Of a stretch of DNA of 64,000 nt, positions 1-64,000 are shown one piece after another. Position numbers and translations under genes: made by a program. Position 1 is the stretch's first letter, and the number at the start of each line of letters is the position of its first letter. The notes beneath the pieces are model-generated. The model did not search any database. It was not told the DNA's origin and saw nothing but the letters and a program-made list of their open reading frames with translations. The DNA is from Closterium sp. NIES-65 (taxonomy: Eukaryota; Streptophyta; Zygnematophyceae; Desmidiales; Closteriaceae). Location of the stretch: contig CANXME010002154.1 in the NCBI GenBank assembly GCA_948144175.1, forward strand, positions 1 to 64,000. Reading direction: 5' to 3'.

Positions 1-265
1 CTTTAGATGTGCTGGCCAAAGTGGCGTGTTCGGCTAACAGCAGGTGATTGCAAACGGCTAGGCGAGCAAGTAGCATCACGGGTAAGCCACTGTGAGCGAG
101 TCGTACTGTCAACTAGTCGGGAGGGGTAGGAGAGGCTCCAGACGTGAGGTCAAACATCGAAATACCGTCCTTAGAGTCGCTCAGTAAGAACAGCTCATCA
201 AGCCAAGACTGGAACTCTATCGGGCAGCCCTCCGGATCGAAGATGAGGACGCTGAGAGTCGCCAT
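1..265 (-). pseudogene. Copia gag N-terminus (element A), broken
   Basis: An ATG at 265 opens MATLSVLIFDPEG, homologous to the MATPSVLTFDAEG start of the other Gag proteins in the window. The similarity continues through the FDLTSGASPTPP motif. A TAG at about 113-115 interrupts the frame, and homology then continues (a degenerate LAVRRHL-like stretch) to the window edge. It would have been the capsid-forming structural protein. It is a dead fragment. Confidence 0.8.
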
Positions 266-935
266 AGCGGGCAGAGCAGGCGAGCGCGGTAGCAGCTGGG
301 CAGCACGCAAGCAGGGCAGGGCAGGGCAGCAGCCAGCAGGCGGCTCACGGACAGGTTAGCGCGGCTGCTAGCGGCGCATGGGTAAGGCAGGGCGCGCGGC
401 TGTTGGCGGCGCGCTGGTAGGGCAGGGCATGCGGCGGCGGTGACGCGCGGGCAGGGCAGGGCGCTCAGGGGCGGGCGGCTCGTGGGCAAGGCAGGGCGCG
501 CGGTGGCGAGCAGCGGACGGGAAAGGCAGCGCGCGCGGCGGCGATCAGCGCGCGGGCAGAGCGGCACGGTGCGGTGGCGAGCAGCGCGCAGACAGGGCGC
601 GCGGCGCAGCGGCGAGCGGTACGCGGGCGGGGCAGGGTGCGCGGCGGCGAGCAGCGCGCAGGCGCGCGCGCATGGCGACGAGCGACGCGCGGGCAAGGCA
701 GGGCACGCGGCGGCAAGCAGCGCGTAGGCAGGGCGCCGCGGCGCGGTGGCGAGTGGCGCGCGGGCAGAGCAGGGCACGCGGCAGCGAGCAGCACACGGGT
801 AGGGCAAGGCACGCAGCAGCAAGCAGCGCGCGGGCAGGGCGTGCGCGATAGCGCAACGCAGGGCAGGGCAAGGCGGCGCGAATCGTGGGGTAGCGCGGTT
901 CGGTGGGCCCTAAAAGAATCCGGTCCTAGGCTAGG
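266..935. repeat. GC-rich leader repeats of element A
   Basis: This is the untranslated leader between PBS and gag. It consists of degenerate short repeats built on GGCAGGGC, GCGCGCGG and GCGGCGAGCAGC. Long open frames through it on both strands come from base composition and do not resemble any protein. Equivalent but different arrays occupy the same position in B, F, G and I. Confidence 0.7.
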
Positions 936-951
936 ACCTGCTCTGAAACCA

Positions 952-1083
952 TGTTAAGAGAATGAACGAGGAATGATGAACTAGCAGCATGCAGGGGTAC
1001 AAGTAGGAAACCCTAATTGGGTTGTACCCCATATGAACTACCCCCACTACAGCCTAATCAACAAGCAGCATATAAGTTTAACA
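952..1083 (-). repeat. 5' LTR of element A with PBS
   Basis: This 132-bp LTR begins TGTTAA and ends TTAACA on the plus strand. The primer-binding site at 940-951 reads TGGTTTCAGAGC on the minus strand, a variant of the TGGTATCAGAGC initiator-Met type. A perfect 8-bp stem-loop (GGTCCTAG, one C, CTAGGACC) follows it, then GGGCCCACC. Confidence 0.85.
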
Positions 1084-1139
1084 AGGATCAGAATGCACGA
1101 ACAGTGAACAGTCGGCAGATGAAGGACTGAAACCCTAGA

Positions 1140-1801
1140 TCAGCCAAGAGTGGTGCGCAGGGTGTCGTGCCACTCATGAGGTGCTTGGCGCAGTCCATAG
1201 ACTGGTCGTTTCAGGCTCCACCTAGTGAAGCGGACTGCGTAGCTAGATCTCCTCGTGCAGGCTGCCCTAGAGAAAGACAGTTGAGGAAGTTTAGTGAGTT
1301 TCAGCTCGTGTCTCACTGTGCTGCGACGTGAAGTAACACCCAAAGAGCTGTCATTTTCGGGGTGGACGAGAAAGTCTAGAAAAAATCTATTTCCCTCACG
1401 ATGACGATGATTGGAGCCTCTAGCCACGTAGCACGTCTTGAAGACAGGTGGCGATCTTGGTGGTCGCTTCACCTTGAAGATCCACATGTCATCGCTACGT
1501 TCGCCCATGGAGGGGGGAACTGCGTCGACGTAGGTGCACGTGGATATCCAAGACGCCATCTCTCAGTCCATGGCTGCTATCCTTTGAGAGGCCCATGGCC
1601 CCAGCACTGCCTAAGTGTGAGTGCGAGAAGTCGGTACATCAAGGGCGTCGAGTCACCCCCAGGGGCTAGCAGCATGGCACAGAGATGGGGAGAAGGAGCT
1701 GCCATGAACTCCAGCTCAAACTTCCTGTCCTCTAGGACGTCACAGCCAAGGGCAGACTCTCCTCCGACAGATAGAGGATGGGTAGAAAGAGCAGCCACCA
1801 C
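1140..1801 (-). pseudogene. Old copia reverse-transcriptase fragment (L)
   Basis: The minus-strand segment aligns with the linker and first part of the reverse transcriptase of the other elements. Recognisable pieces are CDVLEDRKFELEF, MASWISTCTYVDAVPPS, MWIFKVKRPPRSPPVFK and RPVYGLRQAPHEWHDTLR. Frameshifts separate the pieces, and no LTRs or target duplication bound it. It keeps CAG (Gln) in the GLRQAP motif where F and G have TAG. Confidence 0.8.
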
Positions 1802-1859
1802 ACGGATGGCGTAGTCAAGGCGACGGGTGGTATCAAAATCAGAATCATGTATTTGATCT

Positions 1860-2186
1860 TACCATGGATGATGCTCGTACTTATGGACATATATGCTAAC
1901 GTTGACTATACTGCTGCTGGATCTGTTTGCTCGCGTGTTTCCTAGACTAGGATGCTTGCTTGTAGCTAGTGTAGGTGCTTGCGTTTCCAATGTAGGTGCT
2001 GTGTAGTTACTAGCCCATGTGTACCCATGGGTGATGCGTCGCTCTCCTTGATGTTGGACTCTGGCGCATCTCAGTGCTTCTTTCGTGACCACACCACTGT
2101 CACACCTCTTCATGCTCGCGTCTCAGTTGCCCAAGCTGATCATACTTTTGTACCAGCAGTCGCTCGCAGCTCTACCACCCTCCCGT
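1860..2186 (+). pseudogene. Old copia gag/protease fragment (K, left half)
   Basis: Plus-strand remnant with the aspartic-protease motif LDSGASQCFFRD, followed by TTVTPL and VSVAQAD. It stops at 2186 where element B inserted, and resumes beyond B at 9181 with LPCPTVPFGSL, exactly as the uninterrupted homologues read. The segment upstream of the protease (1860-2030) is badly decayed gag C-terminus. Confidence 0.8.
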
Positions 2187-2312
2187 TGTGAAGAAATGAG
2201 GAATGAATGAACTAGGAAAGAGGTGGGTACAAGTAGGAAAACCTAGAAATGTTGTACCCCATATTGTCTACCCCACTACAGCCTACACAGACTAAAGCAT
2301 ATAAGTTTAACA
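2187..2312 (-). repeat. 3' LTR of element B
   Basis: A 126-bp LTR (TGTTAA... ...TTCACA on the minus strand). It differs from the 5' LTR by a few point changes. Directly upstream in the element's sense lies the purine-rich GCCTATGGGGGTG tract (2313-2325), the likely plus-strand primer. Confidence 0.9.
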
Positions 2313-2508
2313 CACCCCCATAGGCAAAGTGGGGAGAACAAGTGGTCACAAGACCAGTCAAGCAAAGCAAAGCAAGCTCAGGGTGGAGCACAACGTCACC
2401 ACACAGTCCGAGCACAAGCTCAAGGCAACAAGGCCAGTTCACATACAAGATCATATATAAAGGTAAACAAGCAAGTGCTGGTATAGAAAGATCACAGTAA
2501 AAGCAAGG

Positions 2509-5500
2509 TCAAGAAGTGAGCAAGTGAGGCCAAGTAGGCACAAGACCTAGCATCGTACAGAAGCGCTGATGATCACAAGGCGGAAGTGCCTTGGAAAAGA
2601 TATCAGCAGTGTTGGCCTCAGAGGCCACGTAAGCAAGGCGCAGCTAACCACACTGCTGCAGCTCACGAGCAAGGAAGTAGCAAAGAGCAATGTGCTTCGT
2701 TCTGTGCTCCAGTCTGTGCTCCCGACACAAGGCCAGCATGGCCTTGTTGTCTACATACAGAACTAGAGGAGAACGAGGCGGCTCTCCTAGGTCAGTCAGC
2801 AGGTAGGTGAGCCAGCGTAGCTCCTGTGCAGCCATGACCCCCGCGTAGATCTCAGCCTCACAACTGGAGCCGAGAACAGAAGAAGAGCAGGTAGACCGCC
2901 ACGAAACAGAGCCGGAACCAAGGCTGAAGGTGTAACCCTGTGACGACCGCTGCGTAGCCTGGTCGTCAGCCCAAGAAGCGTCTGCATGACCTGTGAGGAC
3001 CACTGGACGTCGCCCTCCAAGAACTAGCCCCATGCCCGACGTACTGCACAAGTAGCGCAACACCCTCTTCGCTGCAGCCATGTGCTCTGTTTAGTGTCTC
3101 CCAGGAGCAACATAGCGTGCCAAGATGCTAAGAGGGTATGCAAAGTCAGGTGGTGTGCAAGTCATCAGGTACATGAGGCAGCCAACAAGCTCTGGGTACG
3201 GGCCACTCGGCTCTACGGACTCATCCGAAGGCAGAGCTGAGAGCGAGTGGCGAGTAGGCAGAGGAGTGGCCTGAGGCGAGGAGTACGTGAAGCCAAGCGC
3301 TGAAGGACCTGCTGCACCATGTGTGACTGAGTCAGGGTAATGGTGCGCTATGCTCTGTCCCGAGTGATCTGCAAGCCAAGGTAGCTGCGCAGTTCACCCA
3401 GGTCTGTGCACGTGTGTCTCTTCTGCAGCTCGGACTTCACGTGGGCGAGTCTAGCAGTGTCAGCAGTGGCAAAGACCAAGTCGTCGACGTACACGAGGAT
3501 GTAGAACGGCGGCAAAGAGGTGTCGGTGCGTAGAAACAGCGACGGTTTGGTAGTAGAAGGAGCAAACCCAAGAGCCGCAAGTGTAGTCCTCAGTGTGTCG
3601 TGCCACTCACAGGGCGCCTGGCGGAGACCGTAGACTATCCGCCAGAGGCTCCACTGGGTACCAGGGGGAAACGACCCAGTGAAGCCAGGTGGGCGGCGCA
3701 GCCAGATCTCCTCGTGCAGGCTGCCCTGTAGGAAAGCAGTGCTAAAGTCAAGAGAGTGAAGCTCGTATTCGCGCTGAGCGGCTATGTGCAGCAGCACCCG
3801 AAGAGTGGTCATCTTTGGGGTGGGAGAGAAGGTCTTAAAGAAGTCAACTCCCTGCCGCTGACTGAAGCCTCGAGCCACGTAACGCGCCTTGAAGACAGGC
3901 GGAGAACCCGGCGGCCGCTTCACCCTGAAAATCCACATGCCACTGACGATGTTCGCCCCAGGTGGGGGAACCTCGTCGACGTAGGTGCCTGTGGACTTCC
4001 AGGAAGCCATCTCTGCGTCCATGGCTGACTGCCACTGTGAGGAGTATGGACCCTCGATCGCCTCAGCGTACGATCGAGGAGTCGGGATGTCTGGTGCATC
4101 CGGGTCTCCCTCAGGGGCAATCAGCGTGGACACGAGATGAGGCAAAGCAGCAGAAAAAACACTGGAACTCCTCCTGCCTGTCCTCAAGGACGTCCGTGCT
4201 AAGAGCACACTCACCCCCGACGGACGGAGGACAGACAGACTCAGACTCAGCAAAAAGACTAGCAGCGTAGTCTAGACGACAGCGCGCAGCAAAGTCGACA
4301 AGCTCAGCAACTAAGGCAGACGCAGCAGTGGACTCAATGGAAGGGTCAGTGACAACAGTAGCGAGAAGACGTGTGACAGTAGGACTGGCAGCACGAAGAG
4401 AGTCAGACTCCGGGTCAGCAAGAGCAGGAAGAGAGGACTCTGGAGGAGACGGCAACGGGACACGCAGAGGAGCAGTGGAAGGACGCAGTGCCATCTGGTG
4501 TGGGCCTGGGACCGTAGGAGGATGCGGACGAGGAGCACGACGACTAGTGCGAGCAGCAAGAACAGGCGACGCAGGACGAGACGCAAGCTCACGACGCTCA
4601 GCAAGACCTTCAGTAGGACCAGTGTAGGGAGAAGGAGCAGGTAGGGGGGAGGCAGGCTGTAACTGTGACCAGCGACTGGACAGGCTGTGGACACTCTAAG
4701 GGAGGAGCAGGACCAGTAGAGGGTAGGAGACCAAGAACCTGCTCAAGAAGCGGAACGAAGTACGGCCGCGGCCGCGCAGCGCCTCCAGAACCAACAGGGA
4801 CAGCACCAGTCCCCCCAGCGGCAGCACCAGCGCCAGCAGCACCTCCAGCTCCAACAGCGCCAACTCCAGCACCCTCAGAAGCACCAGCGCGAGCAGGCAC
4901 CTCTAGCACCAACACCCCCAGCAGCTCTAGCTCCAGCAGGACCGTCAGCTCCAGTACCGCCAGCAGCTCCAGCAGTACCTCCAGCAGAACCAACTCCAGC
5001 AGCACCCCCGGTCCTAGCAGCTCCAGTACCGCCAGTACGAGCACCTCCAAGACCAGCAGCAACAGTAGCACCTCCAGCTCCAGCAGCACGGCTCCAGCGC
5101 CGGGCAAACCACTCGCGCAGCTCTTGCGGAGAGAGTAGCTCCCGCCTGGACGAAGCACCGCCAGAGGTCACACAAGCAAACCCAGCACCCCCAGGCTCAG
5201 CACCCCCAAGCTCCGTACCCCCAGGCACAGCACCCCCAGGCTCCGCACCCCCAGGCTCCGTACCCCCAGGCTCAGCACCCCCAGGCTCCACACTCCCAGG
5301 CTCAGCACCCCCAGACTCAGCACCCCTAGGCTCAGCACCCATCGACTCAGCACCCCCAGACCCGGCACCCACAGGCTCAGCACCCCTAGCAGCACCAGAG
5401 TCAACAGCTACCTCGACAGGCTTGACTGCGTCTACCTGGGACACACCTGACGGGGCAGGACCCTGAGGGGGGAGGGGGTCTACCGGGGGAGGACCTGGCG

Positions 5501-6680
5501 CAAGGAAGAGCGGCGGCGGGGGGAGGGGAGCAGTGCGGTAGGGGAAGAGACGGTAGTAAGGCACCGACTCGTCAAAGGTGACGTCCTGGGAGGACAGAAC
5601 ACGGCGCGAGGTGGGGTGGTAAAACTGCCAACCAGGCGCGTCAGGGGGGAAGCCAAGGAAGACGCAGGGAACAGCACGGGGGGGACAGCTTGTCCGCGGA
5701 CAAGTCGCGGACAAACGCCCGAGATCCCCAGACCCGAAACGCAGACGCATTGTCAACCTTCCCTGACCACCGTAAGGTGGGGGAGGTCTCTCGCAAGGAG
5801 ACCCGGGGCTGAAGGTTGAGCAGATGCGCTGCGTACTAAAACCGCAAACGGCCACAGAAAATGGGGAGCAGCCGCATGCATCATGGACGTACGAGCGACG
5901 TCCATGACCATGCCAATGCGGCGCTCGGCAATCCCATTTTGCTGTGGAGAGGCCAGAAGCGTGCAGGTCTGGCGGATGCCCTATGCACGACAGAAGGCTC
6001 CCAGACGAGCAGAGGAAAACTTCCGCCTCTGTCAGAGTGCAGACGTAAAACAGGAAAGTCCGAGCCGAAACTCTCTCAGAGCTCGAGACAAGCTGCGCAA
6101 GGGGAACACTGTGGTGTAACGCGAGTAGTCGTCAACCACCAACAGGAAGTAACGCTCGTGACCCTGGCCACGGACGCGGGCGGGGCCCCACACGTCCATG
6201 TGAAGAGTCTGCAAGGGAGCCTCTGTTGGAGGAACTCGGAGGAGTGAGGGGCGGCGCGCTGCCGCCACTCGACGCAGGGTACGCAGGTAGGGGCAGGCCC
6301 CGGAGGGAGGGGAGGGAGGGACATGGGGAGACCACAGACAAGGACATGGGAGGCCATGCCTCGGAGACGAGGCAGGGAGGGGTGACCAAGGCGGTGGTGC
6401 CAAAGGAGAGTCTGGTGGGATAGGAGACGACACAAGCAGGGAGCAGACTCAGGACCAGACCTGGACGCTGCAGCAAACACCTGACTCAACGCAGCTACCT
6501 GACCAGACTCAGCAACCGGAGGAGACTCAGTAGTCAGTGTGTACAGGCTCGACCGCGGCCGACGGGTAAACGTGGCCAAGTGTCGGCCCGTGCGAGCACA
6601 CGTGCAGTGGGTCACCCGGTGACGCGCACGAGTGAACTGGTCAACCCCCCCATCCTGTAGGTCAGCACCACTCACCAAGT
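2509..6680 (-). pseudogene. Copia pol (integrase, RT, RNase H) of element B
   Basis: Reading down the minus strand: a GAG-pre-integrase segment with the HHRLGHPSL zinc-binding motif and a CVPC pair (about 6,460-6,260); the integrase start LHMDVWGPA; a deletion that joins PLRS to LSRALREF and removes part of the core; the SPQQNGIAER segment; an integrase C-terminus (VFLGFPPDAPGWQFYHP); a Gly/Glu/Pro repeat linker; RT with YVDDLVFATAD at about 3,490; and RNase H with GHADASWADD and YVDNKAMLAL, ending at TGA 2509-2511. At least four frameshifts interrupt it. The CAG of GLRQAP is intact here. Confidence 0.85.
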
Positions 6681-8379
6681 TCGTAGAGAACGAGGGGAGG
6701 TAGAGACCTCACAGGGTGCCAGAGGGGGCTTCCGGACATAGTAAGACAGTGGAGAAGCGAGCAAGGACAGGACCCCCAGAGGGGTCCGCCTGGGAGACCG
6801 CATCCGGCCGACTAAGCGGCGTAAGCGTGGTGCGGTCTCGAAAGAAGGAGCGGGAAGCACCCGATACAAGGGTGAAGGTGTGTAAGGCCCGAGCCGCCAT
6901 GGTACCTGAAGAGAGCAGACTCACCAGCACTTGGGGCAGCAGACGCACTAGCACCTAGAGGAGCAGCCTCACCAGCACCTAGAGCAGCAGCCTCAATGCC
7001 CGGGTCAGGCATAACACACAGGTAACAGTCACCCTCATCACTAGTAGACACAGCATACATGGCAGCAAAAATAGCATCATAGTCAAGATCAAAGATAGCA
7101 GCCCCCGCCCTAGATAGCTCTCCCCAGCGAGGGATCTCAGTGGCGTCAGGGAACTGGAGACGCCAAGCGTCCGTCAGGCGGCCGAAGCAGCGCTGGGTGG
7201 AGTGCGAGCCCCCGCACTGCTCACCAGCGCGGTCGCCGGTACGGAGGACGTAGGTACAGGGACCAGTACCCCCACCTCGCTGACGCCCAGCGTACCACTC
7301 ACGAAGCTGCTGGGGGGACGGGGTCTCACGAGTGCGCTGCTGCAGCTGGCGTGGACCACCACCGGAGCCCCTCCTCTGTGCAGAGCCGCGACCAGCTCCA
7401 CCGCCTCCGCCGCCGCCGCCCCCGCCACCTCCGCCGCCTCCGCTCCCACCGCCACGGCCGCCGCCTCCTCCGCCTCCACTGCTGCCACCGACACCTCCAC
7501 CCCCGCCACCACTCCCACCACCGCCCCCACCCCCTCCAGTGCCTCCACCGCCACCTCCACCGCCCTCGCCAGCCCTTCTAGCGCCCTTGCCCCCCTTGCC
7601 CTTGCCGGTGCAGCGTCTCTCGCTAGGGGCAGACGCAGCGCCGACCGACTCGAAGCCAACGAGGTTGGCCGCAGCAGCAGAAGCAACAGAGGGCAAGAGG
7701 GGGGAGGGGGAACACCCCTCAAAGACGGGGGGTACGAGGGTCACCACGAGAGGCTCCTACAACGACTATGCTTTTCTCTGCTGCCAGGAGGCGCTCCTCG
7801 AGGAGGTCAACGGTTAGAGTGGTGGGGCAAAACTGAGAGGAAGTGGTCCCTGACTAAACGAAGGGAGTCAGGGAGCCGGGTGACTATGTAGTAGAGGGTG
7901 ATGTACATGGGGGGATGGTTCTTGGCACAGAACTCAGCAGGAAGCGCAGCGCGGTAGCGAGTGTCACTAGTGCGAAGGTGCGTAATGAGGTCAGCGACTG
8001 TGGGAAAGGCAGCAAGGTCAGGGAACAGGTACGGCAGCATGAGGCGGCTAAGAGGAGCAGTGGCAGGGGAAGAGTAGCGTGCAACTACAGCGTCGTACAA
8101 GGTCTTAGCACTCTTGTACTGACTAAAGTGCGCAAGCTCAGCGGTCGGTAAGTGGCGACGCACAGCAAGACGGGCAGCAGCATCGCGTGTGGCCCACTGT
8201 GAGCGAACAGTGCTGTCACCAGTAGCAGGCGGGGTAGGAGAGGCACCAGAGGTGAGATCAAACAGGGAGAGTCCGTCTGCCCTATCGCACTGGAGGAAGA
8301 GCTGGAGGTCATCGACCCAGACCTCAAAGTCAGCAGCACGACCCTCAGCATCAAAGGTAAGGACACTGGGGGTAGCCAT
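6681..8379 (-). pseudogene. Copia gag-protease of element B
   Basis: ATG at 8379 begins MATPSVLTFDAEGRAADF. Gag runs through LRTSDTRYRAALPAEF, then a one-base loss near 7,830 (LSVLPHH in place of LSVCPTT) and a compensating gain near 7,725 interrupt it. A long poly-Gly stretch (about 7,600-7,390) precedes a zinc-knuckle-like CX13CX3HX4C motif at about 7,255-7,190. In the protease motif the catalytic Asp is replaced: codon GTA at 6865-6867 gives VSGASRSFF instead of DSGA. Confidence 0.85.
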
Positions 8380-8419
8380 GACACCAGTGGTCTAGCAGGG
8401 AGTGCTCTCACCAATCCGG

Positions 8420-9037
8420 GTGGGTAGGGCCGGTGCGCGCCGGGAGGAACAGTAGCGGCTCGATGGCGGCTCGACGGCGGCTCGGCGGCTCGGCGGCTAG
8501 GTGGCTCGGCGGCTCGGCTGCTGAGCGGCTCGGCTGCTGGGCGGCTCGGCTGCTGGGCGGCTCGGCGGCTGGGCGGCTCGGCTGCTGGGCGGCTCGGCTG
8601 CTGGGCGGCTGAAGGGGCCGTGAAGGGCGGCGACGGGGCCGCAAAGGGCGGCGACGGGGCCGATAGGGGCGGCGACGGGGCTGCTAGGGGCGGCGACGGG
8701 GCCGCAAAGGGGCCGCGAGGGGCCTCGAAGGGCGGCGACGGGGCCGCTAGGGGCGGCGACAGGGCCGCGAAGGGGCCGCGAGGGGCCTAGTGGGGGCGGC
8801 GACGGGGCCGCGAAGGGGCCGCGAGGGGCCTAGAGTGGCGGCGACGGGGCCGCAAAGGACGGCGACGAGGCTGTAAGGGGTGGCGACGGGGCCGCTAAGG
8901 GTGGCGCGAGGGGCCGTGAGAGGCGACGTGAGGGCGGCCAACGGGGCGCGCCTCGGGCAGGGGCGACTCGCGCTCCGGTCAGGAAATATAAGTCGATTTC
9001 AGTGGTGGGCCCTGAGAAGCGTTCCCACTAGGGAACC
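8420..9037. repeat. Leader repeat arrays of element B
   Basis: Two tandem families fill the leader: CGGCTCGGCGGCT/GCTGGGCG units next to gag (about 8,450-8,615) and GGGGCCG(C/T)GA-GGGGCGGCGAC units further upstream (about 8,620-8,920). They carry no protein similarity. Confidence 0.75.
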
Positions 9038-9049
9038 TGCTCTATACCA

Positions 9050-9175
9050 TGTGAAGAAATGAGGAATGAATGAACTAGGAAAGAGGTGGATACAAGTAGG
9101 AAAGCCTAGAAATGTTGTACCCCATATTGTCTACCCCACTACAGCCTACACAGACTATAGCATATAAGTTTGACA
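9050..9175 (-). repeat. 5' LTR of element B with PBS
   Basis: A 126-bp LTR. The PBS (9038-9049) directly abuts it and reads TGGTATAGAGCA on the minus strand. It is followed by the hairpin GTTCCC/GGGAAC and then GGGCCCACC. Confidence 0.9.
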
Positions 9176-9180
9176 CCCGT

Positions 9181-10117
9181 GCCCAACTGTCCCCTTTGGT
9201 TCTCTCACTGGTCTCCACATCCCCTTGTTCTCTAGGAACTTGGTGGGTGTTGGACACCTTCATGACAGTGGGGTCACAGTAACTTTCACAGGAGAGGTTT
9301 GCGACCTGTACGGACGCTGCTACCGGGTCACATCTTGCCACGTTCTCCCGGGAACCCCGCTAAGGTATCTTCACACATGACACCGCGTCCCCCCAGGTAG
9401 CAACGTCTGGTCAAGTTGCCGCATCATGCTCCTGTCGAGCGCTCACTCACCCAACTATCCTGTAGCACCGGCGTCTTGGTCACCCGTCCCTCCCACGCCT
9501 CCGTCACATGTCCAGCCTCCGTCTTGTCTCAAGTCTCCCGTCCGTGTTTAGTTGGTCACCCATCCCTCCTACACCTCTGTCACATGTCCAGCCTCCGTCT
9601 TGTCTCAAGTCTCCCGTCCGTGTTTAGGTCGCTCCCTCCTTCACCTTCGTCGCCGTGCACTCCTTGCGTCAAGCGACGGCTACGCGCCATCCGTCACTCA
9701 TCTCTTCGACTAGCCTCCGAGCCCCTCCACACTCTCCAGTTGGACGTCTGAAGATCGCCCACACCTCCAGGGTCCATGCCCGTGCGCCCCATTTTCTGTG
9801 ACTACGCCGCCCACCAGCTGAACCTCTGGCCGCATAACTCTCGCCCGAAGGTTTCCTCGACATGTCTTTGGACTGGGTCCCCTAGTGTTGCGTTGGAGTT
9901 TTGTGTCTCGGGCTGCCTTGGGTTTGTCCGCAATACCTTTGCGGACAAGCTCTCGGCTCGCACCTTCCCTTGTGCCTTCCTTGGTTTCCTAGTCGACGCC
10001 CCTGACTTTGTCTTTTACCACCCACCCCTCCACCGGTTCTTTGACTTCCATAACGTCACATTTGACAAGTCTGCGTCCTACTACGCCCGCTACCCCTGCT
10101 ATCCAAATATACGGTAA
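9181..10117 (+). pseudogene. Old copia pol fragment (K, right half)
   Basis: This continues the left half of K after element B. LPCPTVPFGSLTGLHIPLFS matches the protease tail. A 76-bp tandem duplication of the GHPSLLHLCHMSSLRL segment follows (9475-9550 and 9551-9626), then CTPCVKR and LHTLQLDV. The integrase core is deleted at about 9,750, after which PIFCDYAAHQLNLWP and VTFDKSASYY (integrase C-terminus) remain. It ends at a TAA near 10,117. No LTR of K is seen. Confidence 0.8.
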
Positions 10118-10166
10118 AGATGATTTGACACGTGACTCAAACGTTTGAGATAACCAAACAGGTGTA

Positions 10167-10356
10167 CGTTAGAATATATCTGTAACTGCCTGTAGCTGTA
10201 GTTAGTGTAGTTATTATAAACTTTGTTAGGTGGTGCACCTTCTTTGTTCATTTGCTATATGTTCTTGCAAACCTATAGTGAAGTCATTCATTCTCCTTTT
10301 CAGCTTCCTCGACACTCACTAGCCATGGCTCCTAGTCTAGCTAGGACTCTTTGACA
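10167..10356 (+). repeat. 5' LTR of element C
   Basis: A 190-bp LTR whose first base is C instead of the expected T. It is otherwise nearly identical to 11988-12177 and ends CTTTGACA directly before the PBS. Confidence 0.9.
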
Positions 10357-10439
10357 TGGTATCAGAGCAAACTACGTTCCTGGCCTAATGCTTCCGCTCC
10401 TACTCTGTGTACCGCACGCCCCGTGGCGTGCCCCTCGCG

Positions 10440-11220
10440 AGACCCTTAGTGGCCCCGTCGCCTCCCTTCCAGGCCCTTCGCGGCCCCTTCGCAGCCCCGT
10501 CGCCGCCCCTATCGGCCCCGTCGCCGACCTTTCAGGCCCCTCGCGGCCCCCTTCGCGGCCCCGACGCCACCTTTACCGGCCCGTCGCCGCCCTTCCAGGC
10601 CCCTCGCGGCCCCTTCGCGGCCCCGTCGCCGCCCTTATCGGCCCGGTCGTCGCCTTCAGCGGCCCCGTCGCCGCCTTTTGCGGCCCCGTCGCCACCCCTA
10701 CCGGCCCCGTCGCCGACCGTTCAGGCCCTTCCCGGCCCCCTTCGCAGCCCTGTCGCCGCCTCCAGCGGCCCCGTCGCCGCCCCTACCGGCCCTGTCGCCG
10801 ACCTTTCAGGCCCCTCGCGGCCCCTTCGCGGCCCCGTCGCCGCCCCTATCGGCCCCGTCGCCGCCTCAAGCGGCCCCGTCGCCGCCTCCAGCGGCCCCGT
10901 CGCCGCCCCTATCGGCCCCGTCGCCGCCTCCAGCGGCCCCGTCGCCGCCCCTTGCGGCCCCGTCGCTGCCCCTTTCGGCCCTGCCTCGACCCCGACCCCG
11001 GCCCTGCCCCGACCCTGTCGCGGCCCCTCGGCGCGGCCCTGCCCCGACCCTGTCGCGGCCCCGTCCCGGACCTGCCCCGACCCTGTCGCGGCCCCGTCCC
11101 GGACCTGCCCCGGCCCCGGCCCTGCCCTGACCCTGTCGCGGCCCTATCGCGGCCCTCCCCCTGCTATGCCCCGACCCTGCCTCGACCCTGCCCCGGCCCC
11201 GCCCCGGCCATGCTCCGTCG
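10440..11220. repeat. GGCCCCGTCGCCGCC repeat array in element C
   Basis: Degenerate 15-24-bp units built on GGCCCCGTCGCCGCC, grading into CCCTGCCCCGACCCTGTCGC units after 10,980. A long open frame through the array exists only because of the composition: two other plus frames are open as well. I see no coding evidence. Confidence 0.75.
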
Positions 11221-11347
11221 CCTGTCGCGGCGCACCGGGGGTACGTGCACCGCCCCCCCCTCTTTTTCCCGTCGCCCGTTGCGGCTCCCTGGGGGGCCGC
11301 ACGCGGCCCCCTCAGGTCGCCTCGACAGGCGACGGGAGGGGCGACCT

Positions 11348-11385
<38 letters not shown>

Positions 11386-11464
11386 GCGTCGCCCCTTCTG
11401 CCGCCTGCTTTGGCGCCCTGGGAGGCCGCGCGTCGCCCCCCCCCCCCCCTCCCCCCCCCCCCCC
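11348..11464. repeat. G37 run facing C14-T-C14 run
   Basis: An uninterrupted run of about 37 G (11348-11384) is followed about 50 bp later by 14 C, one T and 14 C (11436-11464). The two runs are complementary and could fold back on each other, or form G-quadruplexes. Run lengths may be inexact because homopolymers of this size are hard to sequence. Confidence 0.8.
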
Positions 11465-11987
11465 TGTAACCTCCCTACCCGCCATCCCGCCCTGCCCTGT
11501 GTTAGGGTTTGGGGGTGGCGAGTAGGGGGTGGCGGGTGTGGGGGTGGCGGGTGTGTGGTCTCCTCTTCCCCTCCTCCTCCTTTCGTTCCCACTGCTGCAG
11601 CTGCCGCAGGGGGGGAGGGTGTGGGGGAGCCAGGGGAGTGGCATTGGGGTGGCGGGTGTGTGGTCTCCCCTTCCCATCCTCCTCCTTTCGCCCCCCCTCT
11701 GCTGCTCCTGCAGCAGTGGGAGGGGGAGGGGGAGGGGGAGGGTGAGGGGATGGAGTGGGTGACCAGCCAGCGCCAGCCCGCCTCCTCTCTCTCCCTGCCG
11801 CCCCTCCTGTGGTCGGGGGGGGAGGAGAGTAAAGGGGTGGCAGGAGTGCCTGCCCCCCCCTCCCTTTGCTGCTGTACCTGCTTTGTAACCTTGCCTGTTG
11901 CCTGCTGTTGCTGTTTTCTCAGTTCGTGGTGTACCCATCCAGGTTGTGTCACTGCACAGACTCCTACTTCTGGCAGTTATGGGGGAG

Positions 11988-12177
11988 TGTTAGAATATAT
12001 CTGTAACTGCCTGTAGCTGTAGTTAGTGTAGTTATTATAAACTTTGTTAGGTGGTGCACCTTCTTTGTTCATTTGCTATATGTTCTTGCAAACCTATAGT
12101 GAAGTCATTCATTCTCCTTTTCAACTTCCTCGACACTCACTAGCCATGGCTCCTAGTCTAGCTAGGACTCTTTGACA
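11988..12177 (+). repeat. 3' LTR of element C
   Basis: A 190-bp LTR, TGTTAGAAT to TTTGACA, followed by the second GTGTA target copy. Confidence 0.9.
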
Positions 12178-12195
12178 GTGTACGGTATGCATGAT

Positions 12196-12756
12196 TACCG
12201 TATTCTCCCGAATAAAACACCCCCCCGTAATTGTACACCCCCGGGTAGCTTATACGGGGTGGGTGTTATATCCAACCCCGTTAGTGTTATACCCCCCTTT
12301 TTGGGGTGATTCTCTATAACACCCCCTTTTCTTATAAATTCCTATTATAGCTATTATCGAGTCCGATTCCTTACGGGAGGATATCGCGAAAATCACTCCC
12401 TAGAAGAAATTTCGCATGTACTTTCACTTAGACTCAGCCGAGATATCCCCCCCTCCCACAATCTCGCTGTCGCCACGCTGGCGAATCTTCCACTGCAAGT
12501 GGTCCAAGAGGTGAAGTGGCCCAAGTGGCCCAAGTGGCCCACTTGGGCCTCGTACTCGGTTTTGCGGCATTGATCAACAATCTTGAAGTGAAGTCAGACC
12601 CCTGATTTTGTTTCACATCTTTTCTGTTCTATAAAAAATATACCATATCATAAGACCCGGGTATTATATAGGATTTTCCTTTGAGGAGACCCCCCCCCAT
12701 TTTTTTCCAGTGGTTTTCATAATACCCTAGGGTGTTTTATCCGGGAGAATACGGTA
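12196..12756. mobile_element. MITE-like DNA element with 27-bp inverted repeats
   Basis: The left end TACCGTATTCTCCCG... (12196-12222) and the right end (12730-12756) are inverted repeats matching at 26 of 27 positions. The TA at each end could be the target duplication, as in Tc1/mariner-type elements, leaving CCGTATTCTCCCG as the true terminus. The subterminal parts hold repeated ACACCCCC motifs. There is no transposase frame in the about 560 bp, so it is non-autonomous. Superfamily assignment is tentative. Confidence 0.75.
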
Positions 12757-13044
12757 ATACAGTAAACTAGTACGGTATCAAACTTCAATAATACGCATCT
12801 AGTGTCAACTAATGAAGTATAGAATTTAGGTTATTTTTTTTCCCCCCTCAACAAGACTATGCACAATTCCTCTTAGGGCTTCATTTTTTTTGGGTTGCGG
12901 AGCAACCTATTGCAATCGACTAGAGCTACTTTTATTTTTCCGGGTAGTTTTGTTTTTGCCCCTTCAAAAGTGGAATAGAAAAAACAAAAACCATATAAAG
13001 AATCTACACTTGTTAAAACACCTAGTCTGTTACCAAGGTATATA

Positions 13045-13253
13045 TGTCAGATTATAATGCATGTCTAGTCTGTAGTGGGGTACTCAAAAGTGAGTATAAC
13101 CCTTTTAGGGCTTACTACTTGTATCCCCCTCCTTTCTATTTTCAACATTCTCCTTCTAAAATCTCTCGACATTTTCCTTACACCCTCGAACTTCACCACT
13201 AAGTCACTCGTAAACCATGGCTCCTAAGCCTACTAAACTCTAGTAACTCAACA
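13045..13253 (+). repeat. 5' LTR of element D
   Basis: A 209-bp LTR, TGTCAGATT to CTCAACA, with only a couple of differences from the 3' copy. It contains a perfect small hairpin TACTCA-AAAG-TGAGTA. Confidence 0.9.
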
Positions 13254-13306
13254 TGCTATCAGAGCTTAACACTCCTGGCCTGTGGGCCCACTTGCTTCCG
13301 CTGCCC

Positions 13307-13421
13307 TACTGTGTGTCGCGCGCCCCGTGGCGCACGACATCCTATTTTTCTTCCCGCCACGCGCTCGGAACGCGTGGCGGTTTTCTGCCCGCCGTGCGCC
13401 CCGAGGCGCGCGGCGGGTTCC
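13307..13421 (+). other. Cluster of three GC hairpins in element D leader
   Basis: Three consecutive inverted repeats. The first has an 11-bp stem with one mismatch around loop CCGT. The second is a perfect 10-bp stem CCGCCACGCG / CGCGTGGCGG around a 7-nt loop. The third is a 13-bp stem with one mismatch around CCGA. Similar hairpins sit just after the PBS in elements C and E. Confidence 0.8.
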
Positions 13422-13534
13422 TACCTCGTCACGGCATCTTTGGGGCCCGCGCACTGGCCTCGACCGTCGCCTTGTCGCGGCGTTTTGGGGGCCCGCACGC
13501 AGGCCCCTCCCGTCGCCTCGTCGCGGCACTTTCG

Positions 13535-13664
13535 TGTCAGAATTAGAAGAAAGAAAGAGGATTGAACTAGTAAGAATGAGGATACAAATAGCAAACCCTA
13601 GAAGGGTTGTACTCGCTATAGAGCACCCCACTACAGGCTAGAACAATAAGATAATATTCTGACA
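13535..13664 (-). repeat. 3' LTR of element E
   Basis: A 130-bp LTR with one evident difference from 14961-15090. The polypurine tract GCTATGGGGGTG lies next to it at 13665-13676. Confidence 0.9.
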
Positions 13665-14389
13665 CACCCCCATAGCCAAAGTGGGGTGTAATCAGCAGAG
13701 CACGCAAAGCAAAACAAGCTCAGGGTGGATCACAATGTCACCACACATTCTGAGCACAAGTTCAAGAAGAAATAGTTTAGAGTTCACAATTAAAAGCAAA
13801 GCTAGTGGTAGTCACAACGGGCAAGTGAGGAGGAGGAGGAAGAGTGAGGGGAGAGGAGACAGGAGGCGACGGCTGAAGCTGCAGACACACGGGCAACAGG
13901 AGGCAGACTGGCACAGCGGCTACCGGACAGCGCCCGGACTACAGGAGTAACAGGCCCCGCGGCTCAAATAGCGGCGGACGGGCAACGGACCCACGGGCGG
14001 CTGGCACAGCTGGCTACGACTGGGCTACCGGGACAGCGCCCCGGACTACAGGTGCTGCTGACGACAAACTGGCAACCTCCGCTCATCCTCCCGCACACAG
14101 TCCCACCCCCCTGATACACACCCACTGCTACACCACTAGCTCTACTCCCACGCACCCCCCTTAAACCCTAAATCCAGTCTCCCACACAACCACCCCCCTC
14201 AGCGACAGCTGCAGCAGTGGGAGACGAAGGAGGAGGAGGAGAAAGGGAGGAAGGCACAGCGGCCACCCCCATACCCGCCACCCCACAGCAAGCGGCCCCC
14301 TCAGGTCGCCACGACGGACGACGGGAAATGGCAGGGGGGGGGGGAGGCGGTGTGGTGAAAGGGGCCCACCACGAGCCTGGTTGGAGGGC

Positions 14390-14850
14390 GGGGCCGCAAC
14401 AAGGGGCGGGGGCCGCGACGTAGGGCGGGGCCGCTTCGAGGGGCGGGGCCGCGACATAGGGCGGGGCCGCGACGTAGGGCGGGGCCGCGACAAGGGGCGG
14501 GGCCGCGACGGTCGGGGCGGGGCCGCGACGCAGGGCGGGGCCGCGACGTAGGGCGGGGCCGCTTCGAGGGGCGGGGCCGAAACATAGGGCGGGGCCGCAA
14601 AGGTAGGGCGGGGCCGAGCCGGGCAGGCGCACGGGCGGCGACGGGCCGGGGCGGGGCCGCGACGTAGAGCGGGGCCGCGTTGAGGGGCGGGGCCGCGACG
14701 ATCGGGGCGGGGCCGCGACGTAGGGGAGAAGCCCGCCGCGCTCCCCGGGGCGCACAGCGGGCAATGAACCGCCGCGCGCCTCGGGGCGCACGGCGGGCAG
14801 AAAACCGCCGCGCGCCTCGGGGCGCACGGCGGGATGAAAAAATGCCGCAC
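14390..14850 (-). repeat. GGCGGGGCCGCGACGTAG array and hairpins of element E
   Basis: Tandem units of about 17-20 bp based on GGGCGGGGCCGCGACGTA fill 14,390-14,720. Upstream in the element's sense (14,730-14,870) are four GC-rich inverted repeats with CCCCGAGG or CCCCGTGG centres. One of them has a perfect 10-bp stem around CCGT (about 14,853-14,876). Confidence 0.75.
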
Positions 14851-14960
14851 GCCACGGGGCGTGCGGCTCAGAGAGTAGTAGCAGTAGTAGCAGCGGAAGC
14901 TAAGCGGTGGTAAGCCCACCCACAGGATCGATCCAGGGGGATCGACCTGCTCTGATAGCA

Positions 14961-15090
14961 TGTCAGAATTAGAAGAAAGAAAGAGGATTGAACTAGCAAG
15001 AATGAGGATACAAATAGCAAACCCTAGAAGGGTTGTACTCGCTATAGAGCACCCCACTACAGGCTAGAACAATAAGATAATATTCTGACA
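14961..15090 (-). repeat. 5' LTR of element E
   Basis: A 130-bp LTR followed on its right by the TTTCG target copy. Its sense sequence contains the GTGCTC/GAGTAC hairpin that pairs with one G-U pair. Confidence 0.9.
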
Positions 15091-15282
15091 TTTCGGGGCC
15101 CGCGAGCTGGCCCCTCCCGTTGCCTCGTCGCGGCGCCTTAGGGGCCTGCGCGCGGTCCCCTCCCGTCGCCCGTCGAGGCACTTTCGAGGGCCTGCGCGGC
15201 TCCCTAGTACGTCGCCCGTCAGGGCACCCTGGGGGCCGCGCCCTTCCCCTCCCCTCCATCCTACTTTCCGCTGCAGCAGCAG

Positions 15283-15765
15283 CCCCTCGAGCAGCTGCCC
15301 CAGTAGCAGCAGCCCCTGGAGCAGCCGCCCCAGCAGCAGCAGCCCTTGGAGCAGCCGCCCCAGCAGCAGCAGCCCCTGGAGCAGCCGCCCCAGCAGCAGC
15401 AGCCCCTGGAGCAGCCGCCCCAGCAGCAGCAGCCCCTGGAGTAGCCGCCCCAGCAACAGCAGCCCCTGGAGCAGCCGCCCTAGCAGCAGCAGCCCCTGGA
15501 GCAGCTGCCCCAGCAGCAGCAACCCTTGGAGCAGCCGCCCCAGCAGCAGCACCCCTTGCAACAGCCGCCCGAGCAGCAGCAGCCCCTAGAGCAGCCGCCC
15601 CAGCAGCAGCAGCCCCTGGAGCAGCCGCCCCAGCAGCAGCAGCCCCTGGAGCAGCCGCCCCAGCAGCAGCCCCTGGAGCAGCCGCCCCAGCAGCAGCAGC
15701 CCCTGGAGCAGCCGCCCCAGAAGCAGCAGCCCCTGGAGCAGCCGCCGCTGCTGCAGCCGCCCTTG
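15283..15765 (+). repeat. 30-bp CAG-rich minisatellite in element D
   Basis: About 16 tandem units of CAGCAGCAGCAGCCCCTGGA + GCAGCCGCCC, with occasional 27-bp units. It is open in several frames (Gln/Pro or Ala/Pro repeats) and on both strands. There is no start or wider gene context, so I treat it as repeat. Confidence 0.85.
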
Positions 15766-16362
15766 GCCCCTGCAGCGGCCGCTCCTGGACCCGGTGCAAC
15801 CGTGGGGGGGTGGGTGTGGGGGTGATGGTTGTGGGGGTGTCGGTTGTGCGTGCCGTCCCCTCCTCTTTCTCCTCCTCCTTCGTCTCCCACTGCTGCAGCT
15901 ATCGCTGAGGGGGGTGGATGTGTGGGAGTCTGGGGTTTAGGGTTTAAGGGGGTGCTTTGGGTGTAGGGCTAGGGTTTAAGCAGGGGGTGTGTGAGAGGGG
16001 CGCTGGGCAGCTGGGGGAGGTTGAGTGGAGGCAGCAGTCTAGTCGTCAGCAGCACCAGCAGTCCGGAGGCTACAATCTCCGGTAGTCGCCAGTCGCTTGT
16101 GGGTCAGTTGCTCCTGCCGCTCGTCTATAGCCGCGGAGTCGGTTACTTTTGTAGTCCGGGCCTTTGCTTCGCTAGCCACTGAGCCAGCAGCTTGTCTATG
16201 TGTCTGCAGCGTCAGCAGTCACCTCCCATCTTCTCTCCCCCACAGTCTCTCCTCCTCCTCACTTGCCCTCTGTGTTTAGCTCTAGCCTTACTTACCTATA
16301 CTGAACTCTTGCTCTATGCCTGCATGCTGTACTGATTATACCCCACTTTGACTATGGGGGTG

Positions 16363-16571
16363 TGTCAGATTATAATGCATGTCTAGTCTGTAGTGGGGTA
16401 CTCAAAAGTGAGTATAACCCTTTTAGGGCTTACTACTTGTATCCCCCTCCTTTCTATTTTCAACATTCTCCATCTAAAATCTCTCGACATTTTCCTTACA
16501 CCCTCGAACTTCACCACTAAGTCACTCCTAAACCATGGCTCCTAAGCCTACTAAACTCTAGTAACTCAACA
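16363..16571 (+). repeat. 3' LTR of element D
   Basis: A 209-bp LTR followed by the ATATA target copy. Confidence 0.9.
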
Positions 16572-16576
16572 ATATA

Positions 16577-17773
16577 TTACATATTTGGATCACCTGTACT
16601 TCAAAAAAATTACCATCAGGTTATTACTTTATCTAAGAGCAATAATTGTATTTTATATTTTATGAGGTGGAATTTTAAATTGAAATTTCTGTTCTCTGCT
16701 GAATGGGTAACAGAGACAACGTATTTCTCGAACGAATCGACAAATACATTTTGTGGTATAAATTTGAAATTTTGCGACAGCTAAAAAAGCAAAATTTATA
16801 CTATCGCTTCCCCAGCCTAGCATGGGGGGGAAACAAACAGTCTAAACGTTCAATGAACTGTGACATGAAGCAATACAATCTGCATATCCCAAAGAACGAT
16901 CTCCACTGATCAAGTCCAGCTCAAAATGGCTTCACCGTCATGGTGGCACACCAGTGAACCTTTTGTGACGATGATCAGCAAGCTCGCTCTTTGAAACATG
17001 CAGACATGCATTACTAAACACAATGAAAAGCAAAAATTTATGAACATTATCTAAACATTGAAGGCAAAAAAATAAACTGGTTCTAGGCTTTAAGGATTGG
17101 TAATGAGTTGTACGAAATCCTCCCACCCTCCTATGACTCAATATCTGCGGTCACGAAACAACAAAAAAATCATCCTAATGGAAGGCTTCAGTAACAAATA
17201 AAACAATCAGAACAAAGAAAGGAGAAATTGGGGGATAAAAAGGAAGCATGACAGTAAAACAAAAGCATTAAGAGGGGGAAACAGAGAAGGAATGGAAATG
17301 AATCACCTAGAGATACATGAAGACACAAACAATTAGCATAATGAAAGAGGAAGCAACGAAAATATTGAAGAAAGCGAATTGATGGAGGAACGAAAGAAGA
17401 TGGAAACAGAAAGGAACACAAAGAAGGAAGACTGAATATGGAAAGGAAAACAAAACTCCACGGAGAGTCGAAAACAGAGATACAAATGGAAGGAAACTAA
17501 AGAAGTGCAAGGAAATGAATGGATAAGACGGAAAAGAAGTCCAGAGAGATATACATAAGAAGCTTATAACGGGAAGGTAAGAAAAATGCACTGCTGAATC
17601 CAAAACAGAAAATGACACATTCAAAGAATGATGCTATGAAGGAGAGAAAAGATACGAGCATAGGGTGAAAGAGAAAAGAAACAATCCATAAAAAGACAGC
17701 AATTGTAATCCTCGATAGTATTTCGAGTAACAAGAAGAATGAAGGAACGAAAGATAAGACGAGGAAGGAAGAA
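16577..17773. other. AT-rich, then purine-strand-biased non-coding stretch
   Basis: 16,577-17,180 is AT-rich without a convincing gene. From about 17,190 the plus strand becomes strikingly purine-rich (GAAAG, GGAAGG, AAGAAG). This property resumes at 25,295 and again at 27,332, so elements F and H cut one originally continuous purine-rich tract. Short frames on both strands look compositional. Confidence 0.6.
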
Positions 17774-17778
17774 AGAAG

Positions 17779-17909
17779 TGAGAAGAAGTGAACGAGAATG
17801 AAATGACTATGAACGAAGTGAGTACAAATAGGAAACCCTGATTGGGTTGTACCCCTTATGGGATACCCCACTATAGCCTACAGAAACAAGTAAGCTATAT
17901 GTTCTGACA
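17779..17909 (-). repeat. 3' LTR of element F
   Basis: A 131-bp LTR identical to 25164-25294. It is preceded in element sense by CCCCCACTTTGCCTATGGGGG, of which the G-rich end is the probable polypurine tract. Confidence 0.92.
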
Positions 17910-18121
17910 CACCCCCATAGGCAAAGTGGGGGAGAACAAGGGGTCACAAGACCAGTCAAGCAAAGCAAAGGAAAGCTCAGGGTGGATCACAAAGTCACCA
18001 CGCATTCCGAGCACAAGTTCAAAGGCCAGATGGCCAGTTCACATGCAAGATCATATATAGAGATATAAAAGAGGCAAACAAGCAAGAACAAGAGTATATA
18101 TAGGCGAAGGTACAAGCAAGG

Positions 18122-21100
18122 TCAAGAGGAGAGCAAGTGAGGCAAGACAGGCACAAGACCCAACTGCGTGCAACAACGCTGATGATCACAAGGCGCAAGT
18201 GCCTTGGTGAAGACATCAGCAGTGTTGGCCTCAGAGGCCACGTACGCAAGTCGCAACTGTCCACGCTGCTGTAGCTCACGAGCAAGAAAGTAGCGGAGAG
18301 CAATGTGCTTCGTTCTGTGCTCCAGTCGCTGCTCTTGCACAAGGCCAGCATGGCCTTGTTGTCTACGTACAGGACTGGAGGAGAACGAGGCTGCTCTCCA
18401 AGGTCGGTCAGCAGGTAGGTGAGCCAACGTAACTCCTGCGCAGCCATAGCCCCAGCGTAGATCTCAGCCTCACAACTGGAGCCGAGAACAGAAGACGAGC
18501 GGGTAGCCCGCCACGAAACAGAGCCGGAACCAAGGCTGAAGGTGTAACCCTGTGACGACCGCTGCGTAGCCTGGTCGTCAGCCCAAGAAGCGTCTGCGTG
18601 TCCAGTGAGGACCACTGGACTGCGCCCTCCAAGCACTAGCCCCATGCCCGACGTGCTGCACAAGTAGCGCAACACCCTCTTCGCTGCAGCCATGTGCTCT
18701 GGTCGGTGTCTCCCAGGAGCAACATAGCGTGCGAGAATGCTAAGAGGGTATGCAAGGTCAGGACGTGTGCAGGTCATCAGGTACATGAGGCAGCCAACAA
18801 GCTCTGCAAACGGGCCACTCGACTCTACGGACTCATCCGAAGGCAGAGCTGAGAGTGAGTGGCGAGTAGGCAGAGGAGTGGCCTGAGGCGAGGAGTACGT
18901 GAAGCCGAAGCGCTGAAGGACCTGCTGCACCATGTGTGACTGAGTCAGGGTAATGGTGCGGCGCGCTCTGTCCCGGGTGATCTGCAAGCCAAGGTAGCTA
19001 CGCAGTTCACCCAGGTCAGTGCACGTGTGTCTCTTCTGCAGCTCGGACTTCACGTAGGCGAGTCCAGCAGTGTCAGCTGTGGCAAAGACCAAGTCGTCAA
19101 CGTACACGAGGATGTAGAACGGCGGCAGAGAGGTGTCGGTGCGCAGAAACAGCGACGGGTCGGCAGTAGACAGAGCAAACCCAAGTGCCGCGAGCGTAGT
19201 CCTCAGTGTGTCGTGCCACTCACGTGGCGCCTAGCGGAGACCGTAGACTGGACGCCGGAGACTCCACTGGGTACCAGGAGGGAAAGACCCAGTGAAGCCA
19301 GGTGGGCGACGCAGCCAGATCTCCTCGTGCAGACTGCCCTGCAAGAAAGCTGTGCTGAAGTCGAGAGAGTGCAGCTCGTAGTCACGGTGAGCAGCAATGT
19401 GCAGCAGAACCCGAAGAGTAGTCATCTTCGGGGTGGGGGAGAAGGTCAGAAAGTAGTCAACCCCCTGCCGCTGACTGAAGCCACGAGCCACGTAACGCGC
19501 CTTGAAGACAGGCGGTGAACCCGGCGGCCGCTTCACCCTGAAAATCCACATGCCACTGACGATGTTCGCCCCAGGAGGGGGAACAGCGTCGACGTAGGTG
19601 CCTGTGGACTTCCAGGAAGCCATCTCTGCATCCACAGCTGCCTGCCACTGAGAGGAGTAGGGACCCTCTATCGCCTCCGCGTAAGAGCGCGGAGTCGGGA
19701 TGTCTGGTGCATCCGGGTCTCCCTCAGGGGCTAGCAGTACAGACACGAGATGAGGTGAAGCGGCAGCCAGACACTGGAACTCCTCCTGCCTGTCCTCAAG
19801 GACGTCCGTGCCGAGGGCACACTCACCCCCGACGGACGGAGGACAGGCAGACTCAGACTCAGCGACAAGACTGGCAGCGTAGTCTAGACGACAGCGTGCA
19901 GCAAAGTCGACAAGCTCAGTGACAAGGGCAGACGCAGCAGACGACTCGAAGGAAGGGTCAGTGACAGCAGTAGCAAGGAGACGCGTGACAGTAGGACTAG
20001 CAGCACGAAGAGAGTCCGACTCCGGGTCGGCAAGAGCAGGAAGCGAGGAAGCAGGAGGAGAAGGCAAAGGGGCACGCAGAGGAGCAGTGGACGGACGGAG
20101 TGACATCCGGTGCGTGCCAGGGACAGGAGGAGGACGCTGACGCGACCCGCGACCACTAGCGCGCTCAGTACGAACAGGCGACGCAGGACGAGACGCAGGC
20201 TCACGACGCTCAGTAAGACCTCCAGTCGGACCAGCGTAGGGAGAAGGAGCAGGCAAAGGGGAGGCAGGCTGTAGCTGTGGCTGTGACCGGACAGGCTGCG
20301 GACCCTCTAAGGGAGGAGGAGGTGTAAGACCAAGAACCTGCTGTAGGAGCGGAACGAAGTACGGTCGGGGCCGCGCGGCGACGCCAGAAACAGCAGGAAC
20401 AGCACCAGTACCCCCAGCAGGAGCACCCACTACAGTAGCACCTCCAGCAGCACCAGAACCTCCAGCAGCAGCACCAGGAGCACTGTCAGTCGGACCGCCA
20501 GCGGCAGGCACAGCGCCAACACCCTCAGCAGCACCAGCTCCAGGAGAACCCTCAGACCCAGCAGCTCCAGCACCCACAGTACGAGCACCGCCGGGACGCG
20601 CGGCAGCAGTACCCTCTGCAGCCGAAGAACCACCAGCACCAGCAGCACGCCTCCAGCGCCTGGCAAACCACTCACGCAGCTCCTGTGGGGAGAGTGGCTC
20701 CCGGCGAGACGAAGCACCCCCAGGCACAGCACCCCCAGGCTCAGCACCCCCAGGCTCAGCACCCCCAGGCTCAGCACCCCCAGGCACAGCACCCCCAGGC
20801 TCAGCACCCCCAGGCTCAGCACCCCCAGGCTCAGCACCCCCAGGCGCAGCACCCCCAGGCTCAGCACCCCCAGGCTCGGCACCTCCAGGCTCAACACCCC
20901 CAGGCTCAGCACCCCCAGACTCCGCACCCCCAGGCTCAGCTCCCGCAGCAGCACCAGAGTCACCAGTGACCTCGACAAGCTCGACCGCGTCTACCTGGGA
21001 CACACCTGAAGGGGCAGGACCCTGAGGGGGGAGGGGGTCTACCGGGGGGGGACCTGGTACCAAGAAGAGCGGGGGTGGGGGGAGGGACGGAGTGCGGTAG

Positions 21101-24036
21101 GGGAAGAGGCGGTAGTAGGGTACCGACTCGTCGAACGTGACGTCCTGGGAGGACAGAACACGTCGAGAGGTGGGGTGGTAGAACTGCCACCCAGGGGCGT
21201 CGGGGGGAAACCCCAGGAAGACGCAGGGAGCAGCGCGAGGGGACAGCTTGTCCGCAGACAAGTCGCGGACAAACGCCCGAGATCCCCAGACCCGGAACGC
21301 CGACGCATCGCCAACCTTCCCCGTCCACAGCAGGGCTGGGGAGGTCTCCGGTCTGGAGACCCTGGGGTGGAGGTTGATCTGATGCGCTGCGTACCTGACC
21401 GCAAACGGCCACAGAAAATGGGGGGCAGCCGCATGCATCATGGACGTACGGGCGACGTCCATGACCATGCCAATGCGGCGCTCAGCAATCCCATTTTGCT
21501 GCGGGGAGTCCGGAAGCGTGAAGGACTGGCGGATGCCTCGCGCACGACAGTAGGCACGCAGAAGGCCAGAGGAGAACTCTCCGCCTCTGTCCGAGTGCAG
21601 ACGCAACACAGGAAAGTCGGAGCCAAAGCTCTGCCTGAGCTGAAGACGAGCTGCACGGATCCAGTCGATCAGCACCTCAGTGACCTCACCCTTGCTGCGC
21701 AAGGGGAAGACTGTGGTGTAACGCGAGTAGTCGTCAACAACGAGCAGGAAGTAGCGCTCCTGACCCTGTCCACGGACGCGGGCTGGGCCCCACACGTCCA
21801 TGTGAAGCGTCTGCAACGGGGCCTCTGTCGGAGGAAACTGGGAGGAGTGAGGGGCAGCACGTTGGCGCCCCTCGACACAGGGGACACAGGCAGGGCCAGG
21901 GCCCTGAGGAAGGGGAGGTAGAGACCGGGGGAGACCAGACACAAGAAGACGGGAGGCCATGCCTCTGAGCCGAAGCAGAGAGGGGTGGCCAAGGCGGTGG
22001 TGCCAGAGGAGGGTCTCGTGAGACAGACGACGACACGAACAGGGGGCAGACTCAGGACCAGACCTGGACGCTGCGGCAAACACCTGACCAGACGAAGGGA
22101 CCCTACCAGACTCAGCACCTGGAGGAGAAGCAGTGGTCAGTGTGTACAGGCTCGACCCTGGCCGACGTGTAAACGTAGCCAGGTGGCGTCCCGTGCTAGC
22201 CTCCGTGCAGTGGGTCACGCGCTGACGAGCAGGAGTGAACTGGTGGACACCCGCATCCTGTAGGTCAGCACCACTCACCAGGTTCGTCGAGAACGAGGGG
22301 AGGTAGAGACCAGACAGGGTGCCAGAGGGGGCCGCCGGACACGGAAGGACCGTGGAGAAGCGAGATAGGACAGGCCCCCCAGAGGGGTCAGCCAGGGACA
22401 CCGCAACCGGCCGACTCAGCGGCGTGAGAGTGGTGCGGTCCCGAAAGAAGGAGCGAGACGCTCCAGATTCAAGGGTGAAGGTGTGAGAGGCCGAAGCCGA
22501 CACAGTACCTGAGAGGGCAGACTCACCAGTACCTGAGAGCACAGACGCACTGGCACCTAGAGCAGCAGCCTCACTAGCACCTGACGCAGCAGTACCAATG
22601 CCCGGGTCGGGCGGGAAACACCGGTAACAGTCATCCTCATCACTACCAGTCACAACATACATAGCAGAAAGAATAGCATCAAAGTCAAGATCATAAATGG
22701 CTACACCAGCCCTAGACAGCTCCCCCCAGCGGGGGATCTCAGCGGCCTCCGGAAACTGCTGACGCCAGGCGTCGGTCAGGCGGCCAAAGCAGCGGCGGGC
22801 TGTGTGGGTGCCTCCACACCTCTCCCCCGCACGGTCACCGGTGCGAAGAACGTAGGGGCAGGGACCAAACGCACCACCACGCTGATGCTGCAAGTACCAC
22901 TCACGGAGCTGCTGAGGGGCGGGGACGGTGCGAGAGCGCTGCTGCTGCGGCTGCTGCTGCTGCTGCTGCTGGCGCTGGCCACCCCCAGAGCTGCTCCGCT
23001 GGGACGAGCCACTCCGACCCCCGCCGCCACCGCCACCCCCGCCTCCACCGCCACCCCCGTCTCCACCGCCACCGCCCCCACCGGTACCCTCGCCCCCGCC
23101 TCCTCCGCTACCGCCTCCGCCGCCACCTCCGCCTCCACCGCCTCCACCAGTACCTCCACTCCCGCCACCACCTCCACCGCCACCCCCACTCCCTCCGCCA
23201 CCCCCACCTCCTCCGCCACTGCCCCCTCTAGCTCCACCCGCTCCCTTGCCCCCCTTGCCCTTGCCAGAGCGGCGTCTACCGCTGGGGGCAGACGCCGCAC
23301 CGACCGACTCAAAACCAGCGAGGTCGGCCGCAGCGGCAGAGGCGACAGAGGGCAGCAGGGGGGAAGGAGAACACCCCTCAAAGATGGGGGTGCGAGGGTC
23401 ACCCCGAGAGGCCCCTACAGCAACGATGCTCTTCTCAGCCGCTAGCAGGGACTCCTCAAGGAGGTCGACAGTGAGGGTGGTGGGACAGACAGAGAGAAAC
23501 TGGTCCCTAACGACACGAAGGGACTCAGGGAGACGGGTGACGAGAAAGTAGAGAGTGATGTACATGGGAGGAGGGTTTGCGGCGCGGAACTCAGCACGAA
23601 GGGCAGCGCGGTAGCGAGCGTCACTAGCGCAGAGGTGGGTAACGAGGTCAGCGACAGTGGGAAAGGCAGCGAGGTCAGGGAAGAGAAACGGTAGCATGAG
23701 GCGGCTCAGCGTAGCGGAGGAAGGGGAGGAGTAGCGTGCAACTACAGCGTCGTACAAGGCCTGAGCGGTCTTGCACTGACTAAAGTGGGCACGCTCGGAG
23801 GAAGGGAGGTGGCGACGCACAGCAAGACGTGCAGCAGCATCGCGTGTGGCCCACTTGGAGCGAACAGCAGGGTCAGCATCAGCAGGAGGGGCAGGGACAG
23901 CTCCAGAGACAAAGTCAAAGAGAGAAACCTCATCGATCGCATCGCACAGTAAGTACAGCTGCAGGTCCTCAATCCAGACTGGAAAGTCAATGGCGCGACC
24001 CTCAGCGTCAAAAGACAGGACACTGGGGGTGGCCAT
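18122..24036 (-). pseudogene. Copia gag-pol polyprotein of element F, three lesions
   Basis: The start is ATG 24036 (MATPSVLSFDAEG), matching the other Gag proteins, although the frame is open further upstream. In order: Gag with poly-Gly tract (about 23,250-23,000) and CX13CX3HX4C knuckle (about 22,860-22,795); protease motif ESGASRSFF, with Glu codon at 22468-22470 where Asp is required; integrase with HHRLGH and CVPC, then HMDVWG, HSDRGGEF and NGIAER as the D, D, E signature; GGAEP repeats; RT; RNase H. TAG at 19231-19233 replaces the Gln of GLRQAP, and the frame continues in phase to YVDD at about 19,100. A one-base loss near 18,345 shifts RNase H. It ends TGA at 18122. Confidence 0.9.
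20710..20945 (-). repeat. 15-bp GGAEP-coding repeat in element F pol linker
   Basis: About 15 tandem copies of a 15-bp unit (GGGGGTGCTGAGCCT on the minus strand) encode GGAEP between integrase and RT. Shorter versions occur at the same place in B (about 5,190-5,390) and I (about 31,760-31,890). Confidence 0.85.
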
Positions 24037-24139
24037 TGCAGCAGCTGATTGTCTCACCGGGCACGAAGAGTCGGGTAGCACAGCGGCGCAGCAACTCGGC
24101 AGAACAGCAGCTGCGCACGCCTCGGAGCAGCAGCAGCCC

Positions 24140-25050
24140 CGCAGGAGCAGGAGCTCGGCTCCTCAGGTTGCCCGGGCGGCTCGGGCGGCTCGGGTTGCTG
24201 GGGCGGCGCGGGCGGCTCGGGTTGCTGGAGCGGCGCGGGCGGCTCGGGCGGCTCGGGCGGCTCGGGCGTACGGGCGGCTCGTGTGGCGCGGGCGTCGCGA
24301 CGGGCGGCTCGCTGGCGGCTCGCTGGCGGCTGCACAGGCGGCTCAGGGACGGCGGCGCGGGCGGCTCAGGGACGGCGGCCTGGGCGGTCGTGGGCGGCTC
24401 ACGCTGGGCGGGTGCACGGGCGGCTCGGCGGGCGGCGTACAGGCAGCTCACGGGCGGCTGCGACGGGCGGCTCGCGGGCGTCGGGCGCTAGGGCGCTGGG
24501 GCGACGACGGGCGGCGCTCAGGCGTCAGGGCGGGCGGCCGTCAGAGCGCTAGGGCGGGCGGCGCTCAGGCGTCAGGGCGGGCGGCCGTCAGGGCGCTAGG
24601 GCGGGCGGCGCTCAGGCGTCAGGGCGGGCGGCCGTCAGGGCGCAAGGGCGGGCGGCGCTCGGGCGCTAGGGCGAGCGGCGCACGGGCGCTAGGGCGGGCG
24701 GCCGTTAGGGCGCTAGGGCGGGCTGCGCTCGGGCGCTTGGGCGGGCGGCGCTCGGGTGCTAGGGCGGGCGGCCGACAGGGCGCTAGGGCGGGCGGCCGTC
24801 AGGGCGCTAGGGCGAGCGGCGCACGGGCGCTAGGGCGGGCGGCCGTCAGGGCGCTAGGGCGGGCGGCGCTCGGGCGCTAGGGCGGGCGGCGCTCGGGCGC
24901 TAGGGCGGGCGGCCGTCAGGGCGCTAGGGCGGGCGGCGTTGGGGCGCTAGAGCGGGCGGCCGTCAGGGCACTAGGGCGGGCGGCTGTCAGGGCGCAAGGG
25001 CGGCGGCGCTCGGGCGCTAGGGCGGGCGGCCGTCAGAGCACTAGGGCAGA
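24140..25050. repeat. Leader repeat arrays of element F
   Basis: Next to gag lie CGGGCGGCTCGG units (24,170-24,280). From 24,490 to 25,045 there are 20-21-bp units based on GGGCGCTAGGGCGGGCGGC. All frames are open by composition, and no protein similarity is evident. Confidence 0.75.
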
Positions 25051-25163
25051 TCGAAAAAAAAAGAAGTACTAGGGCCCGGAGCGCGCTTCGGGCAGAAAAA
25101 AGTTAAGAGGTAGCGGTGGTGGGCCCTACGAACAGTTCCCACAGGGGAACCTGCTCGATACCA

Positions 25164-25294
25164 TGAGAAGAAGTGAACGAGAATGAAATGACTATGAACG
25201 AAGTGAGTACAAATAGGAAACCCTGATTGGGTTGTACCCCTTATGGGATACCCCACTATAGCCTACAGAAACAAGTAAGCTATATGTTCTGACA
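25164..25294 (-). repeat. 5' LTR of element F
   Basis: A 131-bp LTR abutting the PBS, with the AGAAG target copy on its right. The post-PBS hairpin is GTTCCC/GGGAAC, and GGGCCCACC follows. Confidence 0.92.
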
Positions 25295-25299
25295 AGAAG

Positions 25300-25762
25300 A
25301 ACATACGGTTGACTTTAAGAGAGGCGACGAATGAAAAGGGAAGTAAAAAATGCACGTCAACTAAGAAAGAAAGGAGCAGAGAAAAAACTACGAAAGCATC
25401 TAAAGAATAACGAGGAGAAAAAATCAGACATGAAGGAAAACGACGCAAGAAGAGGAAAGACGAAGGAAGTGAAAGCAATAAAGGAACGTAGGAAAAACGA
25501 CGACATCAAAAACACTTAGAATCACAAGAAGAGGACCGTCCCGTAGACGGAAAGGGAGGAGAAGTACAAGGAAGAATACCAGATCGATTGATATGACAAG
25601 AAAAACGAGGAGAGGGAATAACAAAGAAGCGATCGTAGATCGAGAGGGATAGGTTAATAGTATTCTAAGCTCACCTTAGTAGTTAAAATAGAAGAGGTTG
25701 TGTTGGAGGTAGGGTAGTTAGCAGGAGCGGTAGTTGAAGCAGAAGAAGAGGGAACTAACGGG
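25300..25762. other. Purine-rich non-coding stretch between F and H
   Basis: This continues the purine-biased plus strand seen at 17,190-17,778. I see no gene, no LTR and no inverted repeat in it. Confidence 0.55.
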
Positions 25763-25767
25763 AGGAG

Positions 25768-26009
25768 TGTGAAAGTATTCTAGTAGCAAGGCTTAGGAGC
25801 CATGGCGAGTTGGGTAGGAGCGGTTAAGTTCGAGTGAGTTTAGGTGAGTAGGAAGATTGCAACAAAAGAGTGGGTTCACTATAGAGCGAGCAGTACAAAT
25901 AGGCAAGAATGAAGAAAGGTTCACCACCAAACAGAAAGTTATATGACAACAGTAGTCTACACTACAGGCAGTTACAAAACAATATATAGAATTATATATT
26001 ATTCTGACA
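25768..26009 (-). repeat. 3' LTR of element H
   Basis: A 242-bp LTR. It has a GTTGGGTAGG versus GTTGGTAGG length difference and a few substitutions against 27091-27331. CTTATGGGGGCG next to it is the likely polypurine tract. Confidence 0.9.
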
Positions 26010-27090
26010 CGCCCCCATAAGTGCCTGTAGGGAAGAATGTGCAGTAAACGCCCCCATAATGGGGTACACCAGACAGGCCGCAGCGGAAATCATAGCAACA
26101 GGCAAGTGCAGTGGCAACCGGTGCAGTGATGGCAGATCCAGTTGTACCAACCCCTTTACCAAGGTAAAAACAGTAGCAGGTGTTGGGGCGGCAGGTCGCA
26201 TGAGGAGCAGGCTCTGTGGCTGCAACATGCAGCAGGACAGCACCGGCTCGACGGCAGCACCTGCAGGCCCCAGCAGTAGGTAGCAGAAGCAAAGACAACA
26301 AAAGGCAGGTGGTAGCAGGGGCGGCAGCTAGAGGTGCCACGGTAGCAGCGGGCAACAGCAGCAGATGACCGGCTGACTTCCGTCGCCCCCTCACTCCCCC
26401 CCCCACAGCGGCACGTGCGGCAGTGAGAGAGAGAGGAGGGGCGGCAGCTTCTTGCTCACACCCGCCACCCCAAAACCTCCCCCCCACACTGCTGCACGCG
26501 CAGCAGGGAGAGAGAAGGGACGGCGTGTGGCGGCGTAGCGGTGTGGCGTAGCAGCGAACAGAGTGGCGGCAACCACCCTCGCGCCTCCCCCTCCCCCCCC
26601 CCCCACACCTTCGTCCACAGCGGAAGACACGGCAGCAGGCGTGGTTGACGTTGGCGAGATCGCGGGTAGGGGGGGGGAGTAATGGGGGGGTGCAACAGGT
26701 GCCGCGACGAGCGCCTTAGTACAGCTTGCCGTCGCTTGCGTGGCAGCTGCAGTGGCAGCAGCCGCATGTTCGACGGGAGGGCGGGGCAGGGGGCGCGTTT
26801 GGCGACTGAAGCAGCTCGGCCGTCACACCCGCCATCTCCCCCCAAAGCGACCGTCGATGCAGACGATCGGGGCCGCAACAGGGCGTGACGAGGTTGCAGG
26901 AGGGCGCGACGGGCAGGCGACGGGGCCGCCGACGAACAGCACTAAGCTCGCAACGGTCGACTTCGCAAACTTCACGTCGAGCGGCTGAACGGGCACAGCT
27001 GGGGCCGCGACGAGCGCCGTGGCAGGAGCGATATGCGGTGGGCCCATGGAAAAAAAATCAGGTCCTAGGATAGGAACCACTCTGATAACA

Positions 27091-27331
27091 TGTGAAAGTA
27101 TTCTAGTAGCAAGGCTTAGGAGCCATGGCGAGTTGGTAGGAGCGGTTAAGTTCGAGTGAGTTTAGGTGAGTAGGAAGATTGCAACAAAAGAGTGGGTTCA
27201 CTATAGAGCGAGCAGTACAAATAGGCAAGAATGAAGAAAGGTTCACCACCAAACAGAAAGTTATATGACTACAGTAGTCTACGCTATAGGCAGTTACAAA
27301 ACAATATATAGAATTATATATTATTCTGACA
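27091..27331 (-). repeat. 5' LTR of element H
   Basis: A 241-bp LTR directly abutting the PBS, followed by the AGGAG target copy. Confidence 0.9.
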
Positions 27332-27462
27332 AGGAGCAGAGGGCACCAGCGAGAAAGGGAAACAGAAATCCTAAGAAGGCTTGACTTCACGCAAATATAT
27401 AACAGAAGTTCATTATAATGTCGACTTTTTTCTCAGCAGATGTAGCGCAACGGTTTCGAAGT

Positions 27463-27594
27463 TGTCAGAACATTATAGCTTATACATTTGTGTAGGCTGT
27501 AAAGGGGTAGCCCATAAGGGGTACAACCCAATTAGGGTTAGTACTTGTACCCAACTGTTTCATAGTTCATTCATTCCATTCTCACTTCTCGTCA
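27463..27594 (+). repeat. 5' LTR of element I
   Basis: A 132-bp LTR, TGTCAGAAC to CTCGTCA. It differs from the 3' copy at very few positions. Confidence 0.9.
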
Positions 27595-27699
27595 TGGTAT
27601 CGAGCAGGTTCCCGAGTGGGAATACTGCCTAGGGCCCACCACGAACTTTTTTTTCCCTTCCCTGCACAGAGCGCGCTTAGCTCCTAACCCGAGTAGCGC

Positions 27700-28610
27700 C
27701 TTGAGCCGCCTTAATGGCCCCTATTGGCCGCCCTTACTGCCCCTCGAGCCGCCCTCTACGGCATTGCTTAGGCCGCTACGGCCCCGCTTAGGCCCCGTCG
27801 GCCCCGCTACGGCCTCGCTTAGGCCCCGCTACGGCCCCGCTACGGCCCCGTTTAGGCCCCGCTACGGCCCCGCTACGGCCCCGCTACGGCCCCGTCGACC
27901 CCGTCGGCCCCGCTTAGGCCCCGCTACGGCCCCGCTACGGCCCCGTCGGCCCCGCTACGACCTCGCTTAGGCCCCGCTACGGCCCCGCTACGGCCCCGCT
28001 ACGGCCTCGTCGGCCCCGCTTAGGCCCCGCTACGGCCCCACTACGGCCCCGCTACGGCCCCGTCGGCCCCGCTTAGGCCCCGCTACGGCCCCGCTACGGC
28101 CCCGTCGGCCCCGTCGGCCCCGCTACGGCCCCGCTACGGCCCCGCTACGGCCCCGCTTCGGCCCCGCTACGGCCCCGCTTCGGCCCCGCTTAGGCCTCGC
28201 TGCGGCCCCGCTACGGCCCCACTTCGGCCCCGTCGGCCCCTCTACGGCCCCACTTAGGCCCCACTTCGGCCTCGTCGCCACCGCGGCCCCGCCCACCTTT
28301 GCGGCCCGCCGCCACCTGCGACCTCGCCACCACCTGCGACCCCGCCTCCCAGCACCCGCAACGCCAAGCAGCCGAACCGCCGGCCACCTGAGCTGCCCGA
28401 CCTCCCGAGCCGCCCAGCAACCGAGCCGCCCGACAGCCGAGCCGCCCGACAGCCGAGCCGCCCAGCAGCGTGCAGCCGAGCCGCCCAGCAGCCGAGCCGC
28501 CCAGCAACCGAGCCGCCCAACAGCCGAGCCGCCCAGCAGCCGAGCCGCCCAGCAGCCGAGCCGCCCTGCAGCCGAGTCGCCCGACAGCCGAGCCGCCGAG
28601 CAGCCCAATC
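27700..28610. repeat. Leader repeat arrays of element I
   Basis: GGCCCCGCTAC and GGCCCCGCTTA units alternate over 27,740-28,270. CCGAGCCGCCCAGCAG units then run to 28,610, just before gag. The same two-block design (GGCCCC-type far from gag, CCGAGCCGCC-type near gag) is seen in B, F and G. Confidence 0.8.
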
Positions 28611-28670
28611 GCTCCACCTACCTGGTAAGAGCAAAGTCTCTGCCACTCCACTGCCCTGCCTCCTGCTGTT

Positions 28671-31600
28671 ATGGCTTCCCCTAGCGTTCTCACCATTGAC
28701 GCTGAGGGTCGGGCAGTGGACTTTGAGGTCTGGGTAGATGAACTGCAGCTTTTCCTGCAGTGCGATAGGGCAGACGGCCTCTCCCTCTTTGACCTCACTT
28801 CTGGTGCCTCCCGTGCCCCTGCTGCTGATGCTGACGCCACTATTCGCTCACAGTGGGCCACACGTGACGCTGCTGCTTGCCTTGCTGTGCGCCGCCACCT
28901 ACCGACCACTGAGCGTGCACACTTTAGCCAGTACAAGAGTGCTCACACCTTGTACGACGCTGTAGTTGCACGCTACTCTTCCCCTGCCACTGCTGCACTG
29001 AGCCGCCTCATACTACCGTACCTCTTCCCTGACCTTGCTGCCTTTCCCACTATTGCTAACCTCATTACGCACCTCCGCACTAGTGACACTCGCTACCGCG
29101 CTGCGCTTCCTGCTGAGTTCTGCGCCAAGAACCCCCCCCCATGTACATCACCCTCTACTACATAGTCACCCATCTCCCTGACTCTCTCCGTGTAGTCAAG
29201 GACCACTCCCTCTCTGTTTGCCCCACCACTCTCACCGTTGACCTCCTCGAGAAGGCCCTCCTAGCGATAGAGAAGAGCATAGTCGCTGTAGGAGCCTCTC
29301 GTGGTGACCCTCGCACCCCCGTCTTTGAGGGGTGTTCTCCCTCCCCCCTCTTGCCCTCTGTTGCCTCTGCTGCTGCGGCCGACCTCGTTGGTTTCGAGTC
29401 GGTCGGCGCTGCGTCTGCCCCGAGCGGGAGACGCCGCACCGGCAAGGGCAAGGGGGGCAAGGGCACTGGAGGAGGTGGAAGGGGCGGTGGAGGTGGTGGT
29501 GGAGGCGGTGGAGGGAGTGGGGGTGGTGGTGGGAGTGGTGCTGAGGGTGGCGGCGGCAGCGGCAGCGGTGGAGGCGGCAGAGGCGGTGGAGGTGGCGGAG
29601 GGAGCGGAGGCGGCGGAGGTAGTGGAGGAGGCACAGGTGGAGGAGGCAGCGGAGGCGGCGGCGGCGGCGGAGGCGGCGGTGGTGGAGCGAGTTGCGACTC
29701 TGCGTCGAGGAGTGGCGCCGCTGGTGGTCAGCGCCAGCAGCAGCAGCGGAGTGGTGTGACCCTGTCCCCTCAGCAGCTTCGTCAGTGGTACACTGCATGC
29801 CAGCGCGGTGGGGGTTTTGGTCCCTGCTCTTACATTCTCCGTATCGGCGACCGCACTGGTGAGCAGTGCGGGGGTCCGCACTCCACCTAGCGCTGCTTTG
29901 GTCGCCTAACGGACGCGTGGCGTCGCCAGTTCCCTGAGGCGTCAGAGATCCCTCGCTAGGGAGATCTGGCTAAGGCCGGGGTTGCTATCTTTGATCTTGA
30001 CTTTGATGCTATTCTTGCTGCCATGTATGCTGTTGCTGATAGTGTTGAGGGTGCCTGTTACCTGTGTGTACCGCCTGACTTGGGCATTGAGGCTGCTGCG
30101 CTAGGTGCTGGTGAGACTGTTGCTCTAGGTGCTAGTGCGTCTGCTGCCCCAGGTGCAAGTGCGTCTGCCGCCCCAGGTGCTGGTGAGTCTGCTCTCTCAG
30201 GTACTACGTCGGCTCAGGCCTTCCACACCTTCACCCTGGACTCGGGTGCGTCCCGCTCCTTCTTTCGAGACCGCACCACTCTTACGCCGCTTAGTCGGCC
30301 GGTTGCAGTCTCCCTAGCAGACCCCTCTGGGGGTCCTGTCCTTGCTAGCTTCTCCACTGTCCTTCCGTGCCCTGCAGCCCCCTCTGGCACCCTGTCTGGT
30401 CTCTACCTCCCCTCGTTCTCTTTGAACTTGGTGAGTGGAGCGGACCACAGGATCGAGGGGTTGACCATTTCACTCCTCCGAGTCAGCGAGTGACCCACTT
30501 CAGGTGTGCTCGGACAGGCCGACACTTGGCCACGTTCACCCGTCGGCCAGGGTCGAGCCTGTACACCCTTACTTCTGAGTCTCCTCCTACTGGTGAGTCT
30601 GCCCAGGTAGCTGCGTCGAGTCAGGTGTTTGCTGCGGCGTCCAGGTCTGGTCCTGAGTCTGCCCACTGCTCGTGTCGTCTGCTGTCTCACCAGACTCTCC
30701 TTTGGCACCACCGCCTTGGTCACCCCTCCTTGCCTCGTCTCCGAGGCATGGCCTCCCGTGTCCTTGTCTCTGGTCTTCCTCGGTCTCTCCCTCCCCTTCC
30801 TCCGGGGCCTGGCCCTACCTGCGTCCCCTGCGTCGAGGGGCGACAGCGCGCCACCCCTCACTCCTCCGAGTTTCCTCCGACAGAGGCTCCGCTGCAGACT
30901 CTACACATGGACGTGTGGGGCCCAGCCCGCGTCAGCGGGCAAGGGAGAGAGCGGTACTTTCTGCTGGTCGTTGACGACTACTCGCGTTACACCACAGTCT
31001 TCCCCTTGCGCAACAAGGGTGACGTCACTGAGGTGTTGATCGACTGGATCCGCGCAGCTCGTCTCCAGCTCAGAGAGAGTTTCGGCTCAGACTTTCCTGT
31101 TTTGCGTCTGCACTCGGACAGAGGCGGAGAGAGACTTTCCTATTTTCCTCTGCCTGTCTGGGAGCCTTGTGTCGGGCACAGGGCATCCGCCAGACCTTCA
31201 CGCTTCCGGCCTCTCCACAGCAAAATGGGATTGCTGAGTGCCGCATTGGCATGGTCATGGACGTCGCGCGTACGTCCATGATGCATGCGGCTGCCCCCCA
31301 TTTTCTGTGGCCGTTTGCGGTTCAGTACGCCGCGCATCAGCTCAACCTTCAGCCCCGCGTCTCCTTGCCAGAGACCTCCCCTGCCTTGCGATGGACAGGG
31401 AAGGTTGGCGATGCGTCTGCGTTTCGGGTCTGGGGATCTCGGGCGTTTGTCCGCGACTTGTCCCCAGTGCTGTTCCTTGCGTCTTCCTTGGCTTCCCCCC
31501 TGACGCGCCTGGCTGGCAGTTTTACCACCCCACCACGCGCCGTGTTCTGTCCTCCCAGGACGTCACCTTTGACGAGTCGGTGCCTTACTACCGTCTCTTC

Positions 31601-34600
31601 CCCTATCGCACTGCGCCCCTCCCCCCGCCCCCGCTCTTCCTTGCGCCAGGTTCTACTCAGGTAGACCCCCTCCCTCCTCAGGGTCCTGCCCCTTCAGGTG
31701 TGTCCCAGGTAGACGCAGTCGAGCCAGTCGAGGTAGCTGTAGACTCTGGTGCTGCTAGAGGTGCTGAGCGTACGGGTGCCGGGTCTGCGGGTGCCGGGTC
31801 TGGGGGTGCTGAGTCTGGGGGTGCTGAGACTGGAGGTGCTGAGCCTGGGGGTGCTGAGTCTGGGGGTGCGGAGCCTGGGGGTGCTGGGTCTGCTCGTGTG
31901 GCCGCCGGCGGTACTTCGTCGAGGCGGGAGCCGCTCTCTCCACAGGAGCTGCGCGTGTGGTTCGCCCGCCGCTGGAGACGTGCTGCTGAGTCTGGGGGTG
32001 TTGGCGCTGGTGTTTCTACTGGTGCTGGTGCGTCTGGGGGTGCTGCTGAGGCAGCTAGTGCTGACGGTCCTACTGGAGTTGGTGCTGCTGGAGCTAGAGC
32101 TGCTGGGGGTGTTGGCGCTGGTGTTTCTACTGGTGCTTGTGCGTTTGGGGGTGCTGCTGAGGCAGGTGGTGCTAACGGTCCTACTGGAGTTGGTGCTGCT
32201 GGAGCTGGAGCTGCTGGGGGTGTTGGCGCTGGTGTTTCTACTGGTGCTGGGGCGTCTGGGGGTGCTGCTGAGGCAGCTGGTGCTGACAGTCCTACTGGAG
32301 TTGGTGCTGCTGGAGCTGGAGCTGCTGGGGGTGTTGGCGCTGGTGTTTCTACTGGTGCTGATGGTCCTACCGGAGTTCGCGCTGTTGGAGCTGGAGGTTC
32401 TGCTGGCGCTGGTGCTGCCGCTGGGGGTACTGGTGCCGTACTTGCTGGTTCTAGAGGCGCTGCGCGGCCGAGGCCGTACTTCGTTCCGCTCCTTAAGCAG
32501 GTTCTTGGTCTCCCGCCCTCTACTGGTCCTGCTCCTCCCCTAGAGTGTCCACCGCCTGTCCAGTCGCAGTCACAGTTACCGCCCGCCTCCCCTCTACCTG
32601 CTCCTTCTCCCTACACTGGTCCTAGTGGAGGTCTTGCTGAGCGTCCTAAGCCAGCGTCTCGTCCCGCGTCACCTGTTCGTGCTGCTCGCACTAGTGGTCG
32701 TACTGCGCATCCACGTCCTCCTGCGGTCCCCGGCACACACCAGATGGCACTGCGTCCTTCCACTGCTCCTCTACGTGTCCCGTTGCCGTCTCCTCTAGAG
32801 TCCTCTCTTCCTTCTCTTGCTGACCCGGAGTCTGACTCCCTTCGTGCTGCTAGTCCTTCGGTCACGCGCCTTCTTGCTATTGTCGTCACTGACCCTTCCT
32901 TTGAGTCTACTGCTACGTCTGCTCTCGTTGCTGAGCTTGTCGACTTCGCTGCTCGCTGTCGTCTAGACTACGCTGCTAGTCTTGTTGCTGAGTCTGAGTC
33001 TGTCTGTCCTCCGTCCGTCCGGGGTGAGTGTGCTCTTAGCACGGACGTCTTTGAGGACAGGCAGGAGGAGTTCCAGTGCTTTGCGGCTACTTTGCCCCAT
33101 CTCGTGTCCACGTTGATTGCCCCTGAGGGAGACCCGGATGCACCTGACATCCCGACTCCTCGATCGTACGCTGAGGCGATCGAGGGTCCCTACTCCTCTT
33201 AGTGGCAGTCAGCCATGGATGCAGAGATGGCTTCCTGGAATTCCACAGGCACCTACGTCGACGAGGTTCCCCCACCTGGGGCGAACATCGTCAGTGGGAT
33301 GTGGATCTTCAAGGTGAAGCGGCCGCCGGGCTCTCCGCCTGTCTTCAAGGCGCGTTACGTGGCTCGAGGCTTCAGTCAGCGGCAGGGAGTTGACTACTTT
33401 CAGACCTTCTCTCCCACCCCGAAGATGACCACTCTTCGGGTGCTGCTGCACATAGCCGCTCAGCGCGACTACGAGCTTCACTCTCTTGACTTCAGCACTA
33501 CTTTCCTGCAGGGCAGCCTGCACGAGGAGATCTGGCTGCGCCACCCTCCTGGCTTCACTGGGTCGTTTCCTCCTGGCACCCACTGGAGCCTCCGGCGGCC
33601 AGTCTACAGTCTCCGCCAGGCGCCCCGTGAGTGGCACGACACACTGAGGACTACACTTGCGGCTCTTGGGTTTGCTCCTTCTACAGCCGACCCGTCGCTG
33701 TTTCTACGCACCGACACCTCTTTGCCACTGTTCTACATCCTCGTGTACGTCGACGACCTGGTCTTTGCCACTGCTGACACTGCTGGACTCGCCCACGTGA
33801 AGTCCGAGCTACAGAAGAGACACACGTGCACAGACCTGGGTGAACTGCGCAGCTACCTTGGCTTGCAGATCACCCGGGACAGAGCACAGCGCACCATTAC
33901 CCTGACTCAGTCACACATGGTGCAGCAGGTCCTTCAGCGCTTCGGCTTCACGTACTCCTCGCCTCAGGCCACTCCTCTGTCTACTCGCCACTCGCTCTCA
34001 GCTCTGCCTTCGGATGAGTCCGTAGAGCCGAGTGGCCCGTACCCAGAGCTTGTTGGCTGCCTCATGTACTTGATGACCTGCACACGACCTGACCTAGCAT
34101 ACCCTCTTAGCATCTTGGCACGCTATGTTGCTCCTGGGAGACACCTACCAGAGCACATGGCTGCAGCGAAGAGGGTGTTGCGCTACGTGTGCAGTGCGTC
34201 GGGCATGGGGCTAGTGCTTGGAGGGCGACGTCGAGTAGTCCTCACAGGTCACGCTCACGCTTCTTGGGCTGACGACTAGGCTACGCAGCGGTCGTCACAG
34301 GGTTACACCTTCAGCCTTGGCTCCGGCTCTGTTTCGTGGCGGTCTACCCGCTCGTCCTCTGTTCTCGGCTCCAGCTGTGAGGCTGAGATCTACGCAGGGG
34401 CCATGGCTGCACAGGAGCTACGCTGGCTCACCTACCTGCTGACTGACCTAGGAGAGCCGCCTCGTTCTCCTCCAGTTCTGTACGTAGACAACAAGGCCAT
34501 GCTGGCCTTGTGTCGGGAGCACAGACTGGAGCACAGAACGAAGCACATTGCTCTCGGCTACTTCCTGTCTCGTGAGCTGCAGCAGCGTGGTCAGCTCCGC

Positions 34601-34729
34601 CTCACCTACGTGGCCTCTGAGGCCAACAGTGCTGATATCTTCACCAAGGCACTTGCGCCTTGTGATCATCAGTGCTTCTGTACTGTGCTAGGTCTTGTGC
34701 CTACCTGGCCTCACTTGCTCACTTCTTGA
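28671..34729 (+). pseudogene. Copia gag-pol of element I, multiply broken
   Basis: ATG 28671 (MASPSVLTIDAEG). A poly-C run at 29132-29140 is one base out of phase. Poly-Gly follows, then the zinc-knuckle-like motif with TAG at 29888-29890 (Gln in homologues) and TAG at 29957-29959 (Trp in homologues). The protease retains LDSGASRSFF (about 30,237). Integrase keeps HHRLGH, CVPC, HMDVWG and HSDRGGE, followed by a small deletion, then NGIAE. The linker carries a roughly 120-bp repeat encoding GVGAGVSTGA (31,990-32,360). RT has TAG at 33200-33202 and YVDD near 33,748. RNase H has TAG at 34277-34279 and ends TGA 34729. It retains the most catalytic motifs of the GC-rich copies. Confidence 0.88.
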
Positions 34730-34939
34730 TCTTGTTTGGACTGTCTTCTTTCTATACCTGCCCTTGCTTGTTTTACCTTTATATATATGGCCTTGCATGT
34801 GAACTGGCCTTGTGGCCTTACTCTTGTGCTTGGATTGTGTGGTGACTTTGTAATCCACCCTGAGCTTGCTTTGCTTTGATTTGCTTTGCTTGACTGGTCT
34901 TGTGACCACTTGTTCTCCCCCACTTTGCCTATGGGGGTG

Positions 34940-35071
34940 TGTCATAACATTATAGCTTATACATTTGTGTAGGCTGTAATGGGGTAGCCCATAAGGGGTA
35001 CAACCCAATTAGGGTTAGTACTTGTACCCAACTGTTTCATAGTTCATTCATTCCATTCTCACTTCTCGTCA
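34940..35071 (+). repeat. 3' LTR of element I
   Basis: A 132-bp LTR followed by GAAGT. Confidence 0.9.
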
Positions 35072-35076
35072 GAAGT

Positions 35077-35588
35077 CTTGTAGATGGAAAGATCTCATGA
35101 TCGATTCACCGCAGAAATGAAACCTGACGGTCTCGGTTTTCGAAAGTAACATTTGCTGTACGTGTTGTGAAAGTTACATCTCGATATTAATGATATGTTT
35201 TGTGCAAAAATATCAAAAGCTCCGCAACCCTAAGACGATTTCGTCGCCTCTTGTTTTTTTTTTTTCCTTCTCAGGCCAAGTCATTGACGCTCAAATTTTT
35301 TACTTGGAGTTTAATACATATTTTTCTATATTGCACATGCGCCTACGTACAAGCCAAATTATACCTACACATATAACCCTATGCTAATTCTAAGAGGCTA
35401 ACTCTAGGTGACGAAAGGCATCAAGAAGTGCACTTGCTGTGGCAGCTACAAAGCACAAGAAACACAAACTATAGACATCGTGGTGGGAGCACAACGCAAG
35501 TGATGGTGAGGTGTGAGGGATATTGAACCACTTGATGCTTCCACAACGCTTGGCAACCACCGGCACATCGCTGTCATTGCTACAGTAG
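35077..35588. other. 3' flank of the kinase gene
   Basis: AT-richer sequence between element I and the kinase stop codon. It presumably includes the kinase 3' UTR. I see no further gene and no convincing polyadenylation signal. Confidence 0.5.
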
Positions 35589-38500
35589 TCACTGCGGCTG
35601 CGACTCATCTGCTTGCGCTGCAGATGCCATCCACGGATGAGCTGCACGGAAAAGAACATGCGTACATCAGAACATGGCATGGCACATGCAGAGCACTGGG
35701 AATCACTGCGAGGGAGCACAGCACAGTTTGCAGGACAAGGTGCAGGAAAAGGGGCAGGGGGCTTACCAAGAACGCCAGCGGGGGTGATGCGGAGGTTGGG
35801 ATCCCGTGTGAGCATGCGGCGGATGAGGTCCTGCACGAGGTGGGAGCGCTTGCCCCACACCTCGGGCTTGAAGCGCAGGCGGCAGTCCAGGATGGCCTGC
35901 ATGATGCCGTCCTCCGAGCGCGCCCAGAAGGGCGGCACTCCTGATAACAGCACGTACAGCACTACTCCTGCACTCCACACGTCCGCCGGTGGGCCGTAGC
36001 TGCCCTCGATGACCTCCGGCGCCATGTAGTAGTGCGACCCCACAAACTCCGTCAGCGGCCGCGCTGCAAGAGGGGGGAGGGGAGGGGAGTGGAGGGGAGT
36101 GGAGGGGAGTGGAGGGGAGGGGAGGGGGGCACACCATGCATGGGTCAGGGGAGGGTTATTGAGGCGCCTGAAACATCACCCCTCGATGACCTCTGGCGCC
36201 ATGTAGTAGTGCGACCCCACAAACTCTGTCAGCGGCCGCGCTGCCAGGGGGGCATCATGCGTGGGTGGGGTGGGGAGGGTGATGTGAGGCGAGAGAAAGA
36301 CAAGCAGATGCATGCGCGGGAGATACAGGTGTATCCATGAAGGTTATGTGAGGGGTTGGGGAAGGGAGGGAAAACAAGAGGTATGACAGGGACCAGGGAG
36401 AGCAGAAGTGCAGCGGTGTAATTGAGAGAAGAGCAAGCACATGTTCACTGTGATTAACCCCATGGCTCACAAGGCTCGTAGAAAATCGGAGGTACAAAAG
36501 GGATTGGCGAAACGAGGAGGGTGGCGGTGCAAACAAGCACGGGGAAGGCAGCATGGCTCACAAGGCTTGTAGAAGGCAGCAATGCCAAAGTCGATGACTT
36601 TGACATCGGTGTCGCTGTGCTGCGACACAAGCAGGATGTTCTCGGGCTTGACGTCGCGGTGCACCACCCCCATGGCGTGGCAGTGCCTCAGCACGTCCAC
36701 CAGCGTGCGCAGCACTGCTGCCGCCTCGCCCTCCTCGTACACTCGCTTCGCCTTGAGGCGGTCGAACAGCTCCCCGCCCTCACACAGCTCCATCACCAGA
36801 TGCACCTCCTGGTGGAGGGGGGGGAAGATGGAGGGGGAGAAGAGACGGGGGGGGAGGAGAGATGGTGGGACGGGGGAAGACAGGAGGGGACGGGGGAAGA
36901 CAGGAGGGGACGGGGGAAGACAGGAGGGGACGGGGGAAGACAGGAGGGGACGGGGGAAGACAGGAGGGGACGGGGGAAGACAGGAGGGGGCGGGGGAAGA
37001 CAGGAGGGGACGGGGGAGACAGGGTGGGGCGTTTGAGATGGAGAGAAACGGGGAGACATGGAGGTTGGCAAGTTAGAAGGGGGGAACAGGGGAGACGGAG
37101 GGAGATGGGAGAAATGTGGGGAGACAGGGGAAAACGGGGAAGCAGATGGAAGGGTAAAGGGAAGCAGCTCTCCACCCTCACACAACTCCTTCACCACATG
37201 CACCTCCTGGCGCAGGGAAGGAAGGGGATGGGGGGAGACAGGGAGAAAGGGTGACGTGGGCAGGAGAGACGGAGGGAAAAAAAGAGTGGAAGTGGGGGGT
37301 TGGGGTTAGAGAAGCAGCAATGGTCAAGGGGCTGGCAGGGGCCTACGTGCCCACTGGTCAAAGAGCTCCCCGGCAGCACACAGCTCCATCACCACATGCA
37401 CCTCCTGCCCCGTGCACCATGCACATCAGTGCCATGGCGGGGGGGAAAGAGGGGGGTGTTGTGTGGGGGGGGAAGGGGGCGGGGAAGAATGGTAAGAGAG
37501 CGTGGGTTGAGGAGGGAAGAGCAGCATGTGCAGAAAAGAGGGGTGATGAGTGAGGGAGGCAGAGTGTGAGGGAGTGGGGGGAGCAGAGGGGGACAAAGAA
37601 TCAGGGGGGCTGCAGGAGATGGCTGAGCGAGGGTGTTTTTGAGGTGCCAGAAAAATCATGGGCGAGCACGAGAGCATGCGCTAACGGGGCGAGTGGGGCA
37701 CCTTGGGGTCTTCAAAGGCAGCAGCGAGGCGGGCGACATTGGGGTGGTCCTTGAGCTGCTCCAGTATGGCCACCTCCCTCCTTATGTCCGCCGCATCCGC
37801 CTTCGACTGCCCCATGCCACGTGCGGTGGCGGGTGGTGGGTGCATGGGGGCCACGCACGGGGATAATAAAAAAACCAGTGAAAAATATATGAATGGGTTG
37901 CGAGCCTCTACGTCAAAGGGCGAGATTCTGCTGCTGAGATGCACGCGGAACAGTGAGAGGAATGAAGAGGTGGGAGGGGAAAGAGAAACCACGAGGGCAG
38001 GATTGGCATGAAGAGGACTCACCTTGAGGCACGTCTTGCTGATGGACTTGCACGCCAGGCGCTCTCCAGTTGCCCGGTGTGTCACCACGCGGATGACACC
38101 GAACTGCCCGCTGCCCACCTGCTGGCCCCCGTCCACGTCATACTCCCCACGCACGTCCGAGAACCCCCTCCCCAGCACGTCCGCCTGCCCGCCCTGCAGC
38201 AGCCTCAGCCGCGCCCGTGTGATGCGGTCGCCCAGACCCCGCATGCCCTTGGCTGCCTTGCTCAGCAGCCCCGCCTTGCCCTTGCCCCCTGCTGCTGCTG
38301 CTGCTCCACTCTGCTCTCCGCTGCTATGGTGCGCACTGACTGCCTGGGCCGCCACAGGAATGCTTGAATCCTCCTCGCTCTCAGCGTCTGTCACTCCCTC
38401 CTCCCCTCCCACCTCCTCAGCCTCCTCCTCCTCTTCCTCCTCCTCTCCATCCTCTTCTTCCTCCTCTTCTTCCTCCTCTTCCTCCTCTCCCTCACCACCC

Positions 38501-38856
38501 TTCCCAGCAGCGCGCCGCCGCTCCTTACCAGCAGCACTCAGAACAGCTCGCCGGGCGCGCGACAGGCGGCTGGGCGTCACACTGTCCTCTCTGCTCGCCT
38601 TCGACGGCGTCACCGCCTCCTCCTTGCCCACCTTCCCTTCCTCCTCCCCCCGCCTCTCCTCCCCACCGCCCTCATTGCCCCCTCTCCTCCGTGCATCCCC
38701 CCTCCAACCGGCTGTGCCCACGCCAGCAGTACCAGCCGGGCGAGCAGCAGAGGCGGAGGCAGCAAGAGCAGCAGCAGAGGGCACAGCGAGGTCCAGCGAG
38801 CTGGCTGTAGAGGACAGCCTCACTGCTCTGTTGCCTCCTGCACTCACCCCATCCAC

Positions 38857-38944
<88 letters not shown>

Positions 38945-41900
38945 CCATGGCTGCCCATGGCCTTGCCCATGGGACGGGCGGAGGAGCGGAAGTTGTCACT
39001 CGCCATCTTGCGCAGTGTCCTCCCTGCCACCCTGCCGCCTCCCCTGCTGCTCCCTGCCCCTGCTGCACCTGTTGCCCCTGCTGCCCCTGCTACTGCTGGT
39101 GCTGCCCCTGCTGCTCCTGCTGCTGCTGCCCCAGCTGCTCCTCCTCCTCCTCCTCCTCCTGCTGCTGCTGCTGCTGCTGCTGCCCCTGCTGCTGCTGCCC
39201 CTGCTGCTCCTCCTCCTCCTGCTGCTTCTCCAGCTGCTCTTGCTCCCCTTGCTGCTGCTTCCCCTCCTCCTGCTGCCCCTACGTCCACTCCCTTCTCTGT
39301 GGTTCCCCCTGCTGCTGTTCCCCTCATCGCTTTCACCCTTGCAGCTGACCTCCCTGTTATAGATCCACTTGCTGCTGTCCCACTTGCTGCTGTCCCACTT
39401 GCTGCTGTCCCACTTGCTGCTGTCCCACTTGCTGCTGTCCCAAATGCCACTGCTGCTGCTGCCTCTGCCCACCCACCGTCCCCTCCACTCCCCTCTCTTA
39501 CTCCTCCACTCCCCTCTCTTACTCCTCCACTCCCCTCTCTTACTCCTCCACTCCCCTCTCTTACTCCTCCACTCCCCTCTCTTACTCCTCCACTTCCCTC
39601 TCTTCCTCCTCCACTCCCCTCTCTCCCTCCTCCACTCCCCTCTCTCCCTTTTCCACTACCCCCTCTTCTTCCTCTGCTACCATCTCTCCCTCCTCCACTC
39701 ACCTCTCTTGCTCCTCCACTCCCCTCTCTTGCACCTCCATTCCCCTCTCTCCCTCCTCCGCTCCCCTCTCTCCCACCTCCGCTCTGTTCCCGCTCACCAT
39801 CACTCCTCAACATCCCCTTTTCCCACCCGCCTCTCACCCCGACCCCCACCGCCGCGCCCCTAAGCCTGGCAGCGCTGCTGCTGGCGCTGCGGGCAAGCTC
39901 ATGCCGGGTGCTGCCCGTGCCGGGCACAGCACCAGCTGCGGCAGGGCAGGAGGGCGCCCCATGCACGTCAGGCGCAGGCAGGGCAGAGAGGGCAGGCGCG
40001 TTCAGGGAGAGGCCGAGGGAGCGCGCGTTCAGAGTGGCGGCACGATGGAAGCCCCTGCTGCTGCTCGCACTACCACCAGCAGTGGCGCTGGTGGAAAAGG
40101 TGGTGGTGGTGGGTAGGGTGCTAGTGGTGGTGCTGGTGGTGGTGAAGGAGGTGCTGGTGAGCATTCTGCCAGTGAGCGTGGCACTGCGGGCTGTGATGGC
40201 ACTGGACGAGCTGCTCACGCTCAGCCTCCTGCTGCTGCTGCTGCTGCTGCTCACCCCGCCGTTGCTACCAGCACCGCTGCTGCACATGCCGCTGCTGCTC
40301 GTGCCACTGCTGCCACCACCTGTGGTGCTGGCACCGCTGCTGCTGGTGGAGGCAGGGGGAGTGGCGCGGCTGCTGAAGCTGCGCGAGTCAAATAGAGCAG
40401 CAGAGGGAGGCGTGCGCAGTGTGCTGCGAGCTGCTGTCGTGTGCGCCCTCGCCAATGGATACGCTCTCACTGCCTTCTCCTGCAACCCACTCCCACTCAC
40501 CACCGCTGCCGCTGCAGATGCAGAATTAGCAGTGCCAGCAGCAGTGGCAAGAGCGGGTTCAGCAGCAGCAGCGGCGGCTGTGGCAGCGGCTATGGCACTT
40601 TTCATCTTGAGCTGCTTACCTTGCACGGCCTGCTCCTGCCACGTGCCAACAGGAGGAGCCACGAGCTGCTGGTGCAGAGACATGCTGCCATGGCGCCGCA
40701 GCGCAGCACCCGCAGGTGCACCTGCTCTCATCCCACCGCCCACAGCACCACTCACAGCACCACTCACACCCGACCCACCGCGGGTGAGGCCCCCCTCTCC
40801 TCCCAGCCCAGACCGCCCGCTCGCACCGCCTCCTCCTGCCCGCCTGCCCGCCCCACCACCTCTTGCACCTGCACCTGCTGCTGCACTCCCCCCACCTGCT
40901 TCTGCGCCCCCACTGTCCCCTTGGGGAGCCGCCCACGCGGGTACATCCGCCTCCGCACTCGAACATGCTGGGATGCCCCCGCCAACCCTCCCTCCTCCTG
41001 TGCCCATGCCCACCATACCCACGCCCATGCCCATGCTTGCACCCATGCTCGTGCCGGCGCCCATGCTTGCATGGAAGGCTGCTCGCCGCAGGTCCATGGA
41101 TCCCCCCACGCCGCTGCCCAGCCTTGGCGTATCCGAGTGCACTCCTGCCCCCGTCCGCCCGCCGCCACCGCTTTGCACCTCGCTCCACCGCGCTGTGAGG
41201 CGAAGCAGGCGCTCAGAGGTATCAGAGTTGCGAGCGGCAGGGAGGCCCATGCCCAGGAACATGGCGGCTGATGCAGTGTCACTGGCAGGAGGCACGGATT
41301 GGCCGGGGTGCATGGCAAGTGAGTGTGCAGACGCACTTTCTGCAGCTGCGGCAGCAGCAGAAGTAGAAGCAGCGCGTGGGAATGCGGGGCGGCCGGAGGA
41401 GGAGGATGTGCGAGAAATGGCCATAGATCGAGAGCCTGCTCCCGCTCCCACGCCCACGCCCACGCCCACGCCCACGCCCACGCCCACGGCCGTGCCGGTG
41501 CTTACACCGGTGCCCATGGCAACCCTCCCGGCAGAAGCGTCAGGGGGCGGAGTGGCGTGCGGCGAGGGCACAAGGTGCAGGTCGGCGGCGGACATGGACA
41601 TGCTCTTCACCATGGCTCGCGCCCCCCTCCTGCCGCCCCCCACTGCTGCCCCCCCTGCTGCTCCGCCCCCTGCACTCCCTGCTGCGCCGTGCCGGGCTGC
41701 CAGCAGGCGCTGCTCCGTGAGGGACAGCACAGGCGGCGTCAGCGGCATCGCCTCACATGCACCCCCCCCACCAGCAACCCCACCAGCAGCAGCAACCCCA
41801 CCAGCAACCCCACCAGCAACCCCAGCAGCAGCAGCAACCCCAGTGAATGGCATGGGCCGTACTGCAAGTTCCGCCGCACTGCCGCTGCCCACGGCAGCAA

Positions 41901-44900
41901 GCAGCGTGACCGGCGCCCCGATGGCTGCTGACTCGTCCCACGCGCGCCCACCCCTCCCCTCCCCCACACGCGCGTGCCACGGCCGGCTTGTCACCACCTC
42001 CCCTCGCCGCCCCCTCACCCCGCCTGCCCCACCCACCCCGCCCCCACCACCCACTGCACCCACCTCCACCTCGCCCTCCTGTGCGCTGCCCCCTCTGCTG
42101 CCACTCCCATTCTCTGCCTCCCCCTGCACTGCCTGCCCATGCTGCCACCCCTGCCCCTCCCTCTCCCTCTGCTGCTGCTGTTGCGGCTGCTGCGCCTGCT
42201 GTTGCAGTTGCTCTGTCTGCTGCTGCATCCGTGGTTGTGCCAACCCCTTGAAGCCAGATGAGCCCAATCCTGCCATGCCCCCTGGCCCTTCCTCTCCTAG
42301 ACCCTCCACTTGTGCCGCTTCTCTCCCCTCTCTCTCCCTTCCAACCACACCACTTTCACTGCTCTCCCCGCCCCTTCTACCTCCCTCTCGCCCTTTCCGC
42401 CCATCCTCTAAGCCTCTCTGCTGCCGCACACTCCCTCCCTCCACCATCCCATCACTCGCCCGGCCACTCCTCTCGCCCTCATCACCAGCCTCCCCTCGCC
42501 TCACCCCCCCCTCGCCCGCACCCTTCCTACCCCGCCTTGCACGTGCACGCCCCGCTTTTTCTTCCCCTGACCCGCCCCCTCCCTCCGCCCCTTCACCCGC
42601 AGCACCCCCTCCTCCCTCCGCCACACCCCTCGGCGTCCCCCCACCCTCCACGGCCCCTCGTGGTGTGCGGGAGGTGCCTGTGGGAGTGGCAGGATTCGAC
42701 CGGTTCCTCTCTCTCCCGCGGGTCGCTCTGCCCCTGCCGCTCTCCCTCTCCCGCTCCCTCTCCCACTGCATGTCCCGTGCTGCAGCCCTCTGTGCCGCTG
42801 TCCACCTCTCCCCACCCATCTGCACGCCCCTGCCCCTCCCCGACTCACTACCGGGGGAAGGGGCAGAAGCGAGGGCCACAGCGGCACCTGTGTGTGCCTC
42901 GGGTCTCGCCACCCCTGCTGCTGCTGCTCCCCCTTCCCCACCCGAACTTCTGGCGGGTCCCTCTCGCGCCTTTCTTCCCCTGCCATTGAACCCACTGCTC
43001 TCACCTGCACTCACCCCTCCTCCCCCCCTCTCGCCTTCTCTGCCTTCCTCCCCCGCCATCTGCTCTGGACGCGCCCTCGCCCCCCCTTGCCTCCCCAGCC
43101 CACCACTTGCGCCCTCCCCTTCACTCAGCCCTTTGGAGCCCTGTCCCCCCCCCCCACCACCACCACTCCCCCCACCGCCCTCCCCAGCCCCTGCAGCTGG
43201 CCCCCAAGGCGCATGACCGCGCCCCTCCATGGCGCTCAGGGCGCGAGTTAACCGCCGCCCCGCCCCTCCCTTTGCATGCCCCTCCGCGCCGCCCGCCCTG
43301 CTGCCAGCGACCATCTCCGCCCTGCCCCCTGCAGCGCCCGCCCCCGCCCCCTCCCCCTCCCCCTCCCCCTCCCCCTCCCCCTCCCCACCTCGTTCGCTGC
43401 TATCCCCTGCACTGCTGGTGCCGCCGCTGCTGCCAGTGGTGGCAGCGCCAGTGCCGGTGGCAGTGGGAGCAGCAGCAGAGCGCAGCTCACACGCACTGGC
43501 CTGCCCGAAACTCACACTCGATCGCAGCCGTCCGTTGCCGCCCGCTCGTGGCGCAAGCTCAGTGCTGCTGCCTGTGCTGCTCTGCCCGCCTGCACGGACC
43601 TTCCTGGCCTCTGCAACAGCCCCAACCACTCCATTCCCCTCACCCCCTCTCTCACTGCCACCATGATTATTTGAATTCCAATGCGAGCTCGCTTCTGCTC
43701 CTGCTGCTCCTGCTGCTGCTGCTGGTGCCACGTCAGCGCTGACTGGACCGTGCAGCGGTTGCTGGCGCAGGGAACTGTGTGCCCCTTCAGGGATGCCTCG
43801 TCCGCCCGCCGCCCCTCCATCCACTCCCTCCATCGCCCCCCCTGCTTCTGCGCGCATCACACCTCTTTCCATTCCCATTTGCGCTCGCTCCACGCCCATC
43901 ACACCCTTCGCCCGCCCCATGCCACTCGCCTTGCTCCGCCCCATCGCTCTCACCCCACCCCGCCCCCCTCCTCCGCCCCTCTCCCCCGCCCTCGCGGACC
44001 CCCTTGTCTCACCCTCGCTGCCCCCCCCTGCTTCCGCGCATGCTGCCGCGTGCAGGGGCGCGGGGGGACCCCCACGCGGGGGGGACTGCGAGAGGCCGCG
44101 GGGGGAGCGGTCCTCTTGGGGCGAGGGGGGCTGGGGGCGGATAGGGGGGGAGGGGGAGGAGGTGGCGGAGCGGGACGAGGAGGAACGCGCGTCAGGCGGC
44201 GCAGCGGTGGAGGGCGGAGGAAAGGGGGAGGGCGAGGGGGAGCGGGCGAGGGCGGTGTGGGGGCGGCGGGGCAGGGGCATGGCTGGTGCGTGGGGAGGGG
44301 AGGCGGAGCCCTTGGTGCCGTGCAGGCGCTGCACTGCGTCCACTTGCAGACTCGCCTGCCGCACATGCCGCCGCTCCCTCCTCTGCTGCTCCTGCCCCGC
44401 CCCACTCTGCCCTCCTGCGCTGCCCTGCTGCTGCCCCATCCCCTGCTGCCCCATCCCCTGCTGTCCCACCCCTTGCTGCCCCACGCCCTGCTGCCCCACG
44501 CCCTGCTGCCCCACGCCCTGCTGCCCCACGCCCTGCTGCCCCACGCCCTGCTGCCCCACGCCCTGCTGCCCCACGCCCTGCTGAGCGTGTGTCGGGCGGG
44601 CCTTCCAGCTCCCCCCATCGCCCACGCCCGTCTCGCTGCCTGCTGCATCGCTGCCCTCACCGCCTCGGCTGTTGCCGGCCCCTGCCACAACCAGCCTGCC
44701 GCCAGCAGTCACAGGCCTCTGCGCCCCGCCTCCCCCTCCCATCCCCGCGCCCATGCGCGCGCCCGCCTGCCCCACCCCGAGCCCTCGTCTCATCCCCGCT
44801 CTACCACTGCCCGGCCTCGCCCCAACCCGCATCTGCTCCCCCGCTTCCCCCCGTCTTCCCCCCTCCCCCACCATTTCGCCCGGCCACGTCCCCTCGGCCG

Positions 44901-45921
44901 CACCCGCCCCCCCCTCGCCGCTGTTGCTGAGTGGCGCAGCAGGCTTGGCGGAATGGACTGTTTGCGGGGCCGTGGGAAATCTGCGCGTCAGCGGCGCCGC
45001 TGCTGCTGCTTGCGCATCTGCTGTGTGTGCGGCGTCCGCTGCTGCAGTGCCTGGTCCTGGAACCGCGCCTGCACTGGCGGCGCCCGCGTTGACGGCGTCG
45101 CCACTGCTGGCCACTCTCGCGCGCCGGGGCCTACTGCTACCGCGCGCCACGCCCCCTTCCCTCGCCTCCTCTCCGCTTCCCCTCGCGCCCTCTCCCCCTG
45201 CCCTCACCCTCTCCGCTCCCCCTTTTTCCCCGCCTCCGCCGGCTCCATCGCGCACGACAGGCGCGCGGGCGCCCATCAGCGCGCCATCGCGCCCCGGACT
45301 GCCCTCCCGCAGCTCCGCCCCTACCCCCGCGCGCCCATCCGCGCGCCCCTCCGCGCCCGGTCTGCGTCGCACAGCATGCGGGGGCAGAGGCGAGATGGGC
45401 CGCGGAGGGGCAGCCGTCGCGCTCCTGTGGGCGGACGGCGGGCGCGCGGGGGCGGGCGAGGCATGGGCGGAAGAGGGTTCGGAGTGAGCGGGGGAGGGGG
45501 AGCTGGAGCGACTGCGAGAGAAGGCGGCGCTATCGCTTTGGCCGATACGAGAGTCGCCATTGGGGATGCGAGAGGGGCGAGTGCCGGGAGCAGGGTAATA
45601 CGGCTTTAAGAAGCAATCATCTTCCATCGCCATCGCGCTATCGTCGCCACGCGCCCCTGTCGGCTCCGCTTCCCCGCGCCCTGCTAAGACTCGTTTATGC
45701 CCTGGCGATACAGCTTTGCGGCCTGACGTCATCGAGTTGGGGTGTGACGTCATGGCGTCTGACGTCATCATCGCGCGATTGCGGTCAAAAAGGGAGGAAG
45801 GAGCGGCGGAGAAGTGCGGCGGGGAAGGGACGGCGTTGACTCGCGCGTCCAACATCCCGCTGCCGCCGCTGCTGCTCATACTATCGCGCCCTCCTTCCCC
45901 CACCCATTCTTGCCCCAACAT
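35589..45921 (-). CDS. CDPK-like Ser/Thr protein kinase with giant N-terminus
   Basis: Five exons on the minus strand, all phases consistent: 45921-38023, 37806-37702, 36808-36562, 36063-35767 and 35641-35589 (2,866 residues). The ATG at 45921 follows an in-frame TAG, and introns are GT-AG. Residues about 1-2,590 are Gly/Ala/Ser-rich with repeats (GVGQQ, GM, EGSGG, poly-Glu). The kinase domain (about 2,594-2,852) has the GSGQFG glycine loop, ACKS Lys2625, HRDVKPEN with Asp2720, DFG Asp2741 and APE, so it should be active. The closest style is plant CDPK/CaMK-group kinases ([16 protein letters not shown]). The protein ends 13 residues after HPW, with no autoinhibitory segment or EF-hands, so calcium binding is not expected in this product. 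Introns 2 and 3 contain partial copies of the neighbouring exon ends. The N-terminal exon is supported by its unbroken frame and by repeats in multiples of three; no transcript is available. Confidence 0.85.
36179..36247 (-). repeat. Intronic copy of kinase exon 4 start (acceptor echo)
   Basis: About 68 bp nearly identical to the start of exon 4 (36063 downwards): a CAG acceptor, then the same [20 protein letters not shown] reading. It ends right after the ATCGAGGGG position. It lies in intron 3, about 0.1 kb upstream of the real exon. Confidence 0.9.
36461..36486 (-). repeat. Intronic copy of kinase exon 3 end (donor echo)
   Basis: TTCTACGAGCCTTGTGAGCC on the minus strand repeats the exon 3 end and 5' splice site (true site at 36562/36561) with one change. 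It sits about 90 bp into intron 3. Confidence 0.85.
36871..37018. repeat. 20-bp tandem repeat in kinase intron 2
   Basis: About 7.4 copies of CGGGGGAAGACAGGAGGGGA. It lies between exon 3 and the two exon 3 echoes. On the minus strand it is a long pyrimidine-rich tract. Confidence 0.9.
37164..37211 (-). repeat. Intronic copy of kinase exon 3 start (echo 1)
   Basis: This repeats the first about 45 bp of exon 3 ([14 protein letters not shown], here [14 protein letters not shown]) including the AG before it, inside intron 2. The copy then runs into unrelated sequence. Confidence 0.85.
37356..37409 (-). repeat. Intronic copy of kinase exon 3 start (echo 2)
   Basis: A second copy of the exon 3 start in intron 2, reading [17 protein letters not shown] before it diverges. 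Its acceptor position reads GCAGG rather than CCAGG. Confidence 0.85.
38849..38945 (-). repeat. Hexanucleotide GGGCAT array coding Gly-Met
   Basis: About 16 copies of a 6-bp unit in kinase exon 1 give a Gly-Met alternating stretch. Two further hexamer arrays in the same exon encode Gly-Val (41,446-41,493) and Gly-Glu (43,345-43,388). All units are multiples of three and keep the 2,633-codon exon open. Confidence 0.85.
44430..44584 (-). repeat. 15-bp array coding GVGQQ in the kinase N-terminus
   Basis: About ten tandem copies of a 15-bp unit (CAGGGCGTGGGGCAG on the minus strand) encode QGVGQ repeats. Unit length preserves the frame. Confidence 0.85.
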
Positions 45922-46517
45922 TCGCCCCTTCGTGCCCTAACGAGCATCGCTTGCTCCTCCGCGCCTCTAACGCCGCGCATGCTAGGAGTCGCTATAAATT
46001 AAATATAATTGGCGACAACCATTAGTCTTCTATGTAACTACGTCCTCGGCGCCGCTTTACGTCTGGAAAAGCCTACACCTGTGCTGTGTGGCTGGCAGGC
46101 AGCCATGTGGTGGGGTTGGTGGTGGGCGGGGAAGAGTGTACAGGCAGTGTGAGTGCAGCAGGTGTATTTATGCGCTACAGTGCAGCGCTGCACAGCTGTC
46201 TGTCGTCTCGTCGCCTTGCCCTGCTTGCTTTCCCTGCTCGGCCTTCCGTACAAGCACTATTGTCCCTCGATCGCTTCACAATACACTTCGATAAGCACGG
46301 TGGTTCAAAGCATTCGAAGCACGATAAGTGTAGAACATAAGTACCAACTTACCTTCATTATGAGAATGCTGAGAAAAAATGTGTTAATCATGTGTAGGAT
46401 TAGCTCAGCAACAAATACAATGAGTGTCTCACAGGATTGCCTCAGTGGATTGGTGTGACACAAGACAGAGAGAAAGTAAAATGAGAGCAGAGATTGATTA
46501 TCACCTTAAAACCTATG
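45922..46517. promoter_or_regulatory. 5' flank of the kinase gene
   Basis: Upstream of the kinase ATG the sequence turns AT-rich. On the minus strand a CCAAT followed by TATATTTAATTTATAG lies at about 45,994-46,012, roughly 75-90 bp before the ATG, a plausible core promoter. The rest up to the J target site (46518-46522) shows no gene I can support. Confidence 0.45.
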
Positions 46518-46522
46518 ATTTG

Positions 46523-46663
46523 TGTTGGAAACAATCAAGCTTAAGCGCCTCTGTCGTGTCGAAACACCAAGGCACAAGCGAAGCGAAGCATATCGAGGCA
46601 CCAGCGAGTCAACCCTCGGAGGTTGAAGTAACTGCTGGAGGTTACGCGAAAGTCAAAGGACAG
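46523..46663 (+). repeat. Truncated 5' LTR of element J
   Basis: The first 141 bp (TGTTGGAAACAATCAAGC...) match the 3' LTR, then similarity stops abruptly after AAAGGACAG. The missing about 300 bp would hold the rest of the LTR. The PBS is missing as well. Confidence 0.88.
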
Positions 46664-47950
46664 ACAGAGGAGGGTACGGAAAGGAGTTCCTCTATTGGTT
46701 CTCTCGGCACTACTCCTACTCCACCTCCTGCCTCTGGCCTACAGACAGAGGAGGGTACTGCAACAAGACCCAGGGCAACATCCAACGAGACTCCTGCGAA
46801 TCAACCTGCAGGCTTCGACCAGAGCATGATGGAGAAGTTTTTCTCCTTCATGTCCTTCTACGAGCAACACCAGCAATCGGTACTTGCGCAGTCACACAAC
46901 AGCAACAACAACAACGACGTGACTCCAATGAGCCTTGACGGTTCATCCTACGCACGTGGAAATCAACAGCAGCAACCTACCTTTGCTCCATACGAGCCCC
47001 AGCGCGGCTCCGTCAGCTTTATGCCACAACCGCAGCCTGCACCTGGACAGGAGAAACCACTGGACGCACTTCAAGTTCAGTCGCATTTCGCGCACGTTTT
47101 AAAACTGCAGACGTCAAGACCTTTCGACGGAAAGGACTTCTTCACCTGGTCGTTCGAGTTCGAGTTAATGATGGAAGGCGCGCAGATACTTGGCTTCTTC
47201 GACGGATCCCTGCCATACCCAACAAACGGCACACAATACGAGAAGCAACAGTACACCTATCAGTCAATGATGGCGTATACGATTCTACTGAGGAACATCA
47301 ACCCGAACCAGCAGCAGAATATACGGTCTTACCGGGGATATGGTAATTCCGCCGTACTCGCATACAGCCACTTGAAGAACCTGTACCAAGCAACAGATAG
47401 CGTTAATCAGAGTCGGCTAATGGCGCAGTTGACAATAGTGGAAATGAAACCAGGCGAAAAGGGAATAGCGTATATCAGCCGTTGTCGCGAGCTGCGCGAC
47501 AAACTCCTTCGATGCGGAGGGCCGATATCTGAAGACGCCTTCGTGACACTCATCATCAGCGGCCTCGGCCCTCAATGGCGCGCCACAAAGGCCATTCTCC
47601 GAGCTCATGGAAGAATCTCCGAGGCAGCGCTCTGCGCCGAAATACACGCCGAGCAACAAGACATGGACCTGCAAGAGGAACGGCACAAAAAGAAAGCATC
47701 TGTACCCGAATTCGCGTTTCACATTCAGCGACGCTACAACAACAACAACAACCGACAACAACCAAAGCTTGTACCTCCGTTCTGCCGTCTCTGCAAGACG
47801 TCAGGACACCCGCGCACACACTGCCCGAATCGACAACAGTCAACACTGCCACAACGGCAGCTTCGACCCTCAAGCAGTCAAGTCGACACCGCCGTCAACA
47901 CAACCTGCATAAGGAACAAGAAATATCGTCAACTGCATGGCAAGATTGCC
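46664..47950 (+). pseudogene. Copia gag of element J
   Basis: Open frame continuous with the LTR remnant upstream. It has the UBN2-type Gag core (FDGKDFFTWSFEFELMM, SRLMAQLTIVEMKPGE, RELRDKLLRCG, LIISGLGPQW) and a canonical zinc knuckle CRLCKTSGHPRTHC (CX2CX4HX4C) near 47,792-47,833. The frame is lost shortly after. Gag binds the element RNA and forms the particle. Confidence 0.88.
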
Positions 47951-48826
47951 AGACTCCTGCATCACCGAGTCACCGCCACACTACTCACCGGAAGAACAAC
48001 TCGACAACACCACACATCGCCGCGAGTCCCTTCAACCGGATCCAACGTATGCAGCCATCGCCTAGAGCGAGCCATCCGGGAAAGACACCTGGTTCTTGGA
48101 CAGTTGCTGCGGACAGCACATGCGCTCTTAAGGACGCTTTGTGCAGCAAGAGTACCAACTCCAACGCGAAGTAGTCATCACCGTCGCCAACAACCAGAAC
48201 CTGCGCACACGACGACAAGGCGTAGTTCAACTTCAGTCAAGAGAGACAAACGCTATACTACAGATGTCAAAGGTATTAATCGCGGAGGGACTCGGCTACA
48301 ACTTACTGAGCGTCAGCCACTTGATGGCAAAAGGGATTCACCTCGAAGCAGACAGCACCACCCAGGAGTTCAAGTTGTACCACGGGAGAGGAGGACTCTA
48401 CATCGGCAAGGCAGTCTTGAAGAACAATGTCTTCGTTCTCGACTTCGTTCCAGACCTCGGCACCGCCGACAGCGACGGCATCGTCACCTTCCCATCTTGG
48501 ACGCATCCACCGGACCTTGACCCAGAATTCAGCCCCGGCGGCTTCTGGTATTCACACACGATACCTGAAGCAGAAAGAACAAGAGCGCTAGCAACAATTC
48601 AACATTCGGCAGCAGCAGAGACAACATCGGCAGCAGCAGAAACAACATCGGCACCAGCAGAGACAACATCGGCAGCAGCAGAGACAACAACGGTAGCAAC
48701 AGAGACAACGGAGATAACAGCGGCAACATCAACACCAATCGTTGGTCCTTCAACGGCACCGATCTTCGTCGACGACACACCACCGACACCCGCGCAGCAA
48801 CTGCACCCAGCACCACGAGAAGTTCA

Positions 48827-48947
48827 TGTCAAATTATAATATTGTGTAGGCTATAGTGGGGTAGCCCATATGGGGTACACATTTCTAGGGTTGCATAAAT
48901 GTATCACTTCCATTCCTTAGTCATTCATTCTCGTTCACATCTTCTCA
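48827..48947 (+). repeat. 5' LTR of element G
   Basis: A 121-bp LTR, TGTCAAATT to CTTCTCA. It differs from the 3' copy at a few positions. Confidence 0.9.
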
Positions 48948-49059
48948 TGGTATCGAGCAGGTTCCCCCGTGGGAACTGTGCCTAGGGCCCACCACATCGA
49001 CCTTTTTTTTTCCTGCCCGAAGCGCACTCCGCCCGAGTCGCACTTCGGGCTCTCACCTC

Positions 49060-49740
49060 GTCGAGCCGCCCTAGCGGCCCTTTCCCCTAGCGGCCCCGCC
49101 GCACGTCGCCTCGGCCCCGCCGCCCGTCGCTTCGGTCCCGCCGCCCGTCGTCGCGGCCCCGCCGCCCTACCTCGCGGCCCCGCCGCCCTACCTCGCGGCC
49201 CCGCCGCCCTACCTCGCGGCCCCGTCGCCCTACCTCGCGGCCCCACCGCCCTACCTCGCGGCCCCGCCGCCCTACCTCGCGGCCCCGCCGCCCTACCTCG
49301 CGGCCCCGCCGCCCTACCTCGCGGCCCCGCCGCCCTACCTCGCGGCCCCGTCGCCCTACCTCGCGGCCCCGCCGCCCTGCTCAGCGGCCTCGCCGCCCTT
49401 ATGCAGCGGCCCCGCCGCCCTACTCCTGCGGCCCTGCCGCCCTACTCCTGCGGCCCCGCCGCCCTACTCCTGCGGCCCCGCCGCCCTACTCCTACGGCCC
49501 GGCCGCCCTACTCCTGCGGCCCCGCCACCCTACTTAGCGGCCCCGCCACCGTTCACCAGCGGCCCTGCCGCCCTACACCGCCCGCGCCGCCCGAGCTGCC
49601 AGAACAGCCCGAGCCGCCCGAGCCGCCCGAGCCGCCCGAGACACCCGAGCCGCCCGAGTCGCCCGAGCCGCCCGAGCCGCCTGAGCCACCCGAGCCGCCC
49701 GAGCCGCCCGAGCCGCCCGAGCCGCCCGAGCCGCCTGATC
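49060..49740. repeat. Leader repeat arrays of element G
   Basis: CCGCCGCCCTACCTCGCGGC units (about 21 bp) cover 49,150-49,370. CCTGCGGCCCCGCCGCCCTA variants follow to 49,560, and CCGAGCCGCC units follow to 49,740. One frame stays open by composition. Confidence 0.8.
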
Positions 49741-49911
49741 AGCCGAGTCGCCGGTGCCGCGGAGCCGCAGTCGCTACTGAGCCGTTCGAGCAGCCGTGTT
49801 GCCGTGTTACTGCACTACTGAGCTGCCCGACTTGCCCTGTCTGGTGAGACCAGCGCTTCTGTCACTGCACTGCCCCTGTCCTATAGTTGGTCTCGCTAGT
49901 CTACTGCTGTC

Positions 49912-51290
49912 ATGGCTTCCCCTAGTGTTCTCGCTTTTGACGCCGAGGGTCGAGCCATTGACTTTGAGGTTTGGGTAGATGACCTGCAGCTCTTCTTACA
50001 GTGCGATAGGGCAGACGGTCTCTCCCTCTTTGACCTCACCTCTGGCGCCTCTCCTGCCCCTGCTGCTGATGCTGACCCAACTGTTCGCTCCCAGTGGGCC
50101 ACGCGCGATGCTGCTGCACGTCTTGCTGTGCGTCGCCACCTGCCTACCTCTGAGCGCGCGCACTTTAGTCAGTACAAGAGTGCTCACACCTTATACAACG
50201 CTGTAGTTGCGCGCTACTCTTCCCCTGCCACTGCTGCACTGAGCCACCTCATGCTACCGTACCTCTTTCCTGACCTTGCTGCCTTTCCCACAGTCGCTGA
50301 CCTCGTTACGCACCTCCGCACTAGTGACACTCGCTACTGCGCCGCACTTCCTGCTGAGTTCTGCGCCAAGAATCCCCCCCCCATGTACATCACTCTCTAT
50401 TATATAGTCACTCGCCTCCCTGACTCCCTTCGCGTAGTCAGGGACCACTTCCTCTCCGTCTGTCCCACCACTCTCACTGTTGACCTCCTAGAGAAGGCCC
50501 TCCTAGCACCGGAGAAGAGCATCGTCGCTGTAGGAGCCTCTCGTGGTGACCCTCGCACCCCCATCTTTAAGGGGTGTTCCCTTTCCCCCCTGTTGCCCTC
50601 TGTCGCCTCTACTGCTGCGGCCGACCTCGTTGGTCTTGAGTCGGTCGGTGCGGCGTCTGCCCCTAGCGGGAGACGCCGCTCTGGCAAGGGCAAAGGGGGG
50701 CAAGGGCGCGGGTGGGGCTAGCGGGGGTGGTGGAGGTGGCGGTGGGGGCGGCGGGGGGAGTGGGGGTGGCGGTGGGAGTGGTGGCGGGGGTGGAGGTGGC
50801 GGTGGCAGCGGCGGAGGCGGAGGCGGCGGTGGCGGTAGCGGTGGGAGCGGAGGCGGCGGTGGCGGCGGAGGTGGAGGCGGCGGTGGTGGAGGAGGTGGAG
50901 CTGGTCGGGGTGGTACTTCTCAGCGGAGCGACTCCGGGAGTGGTCAGCGGCAGCAGCAGCAGCAGCAGCGTTCTCAGAACATCCCCCCTCCTCAGCAGCT
51001 CCGTGAGTGGTACACGCAGCGTCAGCGTGGTGGGGGTTTTGGCCCGTGCACCTACGTCCTCCGCTCCGGCGACCGCGCGGGTGAGCAGTGTGGGGGTGCT
51101 CACCCCACCCAGCGCTGCTTTGGCCGCCTGACGCACGCTTGGCGTCAGCAGTTCCCGGAGGTTAGTGAGATCCCCCGCTGGGGAGAGCTGTCTAGGGCAG
51201 GCGTAGCTATCTTTGATCTTGACTTTGATGCTATCCTTGCTGCCATGTATGCTGTGACTATTAGTGATGAGGGTGACTAATACCGGTGTT
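49912..51290 (+). pseudogene. Copia gag of element G
   Basis: ATG 49912 (MASPSVLAFDAEG). The poly-C codons NPPPM are in frame. A one-base gain in the G-run near 50,695 shifts the frame before the poly-Gly segment. The CX13CX3HX4C knuckle (about 51,046-51,118) is intact. A TAA near 51,278 replaces a Cys codon, close to the deletion joint. Confidence 0.85.
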
Positions 51291-53430
51291 TCCCGCCCGA
51301 CCCGGGCATTGGTACTGCTGCTCTAGGTACTGGTGAGGCTGCTGCTCTAGGTGCTAGTGCGTCCGCGCCCTCAGGTGTTCTTGCTGCTCGCACTAGTGGT
51401 CGCAGTTTGCGTCAGCGTCCTCCTCCTGTCCCTGGCACGCACCGGATGTCTCTGCGTCCGTCCACTGCTCCTCTGCGTGCCCCTTTGCCCTCTCCTCCTG
51501 AGTCCTCTCTTCCTGTGCTTACAGACCCTGAGTCGGACTCTCTTCGTGCTGCCAGTCCTACTGTCACGCGTCTCCTTGCTACTGTCGTCACTGACCCCTC
51601 CTTTGAGTCCACTGCTGCGTTTGCTCTTGTTGCTGAGCTCGTCGACTTTGCTGCTCGCTGTCGTCTAGACTACGCTGCTAGTCTTGTTGTTGGGTCTGCG
51701 TCCGTCTGTCCTCCGTCCGTCGGGGGTGAGTGTGCTCTTGGCACGGACGTCCTTGAGGACAGGAAGGAGGAGTTCCAGTGTCTGGCTGCTGCTTCACCTC
51801 ATCTCGCGTCCGTACTGCTTACCCCTGAGGGAGACCCGGATGCACTAGACATCCCGACTCCGCGCTCTTACGCGGAGGCCGTAGAGGGTCCCTACTCCTC
51901 TCAGTGGCAGGCAGCTATGGATGCAGAGATGGCTTCCTGGAAGTCCACACGCACCTACGTTGACGCGGTTCCCCCTCGTGGGGCGAACATGGTCAGTGGC
52001 ATGTGGATCTTCAGGGTGAAGCGGCCGCCGGGCTCTCCACCTTTCTTCAAGGCGCGGTACGTGGCTCGTGGCTTCAGTCAGCGGCAGGGAGTTGACTACT
52101 TTCAGACCTTCTCTCCCACCCCGAAGATGACCACTCTTCGGGTGCTGCTACACGTAGCCGCTCAGCGTGACTACGAGCTTCCCTCCCTTGACTTCAGCAC
52201 TGCTTTCCTGCAGGGTAGCCTGCACGAGGAGATCTGGTTGCGCCGTCCACCTGGCTTCACTGGGACTTTCCCTCCTGGCACCCAGTGGAGCCTCCGACGG
52301 CCAGTCTACGGTCTCCGCTAGGCACCGCGCGAGTGGCACGACACACTGAGGACTACACTTGCGGCTCTTGGGTTTGTTCTCTCGACTGCTCACCCGTCGC
52401 TGTTTCTACGCACCGACACCTCTCTGCCGCCGTTCTACATCCTCGTGTACGTCGACGACTTGGTCTTTGCCACAGCTGACACTGCTGGACTTGCCCACGT
52501 GAAGTCCGAGCTGCAGAAGAGACACACGTGCACAGACCTGGGTGAGCTGCGCAGCTACCTTGGCTTGCAGATCACCCGGGACAGAGCACGCCGCACCATT
52601 ACCCTGACTCAGTCACACATGGTGCAGCAGGTCCTTCAGCGCTTCGGCTTCACGTACTCCTCGCCTCAGGCCACTCCTCTGTCTACTCGCCACTCGCTCT
52701 CAGCTCTGCCTTCGGATGAGTCCGTAGAGTCGAGTGGCCCGTACTCAGAGCTTGTTGGCTGCCTCATGTACTTGATGACCTCCACACGACCTGACCTTGC
52801 ATACCCTCTTAGCATTCTTGCACGCTATGTTGCTCCTGGGAGACACAGACCAGAGCACATGGCTGCAACGAAGAGGGTGTTGCGCTACTTGTGCAGTACG
52901 TCGGGCATGGGGCTAGTGCTTGGAGGGCGGAGTCCAGTGGTCCTCACTGGGCACGCGGTTGCTTCTTGGGCTGACGACCAGGCTACGCAGCGGTCGTCAC
53001 AGGGTTACACCTTAAGCCTTGGTTCGGGCTCTCTTCGTGGCGGGCTACTCGCTCGTCTTCTGTTCTCGGCTCCAATTGTGAGGGTGAGATCTACGCCGGG
53101 GCCATGGCTGCACAGGAGCTTCGCTGGCTTACCTACGTGCTGACTGACCTCGGAGAGCCGCCTCGTTCTCCTCCGGTGCTGTACGTAGACAACAAGGCCA
53201 TGCTAGCCTTGTGTCGGGAGCAGCGCCTGGAGCACAGAACGAAGCACATTGCTCTCCGCTACTTTCTTGCTCGTGAGTTGCAGCAGCGTGGTCTGTTGCG
53301 ACTTGCGTACGTGGCCTCTGAGGCCAACACTGCTGATGTTTTCACCAAGGCACTTCCGCCTTGTGATCATCAGCGCTTCTGCACTCAGCTGGGTCTTGTG
53401 CTTGTCTTGCCTCACTTGCTCACCCCTTGA
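51291..53430 (+). pseudogene. Copia RT-RNase H of element G
   Basis: After the deletion joint the frame reads RQRPPPVPGTHRMSLRPSTAP, then RT with MWIFRVKRPPGSPP and TFSPTPKMTTLRV. TAG at 52319-52321 sits at the same GLRQAP glutamine as in F. YVDDLVFATAD is near 52,448. RNase H (GHAVASWADD, with Asp to Val in the first motif; YVDNKAMLAL) is shifted near 53,030 and ends TGA at 53430. Confidence 0.87.
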
Positions 53431-53643
53431 CCTTGCTTGTACTCTTACATATATATAGACCTGCTCTTGCTTGTTTAGCCTTATATATATATATATATGT
53501 GTACTCCTGCATGTGAACTGGCCTTGTGGCCTTGACCTTGTGCTTTGACTGTGTGGTGACGTTGTGATCCACCCTGAGCTTTGTCTGCTTTGCCTGACTG
53601 GTCTTGTGACCCCTTGTTCTCCCCCACTTTGCCTATGGGGGTG

Positions 53644-53764
53644 TGTCAAATTATAATATTGTGTAGGCTATAGTGGGTTAGCCCATATGGGGTACACATT
53701 TCTAGGGTTGCATATTTGTATCACTTCCATTCCTTAGTCTTTCATTCTCGTTCACATCTTCTCA
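53644..53764 (+). repeat. 3' LTR of element G
   Basis: A 121-bp LTR preceded by CCTATGGGGGTG and followed by GTTCA. Confidence 0.9.
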
Positions 53765-54706
53765 GTTCATCGAAGCGCCAACTTTACCGCCAGCTTCGAC
53801 TCCAACTCCGACATGTACCGACGTTCACCCGGACACCGCGCTAGCGAAGAAATCTGGCATGCACGAATGGGACACCCAAGCAACATAATGTTAAACAACA
53901 CAATAAGAGCAGGAGTGCTCGACAAAGATTCACTCCTACTACATGACGGGGGAGAACTCCAACGAGCAAAAGGGACATGCTTCACATGTCATGAAGCCGA
54001 CTTACCGCATCAACCGTTTGTCCCTCACCACAACCCGAGTGCACTAGCATACGCACCGCTTGAAAAGGTGTACAACGACATCCTGTACAACCGCGTACCA
54101 GGACAAGGAGCTTACAACTACGCCATCACCTTCATCGACGCCGCCACCCGATACGTTTGGCACATGAACCTTCCGAGTCGCGACATGGCCTTCGAAGCCT
54201 TCGTCGCCTGGCTTCCAGCAGCAGAACGAGAGTCTGGAGTGAAACTAAAGGGTTTTCAGTGAGATGGAGGCGGAGAATACACCTCACAATGCTTCAAGGA
54301 CTACCTGGCAGAGAAGGGAATCAAGAGGCTCATCTCCCTTCCTTACGCCCATCAACAGCAGGGTGTAGCAGAAAGGATGAACAGGACCCTCCAGAACACC
54401 ATGCGCAAGCTGCTACGTGGCATGCGGCTACCCAACCACCAGTGGCCCGAAGCAATGGACCACGCCGTCATGCTGCACAGCTTGCTCTCGTCATCATCGC
54501 TCTCGAACAACGCATCACCGTATCTGCTGTGGACAAGAAAATTGGGCAGCTCAAAAATGTTACGAGTCTTCGGCTGCATGGTACAGTACCGACCCCCATC
54601 TGCACGAGCCGGCCGATTCTCCTAACGCGCACAGTGGGGACTACACCTGGGCATCGAAAAGAATCACAACGCATGGAAGATTTTCGACGTCCTCACCAAG
54701 GAAACA

Positions 54707-56761
54707 GTGGCAGCACGTGATGTGATTTTCTACGAACGACTCACTCTCGACTCCTACCTAGCCAACGTGGAAGAACAACGTGATCTCACCAGTGGACTTC
54801 GTGGAGACAGAGCCATCGCTTCCGCAGCGGACGAAGCTGACTTGGACAAGCAGAACGTGGACGCAGCCTCGGAGGAAGCCGGACCTCTCCCGTACTGCTC
54901 CGTTGATGTCCCAATGGATGACGAAAACCCTCGCGAAAGCGTCAACGCCGAAGTATTTTACCACTTCGCCGACAACGGTTACGTTACATCTGCAGAAGTC
55001 AACACCAACGAAGCAGAACGCATAGGGCCCAACTTCATACCCGACCCAGAAGCAGGTGACGAAGCAGCTTATCCCGCGGATACCACACTCCCCCGCTACA
55101 CACAGAGTGGCCTCCAGATACTTGGCCTCGTCACCGCACTCCACGGCACTGTGATTCCTAAGGAGCCTGCGACAGTTCAGCAGGCTCTGGGAGGGGAGCA
55201 CAGGGAAAAGTGGCGCGAAGCCATGGACAGGGAATTGAAGGCACTAGAGGAGCGCAACACTTGGAAAGTTGTTCCTATCGGAGTGGCACGAAACAAGACT
55301 ATACTCACCGGGAAGTGGGTCTTCCGAGTGAAAACAGAAGCAGACGGCACCATCGACAAATTCAAAGCACGCTGGGTTGTACGTGGTTTTGACCAGGAAC
55401 ACGGACGCAACTTCACCGAGACATTCGCCCCGGTCAGCCGACACACCTCACTGCAAATCCTCCTCGCGATCGCCGCCATGAAGAAGAAGTTGCGACAAAT
55501 CGACGTCGCGAACGCATTTCTCTACGCACCTATCGACGCAGAAATCTTCGTCGAGTTACCGCACGGCTCCAACGGAGAGCCTAACCAAGTCTGTCAGCTG
55601 CTGAAGTCGCTCTACGGGATCAAGCAGGCTCCGAGACTGTGGCAACAATACCTGCACGCTCGCCTCATTCGCATCGGCTTCAAGCAACTACCGCACGATC
55701 GGGGCATGTACCGGCTTACGAAAGGCACCGACTACATCCTGCTAATCGTCTATGTAGACGATCTGCTCTACATCGGCTCGACCGACGGTGTCACAACCTG
55801 GTTCGAAGAGGAGCTGCAGCAAGACCTCACGCTCACGGTCTCATCTACCGTCACACAGTACCTCGGCCTCAACATCCGGGAAGAGGAAGACGCGATCTAC
55901 CTTAGCGCAACGAAATACGCCGATACCATCGCCAAGCGCTTCGCACTCACGCTGACCGCCATCTCCACGCCATACCGCTACACGGCAGGAAATCACAAGG
56001 AAGGCTCCGCTCTACTCAAGCCCGCCGGCATACGCGACTACTAGAGGAAGCTAGGATGCCTCCTCTTCGCAGCTGTCACCTGCCGCCCGGACCTATCGTA
56101 CTCTGCAAGCCAGCTCGCCACCTACCTCAAGAAACCCGAAGCGGAACATTTGGCGGAACTCGACCGCGCTCTTCACTACCTCGTTAGCACTCCGACGATC
56201 GGCCTGACTTATCATAAGAACGGAACGTCAACACCTAAACTAATCGGCTACGTCGACGCCGATCACGCCGGCGACTCCGATAACAGACGCTCGCGCACCG
56301 GCTACATCTATCGCTTCGAACCTATCGGTCCCATCTTCTGGCAGTCGAGTAAGCAGGAACTAATCGCTCTCTCTTCAGCTGAAGCAGAATATATCGCACT
56401 CTGCTCAGCCACCAAGGAAGGACTGTACCTTCGCGAACTCGTGGAGGAAGCCAAGCTAGCACAGTTACCAAACTTTACCCTGTTCTGCGACAACCAGTCG
56501 GCCATTCGCACAGCCAACAAGAGCGGCTTCGCGAACAGGACGAAACGCATTGCCCTGCGATACTTCTTCGTGAAGGACGAGATCGAGAAGGGGAGACTCG
56601 AGGTGTCATACTGCCCCACATCCGAGATGGCAGGTGATTACTTCACCGAGAAGCTAGGAAAACAGAAGTTCGAGTATTGCATGCTGCTGACTGGACAGAA
56701 CCACGTCACCAACAGCGACACTCCAGAAGCGAAGGGGAGTGTTGGAAACAATCAAGCTTAA
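54707..56761 (+). pseudogene. Copia RT-RNase H of element J
   Basis: RT: KWREAMDRELKALEERNTW, TGKWVFRVK, FAPVSRHTSLQILLAIAA, VANAFLYAPI, LYGIKQAPRLW and the catalytic YVDDLLYI at about 55,753. A TAG at 56042-56044 (probably Gln in the parent) separates it from RNase H. RNase H shows YVDADHAGD, SSAEAEYIAL, CDNQSAI and LRYFFVKDEIEKGRL. The frame runs out into the 3' LTR and stops at 56,761. The catalytic motifs of both enzymes look intact. Confidence 0.88.
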
Positions 56762-57908
56762 TCGCCTCTGTCGTGTCGAAACACCAAGGCACAAGCGAAG
56801 CGAAGCATATCGAGCAGGCCCTCAGATTCACTTTTAGGCACGTAAGGGTATCAGGGTCCCTCTGCCCCTAGACCCTGATCGTCAGGGTCGCCTAAAAAAA
56901 AAGCCTGAAAGTTCAGTGTTACTTAAAAAAAAAGTCTGATACATCAGTGTTCCCTACAGAAAAAGGCTGATACTAGTACGGTAGTCTTTATTTTACTAGT
57001 AGTAAAAACACTAGGAAGGAAGCAAACAGCAGAACGGGATGTGAGGCTGGATGGCAGGTAGCACGGCTGGGAGGCGTGGATGCATCAGTGCTTGCCAGCA
57101 CGACCTAGACCGCCAGAATCCTTCGCAGCGCAGCCTGCCAGCATCTCTGTGCTGCAACCTTTTAATTGGTCAAGTCACTTAATGTTGCAAATGTGGCCAA
57201 TGACCGGACCAGGCGCGCCAACTAAGGGGCCATCAGTGTGGGCAAAATTGTCCGATAGTCAACGACAGGCCCTGCTGACACCGCGGGAATCTGATTTTCC
57301 CAGTACTTCAGGTCAAGTACACTCGTACCTAGTAGGATTCGCTTTCAGGGTCAAACTCGTTACAACGTAAAGGCATCAGTGTCACTTCAAAAAAAGTTCA
57401 GAGTCATGTGGCATGTGAAGGCTGAAAAATCAGCCCTAGGAAAAGCTGAACACTGGATTTTTAGGGTAGGTAAAAAAAAACCCTGAAAATCAAGAATTTC
57501 AGGGTAAAATTCATGATATCGTAGGGCCTGATATCGAGGCACCAGCGAGTCAACCCTCGGAGGTTGAAGTAACTGCTGGAGGTTATGCGAAAGTCAAAGG
57601 ACAGCGACCTTTGACCTGACAAGTACAGCGCGGCAGCAAGGACACACAGCTGACTCGCTACAGAGCAGTTGCCCGAGTCGTCACTGTATCGAACCGCAAC
57701 AGCAACAGTAAAGTAGTTATAACCGTACCTCTTCATATTCCTTGTACTCATATATAATCCTGGATCTCTTTGCTTTAATTAATCGACTTTGCCCTCACAT
57801 ACTAGCCCAAGGTGGTTCACAATTCTTCACTAAACGCTTCCGCTATTACATCAGTCCTACCCAGTGTTCACCCCTGCAAAGATCCTAAGGGCTTTTCTCA
57901 GCCCAACA
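56740..57908 (+). repeat. 3' LTR of element J with hAT insertion
   Basis: The LTR starts TGTTGGAAAC and ends CCCAACA just before target copy ATTTG. It is 1,169 bp, of which 724 bp are the hAT element plus its duplicated 8-bp target. A TATATAAT box lies near 57,750. Confidence 0.88.
56815..57530. mobile_element. Non-autonomous hAT-type element in the J LTR
   Basis: A 716-bp insertion with terminal inverted repeats CAGGCCCT / AGGGCCTG and an exact 8-bp target duplication ATATCGAG (56807-56814 and 57531-57538). An 8-bp target and CAG ends are the hAT signature. Subterminal repeats (CAGGGT, GCCTGAAA/GCTGATA, CAGTGTT) on both sides resemble transposase-binding clusters. There is no transposase frame. 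It is younger than J. Confidence 0.9.
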
Positions 57909-57992
57909 ATTTGTAACACCAATAAAATATCCTTCCGATTCAGCAAGCATTGTCAATCTTACTAACTACTACCTAGTCCACACTTTGGCCCA

Positions 57993-60566
57993 TCACAACG
58001 AAGGCACTGCCTCTTGAAGCTTCCTTGCTACTTCCTTCTTCAGAGAAACCCCTTTTTGTTGAAAGCTGTCAGCAAGTTGAGATGCCAGGACATCCTCTCC
58101 TTGGGCAAGCAAAGCACTGCAACAATACCGGTATAATTCACAACCCAATGTGCGATTTTGAATCAGGTTTGGAAGCAATGATGTTAGGTGTGCACCATGC
58201 ACCAGCCACTGCTGAGTTTACAACAAAAAAGTGTAGGATATGTTTACCTGATGACAATGTCTGCGGTGGTGGGTGATGGATGAATTTTCGCCTTCCCCAT
58301 TTGACTATAAGCCGAGAGCAGGAGAGAGTTATCCTTGGCTGACGCAGCATGCTTCTGCAGCGGAGACAACAAGTCAAGGAGAATAGGCCTTCAGGACATT
58401 TGTATGGATATTAAACACATGGCGGACATGAACCCTGGGAAAATTGATGGTATGTCTTCGTATGGTAAGTTTGACTTGAGTATCCATTTGCAATCTCGAT
58501 GGGCTGGACGCGTACCATAATCAGATGTGCAGATGTGGACGCGTACCATAATCAGATGTGCAGATGTGGACGCGTACCATAATCAGATGTGCAGATGTGG
58601 ACGTGTACCATAATCAGATGTGCAGATGTGGACGCGTACCATAATCAGATGCGCAGATGTGGACGCGTACCATAATCAGATGCGCAGATGTGGACGCGTA
58701 CCATAATCAGATGCGCAGATGTGGACGCGTACCATAATCAGATGCGCAGATGTGAACGCGTACCATAATCAGATGCGCAGATGTGGACGCGTACCATAAT
58801 CAGATGCGCAGATGTGGACGCGTACCATAATCAGATGCGCAGATGTGGACGCGTACCATAATCAGATGCACAGATGTGGACGCGTACCATAATCAGATGC
58901 GCAGATGTGGACGCGTACCATAATCAGATGTGCAGATGTGGACGCGTACCATAATCAGATGTGCAGGTGTGGACGCGTACCATAATCAGATGTGCAGATG
59001 TGGACGCGTACCATAATCAGATGCGCAGCTCCCAGCAATGGCGTCAAGCCAAACGGATTGGTTGGGGAAATGGCAACCAAAGCTGCCAGGTGGTGAAGGA
59101 AGGAGTGAAGAAGGAAGGAGTTGAGACGCAGAAATCACGTTGGGATGCCACAACCCATGCTGTGACAGAAAAAAGGATAGCTCAAACCTGAGTCAACGCA
59201 AGCACCATAGGCAGCTGCAAAAAAAGAAGGAAAAGCAATTCTGCAGGTTCAGCACGCAAGTAAAGCTTGTTGTAAAGTTCGAAGCTCCTAGGTCTCAGGC
59301 TCGTGGATTTGAAGCACCTAGGTTTGAAGCTTGCGGTGTTTGGAGCTTGTGGAATGGAAGCCTGTAGCTTGAACTCGCCTTTCTGCAGCCCGCCTGCTCG
59401 GATGCCTTGTGAGTAGACTCAACAGTGAACTTGAGCTCACCTTTATGTGGCACGCCTGCTCGGATGCATGCTCTCACGACGCCCAGCGACACCTCGTCGT
59501 TGAAGTTCGCCGTCTGCTTGCGATAGGCTGCGTTCTGTATCAATGTGTAGCAATAGGTAGGGATATGTAGGCATATGGATGGAAGGGAGCGGACAGATGG
59601 TCAAAGGACGGCGGGAACACACGAAACCATGAAGAACTTGTCAGCTTGTGCATGTAAGCTTGTGCATGTCAGCTTGTGCATGTTCAGCTTGTGCATGACA
59701 TGTCAGCTTGTGCATGTCAGCTTGTGCATGTCAGCTTGTGCATGTCAGCTTGTGCATAGTCCACTTATCTTCTCTCATCTCCCCCTTCTCCCCCCATCAT
59801 CCCACCCTTTCCAACCTTCCTCCCCCCTCCCCCCTTCCCTCCTCCTTCTGTCTAATGACCAAGTGAGCAGCTCTCTCACATCGCCTGAACCAACGTTCCC
59901 TGCGCTCCCTTCTCGCCCGCGTTGCTCCACGAGCGAGATTTCTGTCGATTCAATTGTCGCCTTAATCGTGTTTCAAGTCGACTCAGAACACGAGATTTGA
60001 GTCGATTCAATAGTCGCCTGAACCACCAATCCCTGCGCTCTCTTTCTCCCCTCGCTGTTCCACGAGCGCTCAATCGTCTGTCCCCTCGTTCCCGCGCAGG
60101 TGATTTTTGAGTCGACTCAAACGCCACCTCTTTCCCCCCCCGTTGCTCCACGAGCGCTCTTTCCCCCTCGTCCCCGCGCACCTCTTTCCCCCTCGTCCCC
60201 GCGCACCTCAAGCCTCGTTCGCGCCAGCATCTGCAAGGAAGCTTCGGCCTCCTCCGCCGTCTGGCACTCTTGAAAAACTCCCAGAAGGTTCTTTTTCGCT
60301 GGCGCTACGTGCAGCCGGAGCGATCGACTGCACGCCTCCGCGTGGCTTCGCCAGCCTCCCGCCTCCTCCGCTGCTACCGCGGATTCTACTGACGGATCCA
60401 CGGCAGCCGTCGATCTTGGTGATTGGTCAGCAGCTGGCGACGCCGATGCGGAAAAGAATCGGTCTCTTGAAACAATATCGGATGCGGCCCATCGTGGGGA
60501 TAGAATCGAGAGCGCGGAAACCGAGTTCTGGAGAGCAGGAAACTGTATTCGGATTGTGACGGCCAT
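57993..60566 (-). CDS. Five-exon gene, probable organelle-targeted protein, function unknown
   Basis: Exons (minus strand): 60566-60207, 59534-59441, 59082-59012, 58354-58248 and 58116-57993. All have GT-AG introns with matching phases 0, 1, 0, 2, and give 251 residues ending at TGA 57993. The ATG at 60566 opens a stretch rich in Arg, Ser and Ala and almost free of acidic residues for about 45 residues (MAVTIRIQFPALQNSVS...), typical of a mitochondrial or plastid transit peptide. The rest is mostly helical in character: NLLGVFQECQTAEEAEASLQML, VVRACIRAGVPHKAL, GLTPLLGAAHLIMKH, ADSFQQKGVSLKKEVARKL. This could be a PPR- or TPR-like helical repeat protein, but no diagnostic motif is certain and I do not recognise the family. 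Donor sites of exons 1, 2 and 3 each have copies downstream. It is divergent from the GT14 gene. Confidence 0.8.
58506..59016 (-). repeat. 31-bp minisatellite of about 17 units carrying a 5' splice site
   Basis: The units share the core CGTACCATAATCAGAT on the plus strand. On the minus strand each reads CATCTGATTATG followed by GTACGCGTCCACAT, which is the end of exon 3 (last 12 bases of the HLIM codons) plus the start of intron 3. The unit nearest the exon is the real junction (59012/59011), and the others extend into the intron. Only scattered single-base differences separate units. Confidence 0.93.
59367..59403 (-). repeat. Intronic copy of exon 2 donor junction
   Basis: GCATCCGAGCAGGCG...AAAG followed by GCGAGTTCAAGC repeats the exon 2 end and splice site (true: AAAG / GTGAGCTCAAGT at 59441/59440), about 65 bp downstream. 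The copy has GC instead of GT at the donor position. Confidence 0.8.
59637..59757. repeat. 14-bp tandem repeat in intron 1
   Basis: About eight copies of GTCAGCTTGTGCAT with small length variations inside intron 1 of the 57,993-60,566 gene. Confidence 0.85.
60158..60207 (-). repeat. Tandem copy of exon 1 donor junction
   Basis: Two adjacent copies of a 25-bp unit (60158-60182 and 60183-60207), each containing the GGTGCGCGGGG donor sequence of exon 1. Use of the inner copy would add 25 nt and shift the frame. Confidence 0.85.
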
Positions 60567-61327
60567 TGGAACCAAGGTATGTGCTAGTAGGATTGAAGGT
60601 TGTGAACCTAGGATGCTAGCGATGCTGAAGCGTGGAAAGATACCTAATCAGGGCGGGTTGTGAAACTGTGTTCGTTGCAGGGCGCGGTACATCTCATCTC
60701 AAGGCGGTTTTGGATACGTGATTGGGGGAAGGGGGGATGAAGGCTACCTAGAAACATGCGTCGGTTGTTTTGTTTGTCCACCCTCGATCGATATTCATTA
60801 TTGTTTCAATTGGCGACATTCGTGACATGTAGGTGACTGGTTGTTACAGATTGTTGATGAAACTGGTTTTGTAAGACTACCTTGCCTCGAGTTCATTGCC
60901 TGCGCGACCGTCGTTCTAGTCGACCACTTTCTTCCCGAACATCGTAGCATTTCGCTTGTTCGCGTATCATGTTATCTGCAAGTCTATCAAAGCTCGTCCT
61001 GGCTCGCCAGGAGCTGCCCCCGTCGCGATCAAATAACACCTGTACCGGATCTGCGCTCGTCAGGGAGGGGGGTACCCGCCAAACCCGCGAGGACTTTCAT
61101 ATATCCTAGATTCCTAGGTTATTTTCCGCTGCACCCAATGTCAAGAAGCGGCACATAGTACTGAATAAGGAATAGCTTGTGTTTATACCCTAAATCTGGT
61201 TACTCTAGCACCCCGCTACATTCCTTAGGCGTAGTCTGAGAATTCTCAGATTCTCCTAGGAAAGCTTATAAGACAACTTCCCAATCCAGTAACGCATAGA
61301 GTAACCTCAGACACCCCGCGTGACAGG
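60567..61327. promoter_or_regulatory. Divergent intergenic region
   Basis: These 761 bp separate two genes transcribed away from each other and so hold both promoters. I see no unambiguous TATA box. A plus-strand open frame from about 60,841 starts with a non-ATG codon and has no recognisable content. Confidence 0.5.
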
Positions 61328-63786
61328 ATGAAGGAGGAAGGAAGGCGGAGAAAGAGTCCTTTACCTGCCAGTCATGCCATACACCTGGATCATTCAATCA
61401 GTACCGGTACTGGTGCTAGTACCGGTACTAATACGAGACGTCCCAGTCCGTTTGACATTTACAGCGCGGATAAATCGTTACAAAAATCTTTCCAATTCAG
61501 TGATGATACTAGCCATTCGGGCGCGATCCAGTACGATTCAGCACGATTCGGCTGCGCCAATCATAAGGAGCAGCAGCAAGGCCAATCCTTTGAGATTGCC
61601 ACGTTTCAGAAAGCATCATCCGCATCATCAGCATCCTACTCGAAGTTCTTGAGTTTCTCTGCATTTTCCCGTCTCCTACGGAGAACTCTTAACTTTCTAC
61701 TATTCTCCCTCCTCCTCCTCACGCCCCTATACTACTTCGCGTTTGTCCTAATCTCTCCAAACTGCACGCGAACCCCGATAGTAACCTTTCGCGCGCCGCT
61801 TACATACTCCACTCCTAGTCCATACTGCCGCTTATTCCCGTTCGCGTCGCGATGGAAATACACTGTTTCGGAAGAAAATTCTCGATTTGATGGAATGGAG
61901 GACTTCGTGTTCGACCCGAGTTCAATACCCGCTGAGATCAAATTGTCGGGTGATCCGTATAGCAGTGGGGAACACGGGAAGATGGCGTTTTTGTTCCTCA
62001 CGAGATCGACCATCCCGCTTGCTCCGTTATGGGAAAGATTCTTTAAGGTAAGCTGTGGAATGAGCTCCATCGTTAATTTGTTTACGTTGTTCTACTGTCG
62101 AATTTGTCCCATTGTTACGTTATCATAACCAGCATCACCAGTATCACAAATCATTTCCCCTATGCCTAAAACGGTCCACACGTCACACTCCATATGCCGT
62201 TCCCCTCCCTTCTCATCTTATAATGCTGACACTTACTGCTGATGTGCACTGCTGACTGCTGTTGATGTGAACTGCTGACTGCTGCTGTCGTGTCACTGCC
62301 ACGTGTCTTGCTGACGTGGCAGGGTCACGAGCACCGCTACTCCATCTACGTGCACAGCTCCGACCCGTCCTTTCAAATCACTGCTGATAACACCCCCTCG
62401 CCCATCTTCCTAGGCCGCCAAGTGCCCAGTGGCGAGGTATTTATCACATGGTGCATATTATGCTCTACCACACATCACTAAATCTTGCTGTACTGAACTG
62501 TGCTGTACTGTGTTGTACTGTCTTTCCATTGAGAGCTCTGCTGTATTGAATCTTACTGAATCGTACTGTACTGAATCGAACTGTAATCCCCTCTCCCGTC
62601 CCCCTTCCCCCCCCAAAAATCACCCCTTTAGATGCTGTGGGGTGACATCACTATGGTGGACGCGGAGTGAAGGCTTGCTCTCTACACCCCTCTCCACCCC
62701 TGCCAACCCCCACCCGCCCATTCACCCCTTCTGGTACTGTGGGGCGACATTACCATTGTGGACGCGGAGCAAATGCTGCTGAAGATTCTTTGCCCTCTCC
62801 ACCCCTCTCCACCCCGCTCCACCCCTCTGAACCTCTTATTGATTCTACTACCTCTATTGGCCCCTTTCAGGTGCCGTTGGGCGACATCACCATTGTGGAT
62901 GCAGAGCGACGACTGCTGGCGATGATTTGCCCCTCCCCACCCGTCTCCACCCGTCTCCACCCCTCTCCACCCATCTCCACCCCTCTCCACCCCTCCCAAC
63001 CTCTTATTACCTTCCCGTCAGGTCCTGTGGGGCGACATCACCATGGTGGACGCGGAGCGAAGGCTGGTGGAAATCTCCCTGTTGGACCCGGATAACCTCT
63101 TCTTCACCCTTGTGTCTGAGAGGTGCGGTTGGAAGGAGTGGAGAGGGGTGTGGGGAGGTGTGCAGGTGTGGGGCACGATGTGCGTGCGTGGGTGTGGAGG
63201 GTTGGGGAGCGGTGTGAAGTGGTATGAATGAGTGTGTGAAAGGCTGCTTGGGACCGCCCCGTTGGACCCGGATAACCTCTTTTTCGTGCTCATCTCTGAG
63301 TGGTGTGGTGCGGTTGAAAGGTGTGGAGAGAAGTGTGGAGAGGTGCGGTCGGAGAGCTGTTTCTGGGTGTGAGAGGGAGTGAAAGGGTGTGGGGCGGAGG
63401 GCGGACAGGTGAGTGCACGGTGGGGTGAGGTGTGATGAGGCGGTGAGGCGAGGTGTGATGTGGCGTTTGCCTTCCCCATTCAATCTTGCCGTTTCCCCTT
63501 CTCCCTTCTCCTCCGCTTCTCTTCCCCTTGCCTTCCCTTTCCCTTCCCCTCTTCCCCTTATCGTCCCCTTATCTTCCCTTTCTCTTCCCCTCTTCCCCTT
63601 CTCTTCCCCTTCTCTTCCCCTTCTCTTCCCCTTCTCTTCCCCTTCGTTGTCCCTATTCGTCCCCCTCTTTAAACTGCGTTGCCTCCCGCTTGTTTTTCCT
63701 TGTGTCCCCACCAGCTGCATACCCCTGTGGTCCTTCCAATATATCTATAATTACGTTGCCACCACGTCAGTCAGCTTCATTGAAAG
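61328..63786 (+). CDS. GT14 (DUF266) glycosyltransferase, 5' part, runs off window
   Basis: Exons 61328-62047, 62323-62436, 63022-63122 and 63715-63786 have consistent phases (0, 0, 2, 2) and GT-AG introns. Further exons lie beyond the window. The protein is type II: a cytosolic Ser-rich N-terminus, a membrane segment at about residues 121-143 (LNFLLFSLLLLTPLYYFAFVL) and a lumenal domain. The lumenal part reads KMAFLFLTRSTIPLAPLWERFFK, GHEHRYSIYVHSSDPSF, FLGRQVPSGE, VLWGDITMVDAERRLVE, LLDPDNLFFTLVSES, CIPLWSFQYIYNYV, matching plant core-2/I-branching beta-1,6-N-acetylglucosaminyltransferase-like proteins (GT14), probably Golgi enzymes that modify proteoglycans or polysaccharides. Substrate is unknown. 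Introns 2-4 contain repeated copies of the exon 3 and exon 4 junctions. Confidence 0.9.
62632..62677 (+). repeat. GT14 exon 3 start, echo 1
   Basis: TTTAG acceptor followed by ATGCTGTGGGGTGACATCAC, reading MLWGDITMVDAE, then TGA where the true exon has CGA. If spliced in, it would terminate the protein. Confidence 0.85.
62734..62785 (+). repeat. GT14 exon 3 start, echo 2
   Basis: Reads VLWGDITIVDAEQMLLK, but lacks an AG immediately upstream (TCTG instead), so it is probably not usable as an acceptor. Confidence 0.85.
62871..62930 (+). repeat. GT14 exon 3 start, echo 3
   Basis: Has a good acceptor (CCCCTTTCAG) and reads VPLGDITIVDAERRLLAMI before diverging into CCACCC-rich sequence. It is the most convincing candidate for an alternative 5' half of exon 3. 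Confidence 0.88.
63257..63316 (+). repeat. GT14 exon 3 end, donor-side echo
   Basis: Reads PLDPDNLFFVLISEW and continues into GTGTGGTGCGGTTG, mirroring the true exon end (LLDPDNLFFTLVSE, donor GTGCGGTTGG), about 130 bp downstream in intron 3. Confidence 0.88.
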
Positions 63787-63835
63787 GTAAGCTTAAGAGA
63801 CTTACTCAGCGCCACCACCGCTAAAACATGTAGCC

Positions 63836-63900
63836 ATGCCACCGTAACCGTCACGTCAGCTTTGTCGAGAGGTGAATTGAAAGAGCTTACTTCACTCAAG
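63836..63900 (+). repeat. GT14 exon 4 end, donor-side echo
   Basis: CACGTCAGCTTTGTCGAGAG followed by GTGAATTGAAAGAGCTTACT repeats the exon 4 end (AGTCAGCTTCATTGAAAG / GTAAGC...) about 105 bp downstream. It retains a usable GT donor in the same frame. Confidence 0.8.
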
Positions 63901-64000
63901 ACGCCATCCCTCTTAGAAATGGGCAAAACATGCTGCCATTGCTTTAAACTGCATTCGCCGTACTATCAGGTTTGACTGCCCTCTCAACATTGGCTTTAAT

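What the first reader, a model, noticed from the sequence alone, without database searches (positions are those of the whole stretch)
36000..63900. Splice-junction echoes: partial tandem copies of exon ends with their splice sites in all three host genes
Every host gene in the window has intronic copies that begin or end at its own exon-intron junctions: kinase exon 3 start (2 copies), exon 3 end (1), exon 4 start (1); unknown gene exon 1 end (1), exon 2 end (1), exon 3 end (about 16); GT14 exon 3 start (3), exon 3 end (1), exon 4 end (1). Copies at exon starts lie upstream and copies at exon ends lie downstream, so the duplicated segment spans the splice site, and much of each exon is left out. 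Ten junctions in about 28 kb is too consistent for chance. It suggests a local process (replication slippage or break repair at pyrimidine-rich intron ends, or an R-loop-linked mechanism) that keeps seeding decoy splice sites. It could be a source of new exons or a way to tune splicing.
Basis: seen in the sequence. Interest (0 to 1): 0.87.

Follow-up and report, generated by a model that had tools for sequence, protein, structure and literature searches.

The report
Tandem duplications straddling exon-intron junctions
The introns of three plant-like genes carry many small tandem DNA duplications, and some of them happen to include a piece of the neighbouring exon and its splice site; the echoes are real, but they look like ordinary duplications rather than a process aimed at splice sites.

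Summary
The echoes are real. At 7 of 24 junctions the exon end has a copy in the adjoining intron that no shuffle matches. An eighth (kinase exon 3 end) is supported once intron bases are included. The ninth claimed junction (unknown gene, exon 1 end) is an essentially intronic 25-bp repeat. The finder lists nine junctions, not ten. All five donor echoes and two of three acceptor families continue past the splice site into intron; kinase exon 3 start could not be shown. So these are tandem duplications whose unit contains a junction. The upstream/downstream rule follows from geometry, because the exon must stay intact. Local duplications cover 40% of intron bases anyway; 7 of 24 junctions are covered against 7.7 by rotation. 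Counting families instead gives a nominal excess (7 of 10, expected 3.0, P 0.009), weaker when exon anchoring is removed (4 of 7, P 0.13). Using echo sites would shift the frame or meet a stop in all 26 cases. Codon-position differences fit a neutral copy of a conserved exon. A potato gene is a published precedent. The genome-wide test could not be run.

The parts
36562..36808 (-). Kinase exon 3 (parent of start and end echoes)
   Evidence: frame and splice sites
37161..37206 (-). Echo A of kinase exon 3 start, acceptor AG kept; intron-side homology not shown (p 0.27)
37356..37404 (-). Echo B of kinase exon 3 start, 43/49 identical, acceptor AG kept; intron-side homology not shown (anchored p 0.20)
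36379..36483 (-). Echo of kinase exon 3 end (13 exon nt) plus donor and intron
36180..36298 (-). Echo of kinase exon 4 start (59/61 exon columns identical) plus acceptor and intron; period 177; the parent's intron side carries an extra simple-repeat stretch
60157..60209 (-). 25-bp repeat, 2.1 copies, at the unknown gene's exon 1 donor; essentially intronic
59346..59405 (-). Echo of unknown gene exon 2 end; head-to-tail 62-bp duplication spanning the donor (GT changed to GC in the copy)
58505..59028 (-). 31-bp minisatellite, 17 units; unit 1 contains the exon 3 end and donor, 16 further units all keep GT
62620..63070 (+). Tandem array over the GT14 exon 3 acceptor: echoes starting at 62632, 62734, 62871 and the real exon at 63022
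63240..63397 (+). Echo of GT14 exon 3 end plus donor and intron (parent 63060-63212)
63837..63921 (+). Echo of GT14 exon 4 end plus donor and intron (parent 63757-63830)
36867..37023 (-). 20-bp tandem array wholly inside kinase intron 2 (example of intron-only duplication)
59881..60180 (-). Intron-only local duplications in unknown gene intron 1 (59881-59935/60014-60068; 60040-60098/60128-60180)
63484..63658 (+). Intron-only duplication in GT14 intron 3 (63484-63554/63583-63658)

Best explanation
These introns accumulate small head-to-tail tandem duplications (periods of about 30 to 400 bp for the echoes), probably by replication slippage, template switching or end-joining repair in GC-rich, low-complexity DNA (inferred). 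The break points fall at arbitrary places. When a unit happens to span a splice junction, the exon stays intact only if the partial exon copy lies on the intron side: upstream for exon starts, downstream for exon ends. The copy then decays neutrally while the parent exon is held by purifying selection. The exon part therefore stays recognisable longer than the intron part, and the pair looks like an echo that ends at the splice site. Shown: same-strand neighbouring copies, continuation past the splice site in seven of eight families, no enrichment at junctions by base coverage. Inferred: the mutational mechanism, arbitrary break points, neutrality, and correct splicing at the parent sites.
For: Except at kinase e3 start, pairs lie next to each other and the alignments nearly fill the period, e.g. 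the whole 62 bp in unknown exon 2 (59467-59406 against 59405-59346). Anchored extension into the intron is significant for KIN e3 end, UNK e2 end, UNK e3 end, GT e3 end and GT c3 (p 0.005-0.010) and for GT c2 and GT e4 end with corrected registers (p 0.005 and 0.010). For KIN e4 start the anchored test gives p 0.075; allowing long gaps over a simple-repeat stretch in the parent gives p 0.02. Duplicated sequence covers 2066/5185 intron bases, 268/1716 exon bases and 7 of 24 junctions; rotation null mean 7.70, P(>=obs) 0.73. With TRF arrays and GT e4 end added it is 8 of 24 against 9.49. Differences between six exon-start echoes and their parents by codon position are 8, 7 and 19. That fits a neutral copy of a constrained exon, where half are expected at position 3 (P 0.30); it fits worse two neutral copies (P 0.006) or a coding copy (P 5e-5 if 85% are assumed there) (the three GT14 echoes are related, so these P values are rough).
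Against: Counting families rather than bases, 7 of 10 with units of 60 bp or more span a junction against 3.0 simulated (P 0.009), and 8 of all 20 against 4.5 (P 0.050). Four of those seven would still pass the threshold on their intron parts alone, leaving 4 of 7, P 0.13; the four include KIN e3 start A, whose match may be composition only (p 0.27). The anchoring argument is weak in one respect: in simulation it matters only from about 15% divergence per copy, while codon positions 1 and 2 of six echoes show 15 differences in 194 sites; it needs introns to diverge faster than that. KIN e3 start A and B and GT c1 show no anchored intron-side homology (p 0.27, 0.20, 0.17). The families were partly chosen by hand, and only three genes were examined.
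Confidence: 0.78

Rival explanations
1. A junction-targeted duplication process: replication or transcription trouble at pyrimidine-rich intron ends or R-loops repeatedly duplicates the splice junction, more often than other intron sequence.
For: Nominal excess of junction-spanning families (7 of 10 against 3.0, P 0.009; 8 of 20 against 4.5, P 0.050). Seven tested intron stretches hold 0-79% duplicated bases; five intergenic or other non-genic stretches hold 0% (four) or 13% (one).
Against: Base-level rotation test shows no enrichment; the excess weakens to P 0.13 after exon anchoring is removed. The exon part of the unit varies, about 13 to 63 nt. Donor echoes occur as well as acceptor echoes, in GT14 exon 3 in purine-rich surroundings (read from the sequence).
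Confidence: 0.1
2. Functional decoy splice sites or alternative exons that tune expression, for instance by producing transcripts that are degraded.
For: Splice dinucleotides are kept in 8 of 10 non-array echoes and 16 of 16 array units. Every use would disturb the frame, as a poison site would.
Against: Keeping two bases is expected at modest divergence (inference). 18 of 26 extensions are not multiples of three, and all 8 that are meet a stop. The codon-position pattern is not that of a coding copy. No RNA data were available.
Confidence: 0.07
3. Intron gain by duplication of an exonic AGGT segment (Rogers model): the introns themselves came from duplicated exons.
For: Also puts exon-end copies downstream and exon-start copies upstream; documented as a class (PMC3443670, passages).
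Against: That model predicts copies that stop at the splice site at the far end of the intron; here seven of eight families carry the splice site and following intron sequence.
Confidence: 0.03
4. Assembly duplication artefact.
For: The 31-bp array and the kinase exon 4 echo (59/61 exon columns) are similar enough to be suspected.
Against: 11 of 12 parent-copy alignments are under 90% identical counting gaps (the exception is the 31-bp array), so they are not one sequence assembled twice.
Confidence: 0.02

Closest known systems
Potato RdRp gene: tandem duplication across an intron-exon boundary (PMC4974935; abstract and passages seen)
   Same: A tandem duplication contains the 3' end of an intron and the 5' end of the next exon, so the acceptor and part of the exon are present twice.
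   Different: In potato a new intron arose and a cryptic donor was activated; here the gene models keep the coding exons unchanged and no new intron is shown. Here there are also donor-side cases and multi-copy arrays.
[quoted passage not shown] PMC3443670, and PMC2891723, passages seen)
   Same: Short tandem duplications in genes that multiply splice-like sites.
   Different: There an exonic AGGT segment is duplicated; here the unit spans an existing junction.
Intronic minisatellite (general class, from own knowledge)
   Same: 31-bp head-to-tail array, 17 units, near-identical.
   Different: The first unit includes 15 nt of the exon and its donor, so the donor is repeated 16 times.

Membership tests
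Tandem duplication spanning a splice junction | Copy near the parent, same orientation | tested here: met
   antisense 0 of 24, wrong side 0 of 18
Tandem duplication spanning a splice junction | Homology continues across the splice site into intron | tested here: met
   met for 7 of 8 families: KIN e3 end, UNK e2 end, UNK e3 end, GT e3 end, GT e3 start (c2, c3; not c1) and GT e4 end by the anchored test; KIN e4 start with long gaps only (p 0.02; anchored p 0.075); not shown for KIN e3 start
Junction-targeted duplication process | Junctions duplicated more often than other gene sequence | tested here: inconclusive
   not enriched by bases; nominal excess by families, P 0.13 after correction
Rogers-type intron gain | Copies end at the splice site, from an exonic AGGT segment | tested here: not met
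   copies run past the splice site in 7 of 8 families; kinase e3 start undecided
Alternative or mutually exclusive exons | Frame-compatible inclusion | tested here: not met
   as extensions of the parent exon, 0 of 26 echo sites keep an open, in-frame product; inclusion as separate cassette exons was not tested
Decoy splice sites in use | RNA evidence of use | not testable with these tools
   no transcript data

The most novel reading that the evidence does not exclude
In this lineage transcribed introns are hot spots for tandem duplication, and the process favours splice junctions, so that new donor and acceptor copies are seeded continually beside working ones.
Probability: 0.1. Interest if true: 0.7.

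Novelty: new member of a known kind. Interest (0 to 1): 0.27.

Why it matters
It shows how ordinary tandem duplication, filtered by the need to keep exons intact, can produce a pattern that looks directed at splice sites. If a genome-wide test found a true excess at junctions, it would bear on how new introns and alternative splice sites arise. The 16-fold repeat of one donor next to the presumed authentic one is a natural test of how a spliceosome picks among near-identical sites.

Tried and rejected
Chance similarity against shuffled introns was rejected for 7 of 24 junctions. My 'intron100 local' test is not valid for unknown e2 end, unknown e3 end and GT e4 end, and overlaps by 9 nt for kinase e3 end, because the parent's 100-nt flank includes part of the copy's own flank; I used the anchored test there. 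Three echo registers were off by 1 to 2 bases (KIN e3 A, GT c2, GT e4 end); they were corrected (frames, codon positions; anchored tests). Rfam found nothing at gathering scores in 35400-64000. Pfam found no family for the unknown gene. A search for relatives of the GT14 fragment in viral contigs found none. A paper search for an algal genome by name (10 of 2,233 listed) gave nothing usable. The list of families for one search was drawn up by hand.

Full report
What was checked. I rebuilt the three host genes from splice signals and reading frame. The kinase (Pfam PF00069; best matches among solved structures are calcium-dependent and calmodulin-type kinases, best 60 of 2646 shown) and the unknown gene (no Pfam match) lie on the minus strand. 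The GT14 gene (PF02485) lies on the plus strand and is cut by the window end. Together they have 24 splice junctions inside the window.

The echoes are real. With up to 60 nt of exon against the adjoining intron and 200 dinucleotide shuffles, 7 of 24 junctions beat every shuffle. Kinase exon 3 end is borderline on its 13 exon nt (p 0.055), but the match runs on for 10 identical intron bases. The unknown gene's exon 1 end is a 25-bp repeat that reaches only 3 nt into the exon. So eight junctions hold, plus one that is essentially intronic; the finding lists nine and calls them ten. Controls at p<=0.01 were near the chance level: wrong side 0 of 18, antisense 0 of 24, other genes' introns 3 of 192, against 6 of 24 on the expected side in the same run.

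They are tandem duplications. Except at kinase exon 3 start, alignments between parent and copy nearly fill the distance between them. The clearest is unknown exon 2 end, where 59467-59406 is followed at once by its copy 59405-59346. Homology passes the splice site into the intron at kinase e3 end, unknown e2 end and e3 end, GT14 e3 end, GT14 e4 end (p 0.010) and two of three GT14 e3 start copies. At kinase e4 start the anchored test gives p 0.075; the intron part matches once a simple-repeat stretch in the parent is bridged (p 0.02). At kinase e3 start A and B and at GT14 c1 I could not show it (p 0.27, 0.20 and 0.17).

The side rule is geometry. If a unit spanning an acceptor is duplicated, only the second copy is continuous with the rest of the exon, so the partial copy must lie upstream. 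For a donor the reverse holds. No special process is needed for the direction to be perfect.

Are junctions special? Local tandem duplications cover 2066 of 5185 intron bases and 268 of 1716 exon bases in the tested gene bodies (only 100 nt of each first exon included). They cover 7 of 24 junctions; rotating the duplication map against the gene models gives 7.70 on average (P of at least the observed 0.73). With TRF arrays and GT14 e4 end added it is 8 of 24 against 9.49. Counting duplication families gives a different picture: 7 of 10 families with units of 60 bp or more span a junction against 3.0 in simulation (P 0.009), and 8 of all 20 against 4.5 (P 0.050). Detection favours families with an exon part: of the 7, 4 would have been found by their intron part alone, and 4 of 7 gives P 0.13. 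Against this correction, simulated detection differs little between the two kinds below about 15% divergence per copy, and codon positions 1 and 2 of six echoes show 15 differences in 194 sites. The sample cannot exclude a mild preference, but it gives no strong reason to assume one.

Are the copies functional? 8 of 10 non-array echoes and all 16 array copies keep the splice dinucleotide. If an echo site replaced the real one, 18 of 26 would shift the frame and the other 8 would meet a stop. Six exon-start echoes differ from their parents by 8, 7 and 19 bases at codon positions 1, 2 and 3. A neutral copy of a conserved exon predicts about half at position 3, which fits. No transcript data were available, so use of the echo sites is open.

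What is known. A potato RdRp gene has a tandem duplication across an intron-exon boundary (PMC4974935, abstract and passages seen). Tandem duplication is a recognised route to new introns (PMC3443670, passages; PMC2891723, passages). PMC2891723 cites, for 15 Drosophila lines, 1901 duplications of which 624 held some exon sequence but no whole gene, so such events are common. My searches for a description of junction-spanning echoes listed the potato case; among the titles and abstract starts shown I saw no paper on the general pattern. Two of these lists were capped (15 of 40, 15 of 134), and of the listed papers I opened only the three named here.

What may be worth following. Seven intron stretches tested (two contain a small exon; the last intron of each gene was not tested alone) hold 0-79% duplicated bases; five intergenic or other non-genic stretches hold 0% in four and 13% in one. 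TRF arrays of period 10 or more cover 26% of intron bases, 3% of 3097 intergenic bases and 21% of the kinase's long first exon, and coverage rises with GC content (correlation 0.57 over 128 bins; introns 55% GC, intergenic 47%). The sample is small, and GC may explain part of it.

Limits. Everything rests on three genes.

Noticed in passing
48827-53764: A Copia-type element with LTRs starting at 48827 and 53644 and a 5-bp target duplication GTTCA sits inside another Copia-like element (about 46501-56760) (gene content read from the sequence, not searched).
   Followed up: partly
38023-45936: The kinase's first exon lies in an open frame of about 7.9 kb, low in complexity and rich in tandem repeats, upstream of a calcium-dependent-type kinase domain; a Pfam scan of the last 361 residues lists no EF hand.
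   Followed up: no
58505-59028: Seventeen near-identical 31-bp units repeat the same splice donor; only the first keeps the reading frame open.
   Followed up: partly
34990-35588, 45937-46500, 56820-57992, 60567-61327, 15900-18000: Intergenic or other non-genic stretches show 0% (four) or 13% (56820-57992) local duplication, against 0-79% in seven tested intron stretches.
   Followed up: partly
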